64,000 nucleotides of DNA. It comes from Solirubrobacterales bacterium. GTDB lineage: Bacteria; Actinomycetota; Thermoleophilia; Solirubrobacterales; Solirubrobacteraceae. The DNA lies in contig DAIDME010000065.1 of assembly GCA_027449125.1 (NCBI GenBank), forward strand, positions 1-64,000, written 5' to 3'. Position 1 is the first letter of the stretch, and the number at the start of each line of letters is the position of its first letter. Below the pieces are notes generated by a model. It did no database searches and was not told the DNA's origin. It was given only the letters and a program-made list of their open reading frames with translations. A program made the position numbers and the translations under genes. This document shows, one piece after another, positions 1 through 64,000 of this stretch.

Positions 1-249
1 CGAGTCCGGGGAAGGGGCGCCGGCCCCCGGACCACGCTCGCGACCACGCTCCGAACCCCGATCACGACCGAACACACGTTCCGCGTTCGGTCGCTCGGTC
101 GCGCCCGCACGCTTTCTTCGTAATTTCGTGCCCGTCCCCTCGCCGGACTTCCACAGATGTGAAGCACACGAAGCCGTCGAAAACCTGGTGTGAGCAGGGC
201 GTTTTTGTGTCTGGTTGGGGGCGGCCCGTGTGTCTACGGCCGGTTGGGG
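1..249. other. non-coding window edge left of the IS transposase
   Basis: I see no convincing gene here. A 9-bp inverted repeat (cgaccgaac at 65-73, gttcggtcg at 85-93, 11-nt spacer) lies in the middle. It could be a hairpin or part of a replication or transfer site of the integrative element, but nothing in the sequence decides this. Confidence 0.4.
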
Positions 250-2076
250 CTATTCGGCCGCGGTGGTGGGTGTGAAGTCGTAGAAGCGGGGTGGCTCGGG
301 GAGCTTGAGTGCGGCCAGGATCTGGCGGTGGCGGTGGGTGAGCTCGGTGCGTTGGGCTGCTTGTCCTTCGCTGGTTGCCAGGGTGATGAGGTGCATGCGG
401 TCAAGCTCGTTGCGGAGGTTGCGCCAGGTGTCGCCTGTTTCGGTTTCGGCGACGCGCATGAGCAGCAGCGCCAGCCAGCAGATCTGCACGTGCGCCTGGA
501 TGCGGTCCTCGCGGCGGTGGTAGGCGGGGCGTATGTCGATGACGTGTTTGAGATCGCGCCAGCCGCGCTCGACCTCATAAAGCGCCTTGTAGCCCTGGGC
601 GATGTCCTCGGCGGTGAGGCTCTCGTCGCTGGTGCGCAGCAGGAACTTGCCGTCGAGCTTGGCTTCGCGGGCGACGGCTAAGCGGTCGATCCGCAGCTTG
701 CCGGTCTTGGTGCGGCGCAAAAAGCGCTTGTAGGCGGGCTTGGTGGCCAGCGCGCCGTAGAGCTCTGCGCGCTTGGACGGCGCGAGTCGGTCGGCTTGAG
801 TGATCTCTTGCCCGAGGCGTTCGATGATCTGCTCGCGCACGACCCGGTCCCGGGCGGCGCGTTCGGGGTTGTGGCAGATCACGAACCGGTCACGGTTGGT
901 GGCGTCGTCGATGCGGACCTGCTTGACACGCAGGTTGCCCTGAACGGTGCGGTAGCGGCCTTGGCGACCCAGCGCCGCCGATGCTTCCTTGTTGTCAGAG
1001 CGCAGCTTCTCGCCGACGATGTAGTGCCCGCCTGCGCGCTGCAGATAGCGGCGGTTGCGCGCCGATGAGAACCCGCGGTCAAGCACCCAGATGACCCGGT
1101 TGAGGTTCCACTCGTGCAGGTCGTCTCTGGCCTTGCGGATGATCTGCTGGTCAGACGCGGTGCCGGGGAACGTCCACACCCGGACCGGGATCCCGGTCCG
1201 GGTGACCGCCATCCCGATCACGATCTGCGGCAGGTCAGGGCGATGATCCTTGCTATGGGCCGAGAACTTGCGCTCAGCGCGCTCCTTGAGCGGGCGGTCC
1301 TGGCCGGTGTCGCTGTCGCTCTCGGCGGTCTCATCGGGTGGCTGGGAGTCGTCTTGGAGCTCGTCGGGTAGCCGCTCGGTCTCCCAGTAGGTCGAGCTCG
1401 TGTCGAAGAACAGCAGGTCAACCTCGAGGTCCAGCAGACTGGCAACGGCGAAGAACACCCGCTCTTGCAGCGCCGGCAGCACCGCGTGCAGGAAGTCCAT
1501 CGCCCGATAGCAGGCCTCGTCATAAACATCGGGCAGCCGATCGATGAACGCCCGCTCGGTCGCCCATGCGCAGCCGGCCAGCTTCGACAACGGTCGCACC
1601 GACAACCGGCAAGCCACCATCTGAAAGATCGTGCGCTCCACCGCCTCACCCTCCAGTCGCCGCCCGCCGGCCGCCTCGATGATCGCCTGCCCGATCCCCA
1701 GGCGTTCCCACAACCGGTCAGCCACCCAGCACGCGCCCATCGTCCGCGAGTCCAGCACGCTGACCTCGCCCGAGCTGGTCGCCGCGACCGCGTCAGCCGG
1801 GTCCAAGAAGCGGCTGATCGACCGCACCAGCCGCACAAGCGCCTCACGGTCGAGCTGGTCAGCGCGGCCGAACCGATGGATGATCCGCGCCCGCGGCACC
1901 CCAGTCACCGGATCACGCTCGTTCTGGGCCAGCGCCAGATACGACACCGAGCTTCCGTCCGCGTTGCGCCGCTTGGTCTCCCGCAAGTACATGCACCTAC
2001 AACACTACCACTTACACACGCCATCTTCGGTAGATCCCGGAGATACCGTGTGCCTACAACTTTGGGAGTCTCACAC
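188..2076 (-). mobile_element. IS1634-like insertion sequence (approximate limits)
   Basis: The element is defined by its single transposase gene. The limits are tentative: a 7-bp inverted match GTGTGAG (188-194) / CTCACAC (2070-2076) brackets the gene at plausible distances, but it is short enough to be chance. A shared CCGTGTG-Y-CTAC string at about 228-239 and 2047-2058 lies in direct orientation. The right edge is about 50 bp from the premature end of the Rep-like gene, which suggests insertion into that gene or next to it. Confidence 0.45.
250..1992 (-). CDS. IS1634-family (DDE) transposase
   Basis: This 580-residue protein should catalyse cut-and-paste movement of its own IS. The N-terminus (MYLRETKRRNADG) and overall length match IS1634-type transposases of the IS4 superfamily. 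The catalytic acids are visible in order: D in LLFFDTSSTYWE, D in VWVLDRGFSS, and E in LYEVERGWRDLKH, the last being the YREK-like region of IS4-type enzymes. The frame is intact from the ATG at 1992 to the stop at 250, so the copy may still be active. It sits inside the right arm of the ssrA-integrated element, between the window edge and the truncated Rep gene. It has no apparent partner gene. Confidence 0.88.
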   Translation of the reverse strand: MYLRETKRRNADGSSVSYLALAQNERDPVTGVPRARIIHRFGRADQLDREALVRLVRSISRFLDPADAVAATSSGEVSVLDSRTMGACWVADRLWERLGIGQAIIEAAGGRRLEGEAVERTIFQMVACRLSVRPLSKLAGCAWATERAFIDRLPDVYDEACYRAMDFLHAVLPALQERVFFAVASLLDLEVDLLFFDTSSTYWETERLPDELQDDSQPPDETAESDSDTGQDRPLKERAERKFSAHSKDHRPDLPQIVIGMAVTRTGIPVRVWTFPGTASDQQIIRKARDDLHEWNLNRVIWVLDRGFSSARNRRYLQRAGGHYIVGEKLRSDNKEASAALGRQGRYRTVQGNLRVKQVRIDDATNRDRFVICHNPERAARDRVVREQIIERLGQEITQADRLAPSKRAELYGALATKPAYKRFLRRTKTGKLRIDRLAVAREAKLDGKFLLRTSDESLTAEDIAQGYKALYEVERGWRDLKHVIDIRPAYHRREDRIQAHVQICWLALLLMRVAETETGDTWRNLRNELDRMHLITLATSEGQAAQRTELTHRHRQILAALKLPEPPRFYDFTPTTAAE

Positions 2077-2122
2077 GACCCAAACCCACTACTTGCAGGA
2101 CAAACGCCTCACCGAGACCACT

Positions 2123-2689
2123 TCAGATGCCCACGAGCTGTGGAACTCCGGCCTCATGCTGAACTTCAGTGACGCCGTCATGCCGAATCTGAGCGACGCG
2201 CAACACCGCCGCTTTCTCGCCGAGCGCGGCGGCGGCCTGCTTGGTCAGGTAGCCAGCGAGCTGCTTTGTCAAATACTCCGCCGACCCCGGCCCGTCGCCC
2301 GTCGCCAGCCGCTTGACCTCGCGTATGTCGGCGCAGCGCCCGAACCCGGCAGCGGTCGCCATGCCGACGAGCTTGCGCTGCGGCACAAACCGGCCCGTCA
2401 TCAGCACATGGAGATGCAGCGCCCCACGGGTCTGAACCTCCACGACGGCTGCGTATTCCTGAACGAGCCGCCCGCCCTTGCGCTCGCGGGTCAGGCGGGT
2501 GCGGAGCTTGTTCCACGCCTCATAGAGTTCCGCGACGGTCATCGTCCCGCCACGTGTGTCGGTGAGGGTCATGAACCGCGCCCGCTCACCCTTCTCCCAC
2601 GCGATGCGCACTCCCTCGCTGATGACGCGGCTCGCGGCCGCTTGCTTACGGCGCTGGCAGTGGGAGCAGTCCCACCGGCGACACGGCAA
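2123..2689 (-). CDS. HUH-type replication initiator (Rep), probably truncated
   Basis: The 188 residues resemble rolling-circle Rep proteins of actinobacterial integrative elements. They contain a Cys-rich N-terminus (CRRWDCSHCQRRK), the strand FMTLT, the metal-binding HUH motif in GALHLHVLMTG and a tyrosine/lysine helix (EYLTKQLAGYLTKQ) that would hold the nicking tyrosine. The TTG start at 2689 is doubtful: the frame stays open upstream past 2820 and encodes another CP-N-ARGSYLW segment that looks like part of the same zinc-finger region, so the real N-terminus may be longer. The C-terminus stops about 50 bp from the IS, and the family usually runs further, so I infer 3' truncation. Confidence 0.68.
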   Translation of the reverse strand: MPCRRWDCSHCQRRKQAAASRVISEGVRIAWEKGERARFMTLTDTRGGTMTVAELYEAWNKLRTRLTRERKGGRLVQEYAAVVEVQTRGALHLHVLMTGRFVPQRKLVGMATAAGFGRCADIREVKRLATGDGPGSAEYLTKQLAGYLTKQAAAALGEKAAVLRVAQIRHDGVTEVQHEAGVPQLVGI

Positions 2690-3019
2690 CTCTGCCGCCC
2701 GGTCGGTAGAGAGCGACCACAGGTAGGAACCGCGAGCGTTGGGGCAGCGCGTGCGGCGGGCACGGTTGATGGCGTTATGCGGGGAAGCTCCGATGGTCCC
2801 CGTTTGTTTTTGGCTATATGCCCTCGCTGCGCTCGGACCACGGGCGCTGCGCGCCCGTGGTCCGGGTCTTCCTCTTGGTGCTCGTCGCTGTCATGGAGCG
2901 ACCTTGCTCCCGGCTACGCCGACGCCGCCGTGATGTCGACTTCGATGCAGAAGGTTGGTGCGAAAACGCTCTTTCCGATGTTCGCCGGTACCGCCACTCG
3001 GCCAGTTAGCCTCCAAGCG
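2690..3019. other. intergenic region between rep and toxin gene
   Basis: No independent gene is supported here. The part next to 2689 may be unrecognised 5' coding sequence of the Rep gene. A strong hairpin (2834-2864) is the only clear structure. The promoter of the toxin-antitoxin pair should lie at the right end, but no clear -35/-10 boxes are visible. Confidence 0.4.
2834..2864. repeat. perfect 14-bp hairpin
   Basis: The arms 2834-2847 (cggaccacgggcgc) and 2851-2864 are perfect reverse complements around a 3-nt TGC loop. There is no T-run on either side, so it is not a classical intrinsic terminator. Confidence 0.6.
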
Positions 3020-3454
3020 ATGGAGGAGCCTCAGCGCTGTCGACTCGAGTTCTACGCCGACGCGGACGGTGTCGAGCCTGTCCTCCGTTGGCTCCGCGAG
3101 GAGCTGTCAGCGATGCAGCGGCGCGCGGTCGGCGTGGCACTGCGCGAAATCCTGGAGGTTGAGGGCATCGGCGTGTGTCGTACGGGCTACGGCAAGCAGC
3201 TCGGGGATGGCCTGTTCGAGTTCCGCTTGCGCCACGACGCGGCGGAGATATTGCAGTCGCTAGGGAAGCCGGCCAGAACGGAACGGCGCCGAGAGCGGGT
3301 ACTGCTTCGGGTGTTCTGCCATGCCCACGGCGACCGGCTGGTGCTGCTGCTCGGCGGCTACGACAAGGGCGCGGACCCGAGCAAACGCCGCCAGCAACGT
3401 GAGATAGCCGAGGCGCGTCGGAGGCTGGCCGACTACCTGCGGCGGCACCCTTGA
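3020..3454 (+). CDS. RelE/Gp49 (HigB-like) toxin
   Basis: The 144-residue product matches phage-derived Gp49-like toxins of the RelE superfamily, which usually cleave mRNA on the ribosome. Family-like features are the N-terminal strand CRLEFYADADGVEPV, the central LGDGLFEFRLRHDAAE and the late strand LLRVFCHAHGDRLVLLLGGYDKG. The ATG at 3020 is chosen because the similarity begins there and the upstream open frame is antisense to the transposase and Rep genes. The gene lies 31 bp before an XRE antitoxin gene, giving the toxin-first order typical of higBA. Such pairs commonly stabilise integrative elements, which fits its place inside the ssrA-integrated element. Confidence 0.82.
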   Translation: MEEPQRCRLEFYADADGVEPVLRWLREELSAMQRRAVGVALREILEVEGIGVCRTGYGKQLGDGLFEFRLRHDAAEILQSLGKPARTERRRERVLLRVFCHAHGDRLVLLLGGYDKGADPSKRRQQREIAEARRRLADYLRRHP

Positions 3455-3485
3455 CGAAATATGTGGCAAAGCCCATAATCCGGCT

Positions 3486-3776
3486 ATGACCACGTTCGAT
3501 GAGTTCTACGCCGAGCTAGAGGCGGAGGCGGAGGCCGAGGGGCCGGAGGCCGTCGCGCAGCTCCGCGCGTTTGAGCTGCACTTCTCGCTCGCCCGTCAGC
3601 TCGGAGAGCAGCGCCGAGCGCAGCACCTCACGCAGACGCAGCTCGCGGAGCTGACCGGCATTGACCAAGCGGAGATAAGCCGCATCGAGCGCGGCCAGTC
3701 CAACCCGACTACCGCCACGCTCGGCGCGCTCACCCGTGCGCTCGGCGTTGATGTAAAGCTCGTTCCGAGCACCTGA
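3486..3776 (+). CDS. XRE-family antitoxin (HigA-like)
   Basis: This 96-residue protein carries one helix-turn-helix at about residues 42-92 (LTQTQLAELTGIDQAEISRIERG), which should bind the promoter of the pair and neutralise the upstream toxin. An acidic N-terminus (ELEAEAEAEGPEA) precedes the HTH. It follows the toxin gene by 31 bp and probably shares its transcript. The first ~70 bp of this gene recur at 5569-5640 as a broken copy, so the locus has been duplicated or recombined. Its stop at 3776 lies only 12 bp from the convergent integrase remnant. Confidence 0.85.
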   Translation: MTTFDEFYAELEAEAEAEGPEAVAQLRAFELHFSLARQLGEQRRAQHLTQTQLAELTGIDQAEISRIERGQSNPTTATLGALTRALGVDVKLVPST

Positions 3777-3788
3777 CCGGGGGAGAGG

Positions 3789-4898
3789 TCAGGCGGCCAC
3801 CGCCTGCGGCTGCGCCAGGAGCATCGCTACGCCGTCAGCCATGCTGACCGGACGACGGTGGCGATTGAGATAGTCGGCAACGGCGGTCAGATAGATGGCG
3901 GTCGTCTCCAACGAGGCATGGCCCATCGCCACCTGAAGGCTGCGGAGGTCGAGGCCGTAGCCGGGGCCGAGGCGGTCAGCCAAGATGAGCGCGGTGCAGG
4001 CATAGGTTCGCCGCAACACCTTCGGCGTGACTGAGAACGACGGACGCAGTTCCGGTGCGATTTCGCCGCGACGCAGCGCGTTGTCGAACTCCGCCACGAG
4101 CTTGTCCATCGCGGTGCGTCCCGCCTTCTCGGTGAGGTGCTTGGAGCTGTCCGTGATGACACGCTCGGAGGCTCCGTAGTGGCCCGCCTGAAAGCGCCAC
4201 GCGCTCTGCCGGAACAGCCAGCCGCTCGGCTTGATGCGGCGCGTGAGCACGTAGCGTTGCCACTCGTCACGGAACTCCGGGCTGACGGGGACGTGGCGGA
4301 GCTTCCCGTCACCCTCACCCTTGCCGATGACCTTCAGCGTGCAGCCAATGGCGTTGAGGTCGTCAGCTTTGAGCGCGACAAGCTCCGCCGTCCGCACGCC
4401 GGTATTCAGCAGGCAGCTCCACATGAACCGCTCACTGCGGTCAGGCGTGAGCCTTCGATGACGTTGCAGAACGCCGCGACCTGCTCGGGACGCAGCCACT
4501 CGCGGCGCGGCGGGCTGGCCTTCGTCTTGGGCAGCGCCGCGAGGATCGTCTCGTCGGCCCACCCGTTCGCTATCGCGTAGTCGAGCACGTAGTCGAGCAA
4601 CTGCTTAAGCGAGGACCGTCCGCGCTTCTTGCTGTCGGCGGCCATCTCCGCCGGGTGACGCTCGCCAAACCACGCGGAGAAGTCGGATGCGGTCACACGG
4701 TCGAACCGCAGGCCGCCCCGGTTCGAGGCAGCGAGCGCGGTTCCGCTGGCGCACCGCCCTGTAACCCGATTGCTCTTCGGGCCTTGAAGCACCGAGCGGT
4801 GTTTCCACCGCGCGCTGGGTGAGGCTCTTGTGGTCGAGGAAGAACTGCACCGCCTGCGCGACGGTTGGGATTTGGGCTTTGGGTTTGGTTACGGCCAT
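3789..4898 (-). pseudogene. tyrosine recombinase/integrase, two frameshifts
   Basis: Three overlapping frames together spell one integrase of about 370 residues. The N-terminal arm (from ATG 4898: IPTVAQAVQFFLDHK) runs in one frame. The core-binding domain (QGPKSNRVTGR to PEQVAAFCNVIEG) is in a second. The catalytic domain (4450 to 3789) is in a third. Catalytic residues are present: R in NTGVRTAEL, K in VIGKGEGDGK, R in LRRTYACT, H in MGHASLETT and the Y of AIYL. The frame changes fall near 4790 and 4450, each explained by a single-base indel. Either the gene is dead or the assembly carries two errors. It reads away from the ssrA attachment site about 140 bp to its right, as expected for a site-specific integrase. 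Confidence 0.8.
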
Positions 4899-5040
4899 GT
4901 CTGCCAGCTCCTTCCGTGGATTGTGCTGGCAGAAGCACAGGCTGTCTTCGGGGCTTAACCGGCCCGACTTCCTAAACAGTTAGGGGTCGCCAGGCGGCTA
5001 CTCTTGCCGCGCCCCCATATCTGATTGCGGCACACGGCCC

Positions 5041-5100
5041 GCAGGAATAGACTTTTGCGACGGGTCTTCGGACGGGGGTTCAATTCCCCCCGTCTCCACT
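5041..5100 (+). other. attachment site: 3' end fragment of tmRNA (ssrA)
   Basis: The stretch 5071-5099 matches the 3' end of tmRNA: a T-arm of ggggg-ttcaatt-ccccc followed by the acceptor strand cgtctcc and A. The preceding bases (gacttttgcgacgggtcttcgg) resemble the tmRNA segment just before the T-arm. The CCA is replaced by CT. There is no room for a full 350-nt tmRNA because the integrase gene begins at 4898. tmRNA 3' ends are classic integrase targets, so I read this as the att repeat at the right end of the element. An intact ssrA would be expected to the left of the window. Confidence 0.75.
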
Positions 5101-5101
5101 T

Positions 5102-5129
5102 TTTGAACCCTCGTATACGAGGGTTCAAA
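5102..5129. terminator. 28-bp perfect palindrome, likely bidirectional terminator
   Basis: The sequence tttgaaccctcgta is followed at once by its exact reverse complement, flanked by T on the left and A/T on the right. It sits between the ssrA fragment and the end of hicB (5134). It can terminate hicAB on the minus strand and could be the former ssrA terminator on the plus strand. Confidence 0.6.
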
Positions 5130-5133
5130 TCGT

Positions 5134-5340
5134 TCAGGCTGCGACGAGAACTGTATCGACGGACGGGCTGGGGATTGGATCGCCGGCTTCGCGAAGACCT
5201 TCGACATGGAACGCGATGGCGTCGCGGATCTGCGCGACGGTTTCGTCCTTGGTTGCGCCTGTCGCATAGACACCGAGGTCAGGGCTCCAGGCACCGAAGC
5301 CTGTATCGCTTGGTTCGATGATTACGAGGTACTCACGCAT
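5134..5340 (-). CDS. hicB: HicB-family antitoxin
   Basis: The 68-residue protein has the short HicB fold: YLVIIEPSDTGFGAWSPDLGVYATGATKDETVAQIRDAI, the RNase-H-like domain that binds and blocks HicA. No added DNA-binding domain is present, so it is a minimal HicB. It follows hicA on the minus strand and its start lies inside the end of hicA (overlap of 19 bp), giving the usual hicA-hicB order. A palindromic terminator follows directly at 5102-5129. It lies just outside the att site, so it may belong to an older insertion or to the chromosome. Confidence 0.82.
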   Translation of the reverse strand: MREYLVIIEPSDTGFGAWSPDLGVYATGATKDETVAQIRDAIAFHVEGLREAGDPIPSPSVDTVLVAA

Positions 5341-5528
5341 CGGAGGCTCAATCCTGTCTTGCGTCGGATGTCTGCGAGCTGTCCGGGCGTCATTTCATCG
5401 CCCGCCTTCCCGCTGACCGTGATGACGTTCGGGTTGTCCGGGTGGCGGTGCTGCCGGTGGCTGCCCGCCTGTCGTGGCAGGGTACAGCCGGCTCGCTCGA
5501 GTTCGCGCTCGACGACGCTGACCGTCAC
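5322..5528 (-). CDS. hicA: HicA-family mRNA interferase toxin
   Basis: The product is a small double-stranded-RNA-binding-like toxin that cleaves mRNA. The diagnostic segment is intact: VERELERAGCTLPRQAGSHRQHRHPDNPNVITV, including the catalytic histidine of GSHRQ. I chose the GTG at 5528 because HicA proteins normally begin a few residues before the VERELERAG helix; a TTG at 5552 is an alternative. The C-terminus (TGLSLRCVSTS) overlaps the start of hicB by 19 bp, indicating translational coupling. Confidence 0.8.
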   Translation of the reverse strand: MTVSVVERELERAGCTLPRQAGSHRQHRHPDNPNVITVSGKAGDEMTPGQLADIRRKTGLSLRCVSTS

Positions 5529-5568
5529 TGCGTCAAGGATACCGGTGGTCAAGACGCATAATCAGCAG

Positions 5569-5640
5569 ATGACGAGCTTCGATGAGTTCTACGCCGAGCT
5601 CGAGGCGGAGGCCGAGGCAGAGGGACCGGACGCGGTGGCA
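5569..5640 (+). pseudogene. 5' fragment of a second HigA-like antitoxin gene
   Basis: From ATG 5569 the sequence encodes MTSFDEFYAELEAEAEAEG, nearly identical to the start of the antitoxin at 3486. The match, including a cataatc string just upstream of the start, ends after about 72 bp, and no HTH follows. This is a remnant of an earlier copy or of an earlier element insertion. Confidence 0.7.
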
Positions 5641-5714
5641 GGGCGTCTTGACAATGCGCTCCGAGCAGGCATTGGCGCACTTGCTGAGCTGGTCGTCTCC
5701 AGTCGTTGCAAAGG

Positions 5715-5758
5715 CCTCCTGAGCCGGCCTCCGCACCAGCGGAGGCCGGCTCAGGAGG
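5715..5758. repeat. 20-bp perfect hairpin
   Basis: The arms 5715-5734 and 5739-5758 are exact reverse complements with a 4-nt loop (acca). There is no T-run, so a role as a simple terminator is uncertain. It is the first of three hairpins in 130 bp. Confidence 0.8.
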
Positions 5759-5776
5759 CACGCGCGCGGGCGCAGG

Positions 5777-5845
5777 TGGATCTTTGTGAAAAAGCATGCA
5801 AGATCCTGCATGTTTCTTCACAAAGATCGAGCGGGCGCTGCGCCC
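5777..5845. repeat. AT-richer 22-bp hairpin followed by a 7-bp GC hairpin
   Basis: The arms 5777-5798 and 5805-5826 (both ending in gatctttgtgaa or its complement) pair with two mismatches around a 6-nt loop. A second, short hairpin gcgggcg-ctg-cgcccgc follows at 5829-5845. The base composition of the long hairpin is clearly less GC-rich than its surroundings. Confidence 0.7.
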
Positions 5846-6011
5846 GCCGTGGGCCGCCCGTTGAGCCGCATCAAGCTCGGGGCGCGTGTGGCAAGCTGGA
5901 CGGTGTGATGCGCGCGAAGCTTGGAGGCACACGCCTGGGCCTGGTGCGCCGGTCGCCTGCCGCCCACGCCGGCGTCGCAGCACAAATCGGGTCGGAGGCG
6001 GGGCGGTAGAC

Positions 6012-6521
6012 GTGGCCGCGGGAGCGGCTGGAGCGCCATCCATCCGGCCGGCCGCCGCCTCAGACCGCGCGGAGGTGGAGCGGCTGCTCACGGAGTCATG
6101 GGGATCGACCACGGTGGTCAGCCGCGGCGTCGCCCACGATGCGGCCACGCTGCCGGCGCTCGTGGCCCTGCACGCAGGCGTGTTCGTCGGCCTTGCGACC
6201 TACCGCCTGGATAGCGATGCCTGTGAGCTGGTCACACTCGACGCCACCGAGCCCCGCCTGGGGGTCGGCTCGGCGCTGCTCACCAACGTCGCCGAGCGCG
6301 CATGGGCGCACGGTGCCCGACGACTCTGGCTCGTCACGAGTAACGACAACCTCGACGCGCTGCGCTTCTACCAGCGCCGCGGGCTGCGGATCGTCGCCGT
6401 GCACCGGGGTGCGGTGGACCACGCGCGCCGCCTGAAGCCGTCGATCCCGCATCACGGCGAATACGGCATCCCAATCCACGACGAGCTCGAGCTCGAGCTC
6501 GCAGCAGGGCAGCCGCTGTGA
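6012..6521 (+). CDS. GNAT-family N-acetyltransferase
   Basis: A single GNAT domain fills the 169 residues. The acetyl-CoA-binding motif is VTLDATEPRLGVGSALLTNV, with the R/Q-x-x-G-x-G/A loop seen as RLGVGSA. The later SNDNLDALRFYQRRGLRIV is the motif B region typical of the family. The substrate cannot be told from sequence. I chose GTG 6012 because the domain starts at IRPAAASD soon after it, while the upstream open frame has no similarity. A methyltransferase remnant overlaps its stop, so the two were once a translationally coupled pair. Confidence 0.82.
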   Translation: MAAGAAGAPSIRPAAASDRAEVERLLTESWGSTTVVSRGVAHDAATLPALVALHAGVFVGLATYRLDSDACELVTLDATEPRLGVGSALLTNVAERAWAHGARRLWLVTSNDNLDALRFYQRRGLRIVAVHRGAVDHARRLKPSIPHHGEYGIPIHDELELELAAGQPL

Positions 6522-6730
6522 GCGACCGTGTCGTAGACACGGGGATGCGCGTGTACTACTACGACGACCGCGCAGCCGAGTACGACGACTGGTGGAACGG
6601 CACCGGCCTGCTCGCGGCGCGCAAGCGGCCCGGCTACCTGACCAGACAGCCGCCTGCGCAGGTGACGGCGATCGATCAGGGCGGGCGCATGGTGGAGGTC
6701 GCAAGCCCACGGCCTTCCGGCGCCCGCTGA
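6518..6730 (+). pseudogene. remnant of a class I SAM-dependent methyltransferase
   Basis: The 70 codons begin like a methyltransferase (RVYYYDDRAAEYDDWWNGTG), then jump to IDQGGRMVEVAS, which looks like the motif II region normally about 40 residues further on, and stop. The glycine-rich SAM motif I is absent. I infer an internal deletion plus 3' truncation. It overlaps the acetyltransferase stop by 4 bp. Confidence 0.65.
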
Positions 6731-6790
6731 GCGCGCCGTCCGGTCGAGCACCGCGTCCCGCGCGACTGCGTGTTAGGCTCGCCCGCAGAT

Positions 6791-7393
6791 ATGAGCAACT
6801 ACGCAAACCCACCCTTCTCGAGCCAGCTGGCCGCGCGCCCGCGCGTGCTCGGCGACCTGCTCCCGGGCGAGCGCGTCCGCGACCTGCTGCTCGTGCTGGC
6901 CGGCGCTGGCCTGGTCGGCCTGCTCGCCCAGATCTCGATCAGGCTGAGCTTCACGCCGGTGCCGCTGACGGGCCAGACGATGGGCGTGCTCCTGGTCGGC
7001 ACGGCGCTCGGCTGGCGTCGCGGCGTCGCCGCCCTCACGCTCTACGCGCTCGCGGGCCTCGCCGGCCTGCCGTGGTTCGCCTCCGGCCAGAGCGGCTATG
7101 TCGGCGCCAACTTCGGCTACATCCTCGGCTTCATCGCCGCCGCCGGCGCCTGCGGCTACCTCGCCGAGCGCCGCGCCGACAGGCGCCTGCTTTCCGCGAT
7201 CCCGGCGATGGTCGCAGGTGAGGCTGTCATGTATGTGATCGGCGTCGGCTGGCTGGCGGTCGACCTGCACGTCGGCGTCGGCCGGGCGATCGCGCTCGGC
7301 TTCGTGCCCTTCTGGATCGGCGATGCGATCAAGTGCGCACTCGCCGCTGGCCTCCTGCCGAGCGCCTGGCGCCTGCTCGGCGCGCGTGACTGA
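6791..7393 (+). CDS. bioY: BioY biotin transporter substrate-binding protein
   Basis: BioY is the membrane S component that binds biotin, either alone or with an ECF energising module. The 200-residue protein has about six membrane segments and the family motifs FTPVPLTGQTMGVLLVG near residue 60 and GYILGFIAAA near 115. ATG 6791 is preferred over TTG 6770 because the protein aligns from there. No ECF ATPase or T-component genes (bioMN) are nearby, so it either works alone or shares a module encoded elsewhere. A strong terminator follows at 7408-7439, making this a single-gene unit. Confidence 0.92.
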   Translation: MSNYANPPFSSQLAARPRVLGDLLPGERVRDLLLVLAGAGLVGLLAQISIRLSFTPVPLTGQTMGVLLVGTALGWRRGVAALTLYALAGLAGLPWFASGQSGYVGANFGYILGFIAAAGACGYLAERRADRRLLSAIPAMVAGEAVMYVIGVGWLAVDLHVGVGRAIALGFVPFWIGDAIKCALAAGLLPSAWRLLGARD

Positions 7394-7407
7394 CCGCCAC
7401 TGAAGGT

Positions 7408-7439
7408 GGGTGCGCGCCCGCTGGCGCGCACCCCTTTTT
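7408..7439 (+). terminator. intrinsic terminator of bioY, CGCT loop
   Basis: An 11-bp perfect stem (7408-7418 / 7423-7433) with a CGCT tetraloop is followed by ccttttt. It is a textbook intrinsic terminator 15 bp after bioY and shares its loop with six other hairpins in the window. Confidence 0.88.
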
Positions 7440-7507
7440 CAGCGCTCCGCCCCACGATCGACCCGGCGCTGTCGGCCATACTGGCAGGGTGGACTCGAAC
7501 GGTGGCA

Positions 7508-9229
7508 ATGGCTGAGAGGTCGATCGGCGGCTCGGCCGCCCGCGGCGTAGTCGCTGCCTCGCGCTGGACCGGCCGCCAGATCCGTGGCGAGGTGGTCCGC
7601 CGTGTCGGTGGTGCCGCTCGCGCGCGTGTGATCGTGCTCTTCGGGCTGGTGCTGGCGCTGAACGGCGCCGATACGGCGACCATCGGTGCGGTCGCGCCCC
7701 AGCTCGAGCACGCCTTCCACATCGGTGCGGGCTCGATCGGCCTGCTCACCTCGGTGACGCTGATCGTCGGGGCGCTCACGACGATCCCGGTGGGACTGGC
7801 CGTTGACCGCATGAAGCGGATTCCGATGCTGTCGGTGAGTATCGTGCTGTGGAGCGTCGCGTCGCTGATCAGCGCCTTTGCCGGCAGCTACTCGACGCTG
7901 CTGCTGACGCGCCTGCTGCTCGGGGCGGTCGTCGCCACCGCCGGGCCGGCGATCGCCTCGCTCACCGGCGACTACTTTCACCCGCGCGAGCGCGGCCGCA
8001 TCTACGCCTACATCCTCGGCGGTGAGATCGCCGGCAACGCCTTCGGCTTCATCATCTCCGGCAACGTGGCGGTCGCCTTCAGCTGGCGCTTCTCCTTCGT
8101 GCTGCTGGCGGTCCCCGGGTTCTTTCTCGCCAGGGAGCTGTACCGCACGGTGCCGGAGCCGCTGCGTGGCGGGCAGAGCCATCTGGAGCCGGGGGTCGAG
8201 GACCTGGTCGAGGCGGCCGCCCGCGCCCGCGCCCGCGCTCGCGCCCGCCACCGCGACAACTGGCTCGACGAGGCGCCGGCGCTGCCCCCGCACGTAGACG
8301 ACCTGGCCCAGCAGGCGGCCAGGCGCCTGGGCCTTGAGCCCGATCCCGACCTGGTGCTAGACCAGGACCCGCGCACGATCTCGCTGCGCGACGCGGTCCG
8401 CTACACGCTGTCGATCCCCTCGAACGTGATGATGATCGTCAGCTCGTCGCTCGGTTACTTCTTCTTCTCCGGCCTGACCACGTTCGCGCTGCTGTTCGTG
8501 CGCGGCCACTACCACGTGGGCGCCGTGGAATCCGACCTGGTGCTGGCGCTGCTGGTGATCGGCGCGCTGGGCGGCACGCTGGTCAGCGGCTGGCTCGGGG
8601 ACACGCTGTTGCGCCGGGGCATGCTCTCGAGTCGCGTCTGGCTGCCGGCGATCTGCTACCTGCTCGCGGCGCTGCTGCTGATCCCCGGCTTCGTCGCCAC
8701 GCACCTGACCCCGGCGCTGTGGTTCGACGTCGCCGGCGCGGCGCTGCTCGCGGCCGCCAACCCGCCGCTCGACGCCGCTCGCCTGGACATCATGCCCGCC
8801 GGCCTGTGGGGCAGGGCGGAGAGCATCCGCACCGTGATCCGTTCGGTCTCGCAGGCGCTGGCGCCGCTGATCTTCGGCGTGCTCGCGTCGCTGATCGCCG
8901 GCTTCTACCCGCCCCAGGCGCCGATCGGCACGCACCCGGCGGCGGTCAGCTCGAGTGAGGCGCACGGGCTCGAGATCACCTTCCTGATCCTGCTCGTGAC
9001 GCTTGCCGGCGCCGGGGTGGTGCTGCTCCGCGGCCGCCACCGCTACCCGCATGACGTCGCCACCGCGGGCGCCTCGAACCAGGGCTCGACGGCCGAGTCG
9101 ATCAGCCTGCGTGAGCCGACCACCCAGCTGATGCGGACGCCGCGCACGGGACGCCGTTCCCCACGGCGCGCGCCGCGGCGGGACCCCGGCCGCGATCCGC
9201 GGCGCGACCGGACACGGCGCTGGAGCTGA
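7508..9229 (+). CDS. MFS transporter
   Basis: This 573-residue protein is a 12-helix major facilitator. The first half starts with RVIVLFGLVLALNGADTATIGAVAPQLEHAF and includes the loop 2-3 motif GLAVDRMKRIP. A hydrophilic loop of about 100 residues (rich in RARARARARHRD and ending ISLRDAVRY) separates helices 6 and 7. The C-terminus is a basic tail (RSPRRAPRRDPGRD). The substrate is unknown. ATG 7508 was chosen because the longer open frame would run through the bioY terminator. The neighbour is convergent, so the gene is probably transcribed alone. Confidence 0.85.
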   Translation: MAERSIGGSAARGVVAASRWTGRQIRGEVVRRVGGAARARVIVLFGLVLALNGADTATIGAVAPQLEHAFHIGAGSIGLLTSVTLIVGALTTIPVGLAVDRMKRIPMLSVSIVLWSVASLISAFAGSYSTLLLTRLLLGAVVATAGPAIASLTGDYFHPRERGRIYAYILGGEIAGNAFGFIISGNVAVAFSWRFSFVLLAVPGFFLARELYRTVPEPLRGGQSHLEPGVEDLVEAAARARARARARHRDNWLDEAPALPPHVDDLAQQAARRLGLEPDPDLVLDQDPRTISLRDAVRYTLSIPSNVMMIVSSSLGYFFFSGLTTFALLFVRGHYHVGAVESDLVLALLVIGALGGTLVSGWLGDTLLRRGMLSSRVWLPAICYLLAALLLIPGFVATHLTPALWFDVAGAALLAAANPPLDAARLDIMPAGLWGRAESIRTVIRSVSQALAPLIFGVLASLIAGFYPPQAPIGTHPAAVSSSEAHGLEITFLILLVTLAGAGVVLLRGRHRYPHDVATAGASNQGSTAESISLREPTTQLMRTPRTGRRSPRRAPRRDPGRDPRRDRTRRWS

Positions 9230-9231
9230 GC

Positions 9232-10185
9232 TCAGCCGCCCAGCTGCTCGCGCCCAGGAGCCTGCTCCAGGCTCTCGGACGGCATCACCGCGACGATCCC
9301 CGTCGGGTTGACCGCGCCGTGAGTGCGGTAGTAGTGGGCGCGGATCTCATCGAAGGAGACGGTCTCGCGCACGCTTGGCCACTGGTACAGGTCGCGCAGG
9401 TACGGCCACAGCCGCGTGTACTCGCTGAGCTTGCGCAGCGAGCACTTGAAGTGGATGTGGTAGACCGGGTCGAAGCGGATGAGCGTCGTGAACAGCCGCC
9501 AGTCGGTCTCGACAGGCTCCGGGCCGAACAGGAAACGACGCTTCGCGAGCCGCTCGTCGAGTGCGTCCAGCATCCCGAACACGTCGCCCACGGCCCGCTC
9601 GTAGACGTGCTGGTCGGTGCTGAACCCGGCCCGGTAGACGCCGTTGTTCACACGGTCGTAGATGAGGTCGTTGAGCGCGTCGATCTCGCCCGCGTGGGCG
9701 CGTGGGTAGAGGTCGACCGGGTGGTCGGCCAGCGACGCGAAGACGGTCGAGAGCATCCGCATGATGTCTGCCGACTCGTTGTTGACGATCCGCCCGAGCT
9801 CGCGGTCCCAGAGCACGGGGACCGTGACACGGGCGCTGAAGGCCGGGTCGCTGGCGAGATAGGCCTGCGAGAGGAACTGAAAGGCGTTCACCGGATCCTC
9901 GTATGCTCCCGCCCCGGTGAATGCCCAGCCGCGCTGGTCGCGGATCGGGTCGAGGTAGGAGACCGTGACGGCCCGCTCCAGACCCATCAGCGCTCGCGTG
10001 ATGAGCGTACGGTGCGCCCACGGGCAGGCTCGCGCGACATACAGGTGGTAGCGACCCGGTTCGGGGGCGTAAGCGCTCGCTCCGTCCGCCGTCACCCATT
10101 CCCGGAAGCGGCTCTGCTGCCGCACGAAGGCGCCGTCACGCTGTTCGCCACGGCCGATCGTGAACGGCGTCTCGCTTGCGACCAT
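9232..10185 (-). CDS. glutathionyl-hydroquinone reductase-like protein
   Basis: The 317-residue product belongs to the Xi-class glutathione transferase family (YqjG/ECM4). The thioredoxin fold carries the catalytic cysteine in ARACPWAHRT near residue 54, and the helical C-terminal domain has the family signature segments NNGVYRAGFSTDQ and DWRLFTTLIRFDPVY. Members reduce glutathionyl-hydroquinones. Most actinobacteria lack glutathione and use mycothiol, so the actual thiol is uncertain. It converges on the MFS gene (2-bp gap) and diverges from the Ppx/GppA gene. Confidence 0.87.
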   Translation of the reverse strand: MVASETPFTIGRGEQRDGAFVRQQSRFREWVTADGASAYAPEPGRYHLYVARACPWAHRTLITRALMGLERAVTVSYLDPIRDQRGWAFTGAGAYEDPVNAFQFLSQAYLASDPAFSARVTVPVLWDRELGRIVNNESADIMRMLSTVFASLADHPVDLYPRAHAGEIDALNDLIYDRVNNGVYRAGFSTDQHVYERAVGDVFGMLDALDERLAKRRFLFGPEPVETDWRLFTTLIRFDPVYHIHFKCSLRKLSEYTRLWPYLRDLYQWPSVRETVSFDEIRAHYYRTHGAVNPTGIVAVMPSESLEQAPGREQLGG

Positions 10186-10222
10186 GGGCAGCGACTATAG
10201 GAGGCGCTAGCGTGCATGGGCG

Positions 10223-11101
10223 GTGCGCCGCGCCTGCATCGACATCGGCTCAAACACGACCAGGCTGCTCGTCGCCGATTGCGACGGCAGCGCGCTGACG
10301 CCGTGCGTGCAGGAGCGCGCCTTCACGCTGATCGGCCGCTCGCTGGACGAGTCCCGGACGATCCCGTCCGCGAAGCTCGTGGAGGTGCGGGATGCCGTCT
10401 GCCGCCAGTACCTGCTGGCGCGCGCGCACGGGGCCGTGCAGGTGCGCTGCGTGGCGACCGCCGCGATCAGGCGCGCCGCCAACGGCGCGGAGCTCGCGCG
10501 CATGGTGGCGGACGCCTGTCCGGGCCTGGAGCTGGAGCTGCTGAGCGCCGAGCAGGAGGCAAAGCTGGCGTTCCTCGGCGTGACGCGCACAGTGAGGCTC
10601 GACGCCGGCGCGCGGCTTGCGGTCCTCGACGCCGGCGGTGGCTCGTGTGAGATCGTGGTCGGCGACCCGCCGGCGCAGGTTCACTGGTGGGACTCTGTCG
10701 GGGTCGGCTCGAGTGACGTGACGCAGCGCTGGTTGAGCGCCGATCCGCCCGCACGCGAAGCGGTGAGCGCGGCGGCACGGCACGTGCGCGAGCTATTTGC
10801 GGCGCTCGAGCCGCCAACCGCGTCGCGCCTGATCGCGGTCGGCGGCAGCGCCTCGTCGGTGCGCACACTCGCCGGTCCGGTGACGGATCTGGCGGGGATC
10901 GACCGCCTGCTCGCCGCCGTCAGCGGGCTCACGGCTGCGCAGATCGCCTCACGTCACGGCGTCGAGCTCGAGCGGGCGCGGCTGCTGCCCGCCGGGCTGG
11001 TGCTGCTGAGGGCCGTCTGTGAGCTCTTCTCGCTACCGCTCGAGTTCGGCTCGGGCGGCCTGCGTGAGGGCGTCCTGCTCGATGCGGAAGCTCACCAGTG
11101 A
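10223..11101 (+). CDS. Ppx/GppA-family phosphatase
   Basis: The 292-residue protein has the ASKHA fold of exopolyphosphatases and pppGpp phosphohydrolases: the first phosphate loop CIDIGSNTTRLLVAD at the N-terminus, and a second loop VLDAGGGSCEIVVG near residue 137. It has only the short catalytic half, without the C-terminal HD-like domain of long Ppx, as is usual for the short actinobacterial paralogues. It may act on polyphosphate or pppGpp. GTG 10223 starts right before the phosphate loop. Its end overlaps the convergent reductase gene by 10 bp. Confidence 0.85.
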   Translation: MRRACIDIGSNTTRLLVADCDGSALTPCVQERAFTLIGRSLDESRTIPSAKLVEVRDAVCRQYLLARAHGAVQVRCVATAAIRRAANGAELARMVADACPGLELELLSAEQEAKLAFLGVTRTVRLDAGARLAVLDAGGGSCEIVVGDPPAQVHWWDSVGVGSSDVTQRWLSADPPAREAVSAAARHVRELFAALEPPTASRLIAVGGSASSVRTLAGPVTDLAGIDRLLAAVSGLTAAQIASRHGVELERARLLPAGLVLLRAVCELFSLPLEFGSGGLREGVLLDAEAHQ

Positions 11102-13110
11102 ACGCCGCCGGTGAGCTTCGCGAACAGCGCCTGGGCGACCGAGGCGTGCTCGGTCGCGTCGCGCTGGCCACGTGCGGCGGCTGAGTCCGGGAACAGCCTG
11201 TAGGCGGCTGACAGCACGCGGTCGACCAGCTTCGGTGAAAGCGCATAGCCGACCTCGCCGAGTGTGCCCAGCCGCGTGTTGACGGTCTTGGGCCGCGTCC
11301 GGATCGCCTCCGCGATCAGCTCCGCCGCCTGCTCGGGCGAGATCGCGGGGAAGCGATCATAAAGCCGCGTCGGCGCGATCATCGGCGTGCGCACCAGCGG
11401 CATGTGGATGGTCGTGAAGTGGACGCCCTCCGCCAGGCACTCGGAGCTGACCACCCGCGTCCAGGCATCGAGCGCCGCCTTGGACGCGACATAGGCGGAG
11501 AAGCGCGGCGGGTTTGTCTGCACGCCGATCGAGGAGATGTTGATCACGTGGCCGTCGTGGCGCTCGCGCATCCGCGGCAAGAGTCCCATGATCAGCCTGA
11601 TTGCGCCCAGATAGTTGAGCCCGATCATGCGCTCGTAGTCGTGGAAGCGGTCGTAGGAGAGCGCCACCGAGCGGCGGATCGAGCGGCCCGCGTTGTTCAC
11701 CAGCACGTCGATCACCGGGTGCTCGGCCTGCACACGGGCGACGAGGGAGTCAACCGCGTTGGGGTCGCTCAGGTCAGCGGCGTAGGCATGCGCCATGCCG
11801 CCCGCGGTGACGATCTCCAACCGGGTCTCTTCGAGCCGCTCGGCTCCCCGCGCCACGAGCAGCACCTGCGCACCGTGGCGTGCCAGCAGCAGCGCCGTGG
11901 CACGGCCGATTCCGCTCGAGCCGCCGGTGATCAGCACCGTCCTGCCGGCCACTGCGTGCGCGATGCTCCGCGGGCTGTGCAGGCCGGGGTCCAGGTGCGC
12001 CCGCCAGTACTCCCACAGCCTGCCGGCGTAGCTCTCGAGCGGCGGCGACTCGATCCCCGAGCCCGCCAGTGCCGCCCGCGCGCCGGCGGTGTCGAAGCGG
12101 GCGCCGAGCGAGACGTGGTCGGCGACCTCCTCGGGTATTCCGGCACGGGCAAGCAGCGCGCGCCGCAGGTCGCGGATGGGGGGCGTGGCGAGCAGGGCGG
12201 CGGCGAGCTCGCCGGCGCCCCTTGCCAGCGCTCCGGCGTCGATCGCCACCGCCACCGTCGGTGCGCCGGCGAGCTTCGCGAACGTGTTGACGACGTCGAG
12301 CACGGGCATGCCCTCAGGGTCGGCGAGGTGGAAGGTCTGCCCGTCGAGATCGGGCTGGTGGGCGATGTGGTCGATCGCCGCGGCGACGTAGTCGACGGGC
12401 ACGATGTTGGTCTGGCCGAGCTCGGGGGCGACCAGCGGCAGCGACTGCGGCAGGCGCTCGCCGGCGCGCTCGAGCAGCGGTAGGAAGTAGTACGGCCCGT
12501 CGACCTTCTCGGCACGGCCGCTGCGAGAGTCTCCGACCACGATCGCCGGCCGATAGATACGCCACGGCACACGGGCACCGTCGCGCACCAGGCGCTCCGC
12601 CTCGAACTTGGTCCGGTGATAGGGGTGATCGAGCGGCTGTCCCACGTCGAACATCTCCTCGGTGAACGTTCCGCGGTAGCCACCCGCTACCGCAACCGAG
12701 GAGACGTGGTGAAAGACCCTCGCGCCGACCGCCTCGGCCAGTGCCAGCGCGTGGTGGGTGCCCTCGACGTTGGCGAGCTGGTTGAGCTCCGCGCCGGCCG
12801 TCATGTCGTAGACCGCGGCCAGGTGGAACAGGTGGTCGATCCCGACTTCGCGCAGCTGGGCGATCGTCGCCGGAGCAAGTCCGAGCAGCGGCTCGTGCAG
12901 GTCACCGATGACGGGCTCGATCAGCCGCCGTGCAGCCGGCCGCGCGGCGACCCAGCCGTCGATCCGCGCCTCGAGCCGCGGCAGCGAGGTCTCCCGGACC
13001 AGGAGATAGAGCTTGATCGCGCCGCCCCGGCGCCGCCCGCAACGCTCGAGCAACACCGGCACCAGGCTCGAGCCGATGAAGCCGGTCGCACCCGTTATCA
13101 GGTAAGCCAT
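11092..13110 (-). CDS. bifunctional fatty acyl-CoA reductase (two SDR domains)
   Basis: The 672-residue protein is a fusion of two reductase domains. Residues 1-370 form an extended SDR with NADP loop LITGATGFIGSSLVP and the active-site YHRTKFEAE. After a linker, residues ~390-640 form a classical SDR with TVLITGGSSGIGRA, NNAGRS, and YVASKAALDAW. This order and length match bacterial acyl-CoA reductases that convert fatty acyl-CoA to fatty alcohol (Acr1/Maqu_2220-like), a step to wax esters. No wax ester synthase lies in the window. It is a single minus-strand gene 46 bp downstream of a small membrane protein gene, perhaps co-transcribed with it and the hydrolase. Confidence 0.8.
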   Translation of the reverse strand: MAYLITGATGFIGSSLVPVLLERCGRRRGGAIKLYLLVRETSLPRLEARIDGWVAARPAARRLIEPVIGDLHEPLLGLAPATIAQLREVGIDHLFHLAAVYDMTAGAELNQLANVEGTHHALALAEAVGARVFHHVSSVAVAGGYRGTFTEEMFDVGQPLDHPYHRTKFEAERLVRDGARVPWRIYRPAIVVGDSRSGRAEKVDGPYYFLPLLERAGERLPQSLPLVAPELGQTNIVPVDYVAAAIDHIAHQPDLDGQTFHLADPEGMPVLDVVNTFAKLAGAPTVAVAIDAGALARGAGELAAALLATPPIRDLRRALLARAGIPEEVADHVSLGARFDTAGARAALAGSGIESPPLESYAGRLWEYWRAHLDPGLHSPRSIAHAVAGRTVLITGGSSGIGRATALLLARHGAQVLLVARGAERLEETRLEIVTAGGMAHAYAADLSDPNAVDSLVARVQAEHPVIDVLVNNAGRSIRRSVALSYDRFHDYERMIGLNYLGAIRLIMGLLPRMRERHDGHVINISSIGVQTNPPRFSAYVASKAALDAWTRVVSSECLAEGVHFTTIHMPLVRTPMIAPTRLYDRFPAISPEQAAELIAEAIRTRPKTVNTRLGTLGEVGYALSPKLVDRVLSAAYRLFPDSAAARGQRDATEHASVAQALFAKLTGGVHW

Positions 13111-13156
13111 CCTGCGCCCAGGCTATAACGCCCGGGAGTCAACCGGCGGCAGCCGG

Positions 13157-13435
13157 CTACCAGCCGCCCTTCCACTCCTCGGCGGTGGTGCGGCGCTTGG
13201 CCGCGTCCATGCGCGCGTGCTTGCGGTGGTCGAGCCTGCTCTGGATGAGCGAGAACAGCACGATCAGCGCCGGGAAGAACAAGAGCAAGAAGAACATCAC
13301 CTCGGTGATCTCCAGCGCGTTGGTGGGGCCGAGGATCCCCTGCCCACCGTGCGTGACCGCGAGCGCGTTGGGCGCGGCGATTAGCATCGCCCACACCACC
13401 CAGCCCGCGATCAAAGCCGTTCGCTTACGGTTCAT
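13157..13435 (-). CDS. small membrane protein, unknown function
   Basis: The 92 residues (from ATG 13435) show two hydrophobic segments: ALIAGWVVWAMLIAAPNALAV (residues ~6-27, perhaps a signal anchor) and EVMFFLLLFFPALIVLFSLI (~44-65). They are followed by a charged tail ending EEWKGGW. I do not recognise the family. The start codon overlaps the end of the hydrolase gene by 11 bp on the same strand, so the two are probably translationally coupled. Confidence 0.65.
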   Translation of the reverse strand: MNRKRTALIAGWVVWAMLIAAPNALAVTHGGQGILGPTNALEITEVMFFLLLFFPALIVLFSLIQSRLDHRKHARMDAAKRRTTAEEWKGGW

Positions 13436-14342
13436 TGCGGGCAAGCCTACCGGATGGCGCGGTCACGCGTAGCGCTTCAAGCGCGGCGATCAGAGCCGGG
13501 TTGTACCGGCGTGCGGCCGTGGCCGGCGCCATCGCCGCGACGTCCAGGTGGCGGACCGGCGCTTCGAACACCTGCGCGCCCAACGCCTCGGCGAGCTCGC
13601 GTTGCTTTGCCGGTGGCACTGCGTCATCTTCGCTGGTCAGCACGACGGCGGTCGGGAACGGCAGCGGCTCGAGCCACGGCCGTGAGTCGAAGCGGCCGAG
13701 CTCACGACCAGCCTCCGCGATGTCGCGCGCGCTGTGGCGGGTCATCTCCGAGTGCACCCAGGCGGTGGCCGGCCCAGGTTTGAAACCGGAGCGGCCCAAC
13801 AGCAGACGCCAGCCGCGCAGCGGCGCGAGCGCCAGGGCCGCACCGACCATCGGCATCGCCCGCCACACCCGGCGCAGCTCCGGCTCCCGCCAGTGCTGGG
13901 CGGTGCCGCTCAGCACCAGCCCGGCCACGACGTCCGGGTGGTCACGGGCCACCAGCTGCGCGATCGCGCCACCCATCGAGTAGCCGTAGACGATCGCGGG
14001 CGCCACGTCCAGCGCGCGCATCACGGCGGCGGCGTCGGCGGCGCAGGCCAGCAGCCGGAACGGCTCGAGCGGCCGCGGCCCGCGGCCGTGGCCGCGATGG
14101 TCGATCGCGACGATCCGCCAGCCGGCCGCGATCAGGTCGTCGTAGAGCGATCCGAAGTTGAGGTCGGCGCTGCCCGTCCAGCCGTGCAGCATGAACACCA
14201 CCGGGCGCTCGTCCGCGGCGGCGCGCGCTCCCGGACCCCAACCTGAGTCGCGCAGAAAGAACTCGCCCCGCCCTGGGATCAGCACGGTGCGCGCCGGCGG
14301 GAACTCCCGCGGCGGCACCGCAACGTGCCTGCTCGTGCCCAC
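13425..14342 (-). CDS. alpha/beta hydrolase
   Basis: The 305-residue enzyme has a canonical alpha/beta hydrolase fold: oxyanion segment FMLHGWTGS, then AIDHRGHGRGPRP, the nucleophile elbow YGYSMGGAIAQ, the acid D in LTSEDDAVPP, and the histidine in VRHLDVAA. It resembles esterases or lactone-type hydrolases; no substrate can be assigned. The gene heads a minus-strand trio with the small membrane protein and the acyl-CoA reductase. The start lies 34 bp from the divergent ABC-F gene, so the promoters of both must fit in a very short spacer. Confidence 0.83.
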   Translation of the reverse strand: MGTSRHVAVPPREFPPARTVLIPGRGEFFLRDSGWGPGARAAADERPVVFMLHGWTGSADLNFGSLYDDLIAAGWRIVAIDHRGHGRGPRPLEPFRLLACAADAAAVMRALDVAPAIVYGYSMGGAIAQLVARDHPDVVAGLVLSGTAQHWREPELRRVWRAMPMVGAALALAPLRGWRLLLGRSGFKPGPATAWVHSEMTRHSARDIAEAGRELGRFDSRPWLEPLPFPTAVVLTSEDDAVPPAKQRELAEALGAQVFEAPVRHLDVAAMAPATAARRYNPALIAALEALRVTAPSGRLARNEP

Positions 14343-14375
14343 GCCGACATCTTAAACGCACGTACCATCAGAGCC

Positions 14376-16378
<2,003 letters not shown>

Positions 16379-16379
<1 letters not shown>

Positions 16380-17230
16380 TGGACGGCGACGGGCAGCGGC
16401 CGCTCGAGGCCGGCATCCGCACCGACCTGCGGGGCGCCATGTCCTACGGGGAGTACCTGGAGCTCGGGACGCTGCTCTGCGCCCAGCGCCCGCGCAGCCG
16501 TCCCGAGCACCACGACGAGCTGCTCTTCATCGTGGCCCACCAGACCTCGGAGCTGTGGCTCAAGCTCGTGCTGCACGAGCTGCGCGGCGCGCGCGAGCAC
16601 TTCGGGGCTGGCGACATGGCGCAGGCGCGCAAGTGCCTGGCGCGTGTCAAGCACGTGCTGAGGACGCTGGCGGACCAGTGGTCGGTGCTGGCGACGCTCA
16701 CGCCGCACGACTACGCGGAGTTCCGTGGCGCGCTTGCCACCGCCTCCGGCTTCCAGTCCTGGCAGTACCGGGCGGTCGAGTTCATCCTCGGCAACAAGCA
16801 CTCGGGCATGCTCGCCCTGTTCGAGTCAGACCCCGAGGCGCACGCGCTGCTGTCACGGACGCTGGCCGAGCCGACCGTCTACGACGCTTTCCTGAGGCTG
16901 CTCGCGCGCACCGGCCACCCTGTCCCGGACGCCATCCTCACGCGTGAGGTGACGGGCGCCTGGGTCGAGCAACCCCTCCTGGTCCCGGTGCTGCGAGAGA
17001 TCTACCGGGACGTCGATGCCAACTGGGAGGCCTACGCCACCTGCGAGGATCTGGTCGACGTCGAGGACGCCTTCCAGCTCTGGCGTTTCCGCCACATGCG
17101 CACGGTGCAGCGCACAATCGGCTGGAAGCAGGGCACGGGCGGCTCCTCCGGTGTCGGCTTTCTCAAGCGCGCGCTCGAGCTGAGCTTCTTCCCCGAGCTG
17201 TTCACGGTCAGGAGCGAGATCGGTGAGTGA
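16379..17230 (+). CDS. kynA: tryptophan 2,3-dioxygenase
   Basis: This haem enzyme opens the indole ring of L-tryptophan to N-formylkynurenine, the first step of the kynurenine pathway. The 283 residues include the active-site histidine H54 in FIVAHQTSELWLKL and the haem-ligand H239 in WRFRHMRTVQRTIGWKQGTGG, followed by the substrate loop GGSSGVGFL. The GTG start at 16379 overlaps the ABC-F stop, and the stop overlaps the start of the next gene by 8 bp, so kynA, the amidohydrolase gene and kynU form a tightly coupled operon. Confidence 0.95.
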
Positions 17231-18104
17231 TCCCGCCGCGCGGACCGAACTTCCCGGGTTGGTGGATCACCACGTGCACCTGGGACTGGTGGATTGGGAG
17301 CGGCTGGCCGGTGGGCCGCTGTGCGAGGTGCACGACCTCGGCTGGGAGCCGGATGCTGTGCAGGCGATCGCGGCTGCGCCCCCGGGGGGTGTGCGGATCC
17401 GCTTCGCGGGGCCGTTTCACACGGCGGTCGGCGGCTACCCGAGCGGCCGCGCGTGGGCGCCCGCGGGCGCCGTCGTGCAGCTGCGTGACGTGCGCGAGGC
17501 GAGTGAGGCGGTGGCGCGCGCGGCCGCGGCGGGAGTCTTCGCGGTCAAGGTGGCGCTCAGCGCGCTCATGCCACTGCTCGCCGATGAGCCGCTCGAGGCG
17601 CTCATCCGGGCCGCGCACGCGCACGGGCTGCCGGTGATCGCGCACACGGAGGGGCCGGGGCAGGCGTGGCGGGCGATCATCGCCGGGGTGGATGTGCTCG
17701 CGCACACACCCTGGGACGAGCGCCTGACAGAGGCGCAGGCGCGCCGGGCCGCCTCCTCGGGCATGACCTGGATCTCAACGCTCGCGATCCACGAGGGCGA
17801 GGCGCTCGCGACAGCGGTCGATAACCTGGGCCGGTTCCACGCGGCGGGCGGCCGGGTGCGCTACGGCACCGACATGGGCAACGGCACGCAGCCGGTCGGC
17901 GTGAGCCCGCGTGAGGTCGAGCTGCTCGGCGAAGCCGGGCTCGCCGGCGAGGCGCTGCTCGACGCGGTCTGTGGCGATGCGTCCGGCGCGCCGCTGCTGG
18001 CGAGCCACCACCCGTTTCCGCGCGACAGCAAGCAGCTGATTGGCTGGCTCGCTGACTGCGAGCGCATCGATCACGCCGCGGCTCTCGGTGGAGACGCACC
18101 GTGA
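17223..18104 (+). CDS. amidohydrolase-superfamily protein in the kyn operon
   Basis: The 293-residue enzyme has the metal-dependent amidohydrolase signature: D-H-H-V-H at residues 15-19, K in VFAVKVAL, H in PVIAHTEG, H in VLAHTPWDE, and D in RYGTDMGNG. All five ligand positions of a two-metal site are therefore present. It sits between kynA and kynU with overlaps on both sides (8 bp and 4 bp). The pathway step between those enzymes is N-formylkynurenine hydrolysis, and no classical kynurenine formamidase is visible here. I infer it may fill that step; another amide or lactone substrate remains possible. Confidence 0.75.
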   Translation: MSDPAARTELPGLVDHHVHLGLVDWERLAGGPLCEVHDLGWEPDAVQAIAAAPPGGVRIRFAGPFHTAVGGYPSGRAWAPAGAVVQLRDVREASEAVARAAAAGVFAVKVALSALMPLLADEPLEALIRAAHAHGLPVIAHTEGPGQAWRAIIAGVDVLAHTPWDERLTEAQARRAASSGMTWISTLAIHEGEALATAVDNLGRFHAAGGRVRYGTDMGNGTQPVGVSPREVELLGEAGLAGEALLDAVCGDASGAPLLASHHPFPRDSKQLIGWLADCERIDHAAALGGDAP

Positions 18105-19321
18105 GCTCGCTGCGGGATCGCGCCCGGGAGCTCGACGCGGCCGACCCGCTCGCGGCGCTGCGCGTCGAGTTCATCGGCTCCGAGGATGTGGTCGCCTACC
18201 TCGACGGAAACTCGCTCGGGCGGCCGCTGCACGCATCCAAGCAGCGCCTCGCGAGCTTCGTCTCAGAGGCCTGGGGTGCGCGCCTGATCCGCGGCTGGGA
18301 TGAGCGCTGGATGGACGCTCCGACCGAGACCGGCGACCGTCTCGCGCGCGTGGCGCTCGGCGCCGCGCGCGGGCAGACGCTCGTCGCCGATTCGACCAGC
18401 GTGCTGCTCTACAAGCTGCTGCGTGCCGGCCTGGCGGCGCGGCCCGGACGCGAGGTGCTGGTGATGGACTCCGGCAACTTCCCCACCGACCGCTTCCTCG
18501 CCGGCGCGGTGGCCGCGGAGCGCGGGCTCGAGCTGCGGGTGATCGAGCCCGCGCCGCGGGCGGGCGTCAGCGTCGCTGACGTCGCGGGGGCGCTGGATGA
18601 GCGCGTGGCGCTCGTGCTGCTCAGCCACGTGGACTTTCGCTCTGCCCAGATCGCCGAGCTCGCGCAGATCACCGCGCTGGCGCACAGCGCCGGCGCGCTC
18701 GTGCTCTGGGACCTGTCGCACTCGGTGGGCGTGATGCCGATCGGCCTGGACGCGGCCTGCGTGGACCTCGCCGTCGGCTGCACCTACAAGTACCTCAACG
18801 GCGGCCCCGGGTCGCCCGCCTTCCTGTATGTTGCCGCGGCCCTGCAGGACCGGCTGCAACAGCCGATCGCGGGCTGGATGGGGGCCGCAGACCCGTTCGA
18901 GATGGGGCCCGGTTACGCTCCCGCGAGCGGCATCCGACGCTTTGCGAGCGGCACGCCGCCGATCGTCGGCATGCTGGCGCTGCGCGACATGCTGGCGCTG
19001 ATCGAGCGCGCTGGGATCGATCAGATCCGCGCCAAGTCGGTCGCGCTCACGGAGTTCGCGGTCGAGTGCGGCGACGCGCTGCTCCAGCCGTTCGGCGTGG
19101 AGCTCGCCTCGCCGCGCGATGCGGCGGTGCGCGGCGGCCACGTGATGCTCGAGCACGACGCCTTCCGCGAGCTGACCCCGATTCTCTGGGCGCGGGGCGT
19201 GATCCCCGACTTCCGCCCGCCGCGCGGCCTGCGGATCGGGCTCTCACCGCTCAGCACGAGCTTCGCGGAGCTGCACGCGGGCATCTCGGCGGTGGCGGAG
19301 TTGCTGCCCGGTCGCGGTTAA
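18101..19321 (+). CDS. kynU: kynureninase
   Basis: This PLP enzyme cleaves kynurenine to anthranilate and alanine. The 406 residues have fold-type I features: YLDGNSLGRPL near residue 33, DSTSVLLYKLL, the PLP-binding D in VLWDLSHSVGVMP, and the Schiff-base lysine K230 in GCTYKYLNGGPGSP. The GTG start at 18101 overlaps the amidohydrolase stop (GTGA). With kynA it gives a route from tryptophan to anthranilate. No downstream anthranilate-degrading gene is in the window. Confidence 0.95.
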   Translation: MSSLRDRARELDAADPLAALRVEFIGSEDVVAYLDGNSLGRPLHASKQRLASFVSEAWGARLIRGWDERWMDAPTETGDRLARVALGAARGQTLVADSTSVLLYKLLRAGLAARPGREVLVMDSGNFPTDRFLAGAVAAERGLELRVIEPAPRAGVSVADVAGALDERVALVLLSHVDFRSAQIAELAQITALAHSAGALVLWDLSHSVGVMPIGLDAACVDLAVGCTYKYLNGGPGSPAFLYVAAALQDRLQQPIAGWMGAADPFEMGPGYAPASGIRRFASGTPPIVGMLALRDMLALIERAGIDQIRAKSVALTEFAVECGDALLQPFGVELASPRDAAVRGGHVMLEHDAFRELTPILWARGVIPDFRPPRGLRIGLSPLSTSFAELHAGISAVAELLPGRG

Positions 19322-19334
19322 GCTTGTGGGCAAC

Positions 19335-19697
19335 ATGACCGTCAGCACCAACTTTCGCAATGCGGTGATCGTCCTCGCGATGGCGGGCGTCATCTATGCG
19401 CTCGGCACCACCGGGGACTTCGCGCTCGGCACACTGGAGACGGCGATCCTCCTCGGCTTCTTCGCCGCCTCAGCCTGGGCGGCTTCACGCTTCTACGTCG
19501 AGCACCGGACCGCGATCGATTCGCTCGGCACCCGCCGGCGGGCGATCGTGTACGTGGCGCTCGGGGTGGCCGCGCTGGCGCTGACAGCGGTTGGCCGCTT
19601 CACCGCCAGCGGCTTCGGGACCGTGATCTGGCTGGTCCTGCTCGGCTGCTGCGTCTACGCGCTCTACGCGGTGTGGCGCTCGACCAAGCTGTACTAG
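19335..19697 (+). CDS. small integral membrane protein, unknown
   Basis: The 120-residue protein shows about four hydrophobic segments (AVIVLAMAGVIYALG, LETAILLGFFAASAWAAS, AIVYVALGVAALALTAV, FGTVIWLVLLGCCVYALYAV). I do not recognise a family. ATG 19335 is used; GTG 19326 is an alternative. It begins 13 bp after kynU and ends at the strong terminator 19700-19743, so it may be the last gene of the kyn operon. Confidence 0.65.
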   Translation: MTVSTNFRNAVIVLAMAGVIYALGTTGDFALGTLETAILLGFFAASAWAASRFYVEHRTAIDSLGTRRRAIVYVALGVAALALTAVGRFTASGFGTVIWLVLLGCCVYALYAVWRSTKLY

Positions 19698-19699
19698 CA

Positions 19700-19743
19700 C
19701 CGCTCCGGTCGGGGTGGCCAGCGGGCCACCCCGACCGGAGCGG
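19700..19743. terminator. bidirectional terminator hairpin, 20-bp stem, AGCG loop
   Basis: The arms 19700-19719 and 19724-19743 are perfect complements around AGCG (CGCT on the other strand). It lies between two convergent genes (19697 and 19752), so it can stop both transcripts. It has the longest stem of the CGCT-loop set. Confidence 0.88.
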
Positions 19744-19751
19744 CGCCGCGC

Positions 19752-22813
<3,062 letters not shown>

Positions 22814-23433
22814 TTGAGTGGTCCACGCGACTATCCCCGCCGGAGCTGGCTCCAAGCGCTCTCTACGAGCCTCGCGGTCAGAGCGCTAGCGGTTACCATC
22901 GCCACAGTCAGCGTCCTCGCGCTCGCCACGGGACCAAGCCTCGCCGCCACGATCCCAGCCGGTCCACGGCCGCGGCCACAACGAGCGTCGCAAGCCCACC
23001 CGGAAGCCGATTTCAGCTACCAGGCGTCTCAACCGACTTGGCAACTCCAGACCTATCCCGAGCATGCATCATCAACGGCGAGCCGGAGTCGTGCCCGACC
23101 TTCGATGTCGACGTAGGCGAAATCCACAGGGTTGATGGCAACAACAGAACCGCCGAAGGAATCGTCGAGGTGGTTGTTGGCGGAGTCGGAACCGCAATTG
23201 GCGTCGGTAGCACACTTCTGTGCACTGCAGCCACAGCTGAAGAGCCGCTGGCCATAATTGATACCGGTCACTGCATTCTCGTCGGCGGCAGTGCGGCCAT
23301 AGCATCGGCTTCAGTTTTGGCCGATGGGCTGATAAACGTCCTCGGCAACTTCTTCAATTCGCTCGCCGTTACAAGTATCGAACCAACCGCCGTCGGGGTC
23401 ATCGCCCCATCGGCGATCAGCGCCGAGCCGTAA
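22814..23433 (+). pseudogene. secreted hypothetical protein split over two frames
   Basis: From TTG 22814 a signal-peptide-like N-terminus (SLAVRALAVTIATVSVLALATGPSLAA) is read, continuing to about 23100. A second frame (from ~23038 to 23433) encodes ACIINGEPESCPTFDVDVG followed by hydrophobic glycine-rich segments (VVVGGVGTAIGVGSTLLC, LVGGSAAIASASVLADGL). The two overlap by about 60 bp and together would make a ~200-residue secreted or membrane protein, so a frameshift near 23030-23100 is likely. I do not recognise a family. Codon use is less GC-biased than in neighbouring core genes, which hints at transfer. Confidence 0.4.
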
Positions 23434-23486
23434 TCTTTCCGGAATCGAGACAAGACCAATTGCTAGATCTGTCTAAGCGGTAGACG

Positions 23487-23756
23487 ATGGCTTCATGGCT
23501 GAAATCTCCTCCCCAAGGAGCGTCACGCAAGGATCGTTACATCTGGATGCGGAGGTTCACTTTGTCTGTTCTGCTGCCGCTTTGGGCAGTGGAGTTCTCA
23601 GTAGTTATCCTGATTGGTCAGGCGAGCCGTGCGCTCGCATTCGCGGTGCTCATACCAGGAATCTTGATCTTGGTATCAATCATCGATCTGAGTGCTTTCA
23701 TCTGCTGGGAGAAGCGCGGGGATGCGCAGCGACACCGTGACATCCCCAAAGTGTGA
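23487..23756 (+). CDS. small membrane protein, unknown
   Basis: The 89-residue product starts with a basic stretch (MASWLKSPPQGASRKDRYIW) and has two hydrophobic helices (TLSVLLPLWAVEFSVVILIG, ALAFAVLIPGILILVSIIDL) followed by a charged tail. No family is recognised. Base composition is lower in GC than in the flanks. It may belong with the preceding secreted-protein frames. Confidence 0.5.
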   Translation: MASWLKSPPQGASRKDRYIWMRRFTLSVLLPLWAVEFSVVILIGQASRALAFAVLIPGILILVSIIDLSAFICWEKRGDAQRHRDIPKV

Positions 23757-24354
23757 TTGGTCAGATGTTTGGGCCCGCCGGTGAGCTATGCCCCGGGGCT
23801 CAGTGCGAGGGTTGTGATGGGCTTCGGCGTCCGGGACAATGGACGGCGAAGGAGGCGCTGCCCAGCGGGGCTCAGCAGGTGTACCGCGGAGCGGATCATC
23901 CGCAAGCTCAGAGAGGCTGAGCGATTGCAGGACGAGGGGCAGAGGGTCGCTGAACTCCGCAACCTCGCCCGGTGCGATACACGCGTCCGCCTCGGCCAGC
24001 GTTCTCCGTTCTCGCTCCCATGGTCATTGAATCCACGATAGTGAGCGTGTCGCCGAGCGCTGACAGAGAGGGGCAGTCCGCAGGGGCAGTTCGCGAAGTG
24101 GTACTGGCGCATCGCGGGCTCCAAACCACTGGCCGTCGCGACACTCAACAGTCCCGGGCTAACCTCGGCCTGCAGGGGCTAAGCGAACCCCACCATCGAT
24201 TCATCGCTTCTGGGAATGCTAAAGCGGACCGCCGGATGCGGGCTTGGCCGGCTGGTGGTGTGGTAGTCGCTGGGGTCGCAAAGGCCCCATGATGGGGCCT
24301 TTGCGACCCCCGCGGTAGCTCAGACCGTGCCGACCTAGACTGATCTCGAGCGCC
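23757..24354. other. gene-free region upstream of uvrC
   Basis: No frame here has a convincing start, composition or similarity. The only clear structure is the strong hairpin at 24271-24309. The uvrC promoter should lie between 24310 and 24354. Confidence 0.5.
24271..24309. terminator. 17-bp perfect hairpin, probable terminator
   Basis: The arms 24271-24287 and 24293-24309 (ggggtcgcaaaggcccc and its complement) pair perfectly around a 5-nt loop (atgat). No long T-run follows. It separates the accessory stretch from uvrC. Confidence 0.65.
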
Positions 24355-26271
24355 ATGCCGATCGTCGCCGCCGACCGCCGCCGTGAGCTGCCCGACGAGC
24401 CGGGCGTCTACCTGTTCCGCGACAGCAGGGGCCGAGTGATCTACGTCGGGAAGGCGGTATCGATCAGGAAGCGCGTGGCCTCGCACTTCTCGAACCCCAG
24501 CACGCGCGCTGGACGCGACCTGCTGCCGATGATCGCGACGATCGACGCGCTCGTCGTGCAGACCGAGTCGGAGGCGTTGATCGTCGAGCAGAACTTCATC
24601 AAGCAGTACCAGCCGCGCTTCAACATCCGCCTGCGCGACGACAAGTCCTATCCGTACATAGCGGTCAGCCTCGACGAGGAGTTCCCGCGGGTGTACTTCA
24701 CGCGCGAGCGCCACCGGCGTGACCGCGCCTACTTCGGCCCATTCTCGAGCGCCAAGCGCACGCGGGCGACGCTCGAGGTGCTCGGCAAGGTCTTTCTGTT
24801 CCGCAGCTGCGAGGGGCCGGTGCCCGGCCGGCGCAGCGGCTCACCCTGCCTCGACTACTACATCAAACGCTGCGAGGCGCCGTGCGCCGGTCACGTCGGC
24901 GCCGCGGCCTACCGGGCGGGCATCGACGGAGTGATCGCCTTCCTGTCCGGCCGCTACCGCGAGATCGAGCAGCGCCTGCAGGCGGACATGGAGCGCGCCG
25001 CCACCGAGCAGCGCTACGAGGACGCCGCGCGGGAGCGCAACCGCCTGCTGGCGGTCAGGCGCCTGCTGGAACGCCAGCGCGTGGCGATCGAGCAGGGCGG
25101 CACCTTCGACGCGATCGCCGTCGCGGTCGCCGAGAGCGACGCCAACGCACAGGTCCTGCAGGTGCGCGACGGCGTGCTGTCGGACCGCCAGAGCTTCTAC
25201 CTCGACAACGCGGCGGGCGCCGACCCGGCGGACGTCACCGAGGCCTTCATCATCCAGTACTACGCCTCAGCCCTGATGATCCCCCCGCTGGTCGTCATCG
25301 ATCCGAGCTCGGATGACGCGCGGCGCGCCACCGTGGCCCTGGCTCGGGCGCTCAGCGACCGGCGCGGCAGCCGGGTCGAGGTGCGTGAGCCCGAGCGCGG
25401 CGACAAGCGGCGCGTGCTGGAGCTCGCGCAGCGCAACGCCCGCCTCGCGCTCGAACAGGAGCAGCTGCGCTCCGAGCGCCGCCGCCTGCAGCGGGCGGAG
25501 GCGCTCGGCGGCCTGCAGCGCGCCCTGGGGCTCGACGCGCTGCCGATGCGCATCGAGTGCTACGACATCTCGACGCTGATGGGCACCAACACCGTCGCCT
25601 CGATGGTCGTGTTCGAGGGCGGCGTCGCGAAGAAGTCCGACTACCGGCGCTTCCGGGTGAGGACGGTGGGGGACGCGGCGGTGGGTGTCGGTGGCCAGCG
25701 GGCCACCGACACCGAGTACGGCCCCGACGACTTCGCCTCCCTGGAGGAGATCCTCGGCCGGCGCATGGCGCAGTACGAAGCCCAGCGGGATCGCTCGCCG
25801 CACGACCACGACTATGACCCCAGCTTCGCGGCGCTGCCGGACCTGGTGGTGATCGACGGGGGCAAGGGTCAGCTCGCCGCCGGGCTGCGGGCGTTGGGCG
25901 GGTTCCTGGAGCTGGGCGTGCCGGTGGTGTCGCTGGCCAAGCGCATCGAGGAGGTGTTCATCCCCGGGCAGCCGCAGTCGCTTCAGCTGGCGCACGACAC
26001 GCCCGAGCTGCAACTGCTGCAGCGGCTGCGCGACGAGGCGCACCGCTTCGCGATCACGCACCACCGGCAGCGGCGCGACCAGGCGATGACGGCATCGATC
26101 CTCGACGGGCTCGCGGGTGTGGGGCCGGCGCGCAAGCGGGCTCTGCTATCTCACTTCGGCTCTCCGGATGCCGTGCTCGACGCTTCGCGCGAGGAGCTCG
26201 AGGCGGTGCCGGGGATCCCCGGCAAGCTCGCGCGCGAGCTGCATCGCGAGCTCCATCGGACGGGGGTGTGA
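24355..26271 (+). CDS. uvrC: excinuclease ABC subunit C
   Basis: UvrC makes both incisions in nucleotide excision repair. The 638 residues show the GIY-YIG nuclease (EPGVYLFRDSRGRVIYVGKA), a Cys cluster (CEGPVPGRRSGSPCLDYYIKRC), the UVR helix (ERAATEQRYEDAARERNRL), the RNase-H-like nuclease (IECYDISTLMGTNTVASMVV; LPDLVVIDGGKGQL), and C-terminal helix-hairpin-helix motifs (LDGLAGVGPARKRALL). A hairpin at 25684-25713 inserts about ten codons (VGVGGQRATDT) between the RFRVRTV strand and the GPDDFASL loop, which normally lie close together. rapZ follows 90 bp downstream, a conserved actinobacterial order. Confidence 0.96.
   Translation: MPIVAADRRRELPDEPGVYLFRDSRGRVIYVGKAVSIRKRVASHFSNPSTRAGRDLLPMIATIDALVVQTESEALIVEQNFIKQYQPRFNIRLRDDKSYPYIAVSLDEEFPRVYFTRERHRRDRAYFGPFSSAKRTRATLEVLGKVFLFRSCEGPVPGRRSGSPCLDYYIKRCEAPCAGHVGAAAYRAGIDGVIAFLSGRYREIEQRLQADMERAATEQRYEDAARERNRLLAVRRLLERQRVAIEQGGTFDAIAVAVAESDANAQVLQVRDGVLSDRQSFYLDNAAGADPADVTEAFIIQYYASALMIPPLVVIDPSSDDARRATVALARALSDRRGSRVEVREPERGDKRRVLELAQRNARLALEQEQLRSERRRLQRAEALGGLQRALGLDALPMRIECYDISTLMGTNTVASMVVFEGGVAKKSDYRRFRVRTVGDAAVGVGGQRATDTEYGPDDFASLEEILGRRMAQYEAQRDRSPHDHDYDPSFAALPDLVVIDGGKGQLAAGLRALGGFLELGVPVVSLAKRIEEVFIPGQPQSLQLAHDTPELQLLQRLRDEAHRFAITHHRQRRDQAMTASILDGLAGVGPARKRALLSHFGSPDAVLDASREELEAVPGIPGKLARELHRELHRTGV
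25684..25713 (+). repeat. intragenic 13-bp hairpin with AGCG loop (uvrC)
   Basis: The perfect arms 25684-25696 / 25701-25713 flank AGCG. The codons it contributes (residues ~444-453) interrupt a normally short connection just before the conserved GPDDFASL loop. It belongs to the CGCT-loop set. Confidence 0.85.
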
Positions 26272-26361
26272 GCTTGACGGCCGCGGCGCCTGGTAAACCC
26301 CCAGCCTGGGGGATCATGCGCGGTCACAGAGTCGACACACGCCGAGACGAAGAGGACACAC

Positions 26362-27258
26362 ATGTCGGCAACGGCTGAGCAGGAGCTGGCGTTACGCGAC
26401 CTGGTCGTGATCACCGGCTTCTCGGGCGCCGGCAAGTCCACGGCGATGGCGGCCTTTGAGGACGAGGGCTACTTCTGCGTGGACAACCTGCCCTCGGAGA
26501 TGATCAGCTCGCTGGTCGAGCTCTTCACGCACAGCGGCTCGAAGGTCGCGCAGGCGGCGATCGTCTCCGACGTGCGCGCCGGCAGCTACTTCGACGGCTT
26601 GGCCGCGGTCCTCGATCGCCTCGCGAAGCTCGGCGTCAGCCACCGGGTGCTGTTTCTGGAGGCCGACGAGGAGACCCTGCAAACCCGCTACAAGGAGACG
26701 CGCAGGCGCCATCCGCTGGCGCCCGACGGCAGCGTTGCGGAGGGCATCGCCCGTGAGCGTGACGCGCTCGCGCCGCTGCGCGAGCGCGCCGACGTGGTCG
26801 TCGACACGTCGGGTCTGACAGCCGCCCAGTTGCGGCGCAGGCTGGCTGACCAGATGCTTCCGAGCCGCACGCCCGGGCGCCTGGCGGTGACGTTCGAGAG
26901 CTTTGGCTTCAAGTACGGAGCCGCCCGCGACGGCGACCTGATGTTCGACGTGCGCTTCCTCCCGAACCCCCACTACGAGCCCGAGCTGCGCCCCTTGAGC
27001 GGGCTCGATCGGCAGATCGTCGACTTCATCGACCGGGATGGCGCGCTTGACGCCTTCTATGCGCGGCTGCATCCGCTGCTCGACTATCTGATGCCGCAGT
27101 ATCTGGCGGAAGGCAAGTCGCACCTGGTGGTGGCGGTAGGCTGCACCGGAGGCCGCCACCGCTCGGTGGCGGTCGCGCAGGCTCTCGCGGACCGCTACCG
27201 GCAGGCGCCGCAATATGTGGTCGAGGTCGTGCACCGCGACATCGGGCGGCCGGCGTGA
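26362..27258 (+). CDS. rapZ: RapZ/YvcJ-family nucleotide-binding protein
   Basis: The 298-residue protein has the Walker A of the family (ITGFSGAGKSTAMAAFED), the segment GYFCVDNLPSEMI, the C-terminal domain start RLAVTFESFGFKYGAARDGDLMFDVRFLPNPHY and the late signature VAVGCTGGRHRSVAVAQAL. In E. coli RapZ controls amino-sugar synthesis through RNase E and a small RNA; in Gram-positives the role is less clear. It follows uvrC, but the usual next genes yvcK and whiA are absent here, replaced by a VOC gene and then gap. Confidence 0.95.
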   Translation: MSATAEQELALRDLVVITGFSGAGKSTAMAAFEDEGYFCVDNLPSEMISSLVELFTHSGSKVAQAAIVSDVRAGSYFDGLAAVLDRLAKLGVSHRVLFLEADEETLQTRYKETRRRHPLAPDGSVAEGIARERDALAPLRERADVVVDTSGLTAAQLRRRLADQMLPSRTPGRLAVTFESFGFKYGAARDGDLMFDVRFLPNPHYEPELRPLSGLDRQIVDFIDRDGALDAFYARLHPLLDYLMPQYLAEGKSHLVVAVGCTGGRHRSVAVAQALADRYRQAPQYVVEVVHRDIGRPA

Positions 27259-27617
27259 TCGACCACGTCGGCTTCGAGGTGGCCGACCTGGAACGGTCGG
27301 CCCGCTTCTACGACCCGCTGTTCTTCGCGCTCGGCGCGCGCCGCATGCTGGAGTCCCCGCACGCGATCGCCTACGGCGTCAACGGCCCCGAGTTCTGGCT
27401 GGTGGTGCGCGGGCTGCCGCCCGCCGCCGGCTACGGCCATGTCGCGCTGCAGGCGAGCGGCAAGGCGGCGGTGGATGCCGCCTACCGCGCCGGGCTCGCG
27501 GGCGGCGGGGCAGACGACGGGCCGCCGGGGCTGCGGCCCCAGTACGGCAAGCGCTACTACGCCGCCTACCTGCGCGATCCCGACGGACTGCGGGTTGAGG
27601 TGGTCTCGCGCCGCTAG
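27255..27617 (+). CDS. VOC (glyoxalase/dioxygenase) family protein
   Basis: The 120-residue single-domain protein has the vicinal-oxygen-chelate fold: IDHVGFEVADLERSARFYDPLFFALGA at the start and YYAAYLRDPDGLRVEVVSR at the end, with metal-binding positions at H3 and E at the C-terminal EVV. The substrate is unknown. GTG 27255 overlaps the rapZ stop, so the two are translationally coupled. The following 157 bp contain a 13-bp tandem repeat (agctcgcgccgcc) and the presumed gap promoter. Confidence 0.83.
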   Translation: MIDHVGFEVADLERSARFYDPLFFALGARRMLESPHAIAYGVNGPEFWLVVRGLPPAAGYGHVALQASGKAAVDAAYRAGLAGGGADDGPPGLRPQYGKRYYAAYLRDPDGLRVEVVSRR

Positions 27618-27753
27618 CTCGCGCCGCCAGCTCGCGCCGCCAGCCGGCCGCACCCAGACCGCGCGACCGCGCCCGAGCCATTGCACAGCGAGGCTGCGCG
27701 TTAGCCTTGGTGGCCCCGCCCGGGATCCCTGCCAGATCTGGCCGGGCTCGTAA

Positions 27754-28773
<1,020 letters not shown>

Positions 28774-28780
28774 CGCCGAG

Positions 28781-29983
28781 GTGAGGACACTCGCTGACCT
28801 TGGTGAGCTGCACGGCAAGCGCGTGCTCGTGCGGGTCGACTTCAACGTCCCCCTGGCCGACGGGGGTGTAGCCGACGACACGCGCATCCGAGCGGCGCTC
28901 CCGACGCTGCGGGAGCTGCGCTCGCGCGGCGCCGCGCTGATCCTCGCCTCGCACCTCGGGCGACCCAAGCAGCGCGAGCCGGAGCTCTCGCTGGGACCCG
29001 TGGCCGCGCGCCTGGGCGCGCTGCTGGACGTGCCGGTGAAGATGGCGCCCGCCGTTGTCGGAGAGCCGGTGCGCGAGCTGGCGGCGGCGCTCGCGCCGGG
29101 TGAGATCCTGATGCTCGAGAATGTCCGGTTCGAGCCGGGGGAGACCGGCAACGATCCGCAGCTTGCGGCGGCCTTCGGCGAGCTTGCCGATGTCTATGTG
29201 GACGACGCGTTCGGCGCCGCGCACCGGGCGCACGCCTCGACGGAAGGGGTCGCGCGGCTGATGCCCGAGCGGGCGGCCGGACTGCTGCTCGCCCGCGAGG
29301 TGCGGACGCTGACGGCGCTGATGAGCTCGCCGGTCAGGCCGCTGGTGGCGATCCTCGGGGGCGCCAAGGTGAGTGACAAGATTGCCGTCATCGAGCGCTT
29401 CCTGGAGGTTGCTGACACGCTTCTGATCGGCGGCGCGATGGCCTTCCCGTTTCTCGCGGCCCAAGGCCACGGCGTCGGTGACTCGCTCTGTGCGGCCGAC
29501 GACGTCACACACGCGCACACGCTGCTCGAAGCCTCACGCGAGCGTCGCGGCACGCTCGTGCTGCCGTGTGACCTCGTGGCGGCGGACCGCTTCGGCGCCG
29601 ACGCTGCGCCGCGGCTGATCGATGGGGTCGAGGTGCCTCCCGGACTCATGGGCCTCGACATCGGCCCGCGGACCGTCGCCCTGTACAGCGATCACGTCGC
29701 AGCCGCGGGCACGGTCTTCTGGAACGGCCCGATGGGCGCGTTCGAGCTCGAGCCGTTCGCCGCCGGCACCAGGGGCTTGGCGCAGGCCTTGGCCGCCGCC
29801 GACGCGGTCACCGTGGTGGGGGGCGGGGACTCCGCCGCGGCGGTCGCGAAGTTCGGCTTGGCCGACCGCATGACCCACGTGTCCACCGGCGGGGGCGCCG
29901 CACTCGAGCTGATCGAGGGCCGGGTGCTGCCCGGGGTGGCGGTGCTCGACTGGGCGCCGGACGCCAGCGGAGCGACGCGGTGA
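28781..29983 (+). CDS. pgk: phosphoglycerate kinase
   Basis: The enzyme makes ATP from 1,3-bisphosphoglycerate. The 400 residues show [15 protein letters not shown], the basic patch [22 protein letters not shown], the central [11 protein letters not shown], and the C-terminal nucleotide loop [15 protein letters not shown] and [15 protein letters not shown] 28781 was chosen because the family starts there, seven bases after gap; a longer frame would overlap gap. Its stop overlaps the start of tpiA. Confidence 0.97.
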
Positions 29984-30738
29984 GCGCTAGGCGCCCGCTG
30001 ATCGCGGGCAACTGGAAGATGCACAAGACGGTGGCCGAGGCGGAGGCCTTCATCCAGCGCCTCTTGCCGCTGGTATACGCCTCGGACGCGGCCGATGTCG
30101 TGATCTGTCCGCCGTTCACGGCCCTGGCCGCGATGGTCGACTCCGCCCGCGGCTCGCGTGTGCAGGTGTATGCGCAGAACATGCACCACGCGCCGGCGGG
30201 AGCATTCACCGGTGAGATCTCGGCCGCGATGCTCACGGAGATCGACGTCGACGGCGTGATCCTCGGCCATTCCGAGCGCCGTGAGCTCTGTGGCGAGACC
30301 GACCGGGCGGTGGCGCTCAAACTGGCGGCGGCACTGGACGCAGGTCTCGAGCCGATCCTCTGCGTGGGCGAGACCGAGGCCGAGCGCGAGCAGGGCGAGA
30401 CCGAGCGCAAGCTCCGCCATCAGGTCCAGGAGGGGCTGTCCAAGATCGGCGCCGAACGTCTTCCGGAGGTGGCCATCGCGTACGAGCCGATCTGGGCGAT
30501 CGGCACCGGCAAAGTCGCGGAGCCGGAGCAGGCGCAGGACGCGGCGGCGTTCATCAGGGCGCTCGTTGCCGGCCGCTCGCCCGAGCAGGCGCAGCGCCTG
30601 CGGATCCTCTACGGTGGCAGCGTCACGCCGGAGAACGCCACCGACCTGCTTGCGCTGCCCGACATCGACGGTGCGCTTGTCGGTGGCGCGAGCCTCGACG
30701 CAGACGCCTTCGCGGCGATTGTGGGCGTCGCGTCGTGA
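29980..30738 (+). CDS. tpiA: triosephosphate isomerase
   Basis: The 252-residue TIM barrel interconverts dihydroxyacetone phosphate and glyceraldehyde-3-phosphate. Catalytic residues are visible: K in [10 protein letters not shown] in LGHSERREL, and E in [13 protein letters not shown], plus the phosphate loops ILYGGSV and [11 protein letters not shown] 29980 overlaps the pgk stop, and its own stop overlaps the start of gpmI (GTGA), indicating a coupled operon. Confidence 0.97.
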
Positions 30739-32297
30739 GCCTGCCACCGCAACCGCTCGCGGCGCCGGCCCGCTGGCCGGCGCCCTCGTGTGCGCTGGTG
30801 GTGCTCGACGGCTGGGGGCTCGCGCCGGCGGGCCCGGGCAACGCCGTTTCGCTCGCTCGCACGCCGGTGTTCGACGCGCTCTGGACGCGGTATTCGCATA
30901 CGACGCTCACAGCCTGCGGGCTGGCGGTTGGGCTGCCGGACGGGCAGATGGGCAACTCGGAGGTCGGCCATCTGAACCTCGGCGCGGGTGCCGTGATCAT
31001 GCAGGACCTGACCCGCATCGACGCCGCCGTTGCGTCCGGGACGCTGGGCTCGAGCGAGGCGTTGCGGGCGGCCTTCGGCGACCTGCCGGACGGCGGGCGC
31101 CTACATCTGATGGGCCTGGTCTCGGACGGCGGCGTGCACTCGAGCATCGCGCACCTGCGGGCGCTGCTCGAGCTCGCCCGAGAGATGCGTGTCGGGGACC
31201 TGGTGGTGCACGCCTTCACGGACGGGCGCGACACTCCGCCGCAGTCTGGCGCCGGCTTCATCGCGACACTCGAGTCCTGGCTTTCCGAGCTTGGCGTCGG
31301 GCGAGTCGGCAGCGTCGTCGGGCGCTACTACGCCATGGACCGCGACAGCCGCTGGGAGCGCGTGCAGCTGGCGTTCGACCTTCTCGTCCACGGCCGCGCC
31401 GAGCACCGTGCGCAGACCGGTGCGCAGGCGGTCCGAGACGGGTATGAGCGCGGCGAGTCCGACGAGTTCCTGCGCCCCACGCTCGTCGGCGAGGAAACGG
31501 CGATCCGTCCCGGCGACAGTGTCTTTGCCTTCAACTTCCGTCCCGACCGCATGCGCGAGTTGACGCGCGCGCTCGCTGACCACGGTTTCGACGCCATTGA
31601 TCGCGGCGGCGCCCGGCCAGTCGAGCGCTACGCCACGATGACCGCGTACGACGAGCGGTGGGGTTACCCGGTGGCCTTCCGGCCGCAGCGCCCGAGCGTC
31701 ACCCTGCCACAGGTGATCGCCGCGCATGGTGGCCGGCAGCTGCACGTCGCCGAGACCGAGAAGTACCCGCATGTGACGTACTTCTTCGGTGGTGGCGAGG
31801 AGGTCCCGCAGGCGGGCGAGCGACGGGAGCTGGTCGCTTCGCCGCGTGAGGTAGCGACCTACGATCTGAAGCCCGAGATGAGCGCTCCGGAGGCTGCCGC
31901 CGCGTTCGTGCGCGCCTGGCGAGAGGACCGGCCGAGCTTCGGCATCATCAACTTCGCCAACGCCGACATGGTCGGCCACACTGGCGTCATTCCCGCGGCC
32001 GTCGCCGCGGTCGAGACGGTTGACCGCTGCCTGGGTGAGGTGGTGGACGCGGTGGCGCAGAGCGGCGGCGTGCTGGTGCTCACCGCCGACCACGGCAACG
32101 CCGACAACATGCTCGAGCCCGACGGCACGCCGAACACGGCCCACTCGCTGAACCCGGTGCCGCTGATCGTCGTGGCCGCCGGGACGGGTCCGCTGCGCGC
32201 CGGCGGCGTGCTCGCGGACGTGGCGCCGACGATCCTCGAGCTGCTCGGTCACGAGCAGCCTGCCGAGATGACCGGCCGAAGCCTGCTGCACGGCTGA
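30735..32297 (+). CDS. gpmI: 2,3-bisphosphoglycerate-independent phosphoglycerate mutase
   Basis: iPGM interconverts 3- and 2-phosphoglycerate with two Mn ions. The 520 residues begin the conserved core at CALVVLDGWGLAP; the phosphoserine is in MGNSEVGHLNLGAG; metal-site segments include AFTDGRDTPP, GRYYAMDRD, NFANADMVGHTG and LTADHGNADNM. Codons ~9-17 (APARWPAPS) are made by a small CGCT-loop hairpin, an addition in front of the core. It closes the gap-pgk-tpiA-gpmI operon and is followed by the convergent TetR gene. Confidence 0.96.
   Translation: MSLPPQPLAAPARWPAPSCALVVLDGWGLAPAGPGNAVSLARTPVFDALWTRYSHTTLTACGLAVGLPDGQMGNSEVGHLNLGAGAVIMQDLTRIDAAVASGTLGSSEALRAAFGDLPDGGRLHLMGLVSDGGVHSSIAHLRALLELAREMRVGDLVVHAFTDGRDTPPQSGAGFIATLESWLSELGVGRVGSVVGRYYAMDRDSRWERVQLAFDLLVHGRAEHRAQTGAQAVRDGYERGESDEFLRPTLVGEETAIRPGDSVFAFNFRPDRMRELTRALADHGFDAIDRGGARPVERYATMTAYDERWGYPVAFRPQRPSVTLPQVIAAHGGRQLHVAETEKYPHVTYFFGGGEEVPQAGERRELVASPREVATYDLKPEMSAPEAAAAFVRAWREDRPSFGIINFANADMVGHTGVIPAAVAAVETVDRCLGEVVDAVAQSGGVLVLTADHGNADNMLEPDGTPNTAHSLNPVPLIVVAAGTGPLRAGGVLADVAPTILELLGHEQPAEMTGRSLLHG
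30761..30784 (+). repeat. intragenic 10-bp hairpin with CGCT loop (gpmI)
   Basis: The perfect arms 30761-30770 / 30775-30784 flank CGCT, within the N-terminal extension of gpmI before the first conserved strand. It belongs to the CGCT-loop set and is the shortest member. Confidence 0.75.
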
Positions 32298-32322
32298 TGG
32301 GGCGGTTCTGGGCCCGCTGATC

Positions 32323-32964
32323 TCAGGCCCTGAACAACGCGTAGGTGGCCTCCAGCAGCGGCTCTGCCAGCTGCCGCAGGCCGGCTGCGCCACCGGTTCG
32401 CAGACGGTCGCGGATGAGCTCGTCCAGACCGCCCGTGTAGAGCGCGAGCAGCGATCCGGGCAGCGCCCGGACGGAGGCGTCGTCGCCGGCCGCAAGCTGG
32501 TTCAGTGACGCCACCTGTGTCGCCAGCGCACTCAGCAACGAGGCGCGGCTCTCAATCGCTGCGGGCCCGGCCGCCAGAACCTCGACGTGCAGCGTGACGG
32601 CCAGGGCCGGCTCGTCCGCGAGCGCCTCGAGGTAGGCGGTCAGCGAGCGGCGTGTGCGCTCTCGCCAGGGCCGGCTGTCCGCGTCCGTGCCCGCTCGGGC
32701 CATGCGCGCCAGCGCGTACTCCATGGCGTGGTCATAGGCTGCGATGAAGCATGCTTCGCGATCGCTGAACTGCGTGTAGAAGGTGCTGCGTGAGACGGCT
32801 GCCAGCCCGACCACGTCAGCCACGGTGGTCGCCGTGTAGCCGCGCTCGTACACCGAGTGGAGCATCGCCACCAGCAGCCGCTCACGTTGTGAGCGCAGCA
32901 CCTGCTCGCGCGGCAGGCGGTGACGTCCGGGTGGCAGCCGTTCGGGTTTGGGTAGATTGGACAC
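32323..32964 (-). CDS. TetR-family transcriptional regulator
   Basis: The 213-residue protein has an N-terminal TetR helix-turn-helix (LHSVYERGYTATTVADVVGLAAVSRSTFYTQFSDREACFIAAY) at about residues 33-75 and a variable ligand-binding C-terminal half. The ligand is unknown. It is read from GTG 32964 on the minus strand, just after the two-gene ABC exporter on the same strand (54 bp), so it may control that exporter and be partly co-transcribed with it. A candidate operator lies directly upstream of its start. Confidence 0.87.
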   Translation of the reverse strand: MSNLPKPERLPPGRHRLPREQVLRSQRERLLVAMLHSVYERGYTATTVADVVGLAAVSRSTFYTQFSDREACFIAAYDHAMEYALARMARAGTDADSRPWRERTRRSLTAYLEALADEPALAVTLHVEVLAAGPAAIESRASLLSALATQVASLNQLAAGDDASVRALPGSLLALYTGGLDELIRDRLRTGGAAGLRQLAEPLLEATYALFRA

Positions 32965-32970
32965 GCTCCG

Positions 32971-32984
32971 GTACGAGACAGTAC
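32971..32984. promoter_or_regulatory. possible TetR operator
   Basis: gtac-gagaca-gtac lies 6 bp upstream of the TetR start. The symmetry is only 4 bp on each side, but the position fits autoregulation and repression at the end of the ABC operon. Confidence 0.35.
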
Positions 32985-33018
32985 ACAGCGGCCCGGCACG
33001 GGGCTGATGGCGCCGTGG

Positions 33019-33843
33019 TCAGGCGTCGCGGCGCTTGAGCAGCACGGCCGCGATTGCGATCGCGGCGACCGTGTAGCCGCAGAACAGCGCGAAGCCGCCC
33101 CACGGGGAGAAGCTGTTCTGCTGAGCGAGCGCCTGCGCCAGGCCGCTGCTGGCGGTCGATGGCAGGTAGGGCTGAAGCCCGTTCGCGGTCGCGCTCGGCA
33201 GGATGGCGACCAGTCCTGGGAGGACGAAGAACACGCCCACGAACAGCGCGATGCCGCCGGCCGTGCGGCGCACGATCGTGCCCAGGGCGATGCACAGCGC
33301 GCCGGTCGCGGTGGTCACCAGCGCGACCCCGAAGATCGCGCGCAGGGCTGGAGGCGAGCCGAGCGCGACATTCACATGGTGCTCTGAGAAGATCGCCTGG
33401 CCGCCGAGGAAGCCGATGAACGCGGCGACCAGCATGAGCGCGAACGTGACCGCGGAGAACACCGCGAGCTTTGCCCACAGGACCGGCAGCCGTTTCGGGG
33501 CGGCCATGAAGCTCGAGCGGATCATGCCGGTGTGGTACTCGCCGGTGATCGTCATCACGCCGAGGATCGCCACCGCGAGCTGGGCGAGGTGCCAGCCTCC
33601 GAGGCTGTGGTCGATCGCGTTGATCGCCAGCCGCTGCTGGACCGGCAGCTGCGACCAGCGTCCCATCTCGATCGCGGCGATCAGCGGGCCGAGCCCGGCC
33701 TGTGCGACGAACGCCAAGAGCAGGGACCAGCGGGTGGAGCGAAGTGTCCACAGCTTCGTCCACTCGGAGCGGATCACGCGCGGGAGCGTCACGCGCTGCA
33801 CGGCGCGCTCACGCGACAGGTCGGGGCTCGCGGCCGCGCTCAC
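33019..33843 (-). CDS. ABC transporter permease (ABC-2 type)
   Basis: The 274-residue membrane protein starts with the typical cytoplasmic segment VIRSEWTKLWTLRSTRWSLL and has about six helices (for example AVFSAVTFALMLVAAFIGFLGG, GIALFVGVFFVLPGLVAILP), ending LLKRRDA. This matches ABC-2 permeases of actinobacterial drug or lipid exporters. GTG 33843 overlaps the ATPase stop (GTGA) and is chosen over the much longer open frame, which runs antisense-like through the ATPase gene. It partners the ATPase encoded upstream. Confidence 0.85.
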   Translation of the reverse strand: MSAAASPDLSRERAVQRVTLPRVIRSEWTKLWTLRSTRWSLLLAFVAQAGLGPLIAAIEMGRWSQLPVQQRLAINAIDHSLGGWHLAQLAVAILGVMTITGEYHTGMIRSSFMAAPKRLPVLWAKLAVFSAVTFALMLVAAFIGFLGGQAIFSEHHVNVALGSPPALRAIFGVALVTTATGALCIALGTIVRRTAGGIALFVGVFFVLPGLVAILPSATANGLQPYLPSTASSGLAQALAQQNSFSPWGGFALFCGYTVAAIAIAAVLLKRRDA

Positions 33844-34808
33844 GGCTGCTGCTCCCGGTCGGCGAGCGTCGCCACTGGCGCGCGCGGCTGCGCCGCCTCC
33901 GGCTGTGGCTGCTGGTACTCGACGAGGTCCTTGGTGATGCTCATGAAGGCATCCTCGAGCGTCACCTGCAGGGGCGTCAGCTCGTGCAACGCGATTCCGC
34001 CCCGCAGGGCCGCCTCGCCAACCTGCTCCGCGCTCAGGCCGAACACCCGCAGGGCGCCGTCCTCGAGTGGCTCGCAGCGGCCGCCATGCTCGTTGAGGAT
34101 GCCGCTCAGGGTGGCCGACTCGGGCGAGCGTACGCGCACCGGGGCGCCGGCGGAAGCCCGCGCGACGAAGCTCGCAACGTCGGTGTCTGCGACCAGACGG
34201 CCGCGTCCGATCACGATCAGATGATCTGCGGTCTGCTCCATCTCGCTCATCAGGTGCGACGAGAGAAACACGGTGCGACCCTCGGCCGCAAGCCCTTTGA
34301 GTAGGTTGCGGATCCAGCGGATACCCTCGGGATCGAGCCCGTTGGCGGGCTCGTCCAGGACGACCGTCGCCGGGTCGCCGAGCAGCGCCGCGGCGACACC
34401 GAGTCGCTGCCCCATGCCGAGTGAGAAGCTGCCGACGCGCTTGCGCGCGACCGACTCGAGCCCGACCATGGCGACCACCTCGTCCACGCGCCGACGCGGG
34501 ATCCCGTGTGTGTGCGCGAGCGCCAGGAGATGGTTGTATCCGGATCTTCCGGTGTGGACCGCGCGGGCCTCGAGCAGCGCGCCAACCTCGTGCAGCGGCG
34601 CCGTGAGGTCCTGGTAGCTTTGCCCGTTCACGGTCGCTGTCCCGCGCGTGGGGCGGTCGAGCCCGAGGATCAGCCGCATGGTCGTCGACTTGCCGGCGCC
34701 GTTCGGCCCCAGGAAGCCGGTCACGACCCCGGGTTGCACCGTGAATGTGAGATCCTCCACGGCCACCCGTTCGCCGTAGTGCTTGCTCAGCCCGCGAACC
34801 TCGATCAT
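33840..34808 (-). CDS. ABC transporter ATP-binding protein
   Basis: The 322-residue ATPase has Walker A LGPNGAGKSTTM, Q-loop region, signature SFSLGMGQRLGVA, Walker B TVVLDEPANGLDPEG and the H-loop histidine in FLSSHLMSEM. It ends in a DrrA-like C-terminal extension of about 90 residues. ATG 34808 is chosen because a GGGGAG ribosome site precedes it and the domain begins at IEVRGLSKHYGE. It forms a transporter with the overlapping permease gene and is divergent from the COG4280 membrane protein. Confidence 0.9.
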   Translation of the reverse strand: MIEVRGLSKHYGERVAVEDLTFTVQPGVVTGFLGPNGAGKSTTMRLILGLDRPTRGTATVNGQSYQDLTAPLHEVGALLEARAVHTGRSGYNHLLALAHTHGIPRRRVDEVVAMVGLESVARKRVGSFSLGMGQRLGVAAALLGDPATVVLDEPANGLDPEGIRWIRNLLKGLAAEGRTVFLSSHLMSEMEQTADHLIVIGRGRLVADTDVASFVARASAGAPVRVRSPESATLSGILNEHGGRCEPLEDGALRVFGLSAEQVGEAALRGGIALHELTPLQVTLEDAFMSITKDLVEYQQPQPEAAQPRAPVATLADREQQP

Positions 34809-34878
34809 CTCCCCGCACTCTAGTGGTGACGCGCGTGCCGGGGCGGGTTTACTCAACGTTTACGAGCGGGTAACTTCT

Positions 34879-34922
34879 GTGGCGGGGTGCGGATGCCAGC
34901 ATCCCGAGTGGCGCACCGCCAC
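34879..34922 (+). promoter_or_regulatory. structured 5' leader of the COG4280 gene
   Basis: gtggcggggtgc (34879-34890) pairs with gcaccgccac (34913-34922) with a 2-nt bulge, enclosing a second hairpin ggatg-ccag-catcc (34891-34904). It lies 39 bp before the start of the downstream gene. It may be a cis-acting RNA or an operator; I do not recognise a known riboswitch. Confidence 0.45.
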
Positions 34923-34960
34923 ACTCCGCGACCACCACCAAGGAGCACGATCGGCTGACT

Positions 34961-35725
34961 ATGAACGGAACTCAGGCTGGATTGATCATCGCCGTGTTCA
35001 TCGCCTGCGCGGTGGAGACGACTGAGGCGCTGACGATCGTGATGGCGGTTGGCGTCACGCGCAGCTGGCGCTCTGCGCTGATCGGGGTCGGTGTGGCGCT
35101 GCTGGCGCTCGCGGCGATCACGGCGGCGCTGGGTCCCGCGCTGACGGCACTCCCGATCAACGTGCTGCGCGGCGTTGTGGGTGGGCTGCTGCTCGTCTTC
35201 GGCCTGCAGTGGCTGCGCAAGGCGATCCTGAGGGCCGGCGGGCTCAAGTCCATGCACGACGAGAGCGCCGCCTACGCGCAGGAGTCACGGGCGGCCGGCG
35301 ACGCCGGTGCGGTCGCGTCCGGCATCGACCCTTACGCCTTCCTGGTCGCCTTCAAGGGGACACTGCTCGAGGGGCTGGAGGTCGTCTTCATCGCGCTGAC
35401 GTTCGGCTCCAACCAGAAGAACGTGCCGCTTGCCGCCGCTGCCGCGCTGGTGGCGGTTTTGGTCGTTGTGGGCGTCGGGGTGATGGTCCGCGCCCCGCTG
35501 GCGAGGGTGCCCGAGAATTCGCTGAAGTTCGCGGTCGGAGTGATGCTCACGTCGTTTGGGACCTTCTGGGGTGGGGAGGGAGTGCACGCGCACTGGCCCG
35601 GCGGTGAGGTCGCGTTGCCTTTCCTGATCGCCGGATACCTGCTGTTCGCGTTGCTCACGGTCGCGGCGCTGCGGCGCCTGCAGGCGGCGCACGCCGGTGT
35701 CAGCTCGCGGACGGCGCGCGCGTGA
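34961..35725 (+). CDS. COG4280-type integral membrane protein
   Basis: The 254-residue protein has about seven helices and an internal repeat: each half carries a glutamate-containing segment, CAVETTEALTIVMAVGVTR and KGTLLEGLEVVFIALTFG, both with E-x(3-4)-E spacing. Repeated acidic motifs of this kind occur in small cation transporters, so a metal or proton exchange role is possible but unproven. A charged loop (HDESAAYAQESRAAGD) separates the halves. Its stop overlaps the start of the next small gene. The structured leader upstream could regulate it. Confidence 0.75.
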   Translation: MNGTQAGLIIAVFIACAVETTEALTIVMAVGVTRSWRSALIGVGVALLALAAITAALGPALTALPINVLRGVVGGLLLVFGLQWLRKAILRAGGLKSMHDESAAYAQESRAAGDAGAVASGIDPYAFLVAFKGTLLEGLEVVFIALTFGSNQKNVPLAAAAALVAVLVVVGVGVMVRAPLARVPENSLKFAVGVMLTSFGTFWGGEGVHAHWPGGEVALPFLIAGYLLFALLTVAALRRLQAAHAGVSSRTARA

Positions 35726-35925
35726 GCCGTGTGAAGGCACTCATCAGGTTCCTATGGGACTTCGTGATCGGCGACGATTGGCGCATCGCGCTGGCGGTGC
35801 TGCTCGCGCTGGCCGTGACCCTGATCGTCTCCGGCTCCAGCCTCGCCGTGTGGTGGCTGCTGCCGCTCGTCGTGGTGGTGATCCTCAGCATCTCGGTTTG
35901 GGATGTGGCGCGCAGGAGTCGCTGA
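35722..35925 (+). CDS. small membrane protein, unknown
   Basis: The 67-residue protein has two adjacent helices (WRIALAVLLALAVTLIVSGSS, VWWLLPLVVVVILSISVW) between basic ends. GTG 35722 overlaps the stop of the COG4280 gene (GTGA), so it is probably a co-translated accessory protein. No family is recognised. Confidence 0.7.
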   Translation: MSRVKALIRFLWDFVIGDDWRIALAVLLALAVTLIVSGSSLAVWWLLPLVVVVILSISVWDVARRSR

Positions 35926-35952
35926 GGTCTGACCGGCGAGCAGGGCGGCGGC

Positions 35953-36831
35953 TTGCGTCACAATCTGGGTGTGGGCGGTTACTTCACCGACGCTTCCATG
36001 ATTCGCCGGGTCCACCGTGAGCAGGTCCTGGCGATCTCCGGCGCGCGGGCGCTGCTGATGCAGGCCGCGCACCCTGTTGCCTTTGCCGGGTTCTTCATGT
36101 CCACCGGCTCGCTGGAGGATCCCTACGCGCGTCTTCACCGCACCGCGCGTGTGCTCGACACGATCATCTTTGGCGAGCGCGACGCCGCCGATCGCGTCAC
36201 GGCCGTCGTCAGACGAGTCCACAGTCGTACGCGGGGTGCGCTTCCGTACCCGGCCGGCAAGTTCCCGGCCGGGACGCCGTGGGCGGCTGACGATCCGGCG
36301 TTGATGCTGTGGATTCTCGCGACCCTGGCCGACTCCGGGACGCTGGTCTACGAGCGCTACGTGGGTTCGCTCAGCGAGCGCCGGCGGGACGCCTACTGGC
36401 GCGACTGGCGCACGGTCGGGCGCCTGTTCGGCCTTGGCGGTGGCGACATGCCGGAGCGGCACGCCGACCTGCGCCGGTACATGCGTGAGATGCTCGCCGG
36501 CGATGTCCTGCACGTCTCGGCCGAGGCACGGCAGCTCGGCATCGATGTCGTACTGCGCCCTCCCGTTCCTGCCAGGGCCAAGCCGCTGCTCGAGGCCGCG
36601 AACTTCACGGTGATTGGCCTGCTCCCCGCTCGCATCCGCCGAGGCTACGGGCTGGGCTGGGATCCGCTTCGGGCGCTGGCTCTGCGTGTCGGCGCGGAGT
36701 CGGCGCGCCGGGCGGTCGTGCCGGTCCTGCCGCGTCGCGTCCGCTTCCGCTCCTCCGCCCCGCTCGCCGGGCAGCCGGCGGGGCTCGGTCGGCCGGCTGG
36801 GCTCGGTCGGCCGGCTGCTCGCGCGAGCTAG
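35953..36831 (+). CDS. MpaB/Lcp-like (DUF2236) oxygenase-family protein
   Basis: The 292-residue protein matches the DUF2236 family, which includes MpaB and the haem b rubber oxygenase Lcp. Family features: VHREQVLAISGARALLMQAAHPVAFAGFF, DPYARLHRTARVLDTIIFG, HSRTRGALPYPAG, and LWILATLADSGTLVYERYVG. The histidine of QAAHPV is a likely haem-linked residue. The substrate is unknown. The TTG start at 35953 is uncertain; GTG 35971 is possible. The C-terminus ends in a perfect 18-bp tandem duplication (36781-36816), giving AGLGRPAGLGRPA. Confidence 0.82.
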   Translation: MRHNLGVGGYFTDASMIRRVHREQVLAISGARALLMQAAHPVAFAGFFMSTGSLEDPYARLHRTARVLDTIIFGERDAADRVTAVVRRVHSRTRGALPYPAGKFPAGTPWAADDPALMLWILATLADSGTLVYERYVGSLSERRRDAYWRDWRTVGRLFGLGGGDMPERHADLRRYMREMLAGDVLHVSAEARQLGIDVVLRPPVPARAKPLLEAANFTVIGLLPARIRRGYGLGWDPLRALALRVGAESARRAVVPVLPRRVRFRSSAPLAGQPAGLGRPAGLGRPAARAS

Positions 36832-36870
36832 CCGGTCGCGGCCGCCCAGCTCCGACCGCCACCGTTGACC

Positions 36871-36990
36871 GGCTTCGGCCCCCAAAGCTCGCGCTCGCAG
36901 CCTGGTTTGGGGGTTCGAGGCGCTGGGAGAGCCCGAAACCCCCAAAGCTCGCCTGAGCCCTCCGGTTTGGGGGTTCGAGGCGCTTCTCTG
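36871..36990. repeat. two tandem 60-bp REP-like units
   Basis: The strings cccccaaagctcgc (36879 and 36939) and ggtttgggggttcgaggcgct (36904 and 36964) each occur twice with an exact 60-bp period. Within each unit cccccaaa and tttggggg can pair, making an 8-bp hairpin. The region is intergenic, between the MpaB-like gene and tRNA-Gly. It resembles a repetitive extragenic palindrome array with two copies. Confidence 0.75.
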
Positions 36991-37096
36991 CGCGGCCCGG
37001 CCTGCCTCGGCCGCCCATGTGCCTGGCTCGGCCGCCCACGGGCCGCGCACGGGCCGCCCGGCCCGTGCGCGGCGCCCACGAATCCACTCCCCGGGA

Positions 37097-37169
37097 AGCG
37101 GGCGACGGGGTTCGAACCCGCGACCTTCGGCTTGGGAAGCCGACGCTCTACCAACTGAGCTACACCCGC
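37097..37169 (-). tRNA. tRNA-Gly(CCC)
   Basis: The reverse strand folds as a tRNA: acceptor GCGGGTG / CGCCCGC, D-arm with AGCTCAGTTGGTAGAGC, anticodon stem TCGGC / GCCGA with loop TTCCCAA (anticodon CCC), and T-arm GCGGG-TTCGAAC-CCCGT. The CCA end is not encoded. The REP-like array lies just downstream of its 3' end. Confidence 0.95.
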
Positions 37170-37227
37170 AGCAGGCCCCATTCTATGGTGCGCCGCAGCA
37201 TCGCGAACTCCGGCTAATCTGTGAGCG

Positions 37228-37782
37228 ATGCGCAGGTACCTGGTGCCGAGTGTCGTGTCGGCGGTCGTGGTCGCGCTGCTGGCGGTGCTCGCCTTCGGCG
37301 TGTCCGTCAACGGCGCCGGCAACGCGCTGGCTGCCAGGGTGGCCCGGGGGCAGAGGCCGCCGGCGCCCAATGACACCGTCCGTCTGCAGCTGCTTGGCAG
37401 CTCTCGCCGTGAGAGCCTCAGCCAGCTGCGCGGGAAGGTCGTGATGCTCAACGTGTTCGCCGGCTGGTGCGTCGCCTGCCAGGACGAGACGCCGCTGCTG
37501 CGCCGCGCGCAGCGCCTGCTGCTCGCGCACGGCGGCGAGCTTGTCGGCATGACGTATCAGGACTCCAGCACCGACGCGGCCGGCTACATGCGCCGCTACC
37601 ACCTGAGCTATCCCGTGCTCCTGGACCCGGGGGACACCTTCGTCGGGCCCTACGGCGTCAACGGTGTGCCCGAGACGTTCATCATCGGCCGCAACGGCCG
37701 CATCCTCGCCGCTCGCACCTTCCAGCTGTCAGGTACGTGGGTCAGCCGCACGCTCGACCGTGTGCTTGGACTGAAGGCATGA
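37228..37782 (+). CDS. TlpA/CcmG-like membrane-anchored thioredoxin
   Basis: The 184-residue protein has an N-terminal membrane anchor (VPSVVSAVVVALLAVLAFGVSV) and an extracytoplasmic thioredoxin domain: KVVMLNVFAGWCVACQDETPLL with the redox pair CVAC, and the cis-Pro region GVNGVPETFIIGRNGRI. The GVPE signature is typical of CcmG/ResA-type reductants of apocytochrome c. The stop overlaps the start of the CcmH-like gene, so the pair should act together in cytochrome c maturation. Confidence 0.87.
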   Translation: MRRYLVPSVVSAVVVALLAVLAFGVSVNGAGNALAARVARGQRPPAPNDTVRLQLLGSSRRESLSQLRGKVVMLNVFAGWCVACQDETPLLRRAQRLLLAHGGELVGMTYQDSSTDAAGYMRRYHLSYPVLLDPGDTFVGPYGVNGVPETFIIGRNGRILAARTFQLSGTWVSRTLDRVLGLKA

Positions 37783-38246
37783 CCGCGCGGCGTCTGATCG
37801 CGCTCGTCGCTGCGTTGGCGCTATCAGGCGCGCTGGCGGGCACCGCCGCCGCCGCGGTCCCGAGCTATACGGCGGCCCTCTCACAGTTCATGTGCGTCTC
37901 CTGTCACGAGCCGCTCGAGCTGGTGGACTCACCCCAGGCGATCTCCGAGCAGCAGTACATGCGCGGCCTTCTGGCCAAGGGCCTGGACATGTCTCAGGTG
38001 AAGGCCGGCATGGTCGCCCAGTACGGCCCAGCCGTGCTGGCCCAGCCGCCCGCCCGCGGCTTCAACCTGACCGTCTACGTGCTGCCACCGCTGATCTTCC
38101 TCGGCGGCCTGGCGTTGCTCGCATTGACGCTGCCCAAGTGGCGCGCACGGTCGCGCCGCGCCGCCGCGCTGATGCTGCCGGTCGCGGAGCCGCTGGCAGG
38201 CCCCGACTCGCAGCGGCTCGACTCCGAGCTCGAGCGCTTCATCTGA
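37779..38246 (+). CDS. ccmH: CcmH-like cytochrome c maturation protein
   Basis: The 155-residue protein has a signal peptide (RRLIALVAALALSGALAGTAAAA), a CcmH-like domain with the redox motif FMCVSCHEPL (C39, C42; family form RCxxC), and a C-terminal membrane anchor (VYVLPPLIFLGGLALLALTL). In Ccm systems CcmH reduces the haem-binding cysteines of apocytochrome c. It overlaps the CcmG-like gene by 4 bp. The remaining ccm genes of this window (ccmE, ccmF) are 6.5 kb away, so the locus is split; ccmABCD are not seen. Confidence 0.8.
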   Translation: MTARRLIALVAALALSGALAGTAAAAVPSYTAALSQFMCVSCHEPLELVDSPQAISEQQYMRGLLAKGLDMSQVKAGMVAQYGPAVLAQPPARGFNLTVYVLPPLIFLGGLALLALTLPKWRARSRRAAALMLPVAEPLAGPDSQRLDSELERFI

Positions 38247-38258
38247 GACCCGCGCCAC

Positions 38259-39911
38259 TCACATCGAGGCGGGCGCGCTGACGCCGAGCAGCCCGAGCAC
38301 AACCGCGAGCTGCGTCTGCGCGGCGGCACACAGCGCGATACGGAACGCCTCGGTCGGCGGTGGCTCCGCTCCGACCACCTTGCAATCCCTGTAGAACGCG
38401 GTGAGGTCCTGCGCCAGCTCCAGCGCGTAGGCCGCCATGCGGTGCGGCGCGCGCCGCTCGGCCGCCTCGGCCACCTCCTCGGGTAGGGACAGCAGCCTCC
38501 TGAGCAGCTGCCGCTCGGAGCTGTGGAGCTCGCCCGCTGGCGAGCTCCACGCTGCATCGACCGCGACTGCGCTGCGGACCCGCTCCTCGCCTACCCGCGC
38601 GAGCACCGAGCTGAGCCGTGCGTGCGCATACTGGATGTAATACACCGGATTCTCGGACGACTCGGAGCGGGCGAGGTCCAGGTTCAGGTCGAGGGTGCGC
38701 TCGTGCGAGCTCTGAAGCATGAAGTAGCGCGTGGCGTCCACGCCGATCTCATCCAGGAGCTCGTCCAGGGTCACGAACTCGCCGCGTCGCTTGGACATCG
38801 CGGCACGCGCGTCGCCCTCGACCAGGTGCACGAACTGGATGATCAGGGGCTCGAGCAGATCGGGATCGTTGCCGAGCGCCTGAAAGGCTGCCTTCAGTCG
38901 CGCGAGGTACCCGTGATGGTCGGCTCCCACCGGCAGCAGCTGGCGCTCGAAGCCGCGCTCGCGCTTGTTCTCCATGTAGGCGACGTCAGCGGCGAAGTAT
39001 GTCGGTTCACCACCGGAGCGCAGCAGCACACGGTCCTTGTCGTCACCGAAGGTCGTGGTGCGCAACCAGACGGCGCCGTCGTGGTCGTAGACGTGCCCCG
39101 CCTCGCGCAGGCGTGCGAGAGCGCGCTGCAACGGGCTGGGCGTGCCAGCGTGCAGTGTCCGCTCGCTGAAGAAGGTGTCGAAGTGAACGCCGTAGCGGAC
39201 CAGCGTGCCCTTGATGCGCTCGAGCAGGATCGCCACCGCCTTCGCGGCGATCACGTCCACGGGCACCGTGGGGTCCGCGGCGCCGTCGATCTCGGACGCG
39301 AGATCCGCCACGTAGGCGCCCTGGTAGCCGTCGGCCGGCGGCTCGTCGCCGAGTGCGCGGGCGCGCACCGACTCGCCCAGGCGCCGGATCTGCGATCCGG
39401 CGTCGTTGAAGTAGTACTCGCTGGACACGCTGTGTCCGTGGAGGCGCAGGATGCGGGCGAGCGCGTCGCCGTAGGCCGCGTGACGGCCGCTGGCGGCGAC
39501 CAGCACCGCGGTGGGGTTCGCGGAGACGAACTCGAGCAGGATCCGCTCGCCGGGGTCGGCGCCCCCGGCGCCGAAGCGTTCGCCGCCGTCCAGCAGGGCT
39601 CTCAGGGCTTTGCGGTACCAGTCGTCGGAGAGCTCGAGGTTCAGAAACCCGGGTCCGGCCACCGCGTAGGCGAGCAGGTCGCCGCCGAGTGCGCCCGCGA
39701 CGTGCTCGCCCAGTGCCTGCGCGATCTCGCGCGGTGCCAGGCCAAGCGTCGGCGCCAGCAGCATCGCGGCGTTTGTCGCATAGTGTCCCTGCTCGGCTCG
39801 GCGCCCGCGCTCGAGACGTGCCGGTGGCTGCGCGTCGGGCTGGCTGCCCCCACGCAGCTGCGCGGCCGCGTTGGCGACCACCATCCGCAGCTCCGCTACC
39901 GGGTCGGTCAT
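38259..39911 (-). CDS. argS: arginyl-tRNA synthetase with altered HIGH motif
   Basis: The 550-residue protein has the ArgS order: N-terminal additional domain, class I catalytic core (ILLEFVSANPT ... AAYGDALARIL; SEYYFNDAGSQI), the MSKR segment (AAMSKRRGEFVTLDEL) and the DALR-type anticodon domain ending GVSAPASM. The expected GPLHVGHGR loop reads AVLVAASGR (residues 135-143), so both HIGH histidines are missing. Overall length and other motifs are normal, so the gene looks functional. A CGCT-type hairpin contributes ten codons (WSSPAGELH, residues ~454-463) in the C-terminal domain. It converges on ccmH (13-bp gap). Confidence 0.92.
   Translation of the reverse strand: MTDPVAELRMVVANAAAQLRGGSQPDAQPPARLERGRRAEQGHYATNAAMLLAPTLGLAPREIAQALGEHVAGALGGDLLAYAVAGPGFLNLELSDDWYRKALRALLDGGERFGAGGADPGERILLEFVSANPTAVLVAASGRHAAYGDALARILRLHGHSVSSEYYFNDAGSQIRRLGESVRARALGDEPPADGYQGAYVADLASEIDGAADPTVPVDVIAAKAVAILLERIKGTLVRYGVHFDTFFSERTLHAGTPSPLQRALARLREAGHVYDHDGAVWLRTTTFGDDKDRVLLRSGGEPTYFAADVAYMENKRERGFERQLLPVGADHHGYLARLKAAFQALGNDPDLLEPLIIQFVHLVEGDARAAMSKRRGEFVTLDELLDEIGVDATRYFMLQSSHERTLDLNLDLARSESSENPVYYIQYAHARLSSVLARVGEERVRSAVAVDAAWSSPAGELHSSERQLLRRLLSLPEEVAEAAERRAPHRMAAYALELAQDLTAFYRDCKVVGAEPPPTEAFRIALCAAAQTQLAVVLGLLGVSAPASM
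38523..38550 (-). repeat. intragenic 12-bp hairpin with CGCT loop (argS)
   Basis: The perfect arms 38523-38534 / 38539-38550 flank CGCT. On the coding strand it encodes SSPAGELH. The ABC-F hairpin also encodes an SPAGE string, so the two copies share both loop and inner-arm sequence. Confidence 0.85.
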
Positions 39912-39971
39912 CGGCCTGCTGGCGTGCGGTAGCTGGAGGCGGCGGGCGGCATCGCAGGCCAGAGGCTAGCT

Positions 39972-39994
39972 CGCCGCCCCTGGTCGGGGCGGCG
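39972..39994 (-). terminator. hairpin downstream of rlmH
   Basis: The arms cgccgcccc (39972-39980) and ggggcggcg (39986-39994) pair perfectly around a 5-nt loop, 11 bp after the rlmH stop and 61 bp before argS. It has no T-run; it may attenuate read-through into argS. Confidence 0.55.
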
Positions 39995-40004
39995 CGGCCC
40001 GCGG

Positions 40005-40415
40005 TCAGTGGTGGTAGGGCTCGCCGGCGAGGATCTTGTGCGCGCGGTATATCTGCTCGAGCAGCACGACGCGGGCGAGCTGGTAGGGGAGGGTGATCTG
40101 ACCGAGTGACAGCAGGTGGTCGACGCGCGCGAGTGCAACGCCGCCGAAGGGGCCGCCGATCACGAAGCAGAGGTCACGCCCGCTGCGGCGGCGCTGCTCC
40201 AGGAACAGGCTCAGCTCGCGCGAGCCGAGCGCATCGCCGCCGACCTCGAGCTGCGACACGAAGGCTTGCTGGGGGACCCGTGCGGCCGCTGCCGCGCCGT
40301 CGCGTACCTCGATCAGCTCCAGTCGCGTGTAGCGGCCCAGGAGCCTCACGTAATGCGCGACATCGTCACTGAACGGGGCTCGGACGCGGCCGACGGCGAC
40401 GACGATTACCCGCAC
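40005..40415 (-). CDS. rlmH: 23S rRNA pseudouridine-1915 N3-methyltransferase
   Basis: RlmH is a SPOUT methyltransferase that methylates pseudouridine 1915 in helix 69 of 23S rRNA. The 136 residues include the SAM knot: CFVIGGPFGGV (family form F.IGGs.G), then LARVVLLEQIYRAHKILAGEPYHH, the highly conserved C-terminus. The gene is upstream of argS on the same strand and divergent from the DUF3467 gene (20 bp), so the promoters are compact. Confidence 0.94.
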   Translation of the reverse strand: MRVIVVAVGRVRAPFSDDVAHYVRLLGRYTRLELIEVRDGAAAAARVPQQAFVSQLEVGGDALGSRELSLFLEQRRRSGRDLCFVIGGPFGGVALARVDHLLSLGQITLPYQLARVVLLEQIYRAHKILAGEPYHH

Positions 40416-40435
40416 CGATGTGATACTAGGCGGCT

Positions 40436-40765
40436 ATGGATCAACCCGAGCCCCAAGAGCGCCGCATCAACATCCACTTCTCGCCGGAGTTGATGGCCGG
40501 TCACTACTCCAATTTCGCCAATGTCAGCCACTCGGACTACGAGTTCACGATCACCTTCGCGCGGGTAGACCACGAGGTCGAGGACGACGAGGTCCCCGGG
40601 GTGGTCGTCGCCCGGATGAACCTCTCGCCGCGCTTCATGCGCGAGTTGATCGACGCCATGCAGGACAACTTCGCAAAGTGGCAGACCCGCGAGAACATCA
40701 AGAACCTGCCGGAATTCGGTGGCGACAGGCCACTGGGCGACGAGCCCGGCGAGGGCGACGGGTAG
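40436..40765 (+). CDS. DUF3467 family protein
   Basis: The 109-residue soluble protein matches DUF3467: INIHFSPELMAGHYSNFANVSHSDYEFTITFARVDHEVE, followed by VVARMNLSPRFMRELIDAMQDNFAKW. The function is unknown. The C-terminus is acidic and flexible (GDEPGEGDG). ATG 40436 lies 20 bp from the divergent rlmH start. A phosphoesterase gene follows 37 bp downstream and is probably co-transcribed. Confidence 0.85.
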   Translation: MDQPEPQERRINIHFSPELMAGHYSNFANVSHSDYEFTITFARVDHEVEDDEVPGVVVARMNLSPRFMRELIDAMQDNFAKWQTRENIKNLPEFGGDRPLGDEPGEGDG

Positions 40766-40802
40766 CCGGGACGCTGGGGGCATCGGCGCCGGGACGGATC
40801 GC

Positions 40803-41534
40803 ATGCGGCTAGCGATCGTCTCAGACATCCACGCGAACCTGCAGGCGCTGGAAGCCGTTTTGGATGATGTGTCGAGCGTTGGCTGCGAGGGCATCTGGTG
40901 CCTTGGTGACGTCGTCGGCTACGGCGCCGACCCGGAGGCATGCGTCGACCTGGTGCGCAAGCGTGCAGCGGTTTGCCTGGCCGGCAACCACGACCTGGGA
41001 GTGCTGGGAGAGCTCTCCATAGAGGGCTTCTCCGACCCCGCGCGGCTGGCCGCGGAGTGGACCGCGGGCGTCATCTCGAGCTCCGCCGCGACGTTTCTGA
41101 GAGGACTCTCACCAGGGGCCGTGGAGCAGGCCGTGGCGATGTTCCACGGCAGCCCGCGCGACCCGGTCTGGGAGTACGTGCTCTCGGAGGAGCAGGCCCG
41201 CCTGGCGTTGGATGCATCTCCTCGGCGCGTCACCCTCGTCGGCCACAGCCACGTGGCGCTCGCCTACGGCGAGGACGCCGGCTCGAGCGTCGCTGGAGGG
41301 CCACGCGGCGCGGGCGATCGGCTCGCGGTGGGCTCGGGGCGCTGGCTGCTCAATCCCGGCAGCGTCGGACAGCCGCGCGACGGCGACCCACGCGCGGCCT
41401 GGCTCGAGCTGGACCTCGACAGCTGGCATGCGACCTTTCGCCGCGTGGCCTACGACATCCACCGTGCCGCGGGCGCGATCCGCGAAGCGGGCCTCCCTGA
41501 GGCGCTCGCAGAACGGCTGCACCATGGGCAGTGA
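40803..41534 (+). CDS. calcineurin-like metallophosphoesterase (YfcE-like)
   Basis: The 243-residue enzyme shows the metallophosphoesterase motifs D-x-H (IVSDIHANLQAL), GD (WCLGDVVGYG), GNH[D/E] (CLAGNHDLGVL), H in AMFHGSPRDP and GHSH (LVGHSHVALAY). These build a two-metal site for phosphomono- or diester hydrolysis. The substrate is unknown. ATG 40803 is supported by the immediate start of the first motif. It shares a strand with the preceding DUF3467 gene. Confidence 0.87.
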   Translation: MRLAIVSDIHANLQALEAVLDDVSSVGCEGIWCLGDVVGYGADPEACVDLVRKRAAVCLAGNHDLGVLGELSIEGFSDPARLAAEWTAGVISSSAATFLRGLSPGAVEQAVAMFHGSPRDPVWEYVLSEEQARLALDASPRRVTLVGHSHVALAYGEDAGSSVAGGPRGAGDRLAVGSGRWLLNPGSVGQPRDGDPRAAWLELDLDSWHATFRRVAYDIHRAAGAIREAGLPEALAERLHHGQ

Positions 41535-41603
41535 CTTGCAGGGCGACATGCGCGTGCGCGCACCTCCGGTGAGGGCCGCGGCAGTGGCTAAAGTCGAGCG
41601 GCG

Positions 41604-42179
41604 ATGCGGTTTCCACAGCGAGCAGGTGCTGCAACTGCCGCCGTCCTGACGGCTGCGATCGTCGCTGCCTGCGGCGGCAGCTCGGGGCACTGGCTCTCAG
41701 CCGCGCAGGCCAACCAGCTGACCGCCGACCTCAACAACGTCTCGACCGCGCTGGACAGCGGTTCGTGCTCGCAGGCGCAGCAATACCTGAGGCGCTTTCA
41801 GAGCGCTGTCAGCTCTCTGAACAACGTCAACTCGACCCTCGTGGCCAACCTCAACCAGGGCGTCAGCACCGTCGAGTCACTGGCGAGCAGCACCTGCCAC
41901 GTGTCGGTCGCGCCCACACCCAAGCCGCCGAAGCGCCACACGCACACGAGCACGTCCACGACCCCCACGCAGACCGTGCCGGCCTTCACCAACACTGACG
42001 GCCAGCCGACCACATCCACGCCGACCCAGCCCACGACGAGCGTCTCCTCGACGAGCACCACAGGTGGGGCGAGTCCGGTCACGCCCACCACGGCCACCAC
42101 TCCGACCACCACCGCGCCCGGCAGCGGCGCGACCACCACCACGCCCTACACGGGCCCGGGCACGAGCGGCGGCGGATGA
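41604..42179 (+). CDS. putative lipoprotein with Thr/Pro-rich tail
   Basis: The 191-residue product has a lipoprotein signal (AATAAVLTAAIVAACGGSSG, lipobox VAAC near residue 23). A short helical domain with two cysteines (SGSCSQAQQYLRRFQSAVSSLNNVNS ... ASSTCHVSV) follows, then a long Thr/Ser/Pro-rich tail (residues ~105-191) of the kind that spans the cell wall. Function is unknown. Its stop overlaps the start of the kinase gene, so it may be part of the same signalling unit, for instance an extracytoplasmic partner. Confidence 0.75.
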   Translation: MRFPQRAGAATAAVLTAAIVAACGGSSGHWLSAAQANQLTADLNNVSTALDSGSCSQAQQYLRRFQSAVSSLNNVNSTLVANLNQGVSTVESLASSTCHVSVAPTPKPPKRHTHTSTSTTPTQTVPAFTNTDGQPTTSTPTQPTTSVSSTSTTGGASPVTPTTATTPTTTAPGSGATTTTPYTGPGTSGGG

Positions 42180-43399
42180 GCACAGCCGCTTTGATCAACG
42201 GTCGCTACCGGGTCGAAGGACGCCTCGGCGTGGGCGGCATGTCCACCGTCCTGCTGGCGCTCGACGAGCGCTTGGAGCGCCACGTCGCCGTGAAGCTGCT
42301 GGCAGAGCATCTCGCCGATGACCCGACGTTCGTCTCGCGCTTCAGGCGCGAGGCGCTGGCGGCGGCGCGCTTGGTGCACCCCAACATCGTGCAGGTGTTC
42401 GACTCCGGGTTCGATGAGCACACCCACCAGCACTTCATCGTCATGGAGTACGTCCCCGGAAGCTCGTGCGCGGAGATCCTGCGCGATCGCGGCCACCTCG
42501 ACGTGGAGCAGGCGGTTGACATCGTCGCGCAGGCATGTCGTGGGCTCGAGTACGCCCATCGCCACGGCGTCGTGCACCGCGATGTCAAGCCCGGCAATCT
42601 GCTGGTCTCCGAGAGTGGCGTCGTGAAGCTGGCTGACTTCGGCATCGCCCGTGCCACCGGCCAGTCGAGCATCACCCAGGTGGGGTCGGTCCTCGGTACA
42701 GCCGCCTACCTCTCGCCTGAGCAGGCCCGCGGTGAGGGCGCCGGTCCGAGCGCCGACCTGTACTCGCTCGGCGTCGTCACCTACCAGCTGCTCTCCGGGC
42801 GGCTGCCGTATGAGGCCAATTCCCTTGCCGAGCTGGCGCTCAAGCAGCAGCGCGAATCACCGATCCCGCTGCAGCGCATCAACCCGCGCGTGCCGCCGAC
42901 GCTGGCCGAGGCGGTGTCGCTCGTCATCTCCGTCGTGCCGGAGGAGCGGCCACGGTCGGCCTCTGAGCTCTCGCAGATGGTCCGTGACGGAGCCCGCGGC
43001 GTGTCGCCCTTCGTCGATGGACGTGCCGGTCCGCGTACCGGTATGAGCACCGCCGCCACCCGCGTGCTCCCGGCCCGCGGCCGCGAGCAGGTGACCGCTG
43101 AGACGCGCGTGGTCTCGCCCTCCACCGCCGCCGGTGCGCGTCCGCGTACGCCCCGCACCGTTCCGGCCCGCCGTCCGCCCGCAGACGACGCGCCGGTACG
43201 CACGCCGGGGCAGGAGGGGCGTCGCCGCCTTGTTTGGGCTCTGCTGGCGGCGGTCCTGCTCGTCGTGGTCGTCGTCGTCGTGGGAGTGCTCGCGCTACAG
43301 CGTTCAGCGGCCGTGGTGCATTACCACACGGTGGTTGCGAGCGGCTGGCGCTCTGGAATCGCACAGCTGCAGCACATCATCTCCACCTACACCCAGTGA
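42176..43399 (+). CDS. transmembrane Ser/Thr protein kinase (Pkn family)
   Basis: The 407-residue protein has an N-terminal Hanks-type kinase domain: glycine loop GRLGVGGMSTVLLA, ATP-binding K40 in HVAVKLL, catalytic D136 in HRDVKPGNLL, DFG at 154-156, and SPEQARGE. A disordered, Thr/Arg-rich juxtamembrane stretch is followed by a single helix (WALLAAVLLVVVVVVVGVLAL, near residues 348-370) and a short outside tail without PASTA domains. ATG 42176 overlaps the lipoprotein stop (ATGA). Substrates are unknown. Confidence 0.92.
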   Translation: MSTAALINGRYRVEGRLGVGGMSTVLLALDERLERHVAVKLLAEHLADDPTFVSRFRREALAAARLVHPNIVQVFDSGFDEHTHQHFIVMEYVPGSSCAEILRDRGHLDVEQAVDIVAQACRGLEYAHRHGVVHRDVKPGNLLVSESGVVKLADFGIARATGQSSITQVGSVLGTAAYLSPEQARGEGAGPSADLYSLGVVTYQLLSGRLPYEANSLAELALKQQRESPIPLQRINPRVPPTLAEAVSLVISVVPEERPRSASELSQMVRDGARGVSPFVDGRAGPRTGMSTAATRVLPARGREQVTAETRVVSPSTAAGARPRTPRTVPARRPPADDAPVRTPGQEGRRRLVWALLAAVLLVVVVVVVGVLALQRSAAVVHYHTVVASGWRSGIAQLQHIISTYTQ

Positions 43400-44605
43400 T
43401 CAGCCGCCTCTCGGGGAGGCGCCGGCGAACGCGTCGGCGACCACCTCCTCCAGCCTGTCCTGCTCGATCGCGGCGCGCAGATCGGCCATCAGGCGTTGGA
43501 TGTAGCTCAAGTTGTGGAGCGTCAGCAGGCGTGGCCCGGTCGTCTCCCGTGCCTTCGTGGCGTAGTGGATGTAGCCGCGTGTGAATCCGGCGCTGCAAGC
43601 CGGGCAGGGGCAGCCTTCCATGATCGGCTCGCGGGAGCCGCGGTAGCGCGCCTTGGCCAGGTCAACGCGCCAGCGCGCGCCCGGCTCGGGGACGATCGCC
43701 ACCCCGTGGCGTGCGAGGCGCGTGGGCATGGCGCAGTCGAAGGTGTCGATGCCGAGTTGCACGCCGTTCAGCAGATCGTCGACGTCACCGATCCCGAGCA
43801 GGTGGCGGGGACGCTGTGGCGCGGCGCGTTGGAGGGCGGCTGTGCTCCAACGCACCACCTCTTGCATCTGCCGCTTGTCCTGACCGAGGGAGCCGCCGAT
43901 CGCGAAGCCGTCGCATGCGCTGGCAGCGACGGTCTGCGCGGACTCGATGCGCAGGTCGTGCTCGACGCCGCCCTGCACGATCCCGTAGACGGCCTGGTCA
44001 TCGGGTCCGTGCCGCTGATGCCACTGGAGGCAGCGTTCCAGCCAGCGGTGCGTGCGCGCGGTCGAGCGGGCCGTGTAGTCGCGGCTTGCGTGAAATGGGG
44101 TGCACTCGTCGAAGACCAGTGCGATGTCGGAGTGCAGGGCCGCCTGGATGGCCATCGAGGTTTCGGGCCTCATCAGCCGCTCGCCGCCGTCGAGGTAGGA
44201 GCGAAACCGGACCCCCTCCTCCGTGATTGCGAGGATCGCGGAGCCGGCGCCGCCGCCGGCTCTGCTGACCGAACGTCCCTTGATCTCGTCGGCCACGCCG
44301 CCGTGTCCCATCGAGAAGACCTGGAAGCCGCCGGAGTCTGTGATGATCGGCCGACGCCAGCGCATGAAGCCGCCCAGTCCGCCTTGCTCTGCGATCAGCT
44401 CAGGGCCGGGTGAGAGGTACAGGTGGAAGGTGTTGCCGAGGATCATCTCGTAGCCGAGCGCCTCGACATCGCTCGGGTCGAGCGTCTTGACGGCACCTCT
44501 GGTCGCGAGTGGCACGAAGGCTGGCGTCTGGACGAGGCCGTGCGCCAGTCTCAGCGTGCCCGTGCGCGCGAGCGTCCCGGTCGCCTGCTTGCGGATCTCG
44601 AACAC
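43400..44605 (-). CDS. tgt: tRNA-guanine (queuine) transglycosylase
   Basis: Tgt replaces guanine 34 with preQ1 in tRNAs with GUN anticodons. The 401 residues show the nucleophile and substrate region DSGGFQVFSMG, EGVRFRSYLDGG, the second Asp in GIDTFDCAMPTRLARHG, and the zinc site CPCPACSAGFTRGYIHY with H in LLTLHNLSYI. The gene ends with AGASPRGG adjacent to the kinase gene (convergent, no gap). No queuosine biosynthesis genes are nearby. Confidence 0.95.
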   Translation of the reverse strand: MFEIRKQATGTLARTGTLRLAHGLVQTPAFVPLATRGAVKTLDPSDVEALGYEMILGNTFHLYLSPGPELIAEQGGLGGFMRWRRPIITDSGGFQVFSMGHGGVADEIKGRSVSRAGGGAGSAILAITEEGVRFRSYLDGGERLMRPETSMAIQAALHSDIALVFDECTPFHASRDYTARSTARTHRWLERCLQWHQRHGPDDQAVYGIVQGGVEHDLRIESAQTVAASACDGFAIGGSLGQDKRQMQEVVRWSTAALQRAAPQRPRHLLGIGDVDDLLNGVQLGIDTFDCAMPTRLARHGVAIVPEPGARWRVDLAKARYRGSREPIMEGCPCPACSAGFTRGYIHYATKARETTGPRLLTLHNLSYIQRLMADLRAAIEQDRLEEVVADAFAGASPRGG

Positions 44606-44692
44606 GGCCTGGAAGCTATACGTTCACGCCGCCACGCGATCCGGCCGGGTCTGGCGCAACGCGGCTCGGCGGTGTGAAAGAATACGGTTCGC

Positions 44693-45139
44693 ATGGATCC
44701 GAACCGCAAACGCGCGATCCGGCTGACGGTTGCATTGACGGCGGCCCTGCTGCTGGCAAGCTCACTGATCTACGTCAGCTTCAGCCTCGGCCGCGACGAA
44801 CTCACCGCCTCGCAGCTCTTGAGCAAGGCCAGGCCCGGCGGTCAGTACATCCTCGCCGGAACCGTGGAGAACGGCTCGGTCAAGCACGTCGGCGCGATCC
44901 TCGACTTCAGCGTCCTTTCCCCGAACCGGCGGGTGGCGGTGGCCGTCAGGTACACCGGCGTGGTGCCCGACCCGTTCGCCCAGGGCCGGCCGGTGATGGT
45001 CGACGTGACGGATGAGGGCGGCACCTTCGTCGGTCAGCAGAACTCGCTGACCACCAAGTGCCCGTCCAAGTACCAGGCGGCTTCCGGGGCGATCAAGAAC
45101 ACCGCCGGGATACCAGCCGGGCCCGCTGTGACGGCCTGA
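44693..45139 (+). CDS. ccmE: CcmE haem chaperone, CxxxY variant
   Basis: CcmE carries haem in the periplasm-equivalent space on the way to CcmF. The 148-residue protein has an N-terminal anchor (LTVALTAALLLASSLIYVSFSL) and the OB-fold strands YILAGTVENGSV, VAVRYTGVVPDPFAQGRPVMVDV. The haem-binding motif normally HxxxY is CPSKY here (C123, Y127). Cysteine variants of CcmE are known from Desulfovibrio and archaea. The stop overlaps the start of ccmF by one base, so they are coupled. Confidence 0.9.
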   Translation: MDPNRKRAIRLTVALTAALLLASSLIYVSFSLGRDELTASQLLSKARPGGQYILAGTVENGSVKHVGAILDFSVLSPNRRVAVAVRYTGVVPDPFAQGRPVMVDVTDEGGTFVGQQNSLTTKCPSKYQAASGAIKNTAGIPAGPAVTA

Positions 45140-47373
45140 TGTCAGAGCTCGGACGCGCGATTCTGCTGCTGGACGTGGCCGTCTGCGTCTACGGCATCGT
45201 CGCCTCCATCCGTGGAGGACGGAGCGGACGCCGTGACTGGTCCGATTCCGGACGGCGGGCGGTCTATGCGCTGGCGGCGCTCAGCATCACCGCGTTCGCG
45301 CTGCTTGAGGTCGCCTTCCTGCGCAACGACTTCAGTTTCAAGGTGGTGGCCGAGACCTCCTCGACCACCACGCCGGTCTTCTACAAGCTGACGGCCCCGT
45401 GGTCATCCCAGCAGGGGTCGCTGCTGCTCTGGGTGACCCTCTCATCGACCTGGTCGTCGCTGGCCCTGTTCCTGACACGGCGCCGGCTGCGCGACCTGGC
45501 CCCCTACGCAACGGCGGTCCTGCTGGGGCTCGACGGCTTCTTCGCCGGGCTCGCCTGCTTCGCGGCCAACCCGTTCGCCACGACGCCCGCGGCGCAGACC
45601 CCGAGCAACGGCTCCGGCCTGGACCCGCTGCTCATGCATCCGAGCATGATGTTCCACCCGCCGATGCTCTACACCGGCTACACGCTGATGGCGGTCCCGT
45701 TCGCGTTTGCGGTCGCCGCGCTGATCACCGGACGCCTCGGTTCGGAGTGGATCCGTGATACCAGGCGCTTTGCGCTGGCAGCCTGGCTCGCGCTGGGTGT
45801 GGGCATCATCCTCGGGGCGCGCTGGTCCTACACCGAGCTCGGCTGGGGCGGGTACTGGGGCTGGGACCCCGTGGAGAACGCCGCCCTGATGCCGTGGATC
45901 ACGAGCACCGCCTTCATCCACTCGATCCAGATCCAGGAGAAGCGCGGCATGCTCAAGGTCTGGAACGTCTCGCTGGTGCTCCTGTTCGGTACGCTCGCGA
46001 TCTTCGGCACCTTCCTCGTGCGCTCGGGCGTGCTCGACTCGATCCATGCCTTCGGCGAGTCGACGCTCGGCGTGCCGTTCATCTTCCTGCTCGGGATCAT
46101 GTTGTTCTCCTCGATCGGGCTCGTCGTCTGGCGCCGTGACCGCCTCGCAAGCGAGCACCGGATCGACTCGCTGGTCTCGCGTGAGGCCATGTTCCTGCTG
46201 CAGAACCTCGTCCTGGTCGCGCTCGTGTTCGTGATCTTCTGGGTCACGATGTTCCCGCTGATCTCGCTGGCGATCACGGGTACGAAGGTCTCGGTGGGGC
46301 CACCCGCCTTCACTCCGTTCGTGGTCCCGCTCGCGCTGGTGCTGGTCCTGCTGACCGGGGTCGGGCCGCTGATCGCCTGGCGTCGCGCGACGGTCGCCAA
46401 CCTGCGCCGGCAGTTCACCTACCCCGTCGCCTTCGGGGTGCTCGTGACGGTGCTCGTGCTGGTCCTTACCGACGCCGGGCGCAAGCCGCTGGCGGTCGCC
46501 ATGTTCGGGCTTGGGGCCTTTGTCGTCGGCACCGTGGTGCAGGAGTTCTACCGCGGCGCCGGCGCCCGGCGCGCGATGACCCACGACCCCTGGCCCGTGG
46601 CCGTGCTGGCGCTCGTGCGCCGCAACCGCAGGCGCTACGGCGGCTACCTCGCCCACTTCGGCTTTGCCGTGATGCTGATCGGCATCGCCGGCTCATCCTC
46701 CTTCGAGCACACCCGCCAGGCGACCCTGGTCCCGGGACAGAGCGTCACCGACGGGGGCTACAGCTTCCGCTACGTCCGCCAGACGGTCGGGATCAGCTCC
46801 GAGCGGCTCTCGTTCGGCGCGATCATCAACGTGACCAAGGACGGTGCGCAGGTGGTGCGACTGCACACGATGCAGAGCTACTACCCGTCTTCTGACACCG
46901 CAGACGGCTTCATCGGCCGCTTCTTCGCCGCCGGGAACGCGGACAGCACCATTGGCCTGGACGCAGGTCCGCTGCGCGACATCTGGACCGTCGCCGCCGC
47001 CAACCTCACGCCTCTGCTGCCGCTGATCAACCGCGGCGACACGCTGTTCACAAACGAGTACAACGCGCTCGTCACGCAGGTCCGCAGGCTGCCGCTGCGC
47101 GAACAGGCGGGCGCGCTGAACGCCGCCCTCAACAGGGTCGGATTCTGGACCGCCCGAGACACCGCCGTCCAGGGCATCGCGCTTCAGTACCTGCGGCACA
47201 ACTACCCGGTCGTCTTCCAGCTGATCGTCTCACCGCTGGTCTCCTGGCTGTGGCTCGGGGCGGCGATCATCGCCTTTGGCGGGTTCATCTCGCTGCTGCC
47301 GCCCGCGCTGTTCGCTCGCCGCCGGGTCAGGGCCGCCGAGCGGCCGCGAGTCGCCGCGAGCGAGCTCGTGTAG
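45139..47373 (+). CDS. ccmF: CcmF/CycK cytochrome c haem lyase
   Basis: CcmF ligates haem to apocytochrome c. The 744-residue membrane protein has about 14 helices and the WWD haem-binding loop WGGYWGWDPVENAALMPW near residue 240, with flanking conserved histidines (HPSMMFHPPMLYTGY upstream, FIHSIQIQ downstream). A large outside domain follows, then a final helix and basic tail. ATG 45139 overlaps ccmE. With the CcmI-like gene downstream and the ccmG/ccmH pair at 37-38 kb it makes a split, possibly incomplete Ccm system. Confidence 0.95.
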   Translation: MSELGRAILLLDVAVCVYGIVASIRGGRSGRRDWSDSGRRAVYALAALSITAFALLEVAFLRNDFSFKVVAETSSTTTPVFYKLTAPWSSQQGSLLLWVTLSSTWSSLALFLTRRRLRDLAPYATAVLLGLDGFFAGLACFAANPFATTPAAQTPSNGSGLDPLLMHPSMMFHPPMLYTGYTLMAVPFAFAVAALITGRLGSEWIRDTRRFALAAWLALGVGIILGARWSYTELGWGGYWGWDPVENAALMPWITSTAFIHSIQIQEKRGMLKVWNVSLVLLFGTLAIFGTFLVRSGVLDSIHAFGESTLGVPFIFLLGIMLFSSIGLVVWRRDRLASEHRIDSLVSREAMFLLQNLVLVALVFVIFWVTMFPLISLAITGTKVSVGPPAFTPFVVPLALVLVLLTGVGPLIAWRRATVANLRRQFTYPVAFGVLVTVLVLVLTDAGRKPLAVAMFGLGAFVVGTVVQEFYRGAGARRAMTHDPWPVAVLALVRRNRRRYGGYLAHFGFAVMLIGIAGSSSFEHTRQATLVPGQSVTDGGYSFRYVRQTVGISSERLSFGAIINVTKDGAQVVRLHTMQSYYPSSDTADGFIGRFFAAGNADSTIGLDAGPLRDIWTVAAANLTPLLPLINRGDTLFTNEYNALVTQVRRLPLREQAGALNAALNRVGFWTARDTAVQGIALQYLRHNYPVVFQLIVSPLVSWLWLGAAIIAFGGFISLLPPALFARRRVRAAERPRVAASELV

Positions 47374-47391
47374 CGAACCTGGGCGACGGCT

Positions 47392-47703
47392 GTGGCGTAC
47401 GTCATCTTCGCCGTACTTCTGGTCGGCGTCGTCTGGCTCGTGAGCGCGCCGCTTCGGCGCGGGGCCCCCAGGCAGGATCCGCTTGAAGGGGTCAGCCCTG
47501 AGTCGCTGCGGCGCAGCGACCTCGAAGCGGCCCGCGACGCCAAGTACCGTGAGATCCGCGACGCCGAATTGGATCACCAGACCGGCAAGCTGTCGGACGC
47601 CGACTATGCGGCGATCGACGCGACGCTTCGTGCCGAGGCCGTGGACCTGCTGCACGAACTCGACGCGCTGGGCGACCCGGAGCCTCCACCAGCCGGGCAT
47701 TAG
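47392..47703 (+). CDS. CcmI-like small membrane protein
   Basis: The 103-residue protein has one N-terminal helix (AYVIFAVLLVGVVWLVSAPL) and a helical charged domain (LEAARDAKYREIRDAELDHQTGKLSDADYAAIDATLRAEA) resembling the first part of CcmI/CycH. The TPR half of CcmI is absent. GTG 47392 follows ccmF by 18 bp, so it belongs to the ccmE-ccmF operon. Confidence 0.7.
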   Translation: MAYVIFAVLLVGVVWLVSAPLRRGAPRQDPLEGVSPESLRRSDLEAARDAKYREIRDAELDHQTGKLSDADYAAIDATLRAEAVDLLHELDALGDPEPPPAGH

Positions 47704-47735
47704 GTGCCGGTGGCTGCGCTACCATCCCGTCCGTC

Positions 47736-47972
47736 ATGACGTTCGTGCTCGACGTTGTCCAAGTCTTCATCAGCATCATGCTGGTGTTTCTGGTCCTGAT
47801 GCACTCTGGCCGCGACTCGGGCCTGTCTGGTTTCGGGATGGGCGGCGGCGGCGGCAGTGGCCCGTTCGGGGGTGGTGGGGGCTCTCTGGTAGAGCGCAAC
47901 CTGAACCGCTGGACGATCGTGTTCGCGCTGCTCTTTGTGATCAACACGATCGTGCTGATCAAGATCAGCTGA
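47736..47972 (+). CDS. secG: preprotein translocase subunit SecG
   Basis: The 78-residue protein has the SecG layout: helix 1 (FVLDVVQVFISIMLVFLVLMHSG), a glycine-rich loop (GMGGGGGSGPFGGGGGS), and helix 2 (WTIVFALLFVINTIVLIKI). SecG assists SecYE in protein export. In many actinobacteria secG follows tpiA; here it stands alone 32 bp after the ccmI-like gene and is followed by a terminator. Confidence 0.9.
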   Translation: MTFVLDVVQVFISIMLVFLVLMHSGRDSGLSGFGMGGGGGSGPFGGGGGSLVERNLNRWTIVFALLFVINTIVLIKIS

Positions 47973-47988
47973 TATCGCCGCGGCTGGA

Positions 47989-48008
47989 TAGCCCGCGCGC
48001 GCGGGCTA
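47989..48008. terminator. 20-bp palindrome between secG and aldehyde dehydrogenase
   Basis: tagcccgcgc is followed directly by its reverse complement. It lies between convergent genes and overlaps the last bases of the aldehyde dehydrogenase gene. A role as a shared terminator is likely though it lacks a T-run. Confidence 0.5.
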
Positions 48009-49478
48009 GTCCATGTTGACCGCGATGTACTTGGTCGCGAGGTATTCCGCGATTCCCTCGTGTCCGCCCTCGCGCCCGAAGCCGGACTGCTTGACGCCGC
48101 CGAACGGCGCGGCGGCGTTGGAGACGATCCCCTGGTTGAGCCCGATCATGCCGGTCTCGAGCGCCTCTGCGACGCGCAGGGCACGCTTGACGTCCGCGGT
48201 GAACAGGTACGCCACGAGCCCGTACTCGGTGCTGTTGGCGGCGGCGGTCGCCTGCTCCTCGGTGGAGAAGGAGATGACCGGTGCGACGGGGCCGAAGATC
48301 TCCTCGGTCAGCAGTCGGGTCTGGTCGCTCACGTCGCCGAGCACCGTGGGCTCGAAGAAGTAGCCTGGGCGGTCCAGGGGGGCGCCCCCGGTCAGCGGCC
48401 TGGCGCCGTGGTCGATCGCGTCGGCCACGAGCTCGGCTACCTTGTCCCGCTGCTTGGCGTCGATCATCGGCCCCAGCTCCACGCCGGCCTCGGTGCCGCG
48501 CCCGACGCGCATCGAGCCGAGCCGCTTGGCAAGCCGCGCGGCGAACTCCGCCGCTACGGTCTCGTGGACGTGGAAGCGATTGGCCGCCGTGCACGCCTCG
48601 CCGCCGTTGCGCATCTTCGCGAGCACTGCACCTTCGACGGCGGCGTCCAGGTCCGCGTCCTCGAAAACGATGAACGGCGCATTGCCGCCGAGCTCCATTG
48701 AGAGCCGCAAGAGGGTCTTGGACGACTGTGACATCAACAGACGTCCGACCTCGGTCGAACCCGTGAAAGAAAGCTTGCGCAGCCGCTGGTCTTCCAGCAG
48801 CGGCTCGGTCGTCGCGCCCGCCCGGCTGGCGGTGACGACGTTCACTACCCCGTTGGGCAGGCCGCACTCCTCGAGGATGGCGGCGAACGCCAGTGTCGAG
48901 AGCGGCGTCTGCTGGGCCGGCTTGATGACCACCGTGCAGCCGGCCGCGAGCGCCGGTCCAGCCTTGCGGGTGCCCATTGCGAGCGGGAAGTTCCACGGGG
49001 TGATCAGCAGGCAGGGGCCGACTGGCTGCTTGGTGGTGAGGATGCGCCCACTGCCCGTGGGCGATACGGCATAGCGACCCTCGATGCGGACCGCCTCTTC
49101 GGAGAACCAGCGCAGAAACTCGGCCGCGTAGAGCACCTCCGAGCGCGACTCCGCCAGCGGCTTGCCCATCTCGAGCGTCATCAGCAGGGCCAGATCATCG
49201 ACCCGGGCGACGATCGTCTCGTACGCGCGCCGCAGGATCTCGCCCCGTTCGCGCGGAGGGTGTGCCGCCCACGCCGGCGCGGCCGCCACGGCGGCGTCGA
49301 GCGCCGCGACCGCATCCGCGGGCGACGCGTCGGCCACCTCGGTGAGCGTCTCTCCGGTGGCCGGATCTTCGACCGCGAGCGTTCCGTGTTCACCATCACG
49401 CCATTCGCCGCCGATAAGGAGCTGGTGCGGAACAGATTCGAGAACGCGACCTTCGTCGCCGGCAAGGATTGTGCTCAT
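48006..49478 (-). CDS. NAD(P)-dependent aldehyde dehydrogenase (succinate-semialdehyde type)
   Basis: The 490-residue enzyme has the full ALDH set: TPWNFPLAMGTRKAGPALAAG, the cofactor loop FTGSTEVGRLLM, the general-base E in SMELGGNAPFIV and the nucleophile C in NGGEACTAANRF. It resembles succinate-semialdehyde dehydrogenases (GabD-like; FGGVKQSGFGREGG near the end), but substrate choice cannot be fixed. It is divergent from the lipoprotein gene with the two ATG codons overlapping by two bases, so the promoters must lie inside the coding regions of each other. Confidence 0.88.
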   Translation of the reverse strand: MSTILAGDEGRVLESVPHQLLIGGEWRDGEHGTLAVEDPATGETLTEVADASPADAVAALDAAVAAAPAWAAHPPRERGEILRRAYETIVARVDDLALLMTLEMGKPLAESRSEVLYAAEFLRWFSEEAVRIEGRYAVSPTGSGRILTTKQPVGPCLLITPWNFPLAMGTRKAGPALAAGCTVVIKPAQQTPLSTLAFAAILEECGLPNGVVNVVTASRAGATTEPLLEDQRLRKLSFTGSTEVGRLLMSQSSKTLLRLSMELGGNAPFIVFEDADLDAAVEGAVLAKMRNGGEACTAANRFHVHETVAAEFAARLAKRLGSMRVGRGTEAGVELGPMIDAKQRDKVAELVADAIDHGARPLTGGAPLDRPGYFFEPTVLGDVSDQTRLLTEEIFGPVAPVISFSTEEQATAAANSTEYGLVAYLFTADVKRALRVAEALETGMIGLNQGIVSNAAAPFGGVKQSGFGREGGHEGIAEYLATKYIAVNMD

Positions 49479-50430
49479 GACTAGACCCTACAGCTTTGCG
49501 CGTAGGGGCAGCGCGCGGCTGCTCGCCGGCGCGTCGTTGGCGGCCGCACTGGCGGGCTGTGGCGCGACCGCGGCCCGTAGTGGAGCCGGCTCCAGCCCTG
49601 CCACGCCGGGCCCCGCCGCCACCGGGTCCCAGAGTGCCGGCGTCCCAGCGACCGGGGCGCTACCCGCCGCCGGCGGTGGCTCGCTCGCCGCGGGCGCCCC
49701 GCCGCCGGCCCCCGTCAACAGCAGGCTGATCCACCAGAGCGCCGCGCCCAAGCTCTCGCAGGCGAACTCGACTCTGGGTCGTCAGCAGGCGCCCACAGTC
49801 AGCCAGGGGCAGCCCGTGGCGGTCGGCCGTACGCCGACCGCCACGCACAGGCACGAAAGCACTGACAACGAGACCAGCGAGGGTCCGGCTGCCACCGACG
49901 ATCCATCGGCCAAGCCACGGTCGGCGCCGGCCGCGCCCTCCACGCAGAACGCCGTGACGAGCACCACGCCGAGCGCGGCGGTGCGAACGGTGGTCTCCGT
50001 GCGGACGATCGTGCGTGACGTCGTGGTACGCGTTCCGATGCGCCCGCGCGGGCCGCTGACCGCGTTTCTGCCCTCCACGCATCCGGCGCTGGGCCAGACG
50101 CGCTTTGTCGTGGCCGGCGGCAACGTCGGCTGCTCGCTCTACGACGGCGGGCTGTTGTGCACCGTCAAGCGCCGTGTCTGGGCGGGACCGGTCCAGCCGC
50201 AGTCGTGCAGGAGCGGTTGGGGAGATTCGATCGTCCTGTCTCGCAAGGGCGCAGCGCGATTCCTCTGCGGGCGCGCGAGTGCGATCGCGACCGGAGCGAA
50301 GGTCATCCCCGATGGCTGGGACGACCGTCTGGGCGGGTTCACCTGTCAGGTGCGGAGCGTCGGCGTCGACTGCTTCTCAGCCTCGGACCACGGGCTGATG
50401 ATCAGCCGCACCGGCTACGCGACCTATTGA
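49477..50430 (+). CDS. putative lipoprotein with DUF6636-like C-terminal domain
   Basis: The 317-residue product starts with a lipoprotein signal (RLLAGASLAAALAGCGATAA) and has a long low-complexity Ala/Pro/Ser/Thr linker to about residue 180. Its C-terminal domain has regularly spaced cysteines (AGGNVGCSLYDGGLLCTV, QSCRSGWGDS, RFLCGRAS, FTCQVRSVGVDCFSASDHGLMISRTGY), a pattern like the DUF6636-type secreted domain. The function is unknown. ATG 49477 overlaps the divergent aldehyde dehydrogenase start. Confidence 0.72.
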   Translation: MTRPYSFARRGSARLLAGASLAAALAGCGATAARSGAGSSPATPGPAATGSQSAGVPATGALPAAGGGSLAAGAPPPAPVNSRLIHQSAAPKLSQANSTLGRQQAPTVSQGQPVAVGRTPTATHRHESTDNETSEGPAATDDPSAKPRSAPAAPSTQNAVTSTTPSAAVRTVVSVRTIVRDVVVRVPMRPRGPLTAFLPSTHPALGQTRFVVAGGNVGCSLYDGGLLCTVKRRVWAGPVQPQSCRSGWGDSIVLSRKGAARFLCGRASAIATGAKVIPDGWDDRLGGFTCQVRSVGVDCFSASDHGLMISRTGYATY

Positions 50431-50446
50431 GTTCGATCGCCGGCGC

Positions 50447-50478
50447 CGGGGCTGCCGGTCCGCTGACCGGCAGCCCCG
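50447..50478. terminator. convergent terminator hairpin, 14-bp stem, CGCT loop
   Basis: The perfect arms 50447-50460 / 50465-50478 flank CGCT. It lies between the lipoprotein gene (ends 50430) and lon (ends 50506), which converge, so it probably stops both. Confidence 0.85.
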
Positions 50479-50505
50479 CTATGCGTTCGCCGGTGGAAGG
50501 CTCGC

Positions 50506-52824
<2,319 letters not shown>

Positions 52825-52846
52825 CTCAGCTTCACTTTCAGAACGA

Positions 52847-52863
52847 GCTTACGAAGAGTAAGC
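52847..52863. promoter_or_regulatory. inverted repeat upstream of lon
   Basis: gcttac-gaaga-gtaagc is a perfect 6-bp inverted repeat with a 5-nt spacer, 23 bp before the lon start. Position and size fit a repressor or activator operator; it does not obviously match the HspR or ClgR sites I know. Confidence 0.4.
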
Positions 52864-52969
52864 AAAGGCTAGCAGGCGCGTTCGGTTCGCTACGACAATC
52901 TCAGTCGCTATCACTTAGATTATCGCACCGGGACGCCAGCCTCTTGATTTGGCCCTATCCTCTGGGACA

Positions 52970-53278
52970 ATGCTCGCGATGGTTCGAGCCAGCACCGAGC
53001 CCGTGCCCAGCGACGTGCTCGCCGCCGAGGAGTTCGTGGTTCCGGCCCCCGACCCGGCGCTCACGCCTGAGAGCCTCGACCTGCCCGCTGACCTCGTCGG
53101 GGCCGAGCCGCGCGACGTGCTGGTCGCCGAGGAGTTCGCTATGCCGGCCCCGGATGAGGCCCGCGTGCGGCGCCCTGCTACATCGTCTGGGCGCCAGCGG
53201 CTGCCCCTGGGTGCGGCGGCATCGGTGCTGGCGGCAGCCATCACCGTGTGGGCGTGGCGCCGGCGCCGCGCCGGTTGA
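52970..53278 (+). CDS. tail-anchored hypothetical protein with repeat
   Basis: The 102-residue product contains two acidic 16-residue repeats (DVLAAEEFVVPAPDPA and DVLVAEEFAMPAPDEA, 36 residues apart), then a basic stretch and a single C-terminal helix (LGAAASVLAAAITVWAW) ending RRRRAG. This suggests a tail-anchored protein with a cytoplasmic repeated binding motif. ATG 52970 is chosen; ATG 52979 and TTG 52949 are alternatives. No family is recognised. It is divergent from lon. Confidence 0.55.
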   Translation: MLAMVRASTEPVPSDVLAAEEFVVPAPDPALTPESLDLPADLVGAEPRDVLVAEEFAMPAPDEARVRRPATSSGRQRLPLGAAASVLAAAITVWAWRRRRAG

Positions 53279-53610
53279 GCGCGCCCGGACCGGCAGCCCC
53301 GCACGCTCGTGAGTTCCTGACCGGCAAGGGGCTGGCGCTCACCACCCAAAGCGGGACTCGCGTTGCCGAACTTGTGTTCGGGTGCCTTGTCCGCGTAGCC
53401 GCTGTGCCCGAATGACGCGACAGTCGCGGGCCGGTTGCGCCATCGGCCGCACGTGCGCTTCTGAGGATGGCGTGTTCAACCACCGATTCTGTTCTGGTTC
53501 TGGGGCATGTTCTTGACTGCCGGCGGACGGCGTTACGAAGCTCTTGGGCGTGACAGATCTGCTGTCTCGTCCGGGCCAGCTCAAGCCGGATCTTGTCAAC
53601 GAGGGGAAGC
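53279..53610. other. gene-free stretch
   Basis: No supported gene here. The right end holds a strong gaggggaag ribosome site directly before ATG 53611. Confidence 0.5.
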
Positions 53611-53931
53611 ATGATGTGGCGTCCAACGAAGCGTGTCATCGTGTCGACTGGCGCGCCCGCGCGGCGCGGCATATTCCGGCGGGCCTGGTCAGCGGGCATT
53701 CTGGCGACAGCCGGGACGGGGCTGTTCGAGATGGTTGGCGCCGGCGGGGCTCGGGCCGGAACCTCGCAATCGAACCAGCTGCCGGCGACCATGATCCTGA
53801 ATGCGCTGCCGGCGGACGCTCCGACTGGTCTGATCGAGGCGATCGAGGCGGGATGTTGCACCACGTACACGCGCGACGAGAACAATTGCGGGTCGGGTGG
53901 TTGCCGTTGTGCTGATCATCGCCGGGCTTGA
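53611..53931 (+). CDS. small secreted Cys-rich protein
   Basis: The 106-residue product has a basic N-terminus with arginine pairs and a hydrophobic stretch (RRGIFRRAWSAGILATAGTGLFEMVGAGGARA), which looks like a Tat or Sec signal. The mature part ends in a compact cysteine cluster, CCTTYTRDENNCGSGGCRC. A strong ribosome site precedes ATG 53611. The next gene is a broken mauE. MauE-type membrane proteins handle disulfides of the Cys-rich methylamine dehydrogenase small subunit, so this peptide could be the partner substrate. The end may be altered where it overlaps mauE. Confidence 0.6.
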   Translation: MMWRPTKRVIVSTGAPARRGIFRRAWSAGILATAGTGLFEMVGAGGARAGTSQSNQLPATMILNALPADAPTGLIEAIEAGCCTTYTRDENNCGSGGCRCADHRRA

Positions 53932-54140
53932 GAAAGTGCGCCGACCGGCAAGGCGCCGAGCCGCTCAGGCCATCCGCGACTATGGACTGATCCCGGGGCG
54001 GTGGGATCCCGGGGCGGTGGGCCGAGCCGACTGCGACCTTGCTGGCATGGGTAGAGATCAGCTGTGGCCTGCTGCTCTGCGCCGGAGCCGCATTGGTGAT
54101 CACCGCGAGCGTCGTCGACGGCCAAAGTCGAGCTGGGTGA
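53897..54140 (+). pseudogene. mauE-like redox membrane protein, frameshifted and truncated
   Basis: GTG 53897 opens VVAVVLIIAGLEKVRRPARRRAAQAIRDYGLIPGRW, the N-terminus of a MauE/DoxX-like membrane protein. A perfect 16-bp tandem duplication (53989-54004 and 54005-54020) then shifts the frame. Removing one copy restores GRWAEPTATLLAWVEISCGLLLCAGAALVI to a stop at 54138-54140. Even so, only about 75 of the usual 170 or so residues remain, the rest being lost at the junction with the SDR remnant. Confidence 0.7.
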
Positions 54141-54156
54141 CATGTGTGCACTATGG

Positions 54157-54620
54157 TCAGGCAACGGTGAATCCACCATCGACGGGCAGGATCGTGCCCG
54201 TGACCAGGCCGGCGTGGACGAGATAGCCGATCGCGTCGGCCACATCAGCAGGGGTGCCGATCCGGCCAGCGGGCACCCCGCTGGCGGCGGCGTCGAACTG
54301 CGCTTGACGCTGGTCTTCGGGCAGGAACGACCACCAGGGAGTGTCCACGACTCCCGGTGAGACGGCGTTGACGCGCACCGGTGCGAGCTCGGCGGCCAGC
54401 GGTGAGACGATCCGCTCGATCGCACCGTTGACCGCGGCCAAGGTGACGGTGCCGGGAAGCGCGGCGCGGGCGCTGGCCGCGGAGATCATCGTGATCGACC
54501 CGGTGACCTGCGCCTGGCGGATCGCGTGGATATACGCGAACAGCTTGGCCGTGAACGCGGTCGCGAAGTCATCGAGGCTGATGTCCCGTATCGGGCCGAG
54601 GCCGACCGCGCCCGCAGCCG
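54157..54620 (-). pseudogene. C-terminal part of an SDR-family oxidoreductase
   Basis: The frame ending at 54157 encodes the last ~150 residues of a short-chain dehydrogenase: GSITMISAASARAALPG, ELAPVRVNAVSPGVVDTPWW, and the usual end VTGTILPVDGGFTVA. The N-terminal cofactor-binding half (TGxxxGxG) is absent. Upstream of about 54620 the frame continues without SDR similarity because it runs antisense to a TetR remnant. I infer a deletion that removed the SDR 5' half. Confidence 0.68.
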
Positions 54621-54783
54621 CGGCGACCTGCCTGACCAGCCCGCTCCCGGCACCGTCGCCGACATCGTGTTCGGGACCATCTGGTACCGGATGCTCGCCA
54701 CCCACGGGCCCCTTGACACCAGCCTCGTCGACGACCTGCTCGCGATCCTGACCCGGAAGCCGCCCACGGCCGGCAAACCATAA
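54600..54783 (+). pseudogene. C-terminal part of a TetR-family regulator
   Basis: On the plus strand the frame reads RARSRGDLPDQPAPGTVADIVFGTIWYRMLATHGPLDTSLVDDLLAIL, a typical TetR ligand-domain C-terminus. No helix-turn-helix precedes it: the frame runs into sequence antisense to the SDR remnant. The two remnants face away from each other, as a divergent regulator-target pair would after losing its centre. Confidence 0.6.
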
Positions 54784-54987
54784 CAACACGCCAGACCCCG
54801 GCCCTGACCCCTCCTCCACGAGCGAGCGCCGTGGCTCACACCGAAAGAGCCGGTGCCGCGCCGGGCGGAGGTGGCACCCGGGAATACAATGCGCTCAACG
54901 AGCGGACCGACGCGGAGTTCCGTTTGCGTGCCTACGGGGAAGCCCGTTCGTCGCGCACCCGGATGCACGTATGGACGTGGGAGGCCA

Positions 54988-55620
54988 TCACTTGATCAGC
55001 GACCGCCCGAGTGGGTAGGCGGGACCGCCGAGTGCGGTCGAAGCGGTCCCGAGGAACAGGTAGAGGCCCATGGCCGCGAACACCAGAACAACCACGCCGG
55101 CGGCGTGGGTGAGCCCGGAGCTGACGTTGAGTGTGGCCGGCACCAGCAGTACCAGCGCAAGCACCACGAGTCCGAAGATGGCGGTGAACGCGAGCGGCAG
55201 GCGCAGGCTGGCGATCGTCAATGCAGCCATCACGATCGCCCATGTGATCAGGAACAGCGCCTCGGCGTGGGGGACGTCCTTGGCCGGCACCAGGAACCAG
55301 CTGTGCAGGACGCCAAGCAGGAGCATCGCGTAGCTGAGCCAGAAGCCCGCGAAGATTCCGTACACCCCCGCCACCATCGTCTGGCCGAGTGCCAGTGACC
55401 AGAGGGTGGCGATCATGAGCCCCACACCGGTCGCGGCGAGCACGATCGGCAGGACCGCGCCGACGGCGGCGGCCGGCACGTAGCCAACCAGTGCCATGCC
55501 GAGGCAGACGGAGCCCGCGGCGAAGATGGGCAGCCCGATGATGCCGGGGTCGCCCGCGGTGATCAGTGAAACCTGCACGGTTGCCTGACTGGGGTCAGGG
55601 TCTGCTGTGGCAGTCGACAT
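54988..55620 (-). CDS. GPR1/FUN34/YaaH-family (SatP-like) carrier
   Basis: The 210-residue protein has six membrane helices and the family signatures near the start (GDPGIIGLPIFAAGSVCLGMAL; family form NPAPLGL) and FLSYAMLLLG-like GFWLSYAMLLL. Members move acetate, succinate or ammonia-related substrates. An aggaggag ribosome site precedes ATG 55620. It follows groEL by 52 bp on the same strand and is probably the last gene of the monooxygenase operon, so uptake or release of acetate or a related acid is a reasonable guess. Confidence 0.82.
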   Translation of the reverse strand: MSTATADPDPSQATVQVSLITAGDPGIIGLPIFAAGSVCLGMALVGYVPAAAVGAVLPIVLAATGVGLMIATLWSLALGQTMVAGVYGIFAGFWLSYAMLLLGVLHSWFLVPAKDVPHAEALFLITWAIVMAALTIASLRLPLAFTAIFGLVVLALVLLVPATLNVSSGLTHAAGVVVLVFAAMGLYLFLGTASTALGGPAYPLGRSLIK

Positions 55621-55672
55621 GGTCCTTCTCCTCCTCAGACGGTTTGAACGTGACGTGCCTTGTGGCTCGCAA

Positions 55673-57346
<1,674 letters not shown>

Positions 57347-58381
57347 TCAGGCCGCGGCCGGGATCAGGATCCCGCGCCCCTGAAGCCGTCCGCCGTCGAG
57401 GTCGGCCATCGCGTCGTTGATCGCCTCGAGCGGATAGGTGGTCGTGTGCAGGCTGACCTGCCCTTGGGCGGTCAGGGTCATCAGCTCGTGCAGGTCGTTG
57501 TAGGTTCCGACCAGGTTGCCGATGAAGGAGATCTCCCTGGAGATCACGTCGATCGTCGGGATGTCGATGTTTTCGCCATAGCCGACGACGTAGTAGAAGC
57601 CGCCGTCGCGGACCATCGCGATGCCATCTTCGATCGCGCCCCGCTCGCCGACAAAGTCGATGATCGCCTCGGCGCCGTGGCCGTCGGTGAGCTCGGCGAC
57701 GGTGTTGCGCTGGACGCCGTCGGCCCTGACGGTGTGGTCGGCGCCAAGTTCGCCTGCGAGCGTCAGCGCTCGCTCGGATGGGTCCACCACAATGATCTCA
57801 GCGGGTGTCAGCGCCTTGAGGCATTGGATCCCGATGTGGCCGAGACCGCCGGCGCCGATCACGACGACGCGCGTGCCCGGCCCGAGCACGGGGATTGCCT
57901 TCTTCACAGCGTGGATCGCCGTCAGCCCGGCGTCGGCGAGCGCTGCGATGTCCCTCGGCTGCAGGCTGGTGTCGAGCTTGACGAGCGAGCGTGCGGAGGT
58001 CTTCAGGAGATCGGCAAAGCCGCCGTCGCGGTTGATCCCCGGGAAGGACCCGTTGAGGCAGTGCATGTCGTTGCCCTGGCGGCAGGGACCGCACAGCCCG
58101 CAGGAGATGAAGGGGTGGACGATCACCGTGTCGCCGACCTGCACATTCGTGACCGCGGGCCCGACTTCCTGGACCCAGCCCGCGTTCTCGTGCCCCGGCG
58201 TGTAGGGCAGCACCACGCCGGACTTCTGCGCCCATTGGCCCTCCTGGATGTGAAGGTCGGTGCGGCACAGCCCAGCTGCACCGATGCGGACGATCACATC
58301 GAGCGGCGCGTCGATCTTCGGCTCGCTGACATCGTCGAGCTCGAGCCTGTCGTGGTATTGGTGGAGCCTCGCGGCCTTCAT
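57347..58381 (-). CDS. zinc-dependent alcohol dehydrogenase
   Basis: The 344-residue MDR enzyme has the catalytic zinc ligands (C in AAGLCRTDLH, H-E in PGHENAGWV), the structural zinc cysteines (CGLCGPCRQGNDMHC), and the NAD loop VIGAGGLGHIGIQ. ATG 58381 overlaps the DUF59 stop (ATGA); a longer open frame lacks similarity. In prm operons this enzyme oxidises 2-propanol or a related alcohol to the ketone. It is followed by groEL, 24 bp away. Confidence 0.92.
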   Translation of the reverse strand: MKAARLHQYHDRLELDDVSEPKIDAPLDVIVRIGAAGLCRTDLHIQEGQWAQKSGVVLPYTPGHENAGWVQEVGPAVTNVQVGDTVIVHPFISCGLCGPCRQGNDMHCLNGSFPGINRDGGFADLLKTSARSLVKLDTSLQPRDIAALADAGLTAIHAVKKAIPVLGPGTRVVVIGAGGLGHIGIQCLKALTPAEIIVVDPSERALTLAGELGADHTVRADGVQRNTVAELTDGHGAEAIIDFVGERGAIEDGIAMVRDGGFYYVVGYGENIDIPTIDVISREISFIGNLVGTYNDLHELMTLTAQGQVSLHTTTYPLEAINDAMADLDGGRLQGRGILIPAAA

Positions 58382-59085
58382 TTCGCAGACACCTCCTGGC
58401 TGGTCACATGGTCGTAACGGTGCTGTAGGAGAGAGCGGCAGATGCCGCCGTTCGCCTCGAGGCTCATCCGCACCAGGCGTGCGGTGCGCAGCCATCTGCG
58501 CAGGTCGCCCGCGGCGATCGGCTCGCCTGCGGGCGTGACGAACGCGCGCGCATCATCGGCGGAGCCGATGCCGAGCTGGTCGCGCAGCTCCCGGCAGCGG
58601 CGGGCGTCGGGGCCGTCGGGAAGCTGGCCGAGTGTCAGTGAGGCGAGTGCATCCTCGCAGGCGCCGGCGGCGAGCAGCGACGCGCAGACCCGGGCCTGCC
58701 GGGCGACCAGCGCCTTGCGCAGGAACAGGGTGCGCAGATCGTCAAGCTCCGTCTCGGCGCTCTCGCCGGGGAAGGCTCCGGCGAAGCCGGAGTCGCGCTG
58801 CAGTGAGGTGCTGATCTCTTCGCCGGTGTAGTGGTCCTCGAGCACGACGTTGACGTGGCGCAGCCCGGGCAGCCGGCGCACGGCGTCGCGTGCGTCGGCT
58901 GCCATCAGGTATGAGAAGTTGGGCGCGCACAGGGGCGTCGGCAACCGCAGGCGGATGTCGACATCCCCGTCCGGCGACACCTCGCATGAGGACACGAACC
59001 GGAGCGTGGTGATGGGCTCGTCCAGCTCCGGGTCGTAGACATCGTCGAGCGCTGCCAGTACCTGTGTGCGCACTCCCGGTATCAC
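58378..59085 (-). CDS. DUF59 (MIP18-type) protein of prm operons
   Basis: The 235-residue protein has an N-terminal DUF59 domain (VLAALDDVYDPELDEPITTLRFV; the conserved Cys in PTPLCAPNFSYLM) found in iron-sulfur or metal-cluster assembly proteins, followed by a helical C-terminal half of unknown role. GTG 59085 overlaps the amidohydrolase stop and the stop overlaps the start of the alcohol dehydrogenase gene. Homologues are conserved in propane monooxygenase operons and are suspected to help build the di-iron centre. Confidence 0.85.
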   Translation of the reverse strand: MIPGVRTQVLAALDDVYDPELDEPITTLRFVSSCEVSPDGDVDIRLRLPTPLCAPNFSYLMAADARDAVRRLPGLRHVNVVLEDHYTGEEISTSLQRDSGFAGAFPGESAETELDDLRTLFLRKALVARQARVCASLLAAGACEDALASLTLGQLPDGPDARRCRELRDQLGIGSADDARAFVTPAGEPIAAGDLRRWLRTARLVRMSLEANGGICRSLLQHRYDHVTSQEVSAK

Positions 59086-60095
59086 CGCGTGGCCGCCTGT
59101 TCCCGCAGCCCGAGCCCTGCGGGGACCTCGAGCCCGTACAGTCGCGCCGCGTTCAGCCCGAGGATCTTCTTCTTGGTGTCGGTCGTGACGGCCGGATAAT
59201 CAGAGAACTCGTCGTCCGGATAGTCCCAGTCGACGAAGCCCTCGATCTGCCACTTGGGCTCCCAGATGGCGTAGTCGGAGCCGAACAGGATCTTGTCCTC
59301 GCCCACCCAGAACAGCAGCTCGCCCATCACCTTGGCGAAGAAGCGCGGGCGTGCGTGCATGAGCCCGCCGAGCACCACAGCCAAGCCTGCGTAGACGTTG
59401 GGCTCCTGCGTCGCCATGAAGCAGAAGTCCTCGATCCGCGGCAGGCCGACGTGCTCAACGATGAAGTTGAGCTCCGGGTAGGTCGTGGCCGCGTAGTCGA
59501 CGTCGGCGACGTCGAACGCGTCCTTGTCCAGCGGCCAGATCGTCGGGCCCTTGTGGACGTGGATGTTCTTGATCCCGAGCTCCACGCACTTATCTAGAAA
59601 CGGCCGCGCTTCCGGTTGCTTGAGCGTCCAGCCGCGCGAGCCCTTATACCACTCAGCCGTGTAGAGCTTGACGCCCTTGAGCGCGTATCGCTTCGCATCC
59701 TCCTCCAGCTGCCTCAGTCCCGCCTCGCCCTCACGCGGATCCCAGCGGCCGTTGGTGATCAGCCGGCCGGGATGCTTGGCGGCGAGCGCCGCGTTCTTGC
59801 GGGCCGTGTTGAAGCCATCCGTGTACCACCCGTTCAGGTACGTCGACTGGAAGATGCCTACATCGACGTGGCCGTCTTCAAAGACGTCTCGCTCGAAGTC
59901 AGCCTCGGTGTACTTCTGGAACTTGTCGAGCGGCCAGTGCGTCTCCTTGGGGCCGAGGCTCTGGTAGGCGTGGAAGCATTCGATCCATCCCTTGGCGTAC
60001 TGCTCGGCTCCGGGCACCCAGTTGGACGGGCTCGCGTCCCAGAAGTGGAGGTGACCATCGACGATGAAGTACTTTTCTCCGTCCTTTTCGTACAT
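59082..60095 (-). CDS. amidohydrolase-family protein of prm operons
   Basis: The 337-residue protein belongs to the amidohydrolase 2 family: HxH in IVDGHLHFWD, H in IHVHKGPT, H in FIVEHVGLPRIED, and D in ILFGSDYAIW. It lies between prmD and the DUF59 gene, a position conserved in propane/acetone monooxygenase clusters where a role in metal-site maturation or product handling has been suggested but not fixed. ATG 60095 has a gaggag ribosome site; it starts 9 bp after prmD and its stop overlaps the DUF59 gene. Confidence 0.88.
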   Translation of the reverse strand: MYEKDGEKYFIVDGHLHFWDASPSNWVPGAEQYAKGWIECFHAYQSLGPKETHWPLDKFQKYTEADFERDVFEDGHVDVGIFQSTYLNGWYTDGFNTARKNAALAAKHPGRLITNGRWDPREGEAGLRQLEEDAKRYALKGVKLYTAEWYKGSRGWTLKQPEARPFLDKCVELGIKNIHVHKGPTIWPLDKDAFDVADVDYAATTYPELNFIVEHVGLPRIEDFCFMATQEPNVYAGLAVVLGGLMHARPRFFAKVMGELLFWVGEDKILFGSDYAIWEPKWQIEGFVDWDYPDDEFSDYPAVTTDTKKKILGLNAARLYGLEVPAGLGLREQAATR

Positions 60096-60104
60096 TGCTC
60101 CTCC

Positions 60105-60455
60105 TCAGGAAACCGGTGTCAGGTCGAAGGAGATGTACTCGGCCGCGTCCTCGGGATTGGCGAACATCACGGTCTTGTCGTCCAGCACGACCATGCGGCC
60201 GTAGTGGGTCGACATGATCTCCTCGAAGTCGTCGTTGCCGAACTCATCCCACCCGAGCGCCTCGGCAATCTCGGCGTAGTTGAACTCGAACTTGCCTTTG
60301 CCGTCGACGCGGATCATCGACGGCATGTCGGTGACGGTCACGCCCGGCTTGCCGGCCATCACCTGCGCCACGACGTATCCGACCTGGTTGTTCATCAGCG
60401 TGACGCCGGCCATGTTGGAGGAGGTCGGGTCGGCCTTGAAGCGCTCAGCGGTCAT
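60105..60455 (-). CDS. prmD: monooxygenase coupling protein (MmoB/DmpM type)
   Basis: The 116-residue cofactor-free protein regulates electron transfer and substrate access at the di-iron hydroxylase. It shows the MmoB fold: [52 protein letters not shown], and the flexible C-terminal part. It starts 3 bp after the end of prmC, so the two subunits are made together. Confidence 0.93.
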
Positions 60456-60458
60456 TGA

Positions 60459-61559
60459 TCACAGCTCCTTGTCGTAGGTGAGGCCGAACTCGGTCAGGAG
60501 CTCGGTGAAACGGGTCTTGGCGCGGGTCGCAGACTCGTCGAAGGTGACGACCTTCTCCGACAGCTGCGACCAGATCGGCTGCAGCCCTCGGCCGGCCGCG
60601 ATGCTGCGCGGCACCCAGGTCGCAAGCCACCCCTCCATCACGGCACGGTTTGCGGCGCCGTGCACGGGATCGTTGGCCAGCAGGCTGAAGAGCCGTCGCG
60701 CTCCGGCCTGGTCACGGGCCACGTCGGCTTCGCCGACGCCGATCACGGTCGGCGTGACGTAGTCACCGTGAACGGCTGCGACCTGCATCAGCAGGTGGCT
60801 GCGGAACAGCTCGCCGACGAGCGGCTCGAACACGATCGCGGTGGCGAAGAACGCCTCCGCCCAGTCCCGGGTGCCAGTCAGCTGCTCGACGTTCTCACGC
60901 GTGGGCTGCCAGGCCGGGTCCGACTGCCAGACCGTCTTGTGGGCCGACCCGTCGAAGCCGGGCACCTGCTCGGAGACCTCGAGGTTGTAGAGGATCAGAT
61001 CCTGCGCGAAGCGGAGCTTGTGCGCCGCGGCGACCGCGATCGCGTTGTTGATCATGTTCGTTGGCGCGTCGCGCTGGCAGGCCGTGTAGACGTACATGCC
61101 GATCCCGTGCTCGGCGTGCGCGAGGGCGCTCACGTGCCGCTCCAGTACCGACAGCCAGCTCTGGTTCTCGGTCAGGAAGGAGCCGGCGGCCTTGGCGTTG
61201 GCGATCGTCTGCTGCACCTGCCGCACGACGTTGGCGTTGTTGCGGTAGATCGTTTGCTCCCACTCCTCGTTGGGGTCGAGGAACTCATGCCAGTTGCTCG
61301 ACTTCAGCCTGGTCCAGTCGTGCGGATAACCGCCGACGCCGTTGGCGAAGCCGTACAGCCAGCCCTGCGAGAGGTGGCGCTCCGGGTCGGGCTGGACGTC
61401 GACAGTGACGTCCTCGTAAAGCGTGGCGCGCCGCTTGGCGGGAACGAAGTAGTTGTAGTTGCGACTGGTCGACGAGGGAAACTCGCGCGCTCCTGCCTCC
61501 GCGTCGGTGAATACCGGCTTGGGGACACTGCGGACCTTCTCTGGTGTGGTGGTGCTCAT
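60459..61559 (-). CDS. prmC: propane-type monooxygenase hydroxylase small subunit
   Basis: The 366-residue beta subunit supports the alpha hydroxylase subunit. It shows the family segments RNYNYFVPAKRRATLYEDVTVDVQPDP, GWLYGFANGVGGYPHDW, EEWEQTIYRNNANVVRQVQ, and ENQSWLSVLERHVSALAHAEHGIGMYV. It lacks the iron-binding ExxH pairs, as beta subunits do. ATG 61559 with a ggaggag ribosome site is chosen and overlaps the prmB stop (ATGA); the longer open frame is antisense-like sequence in prmB. Confidence 0.94.
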   Translation of the reverse strand: MSTTTPEKVRSVPKPVFTDAEAGAREFPSSTSRNYNYFVPAKRRATLYEDVTVDVQPDPERHLSQGWLYGFANGVGGYPHDWTRLKSSNWHEFLDPNEEWEQTIYRNNANVVRQVQQTIANAKAAGSFLTENQSWLSVLERHVSALAHAEHGIGMYVYTACQRDAPTNMINNAIAVAAAHKLRFAQDLILYNLEVSEQVPGFDGSAHKTVWQSDPAWQPTRENVEQLTGTRDWAEAFFATAIVFEPLVGELFRSHLLMQVAAVHGDYVTPTVIGVGEADVARDQAGARRLFSLLANDPVHGAANRAVMEGWLATWVPRSIAAGRGLQPIWSQLSEKVVTFDESATRAKTRFTELLTEFGLTYDKEL

Positions 61560-62608
61560 GTCCGGCTGCTCTCCTCCGTATCGGCGGTGGTTGTGAACTT
61601 GTCGTAGTAGATGTTCGAAGCGGGCACGCCGCTGCTTTCGAGCAGCGCGATCGCGGCGTCGACCATCGGCGGTGGGCCACAGAGATAGGCGTCTGCCGCG
61701 GCTAGGTCTGGCTCGCGTCTGGAGACCACGTCGGTCACCAGTCCTGTCTCTCCCGTCCAGCTGGGATCGTCCTCTTCTGAGAGCGCCGGCACGAAACGGA
61801 GGCCGGGAAGCACCGATTCCAGTCCGGCCAGCTCCTCGAGGTGGAACAGGTCCGCACGCGTGCGGGCGCCGTAGTAGTAGACGGCGGGCCTGCTCGTTCC
61901 CCGCTGCCCGAGCGAGCGCAGCAGGGATAGGATCGGGGCCATCCCGGCGCCGCCGCCGATGAACACAAGCGGCCGCTGCGACTTCTCCCGCAGGGTGAAG
62001 ACGCCGTAAGGGCCGCGCACGGTGAGCTGGTGGCCGATGGCGATCCCGCCGTCCGTGAGCAGCCCGGAAAAGCGCCCGCCCGGGTAGCACTTGATCATGA
62101 ACTCGAGCCGCCCGTCATCGCCCGGCAGGTTCGCCATCGAGAACGAGCGGTGTTCGTCACTGCCCGGGATCTCGATGTCGACGTACTGACCGGGGTGGAA
62201 GCTCAGCGCCTGCTCGGGCGCCACCGCCAGCACCAGCCGGCAGATGTCGTGGGTCAGCGCGTCGATCGCCTCGACCTCGGCCGTGACTGTCTGCAGCGCA
62301 ATCCCGCTGCGCAGGATCTCTTCGTCGTAGTTGATCAGCTCGACCTCGAGGTCTGAGAGCGCGTGGGCGCGGCACAGCAGCGTCCATCCCTCCTCGTGCT
62401 CAAAGTCGTTGAGGGCGAAGGTGGAGTAGCGGTCCAGATCGACCTCTCCGTCCAGCAGGAAGGACTTGCAGGCGGCGCACTGCCCTTCCTTGCATCCGTG
62501 CATCAGCATCAGCCCCTGCCGGAAGGCGCCGACGAGGACCGTCTCGTCCTCGTAGACGTCGAACTCGATACCGACCGGCTCGAGCCGGACGGTGTGCGTC
62601 ACACCCAT
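61556..62608 (-). CDS. prmB: propane-type monooxygenase reductase
   Basis: The 350-residue electron-transfer protein has an N-terminal [2Fe-2S] ferredoxin domain (GCKEGQCAACKSF ... LLCRAHA), an FAD domain (HRSFSMANLPG) and a C-terminal NAD domain (GGGAGMAPILSLLRSL; YLCGPPPMVDAA). It passes electrons from NADH to the hydroxylase. It is separated from prmA by 78 bp containing a hairpin, the only sizeable gap in prmA-D. Confidence 0.95.
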   Translation of the reverse strand: MGVTHTVRLEPVGIEFDVYEDETVLVGAFRQGLMLMHGCKEGQCAACKSFLLDGEVDLDRYSTFALNDFEHEEGWTLLCRAHALSDLEVELINYDEEILRSGIALQTVTAEVEAIDALTHDICRLVLAVAPEQALSFHPGQYVDIEIPGSDEHRSFSMANLPGDDGRLEFMIKCYPGGRFSGLLTDGGIAIGHQLTVRGPYGVFTLREKSQRPLVFIGGGAGMAPILSLLRSLGQRGTSRPAVYYYGARTRADLFHLEELAGLESVLPGLRFVPALSEEDDPSWTGETGLVTDVVSRREPDLAAADAYLCGPPPMVDAAIALLESSGVPASNIYYDKFTTTADTEESSRT

Positions 62609-62634
62609 GGTCGTGGCATCTCCTCAGTTGACGA

Positions 62635-62669
62635 GCGGGCGCCGGAGCGAGTCGTGCCCCGGCGCCCGC
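62635..62669 (-). repeat. intercistronic hairpin between prmA and prmB
   Basis: The arms gcgggcgccgg (62635-62645) and ccggcgcccgc (62659-62669) pair perfectly around a 13-nt loop. There is no T-run. Its place after prmA suggests a stabiliser of the prmA message or a partial terminator that lowers prmB expression. Confidence 0.6.
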
Positions 62670-62686
62670 CCACCTAGCTCAGCGGG

Positions 62687-64000
62687 CTAGGCCACGGCCT
62701 CTGCCGGTGCTGGCCGTCCGGCCGGGCCACCGCGCTTGTACTTGGCGATGTGCGCCTCGCGCTCCTCGGGGCTCATCGCGTTGAGCAGCACGTTCGGGCT
62801 CTGCATCGTGATCCCCTCGACGGAGTCGATCGTCCACATCTCCTTCGGGTCGAGGTTCAGATGCGGCTGCGGGGTCAGGGTCTTGCCGTCGTCACGCAGG
62901 TATCCGAGGTCGCGGATCACGTCCGCGTAGTCCCAGCCGTGGTAGAGGCTCTCCCACTCACGCTTGCCGGTGAGTCGGCCCATAGCCGGCGTCGGCCGTC
63001 CCTCGTATTCGGGCCGGAACGCAACCGCGTCGGTCCAGTGGCAGGTCTCCGAGCAGTACGTGCGCACCTGGCCGTCGACCTCGTCGACGACTGTGTCCTC
63101 GCGGATCAGGCACGGAACCATGCACGTCCAGCAGCGGTGCGGGTACTCGTAGTTCGCCGCATCGCCCTCGAACATGATCGGCTTGTGGCCATTGCGCTTG
63201 GACAGCGCGCTGTAGGTCTCCCACCACTTGCCGTACTTGTCATACCAGCCCGGGTACTTGTGCTCGAACCACTCAAAGTCGGTGTCGTCCATGCCATCGA
63301 TCCGCCAGTAGTTGGCCGCCCAGCCGGTGGCGAAGAACTGTGCGACCTCGTGGACGTAGCCCTTGTTCCAGATCCGGTTCCAGGCCTCCTCGACGAGGTC
63401 GTGCGGGATCACGAGCCCGTACTTCTCGAGCGGGACGAGGTAGCTGCGGTAGTAGTCGTCATAGATCCACCGGCGCCACATCTCGGCGTAGCTTTCGCGA
63501 TCCTTGCGACGGTCCTTGGTGCCGTACTCGATGAATGTGCCGATCGCCGCGTCCACGACCGCGTGGTTGTTCCACCACGCGTAGCGCAGATCGCGCTCGA
63601 GCAGCTGCCGGTTGCGCTCATCCGACAGCGCCATCAGGATGATCGAGTAACCGTTGGAGATGTGGCGCGACTCGTCCGACTGGACCGAGTGGAACACGGT
63701 CGGCAACAGGTAGTCGCCGTTGGCTGCCGCCTCGGCGGGCATCGCCACGAACAGCACGTTGGTGAACGCCGTCTCGGCAACGATTGTCAGGTAGACGTTG
63801 GCGGCAGTGACCGCGTCGCCGGTGATGAAACCCTCGCCGAACTGGCGGCCGATCGTGCCCGCGTAGTTGTTCTGGAACGCCTTGAGCGTGTTGTCGAAGC
63901 CGGCCGGGTCGATGTAGTGGTTCATGTACAGGCGCTTGAGGTTCATCTGGATCGTCGAGTGCCGCACCTCGTCGATCATCTGAATCGCCAGGCCGTTGTG
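62687..64000 (-). CDS. prmA: propane-type monooxygenase hydroxylase large subunit (5' end beyond window)
   Basis: About 437 C-terminal residues of the alpha subunit are present; the start lies beyond the right edge. This di-iron oxygenase subunit inserts oxygen into a short alkane, ketone or similar substrate. Iron ligands are visible: E-x-x-H in [10 protein letters not shown] in VAETAFTNV, and E-x-x-H in [10 protein letters not shown]. The first glutamate ligand is outside the window. The end has a conserved Cys-rich region ([23 protein letters not shown]) typical of Prm/Mim large subunits. The gene order prmA-B-C-D is that of propane and acetone monooxygenases of Rhodococcus, Pseudonocardia and Mycobacterium. 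Confidence 0.95.

Follow-up and report, generated by a model that had tools for sequence, protein, structure and literature searches.

Chi, KOPS, uptake sequences and REPs are chromosomal site classes defined by words. The palindromic elements of Rickettsia are inserted within reading frames and lose their repeat identity. Several described systems share traits with the hairpins reported here. GTAG/CGTC-tagged REPs are palindromes of 20–40 bp that occur in many copies, some within genes, as ours do (PMC3733652). Nematomorpha mitochondria resemble our case in having perfect inverted repeats in coding sequence, with binary repeat identity and with gain and loss between species, but these palindromes reach 284 bp, are mitochondrial, and no fixed loop is described in the available part of PMC6649704, where the Rickettsia elements are also mentioned. 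The target hairpins of diversity-generating retroelements (DGRs) act as DNA, and a 4-nt loop, whose size and sequence are both conserved, sits on 7–10 bp GC-rich stems whose sequences differ and in which composition, not sequence, matters (PMC3240598). Template switching, a mutation mechanism in RNA genes, produces perfect stems in place with compensated changes, and favours T-A over A-T and G-C over C-G (PMC8794818). Searches of the open-access literature turned up no account of such a class of fixed-loop hairpins; the main text of a general stem-loop survey uses neither ‘loop sequence’ nor ‘tetraloop’ (PMC1590033).

In the present study we describe hairpins in a Solirubrobacterales genome (G000) and its relatives. 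We consider it somewhat more probable than an even chance that they are dispersed cis-acting DNA sites with a fixed tetraloop and perfect pairing, kept by selection and served by a putative loop reader. Such a site would consist of the tetraloop CGCT (AGCG on the other strand) on a perfectly paired GC-rich stem of largely free sequence. The window, that is the whole 64,000-nucleotide stretch that was analysed, contains the following hairpins:

7408..7433, loop CGCT on the plus strand, stem 11 bp, 14 nt past the end of ORF 6770–7393
15564..15595, loop CGCT, stem 14 bp, within the ABC-F gene, encodes SPAGE
19700..19743, loop AGCG on the plus strand, stem 20 bp, between convergent ORF ends
25684..25713, loop AGCG, stem 13 bp, in a variable segment of uvrC
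26763..26788, loop CGCT, stem 11 bp, in rapZ, absent from the original prediction
30761..30784, loop CGCT, stem 10 bp, close to the gpmI start
38523..38550, loop CGCT on the plus strand, stem 12 bp, in argS (minus-strand gene), encodes SPAGE
50447..50478, loop CGCT, stem 14 bp, intergenic

Seven of these had been predicted and are exact, with perfect stems of 11, 14, 20, 13, 10, 12 and 14 bp closing on CGCT/AGCG; the hairpins at 2834, 5715, 24271 and 39972 do have other loops. The SPAGE string is indeed common to ABC-F and ArgS, and goes with six identical inner pairs in the two hairpins. The rapZ hairpin is paired at just 9 of 11 positions in three relatives and its coding sequence is conserved; it is probably a coding coincidence and a doubtful member of the class, although counted among the 65 stems below. 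At the gathering score, Rfam reports a single tRNA in the window and no match at the hairpins.

Among perfect stems of at least 10 bp with a 4-nt loop, 65 of 101 carry CGCT/AGCG in 862,412 bp of G000 (the window and 40 further stretches, 27% of the genome). Scaled from 65 per 862 kb to 3.17 Mb, this amounts to about 240 sites per chromosome. The smaller sample, the window plus twenty 20-kb stretches, gives 37 of 53, with no clear excess of this loop on stems of 5–8 bp, and across the whole genome GCCCGCTGGC occurs 236 times vs. 64 for the reversed word. The hairpins look randomly spaced by eye. Chance, codon bias or base composition might be invoked in a window of 69% GC, and the rapZ hairpin is probably such a case. 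However, a third-order Markov copy contains five stems of at least 10 bp, none with CGCT/AGCG (0 vs. 37), and 60 synonymous-codon shuffles yield on average 14.27 such stems (maximum 15), made up of 14 unshuffled intergenic hairpins and 0.27 coding ones, against 51 observed in coding sequence. The enrichment foreseen by the original prediction is present genome-wide relative to shuffled and codon-preserving controls, which refute this explanation for the class as a whole and leave it a negligible probability.

Pairing is all-or-none. Around CGCT/AGCG, complete pairing of the ten inner positions is 93-fold enriched, 9/10 pairs 3.8-fold and 8/10 pairs 1.5-fold. With one-mutant loops, stems of 9/10 pairs are not in excess and those of 10/10 pairs hardly so (7 of 121,405 against 29 of 724,231). 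The stems are GC-rich and mostly 10–14 bp. It had been proposed that the arms differ and the loop does not; this is right for the loop and partly so for the arms, which share a consensus beside the loop (GCC as the three innermost bases of 39/65) that fades away from it. In the 5′ arm A is rare and T exceeds A by 57:16, which counts against a DNA site; neither this bias nor the loop-proximal consensus is predicted by pure selection for structure. Triplet periodicity of the arms probably reflects, for the most part, the prevailing codon phase (29 of 51 coding hairpins). Flanks of the 65 hairpins hold no motif (information at most 0.22 bits); within 12 nt, GTAG is found on the left in 2/65 and on the right in 0/65, and CGTC in 6/65 on each side.

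The coding hairpins had been thought to add about 8–11 residues. Where this can be checked, relatives of equal length refute it, and the encoded residues occupy ancestral positions, a result that argues against the insert idea only. For C14:83710, the alignment includes 19 other genus members: 15 are equal in length and lack such a hairpin, three are of different length, and G005 carries a hairpin. Relatives of the same length without a hairpin also occur at C33:33941 (G026, G016), C33:18240 (G013), C34:53132 (G013) and C14:60339 (G012, G013), and in the window at uvrC (G012 and G021), ABC-F (G008) and argS (G016). No indel is seen relative to the named relatives at C14:83710, C33:33941, C33:18240 and C34:53132. 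Equal-length, hairpin-free relatives at several coding sites show origin by substitution, not insertion. At several loop positions these relatives lack CGCT/AGCG, so the loop was newly made too. By alignment the older arm lies 5′ of AGCG at C34:53132, C14:60339, C33:18240 and C14:68725, and is rather the other arm in argS; six aligned sites, including C33:33941, show no consistent polarity of the retained arm relative to the loop.

A mobile palindromic element of the REP or Rickettsia kind, self-copied and later diverged with compensation, would account for the dispersal, for the core consensus and for the recurrence of some arms. The C14:85468 hairpin has 24–28 identical bases at four more places in G000, and 24–29 bases of the C33:19257 hairpin recur at two places with 97–100% identity; judging by such arms at non-orthologous places, a few hairpins may have been copied. 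Copying as the main route, as originally envisaged, is not supported, since column-shuffled arms contain about as many look-alike pairs as observed. The equal-length sites and the missing flank motif and GTAG/CGTC tag also speak against a mobile element. Unlike REPs (PMC3733652), the hairpins are mostly genic, are not inserted where checked, and have no stem sequence common to the family beyond the core consensus and the few recurring arms. No RAYT gene flanked by repeats was seen: Y1 hits occur in 6 of 28 genomes (G006, G008, G013 and G026 have none), the G000 Y1 transposase examined has no CGCT hairpin nearby and adjoins a TnpB-like ORF, as read from the ORFs and not from a family test, and neither loci L308–L311 nor the 1.5 kb on either side of the L290 and L085 Y1 genes contain a CGCT hairpin. 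The hairpins resemble the Rickettsia elements as palindromes inside reading frames, but show no insertion at alignable coding sites and retain their repeat identity. We regard a mobile element as distinctly unlikely.

Shared hairpins are conserved. At 18 sites shared by G000 and G012 (Conexibacter sp. S30A1), flanks are 17.1% diverged and stems 4.7%, and none of the 18 loops has changed. Third codon positions are 8.5% diverged in stems vs. 28.7% in flanks, and in intergenic hairpins 6 of 100 stem positions have changed vs. 18.9% in flanks. Among Conexibacter-like relatives, shared stems have diverged ∼3–4 times less than their flanks, also at synonymous sites. Within the window, the hairpins at 7408 and in gpmI are identical in G012, as are all 32 nt of 50447–50478 between flanks of ∼81% identity; the 19700 hairpin has a stem of 15 with the same inner arms, ABC-F retains its 10 inner pairs, and argS pairs at 10/12. 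Other CGCT hairpins stand slightly shifted at the ABC-F site in G013 and, with different arms, at roughly the gpmI position in G006 and G026. The loop is unchanged in 77/77 gapless comparisons of shared hairpins, which are non-independent where several genomes are compared; 75 of 177 orthologue comparisons were gapped and excluded from the pairing histogram. Outside this set, C33:34736 counts against a DNA site, with loop GGCG and 9/11 pairs in G012; its closing pair is missing in G018 and G006. The comparison covers 404 pairs at sites picked because they are perfectly paired in the query genome; both partners changed in 18, and 17 of these are compensated, against 3/16 in a slid control, which supports the earlier view that arm divergence is kept compensatory. 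Compensated changes are few, 13 distinct ones at five sites with one site holding five, and 18 one-sided pair changes are also retained; both points speak against a DNA site.

A functionless mutational process could also be at work, in which the replication machinery of this group favours a CGCT snap-back loop for template switching or palindrome correction, and hairpins arise and are continually perfected while no selection acts. All-or-none pairing and in-place origin are in line with it, the same binary repeat identity is seen in Nematomorpha mtDNA (PMC6649704), and the surplus of T relative to A in the 5′ arm fits the published U-A over A-U asymmetry, attributed there to intrastrand switching, although the G-over-C part is absent here (G 275, C 302; PMC8794818). 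The published process concerns RNA genes, whereas ours is a dispersed class with one loop. The loop speaks against it: with flanks 17% diverged, a change would be expected in roughly half of the 18 loops and none has occurred (chance 1.3e-6, assuming independent sites and loops diverging at the rate of flanks), one-mutant loops on decaying stems do not form a pool, and at several positions the loop had to be made too. Correction alone should presumably let the arms drift, whereas stems are less diverged than flanks. We consider this process rather unlikely, while giving it appreciable weight. Loss of SbcCD was rejected as a cause, since, of the 28 genus members, two have an sbcD that reaches the family cut-off, and the gene does not discriminate.

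According to a crude ORF caller, 51 of the 65 hairpins lie within ORFs and 14 are intergenic, compared to 11% of the sequence being non-coding. This intergenic share, with several hairpins between convergent genes, would suit mRNA structures such as terminators, attenuators or RNA-binding-protein sites, as would the CTTTTT directly 3′ of the 7408 hairpin, which is probably intergenic though scored as coding. That T-run, the mark of an intrinsic terminator, is the sole one among the 65, most hairpins are genic, and on the coding strand the loop reads AGCG in 25 and CGCT in 26. The lack of strand preference in genes argues against RNA, and mRNA structures are in our view very unlikely. The favoured DNA sites would act instead as an extruded cruciform, or as a hairpin in single-stranded replication intermediates.

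CGCT/AGCG makes up 17/30 of the stems in G012, 24/32 in G018, 8/13 in G006, 7/12 in G013, 3/9 in G026 (where one pairing tally was left out, N runs having probably been scored as paired), 1/7 in G008 and 2/2 in G021; the few hairpins in the samples of G008 and G026 count against a DNA site. In the close relative G016 the loop is CGGT (CGGT/ACCG) in 4/5. Of the public complete genomes, Conexibacter sp. S30A1 has the CGCT trait and DBS9H8 the other loop, CGGT. The trait occurs mainly in eight related species, for whose genomes one change suffices on the UvrC tree; support for the eight as a single clade is weak (62/40), and a second gene tree nests G015 and G016 inside them (80/67). Also against a DNA site, the trait is not strictly bound to this group: G005, outside it on the tree of the gene at C14:83710, has there a CGCT hairpin with 14/15 pairs, its word count not being raised (110 against 103), and G027 has one CGCT hairpin (locus L106). 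In a survey of loops at 80 named uvrC loci, a separate CATG array was seen.

The B. subtilis Chi sequence is AGCGG. It is contained in the loop plus closing G, but was rejected as a candidate, as the loops are split 12:11 by strand at 23 G012 sites and Chi would not account for the CGGT loop. DGR targets offer a closer parallel, a fixed 4-nt loop on a GC-rich stem of free sequence. The likeness is one of hairpin features; a DGR has one site, beside the variable repeat, with loop GRNA (PMC3240598), and here there are hundreds, with loops CGCT/AGCG or CGGT/ACCG on longer stems.

From the original interpretation, selection for the loop and compensated arms in an actinobacterial lineage stand and insertion falls; recognition of the loop by a protein survives as an idea. 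A lineage-specific protein or nucleoprotein would read the loop, mutants in loop or pairing would be selected against, and template switching, by snap-back copying of one arm, is a likely source of new arms as well as compensated ones. The analysis revealed no trans factor for the hairpin loops, which counts against the DNA-site reading. As a first guess, by analogy with DGR targets, the putative factor would serve a hairpin-reading DNA transaction. We put it a little short of an even chance that sites coded by shape and tetraloop, hundreds per genome and mostly genic, co-evolve with such a DNA-reading factor into the loop dialects CGCT and CGGT. In contrast to the word-defined classes, it is pairing and loop that define the present sites, which lie mostly in genes, the loop being nearly always retained while arms changed. 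If no factor reads them, the hairpins would represent natural palindrome writing, enough to make template switching directly testable; if one does, they would form a genome-wide DNA-structure code.

The seven hairpins noted in the window were all confirmed in place, each a perfect stem closing on CGCT or, on the other strand, AGCG. Strong window hairpins with other loops, which fall outside the CGCT class (stems of at least 10 bp), were also confirmed:

Window hairpins with other loops (forward-strand coordinates)
5714-5759, stem of 21, loop ACCA
24272-24310, stem of 18, loop TGA

The host assembly (G000; 3,165,141 bp, 113 contigs) was sampled through the window and twenty, later forty, stretches of at most 20 kb each. 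In these 862,412 bp, CGCT/AGCG closed 65 of the 101 perfect stems of at least 10 bp with a 4-nt loop, which scales to ∼240 hairpins per genome; stems of 5-8 bp in the G000 samples showed no clear surplus. The word GCCCGCTGGC occurs 236 times in the genome, against 64 for its reversal. In the first 464 kb, 37 of 53 real long stems carried the loop, versus none of five long stems in a third-order Markov control. The codon-preserving control that had been proposed (synonymous shuffling within genes, 60 repeats) left a mean of 0.27 of 51 coding hairpins. The first 80 kb of contig C45 in G000 held one perfect CGCT hairpin, versus ∼1 per 13 kb overall, and are possibly acquired DNA. A few long stems (three in G000 and two in G012 samples) have a 5-nt loop, AAGCG/CGCTT, and are perhaps variants of the same element; a CGCTT-like hairpin at C45:75046 is common to both genomes.

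Pairing is all-or-none. Around AGCG/CGCT tetranucleotides in the G000 sample, ten of ten flanking pairs occurred 65 times, nine 11 times and eight 37 times, enrichments over all other tetranucleotides of 93-, 3.8- and 1.5-fold. The jump at ten pairs was repeated in G012, G018 and G006, where nine pairs were 6.5- to 11-fold enriched; loops one mutation away from CGCT/AGCG showed no surplus at nine pairs.

By a crude ORF caller, which counted the window hairpin at 7408 as coding, 51 of the 65 G000 hairpins lie within ORFs and 14 between them, the non-coding share of the sequence being 11%. Read on the coding strand, the loop is AGCG in 25 cases and CGCT in 26, every codon phase is represented and a T-run accompanies only 1 of 65 hairpins, which argues for a role in DNA rather than RNA. 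The best-conserved position adjoining the loop is C; in intergenic hairpins, C immediately precedes the loop and G stands third before it in 14 of 14.

Constraint on the hairpins acts on nucleotides. Of 24 G000 hairpins alignable to G012 (Conexibacter sp. S30A1), 18 are shared gap-free, four are absent and two intermediate. At the shared sites divergence was 17.1% in flanks and 4.7% in stems, and no loop had changed (0 of 18). By codon position, stems diverged by 2.6, 1.8 and 8.5% versus 11.0, 6.4 and 28.7% in flanks; between genes they differed at 6 of 100 bases versus 18.9%. The lower stem divergence thus extends to third codon positions and intergenic sites, and therefore indicates constraint at the nucleotide level. 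Across all genomes, 177 orthologue comparisons (75 gapped, 102 gap-free) were made; the gap-free set was bimodal in pairing, with 23 at 0.2-0.6, none at 0.7 and 79 at 0.8-1.0. The loop was kept in 77 of 77 comparisons scored as shared, which overlap in that the same site is compared across several genomes. Relative to G000, both members had changed in 18 of 404 pairs and 17 of these were compensated, versus 3 of 16 when the partner was slid by 1-3 positions. There were 13 distinct compensated changes across five sites, one pair broken on both sides and 18 one-sided changes. The near-constant loop and these compensated changes favour the originally suggested selection for the loop.

Individual sites illustrate this history (contig:position in G000). 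At C14:83710 (coding), the arm CACGGCCGCCC surrounds CGCT in G000, G012 and G021; G018 differs by a C-G flip in both arms round the same loop, G006 has the unlike arm TCGGGGTCC round CGCT, and G013 retains the loop with 8/10 pairs. The site has equal length in 16 of 19 other aligned genomes (the exceptions being G026, G009 and G015), and 15 of the 16 lack a CGCT hairpin of at least 8/10 pairs there. G005, outside the group on the C14 gene tree, has a lone orthologous CGCT hairpin (L219:2609; 14/15 pairs), so that the site is either much older than the group or was gained twice. The coding hairpin at C33:33941 is identical in G000, G012, G018 and G006 and aligns gap-free to non-hairpin sequence in G026 and G016; G004, G001 and G008 align only with small gaps inside the site or close to it. 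At C33:34736 the arm is GCCGGTGGTCC in G000 and G021 (one mismatch in G021), GCCGGGGGCC in G018 and GCAGGGGGCC in G006, the latter two differing from the first by compensated changes and lacking the closing pair; in G012 the loop is GGCG and two inner pairs are broken. Three C-G flips, all compensated, separate G000 from G012 at C34:79166. In gpmI one compensated pair separates G006 from G026, and the arms of both are unlike those of G000 and G012.

Such equal-length relatives with empty sites speak against the other original suggestion, a palindromic element dispersed by copying. A few arms do recur elsewhere, but flank motifs were not found and the arm look-alike test went against copying, which thus fails as the main origin.

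The host genus is Conexibacter-like (order Solirubrobacterales) and is split by the word count. The word reached at least twice its control in G000, G012, G018, G006, G008, G021 and G026; in an even order-wide draw of 201 genomes, which did not include G021, at least 100 matches with twice the control occurred only in six of those seven, a few others reaching twice the control but with at most 54 matches.

CGCT share of long 4-nt-loop stems in relatives (samples of 40 kb or 80 kb)
G012, 17 of 30
G018, 24 of 32
G006, 8 of 13
G013, 7 of 12
G026, 3 of 9
G008, 1 of 7
G021, 2 of 2

The CGCT loop was found on 0 of 1 long stems sampled in G004 and on none in G011. On the UvrC tree the eight hairpin genomes (those tabulated and G000) need one change, weakly supported (62/40), and belong to a larger, well supported group that also includes G004 and G016+G015. 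The C14 gene, which reads as a dihydroorotase, gives a tree in which G015+G016 separate G026+G008 from the remaining six (80/67); the eight are therefore possibly not a single clade. In 320 kb of G016 (strain DBS9H8) no perfect CGCT hairpin was found; its loop is CGGT on 4 of 5 long 4-nt-loop stems, and GCCCGGTGGC occurs there 89 times versus 54. A lone CGCT hairpin outside the group also lies in L106, a locus of G027.

Separate palindromes, mostly tandem, of 22-24 bp and all centred on CATG, occur at eight loci; neighbours differ in their arms, each perfectly self-complementary. Loci L110, L138 and L152 had no Rfam match.

CATG palindromes
L104:1944-2014, just after uvrC
L110:3767-3839, just after uvrC
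L113:11475-11522, just after uvrC
L168:8801-8836, 36 bp, contig end, just after uvrC
L138:9225-9295, shortly before uvrC
L149:7479-7573, shortly before uvrC
L152:5364-5458, shortly before uvrC
L173:2711-2781, before a partial uvrC match

No description of a bacterial class of such hairpins was found in the open-access literature, which is no proof of absence. The closest anatomy is that of the DGR target hairpin (PMC3240598), whose GC-rich stems vary in sequence while its 4-nt loop is constant in both length and bases; unlike it, the hairpins here have another loop and form a genome-wide class. Binary pairing inside genes is shared with Nematomorpha mtDNA (PMC6649704).

No loop-reading factor was found in this analysis. 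Y1 transposases were considered as a partner and rejected, as their presence (matches in G012, G018, G021, G002 and G017 besides G000) does not follow the trait across the group. In the case examined the transposase adjoins a TnpB-like ORF, an IS200/IS605-like pair (L310, G000 C89 ∼44167-44529).

Any mechanism must meet three facts: a near-constant loop, arms that are free but paired, and origin in place. Template switching alone meets the last two and fails on the loop. On the 5' side of class stems T outnumbers A (57 to 16; 35 to 47 in other-loop stems), the T-A part of an asymmetry that PMC8794818 explains by intrastrand switching; the G over C part given there is not seen in the hairpin stems. 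All three facts fit selection favouring a DNA structure that is recognised by its loop, which would also account for the low stem divergence at synonymous sites, and template switching is attractive alongside it as a possible supplier of arms.
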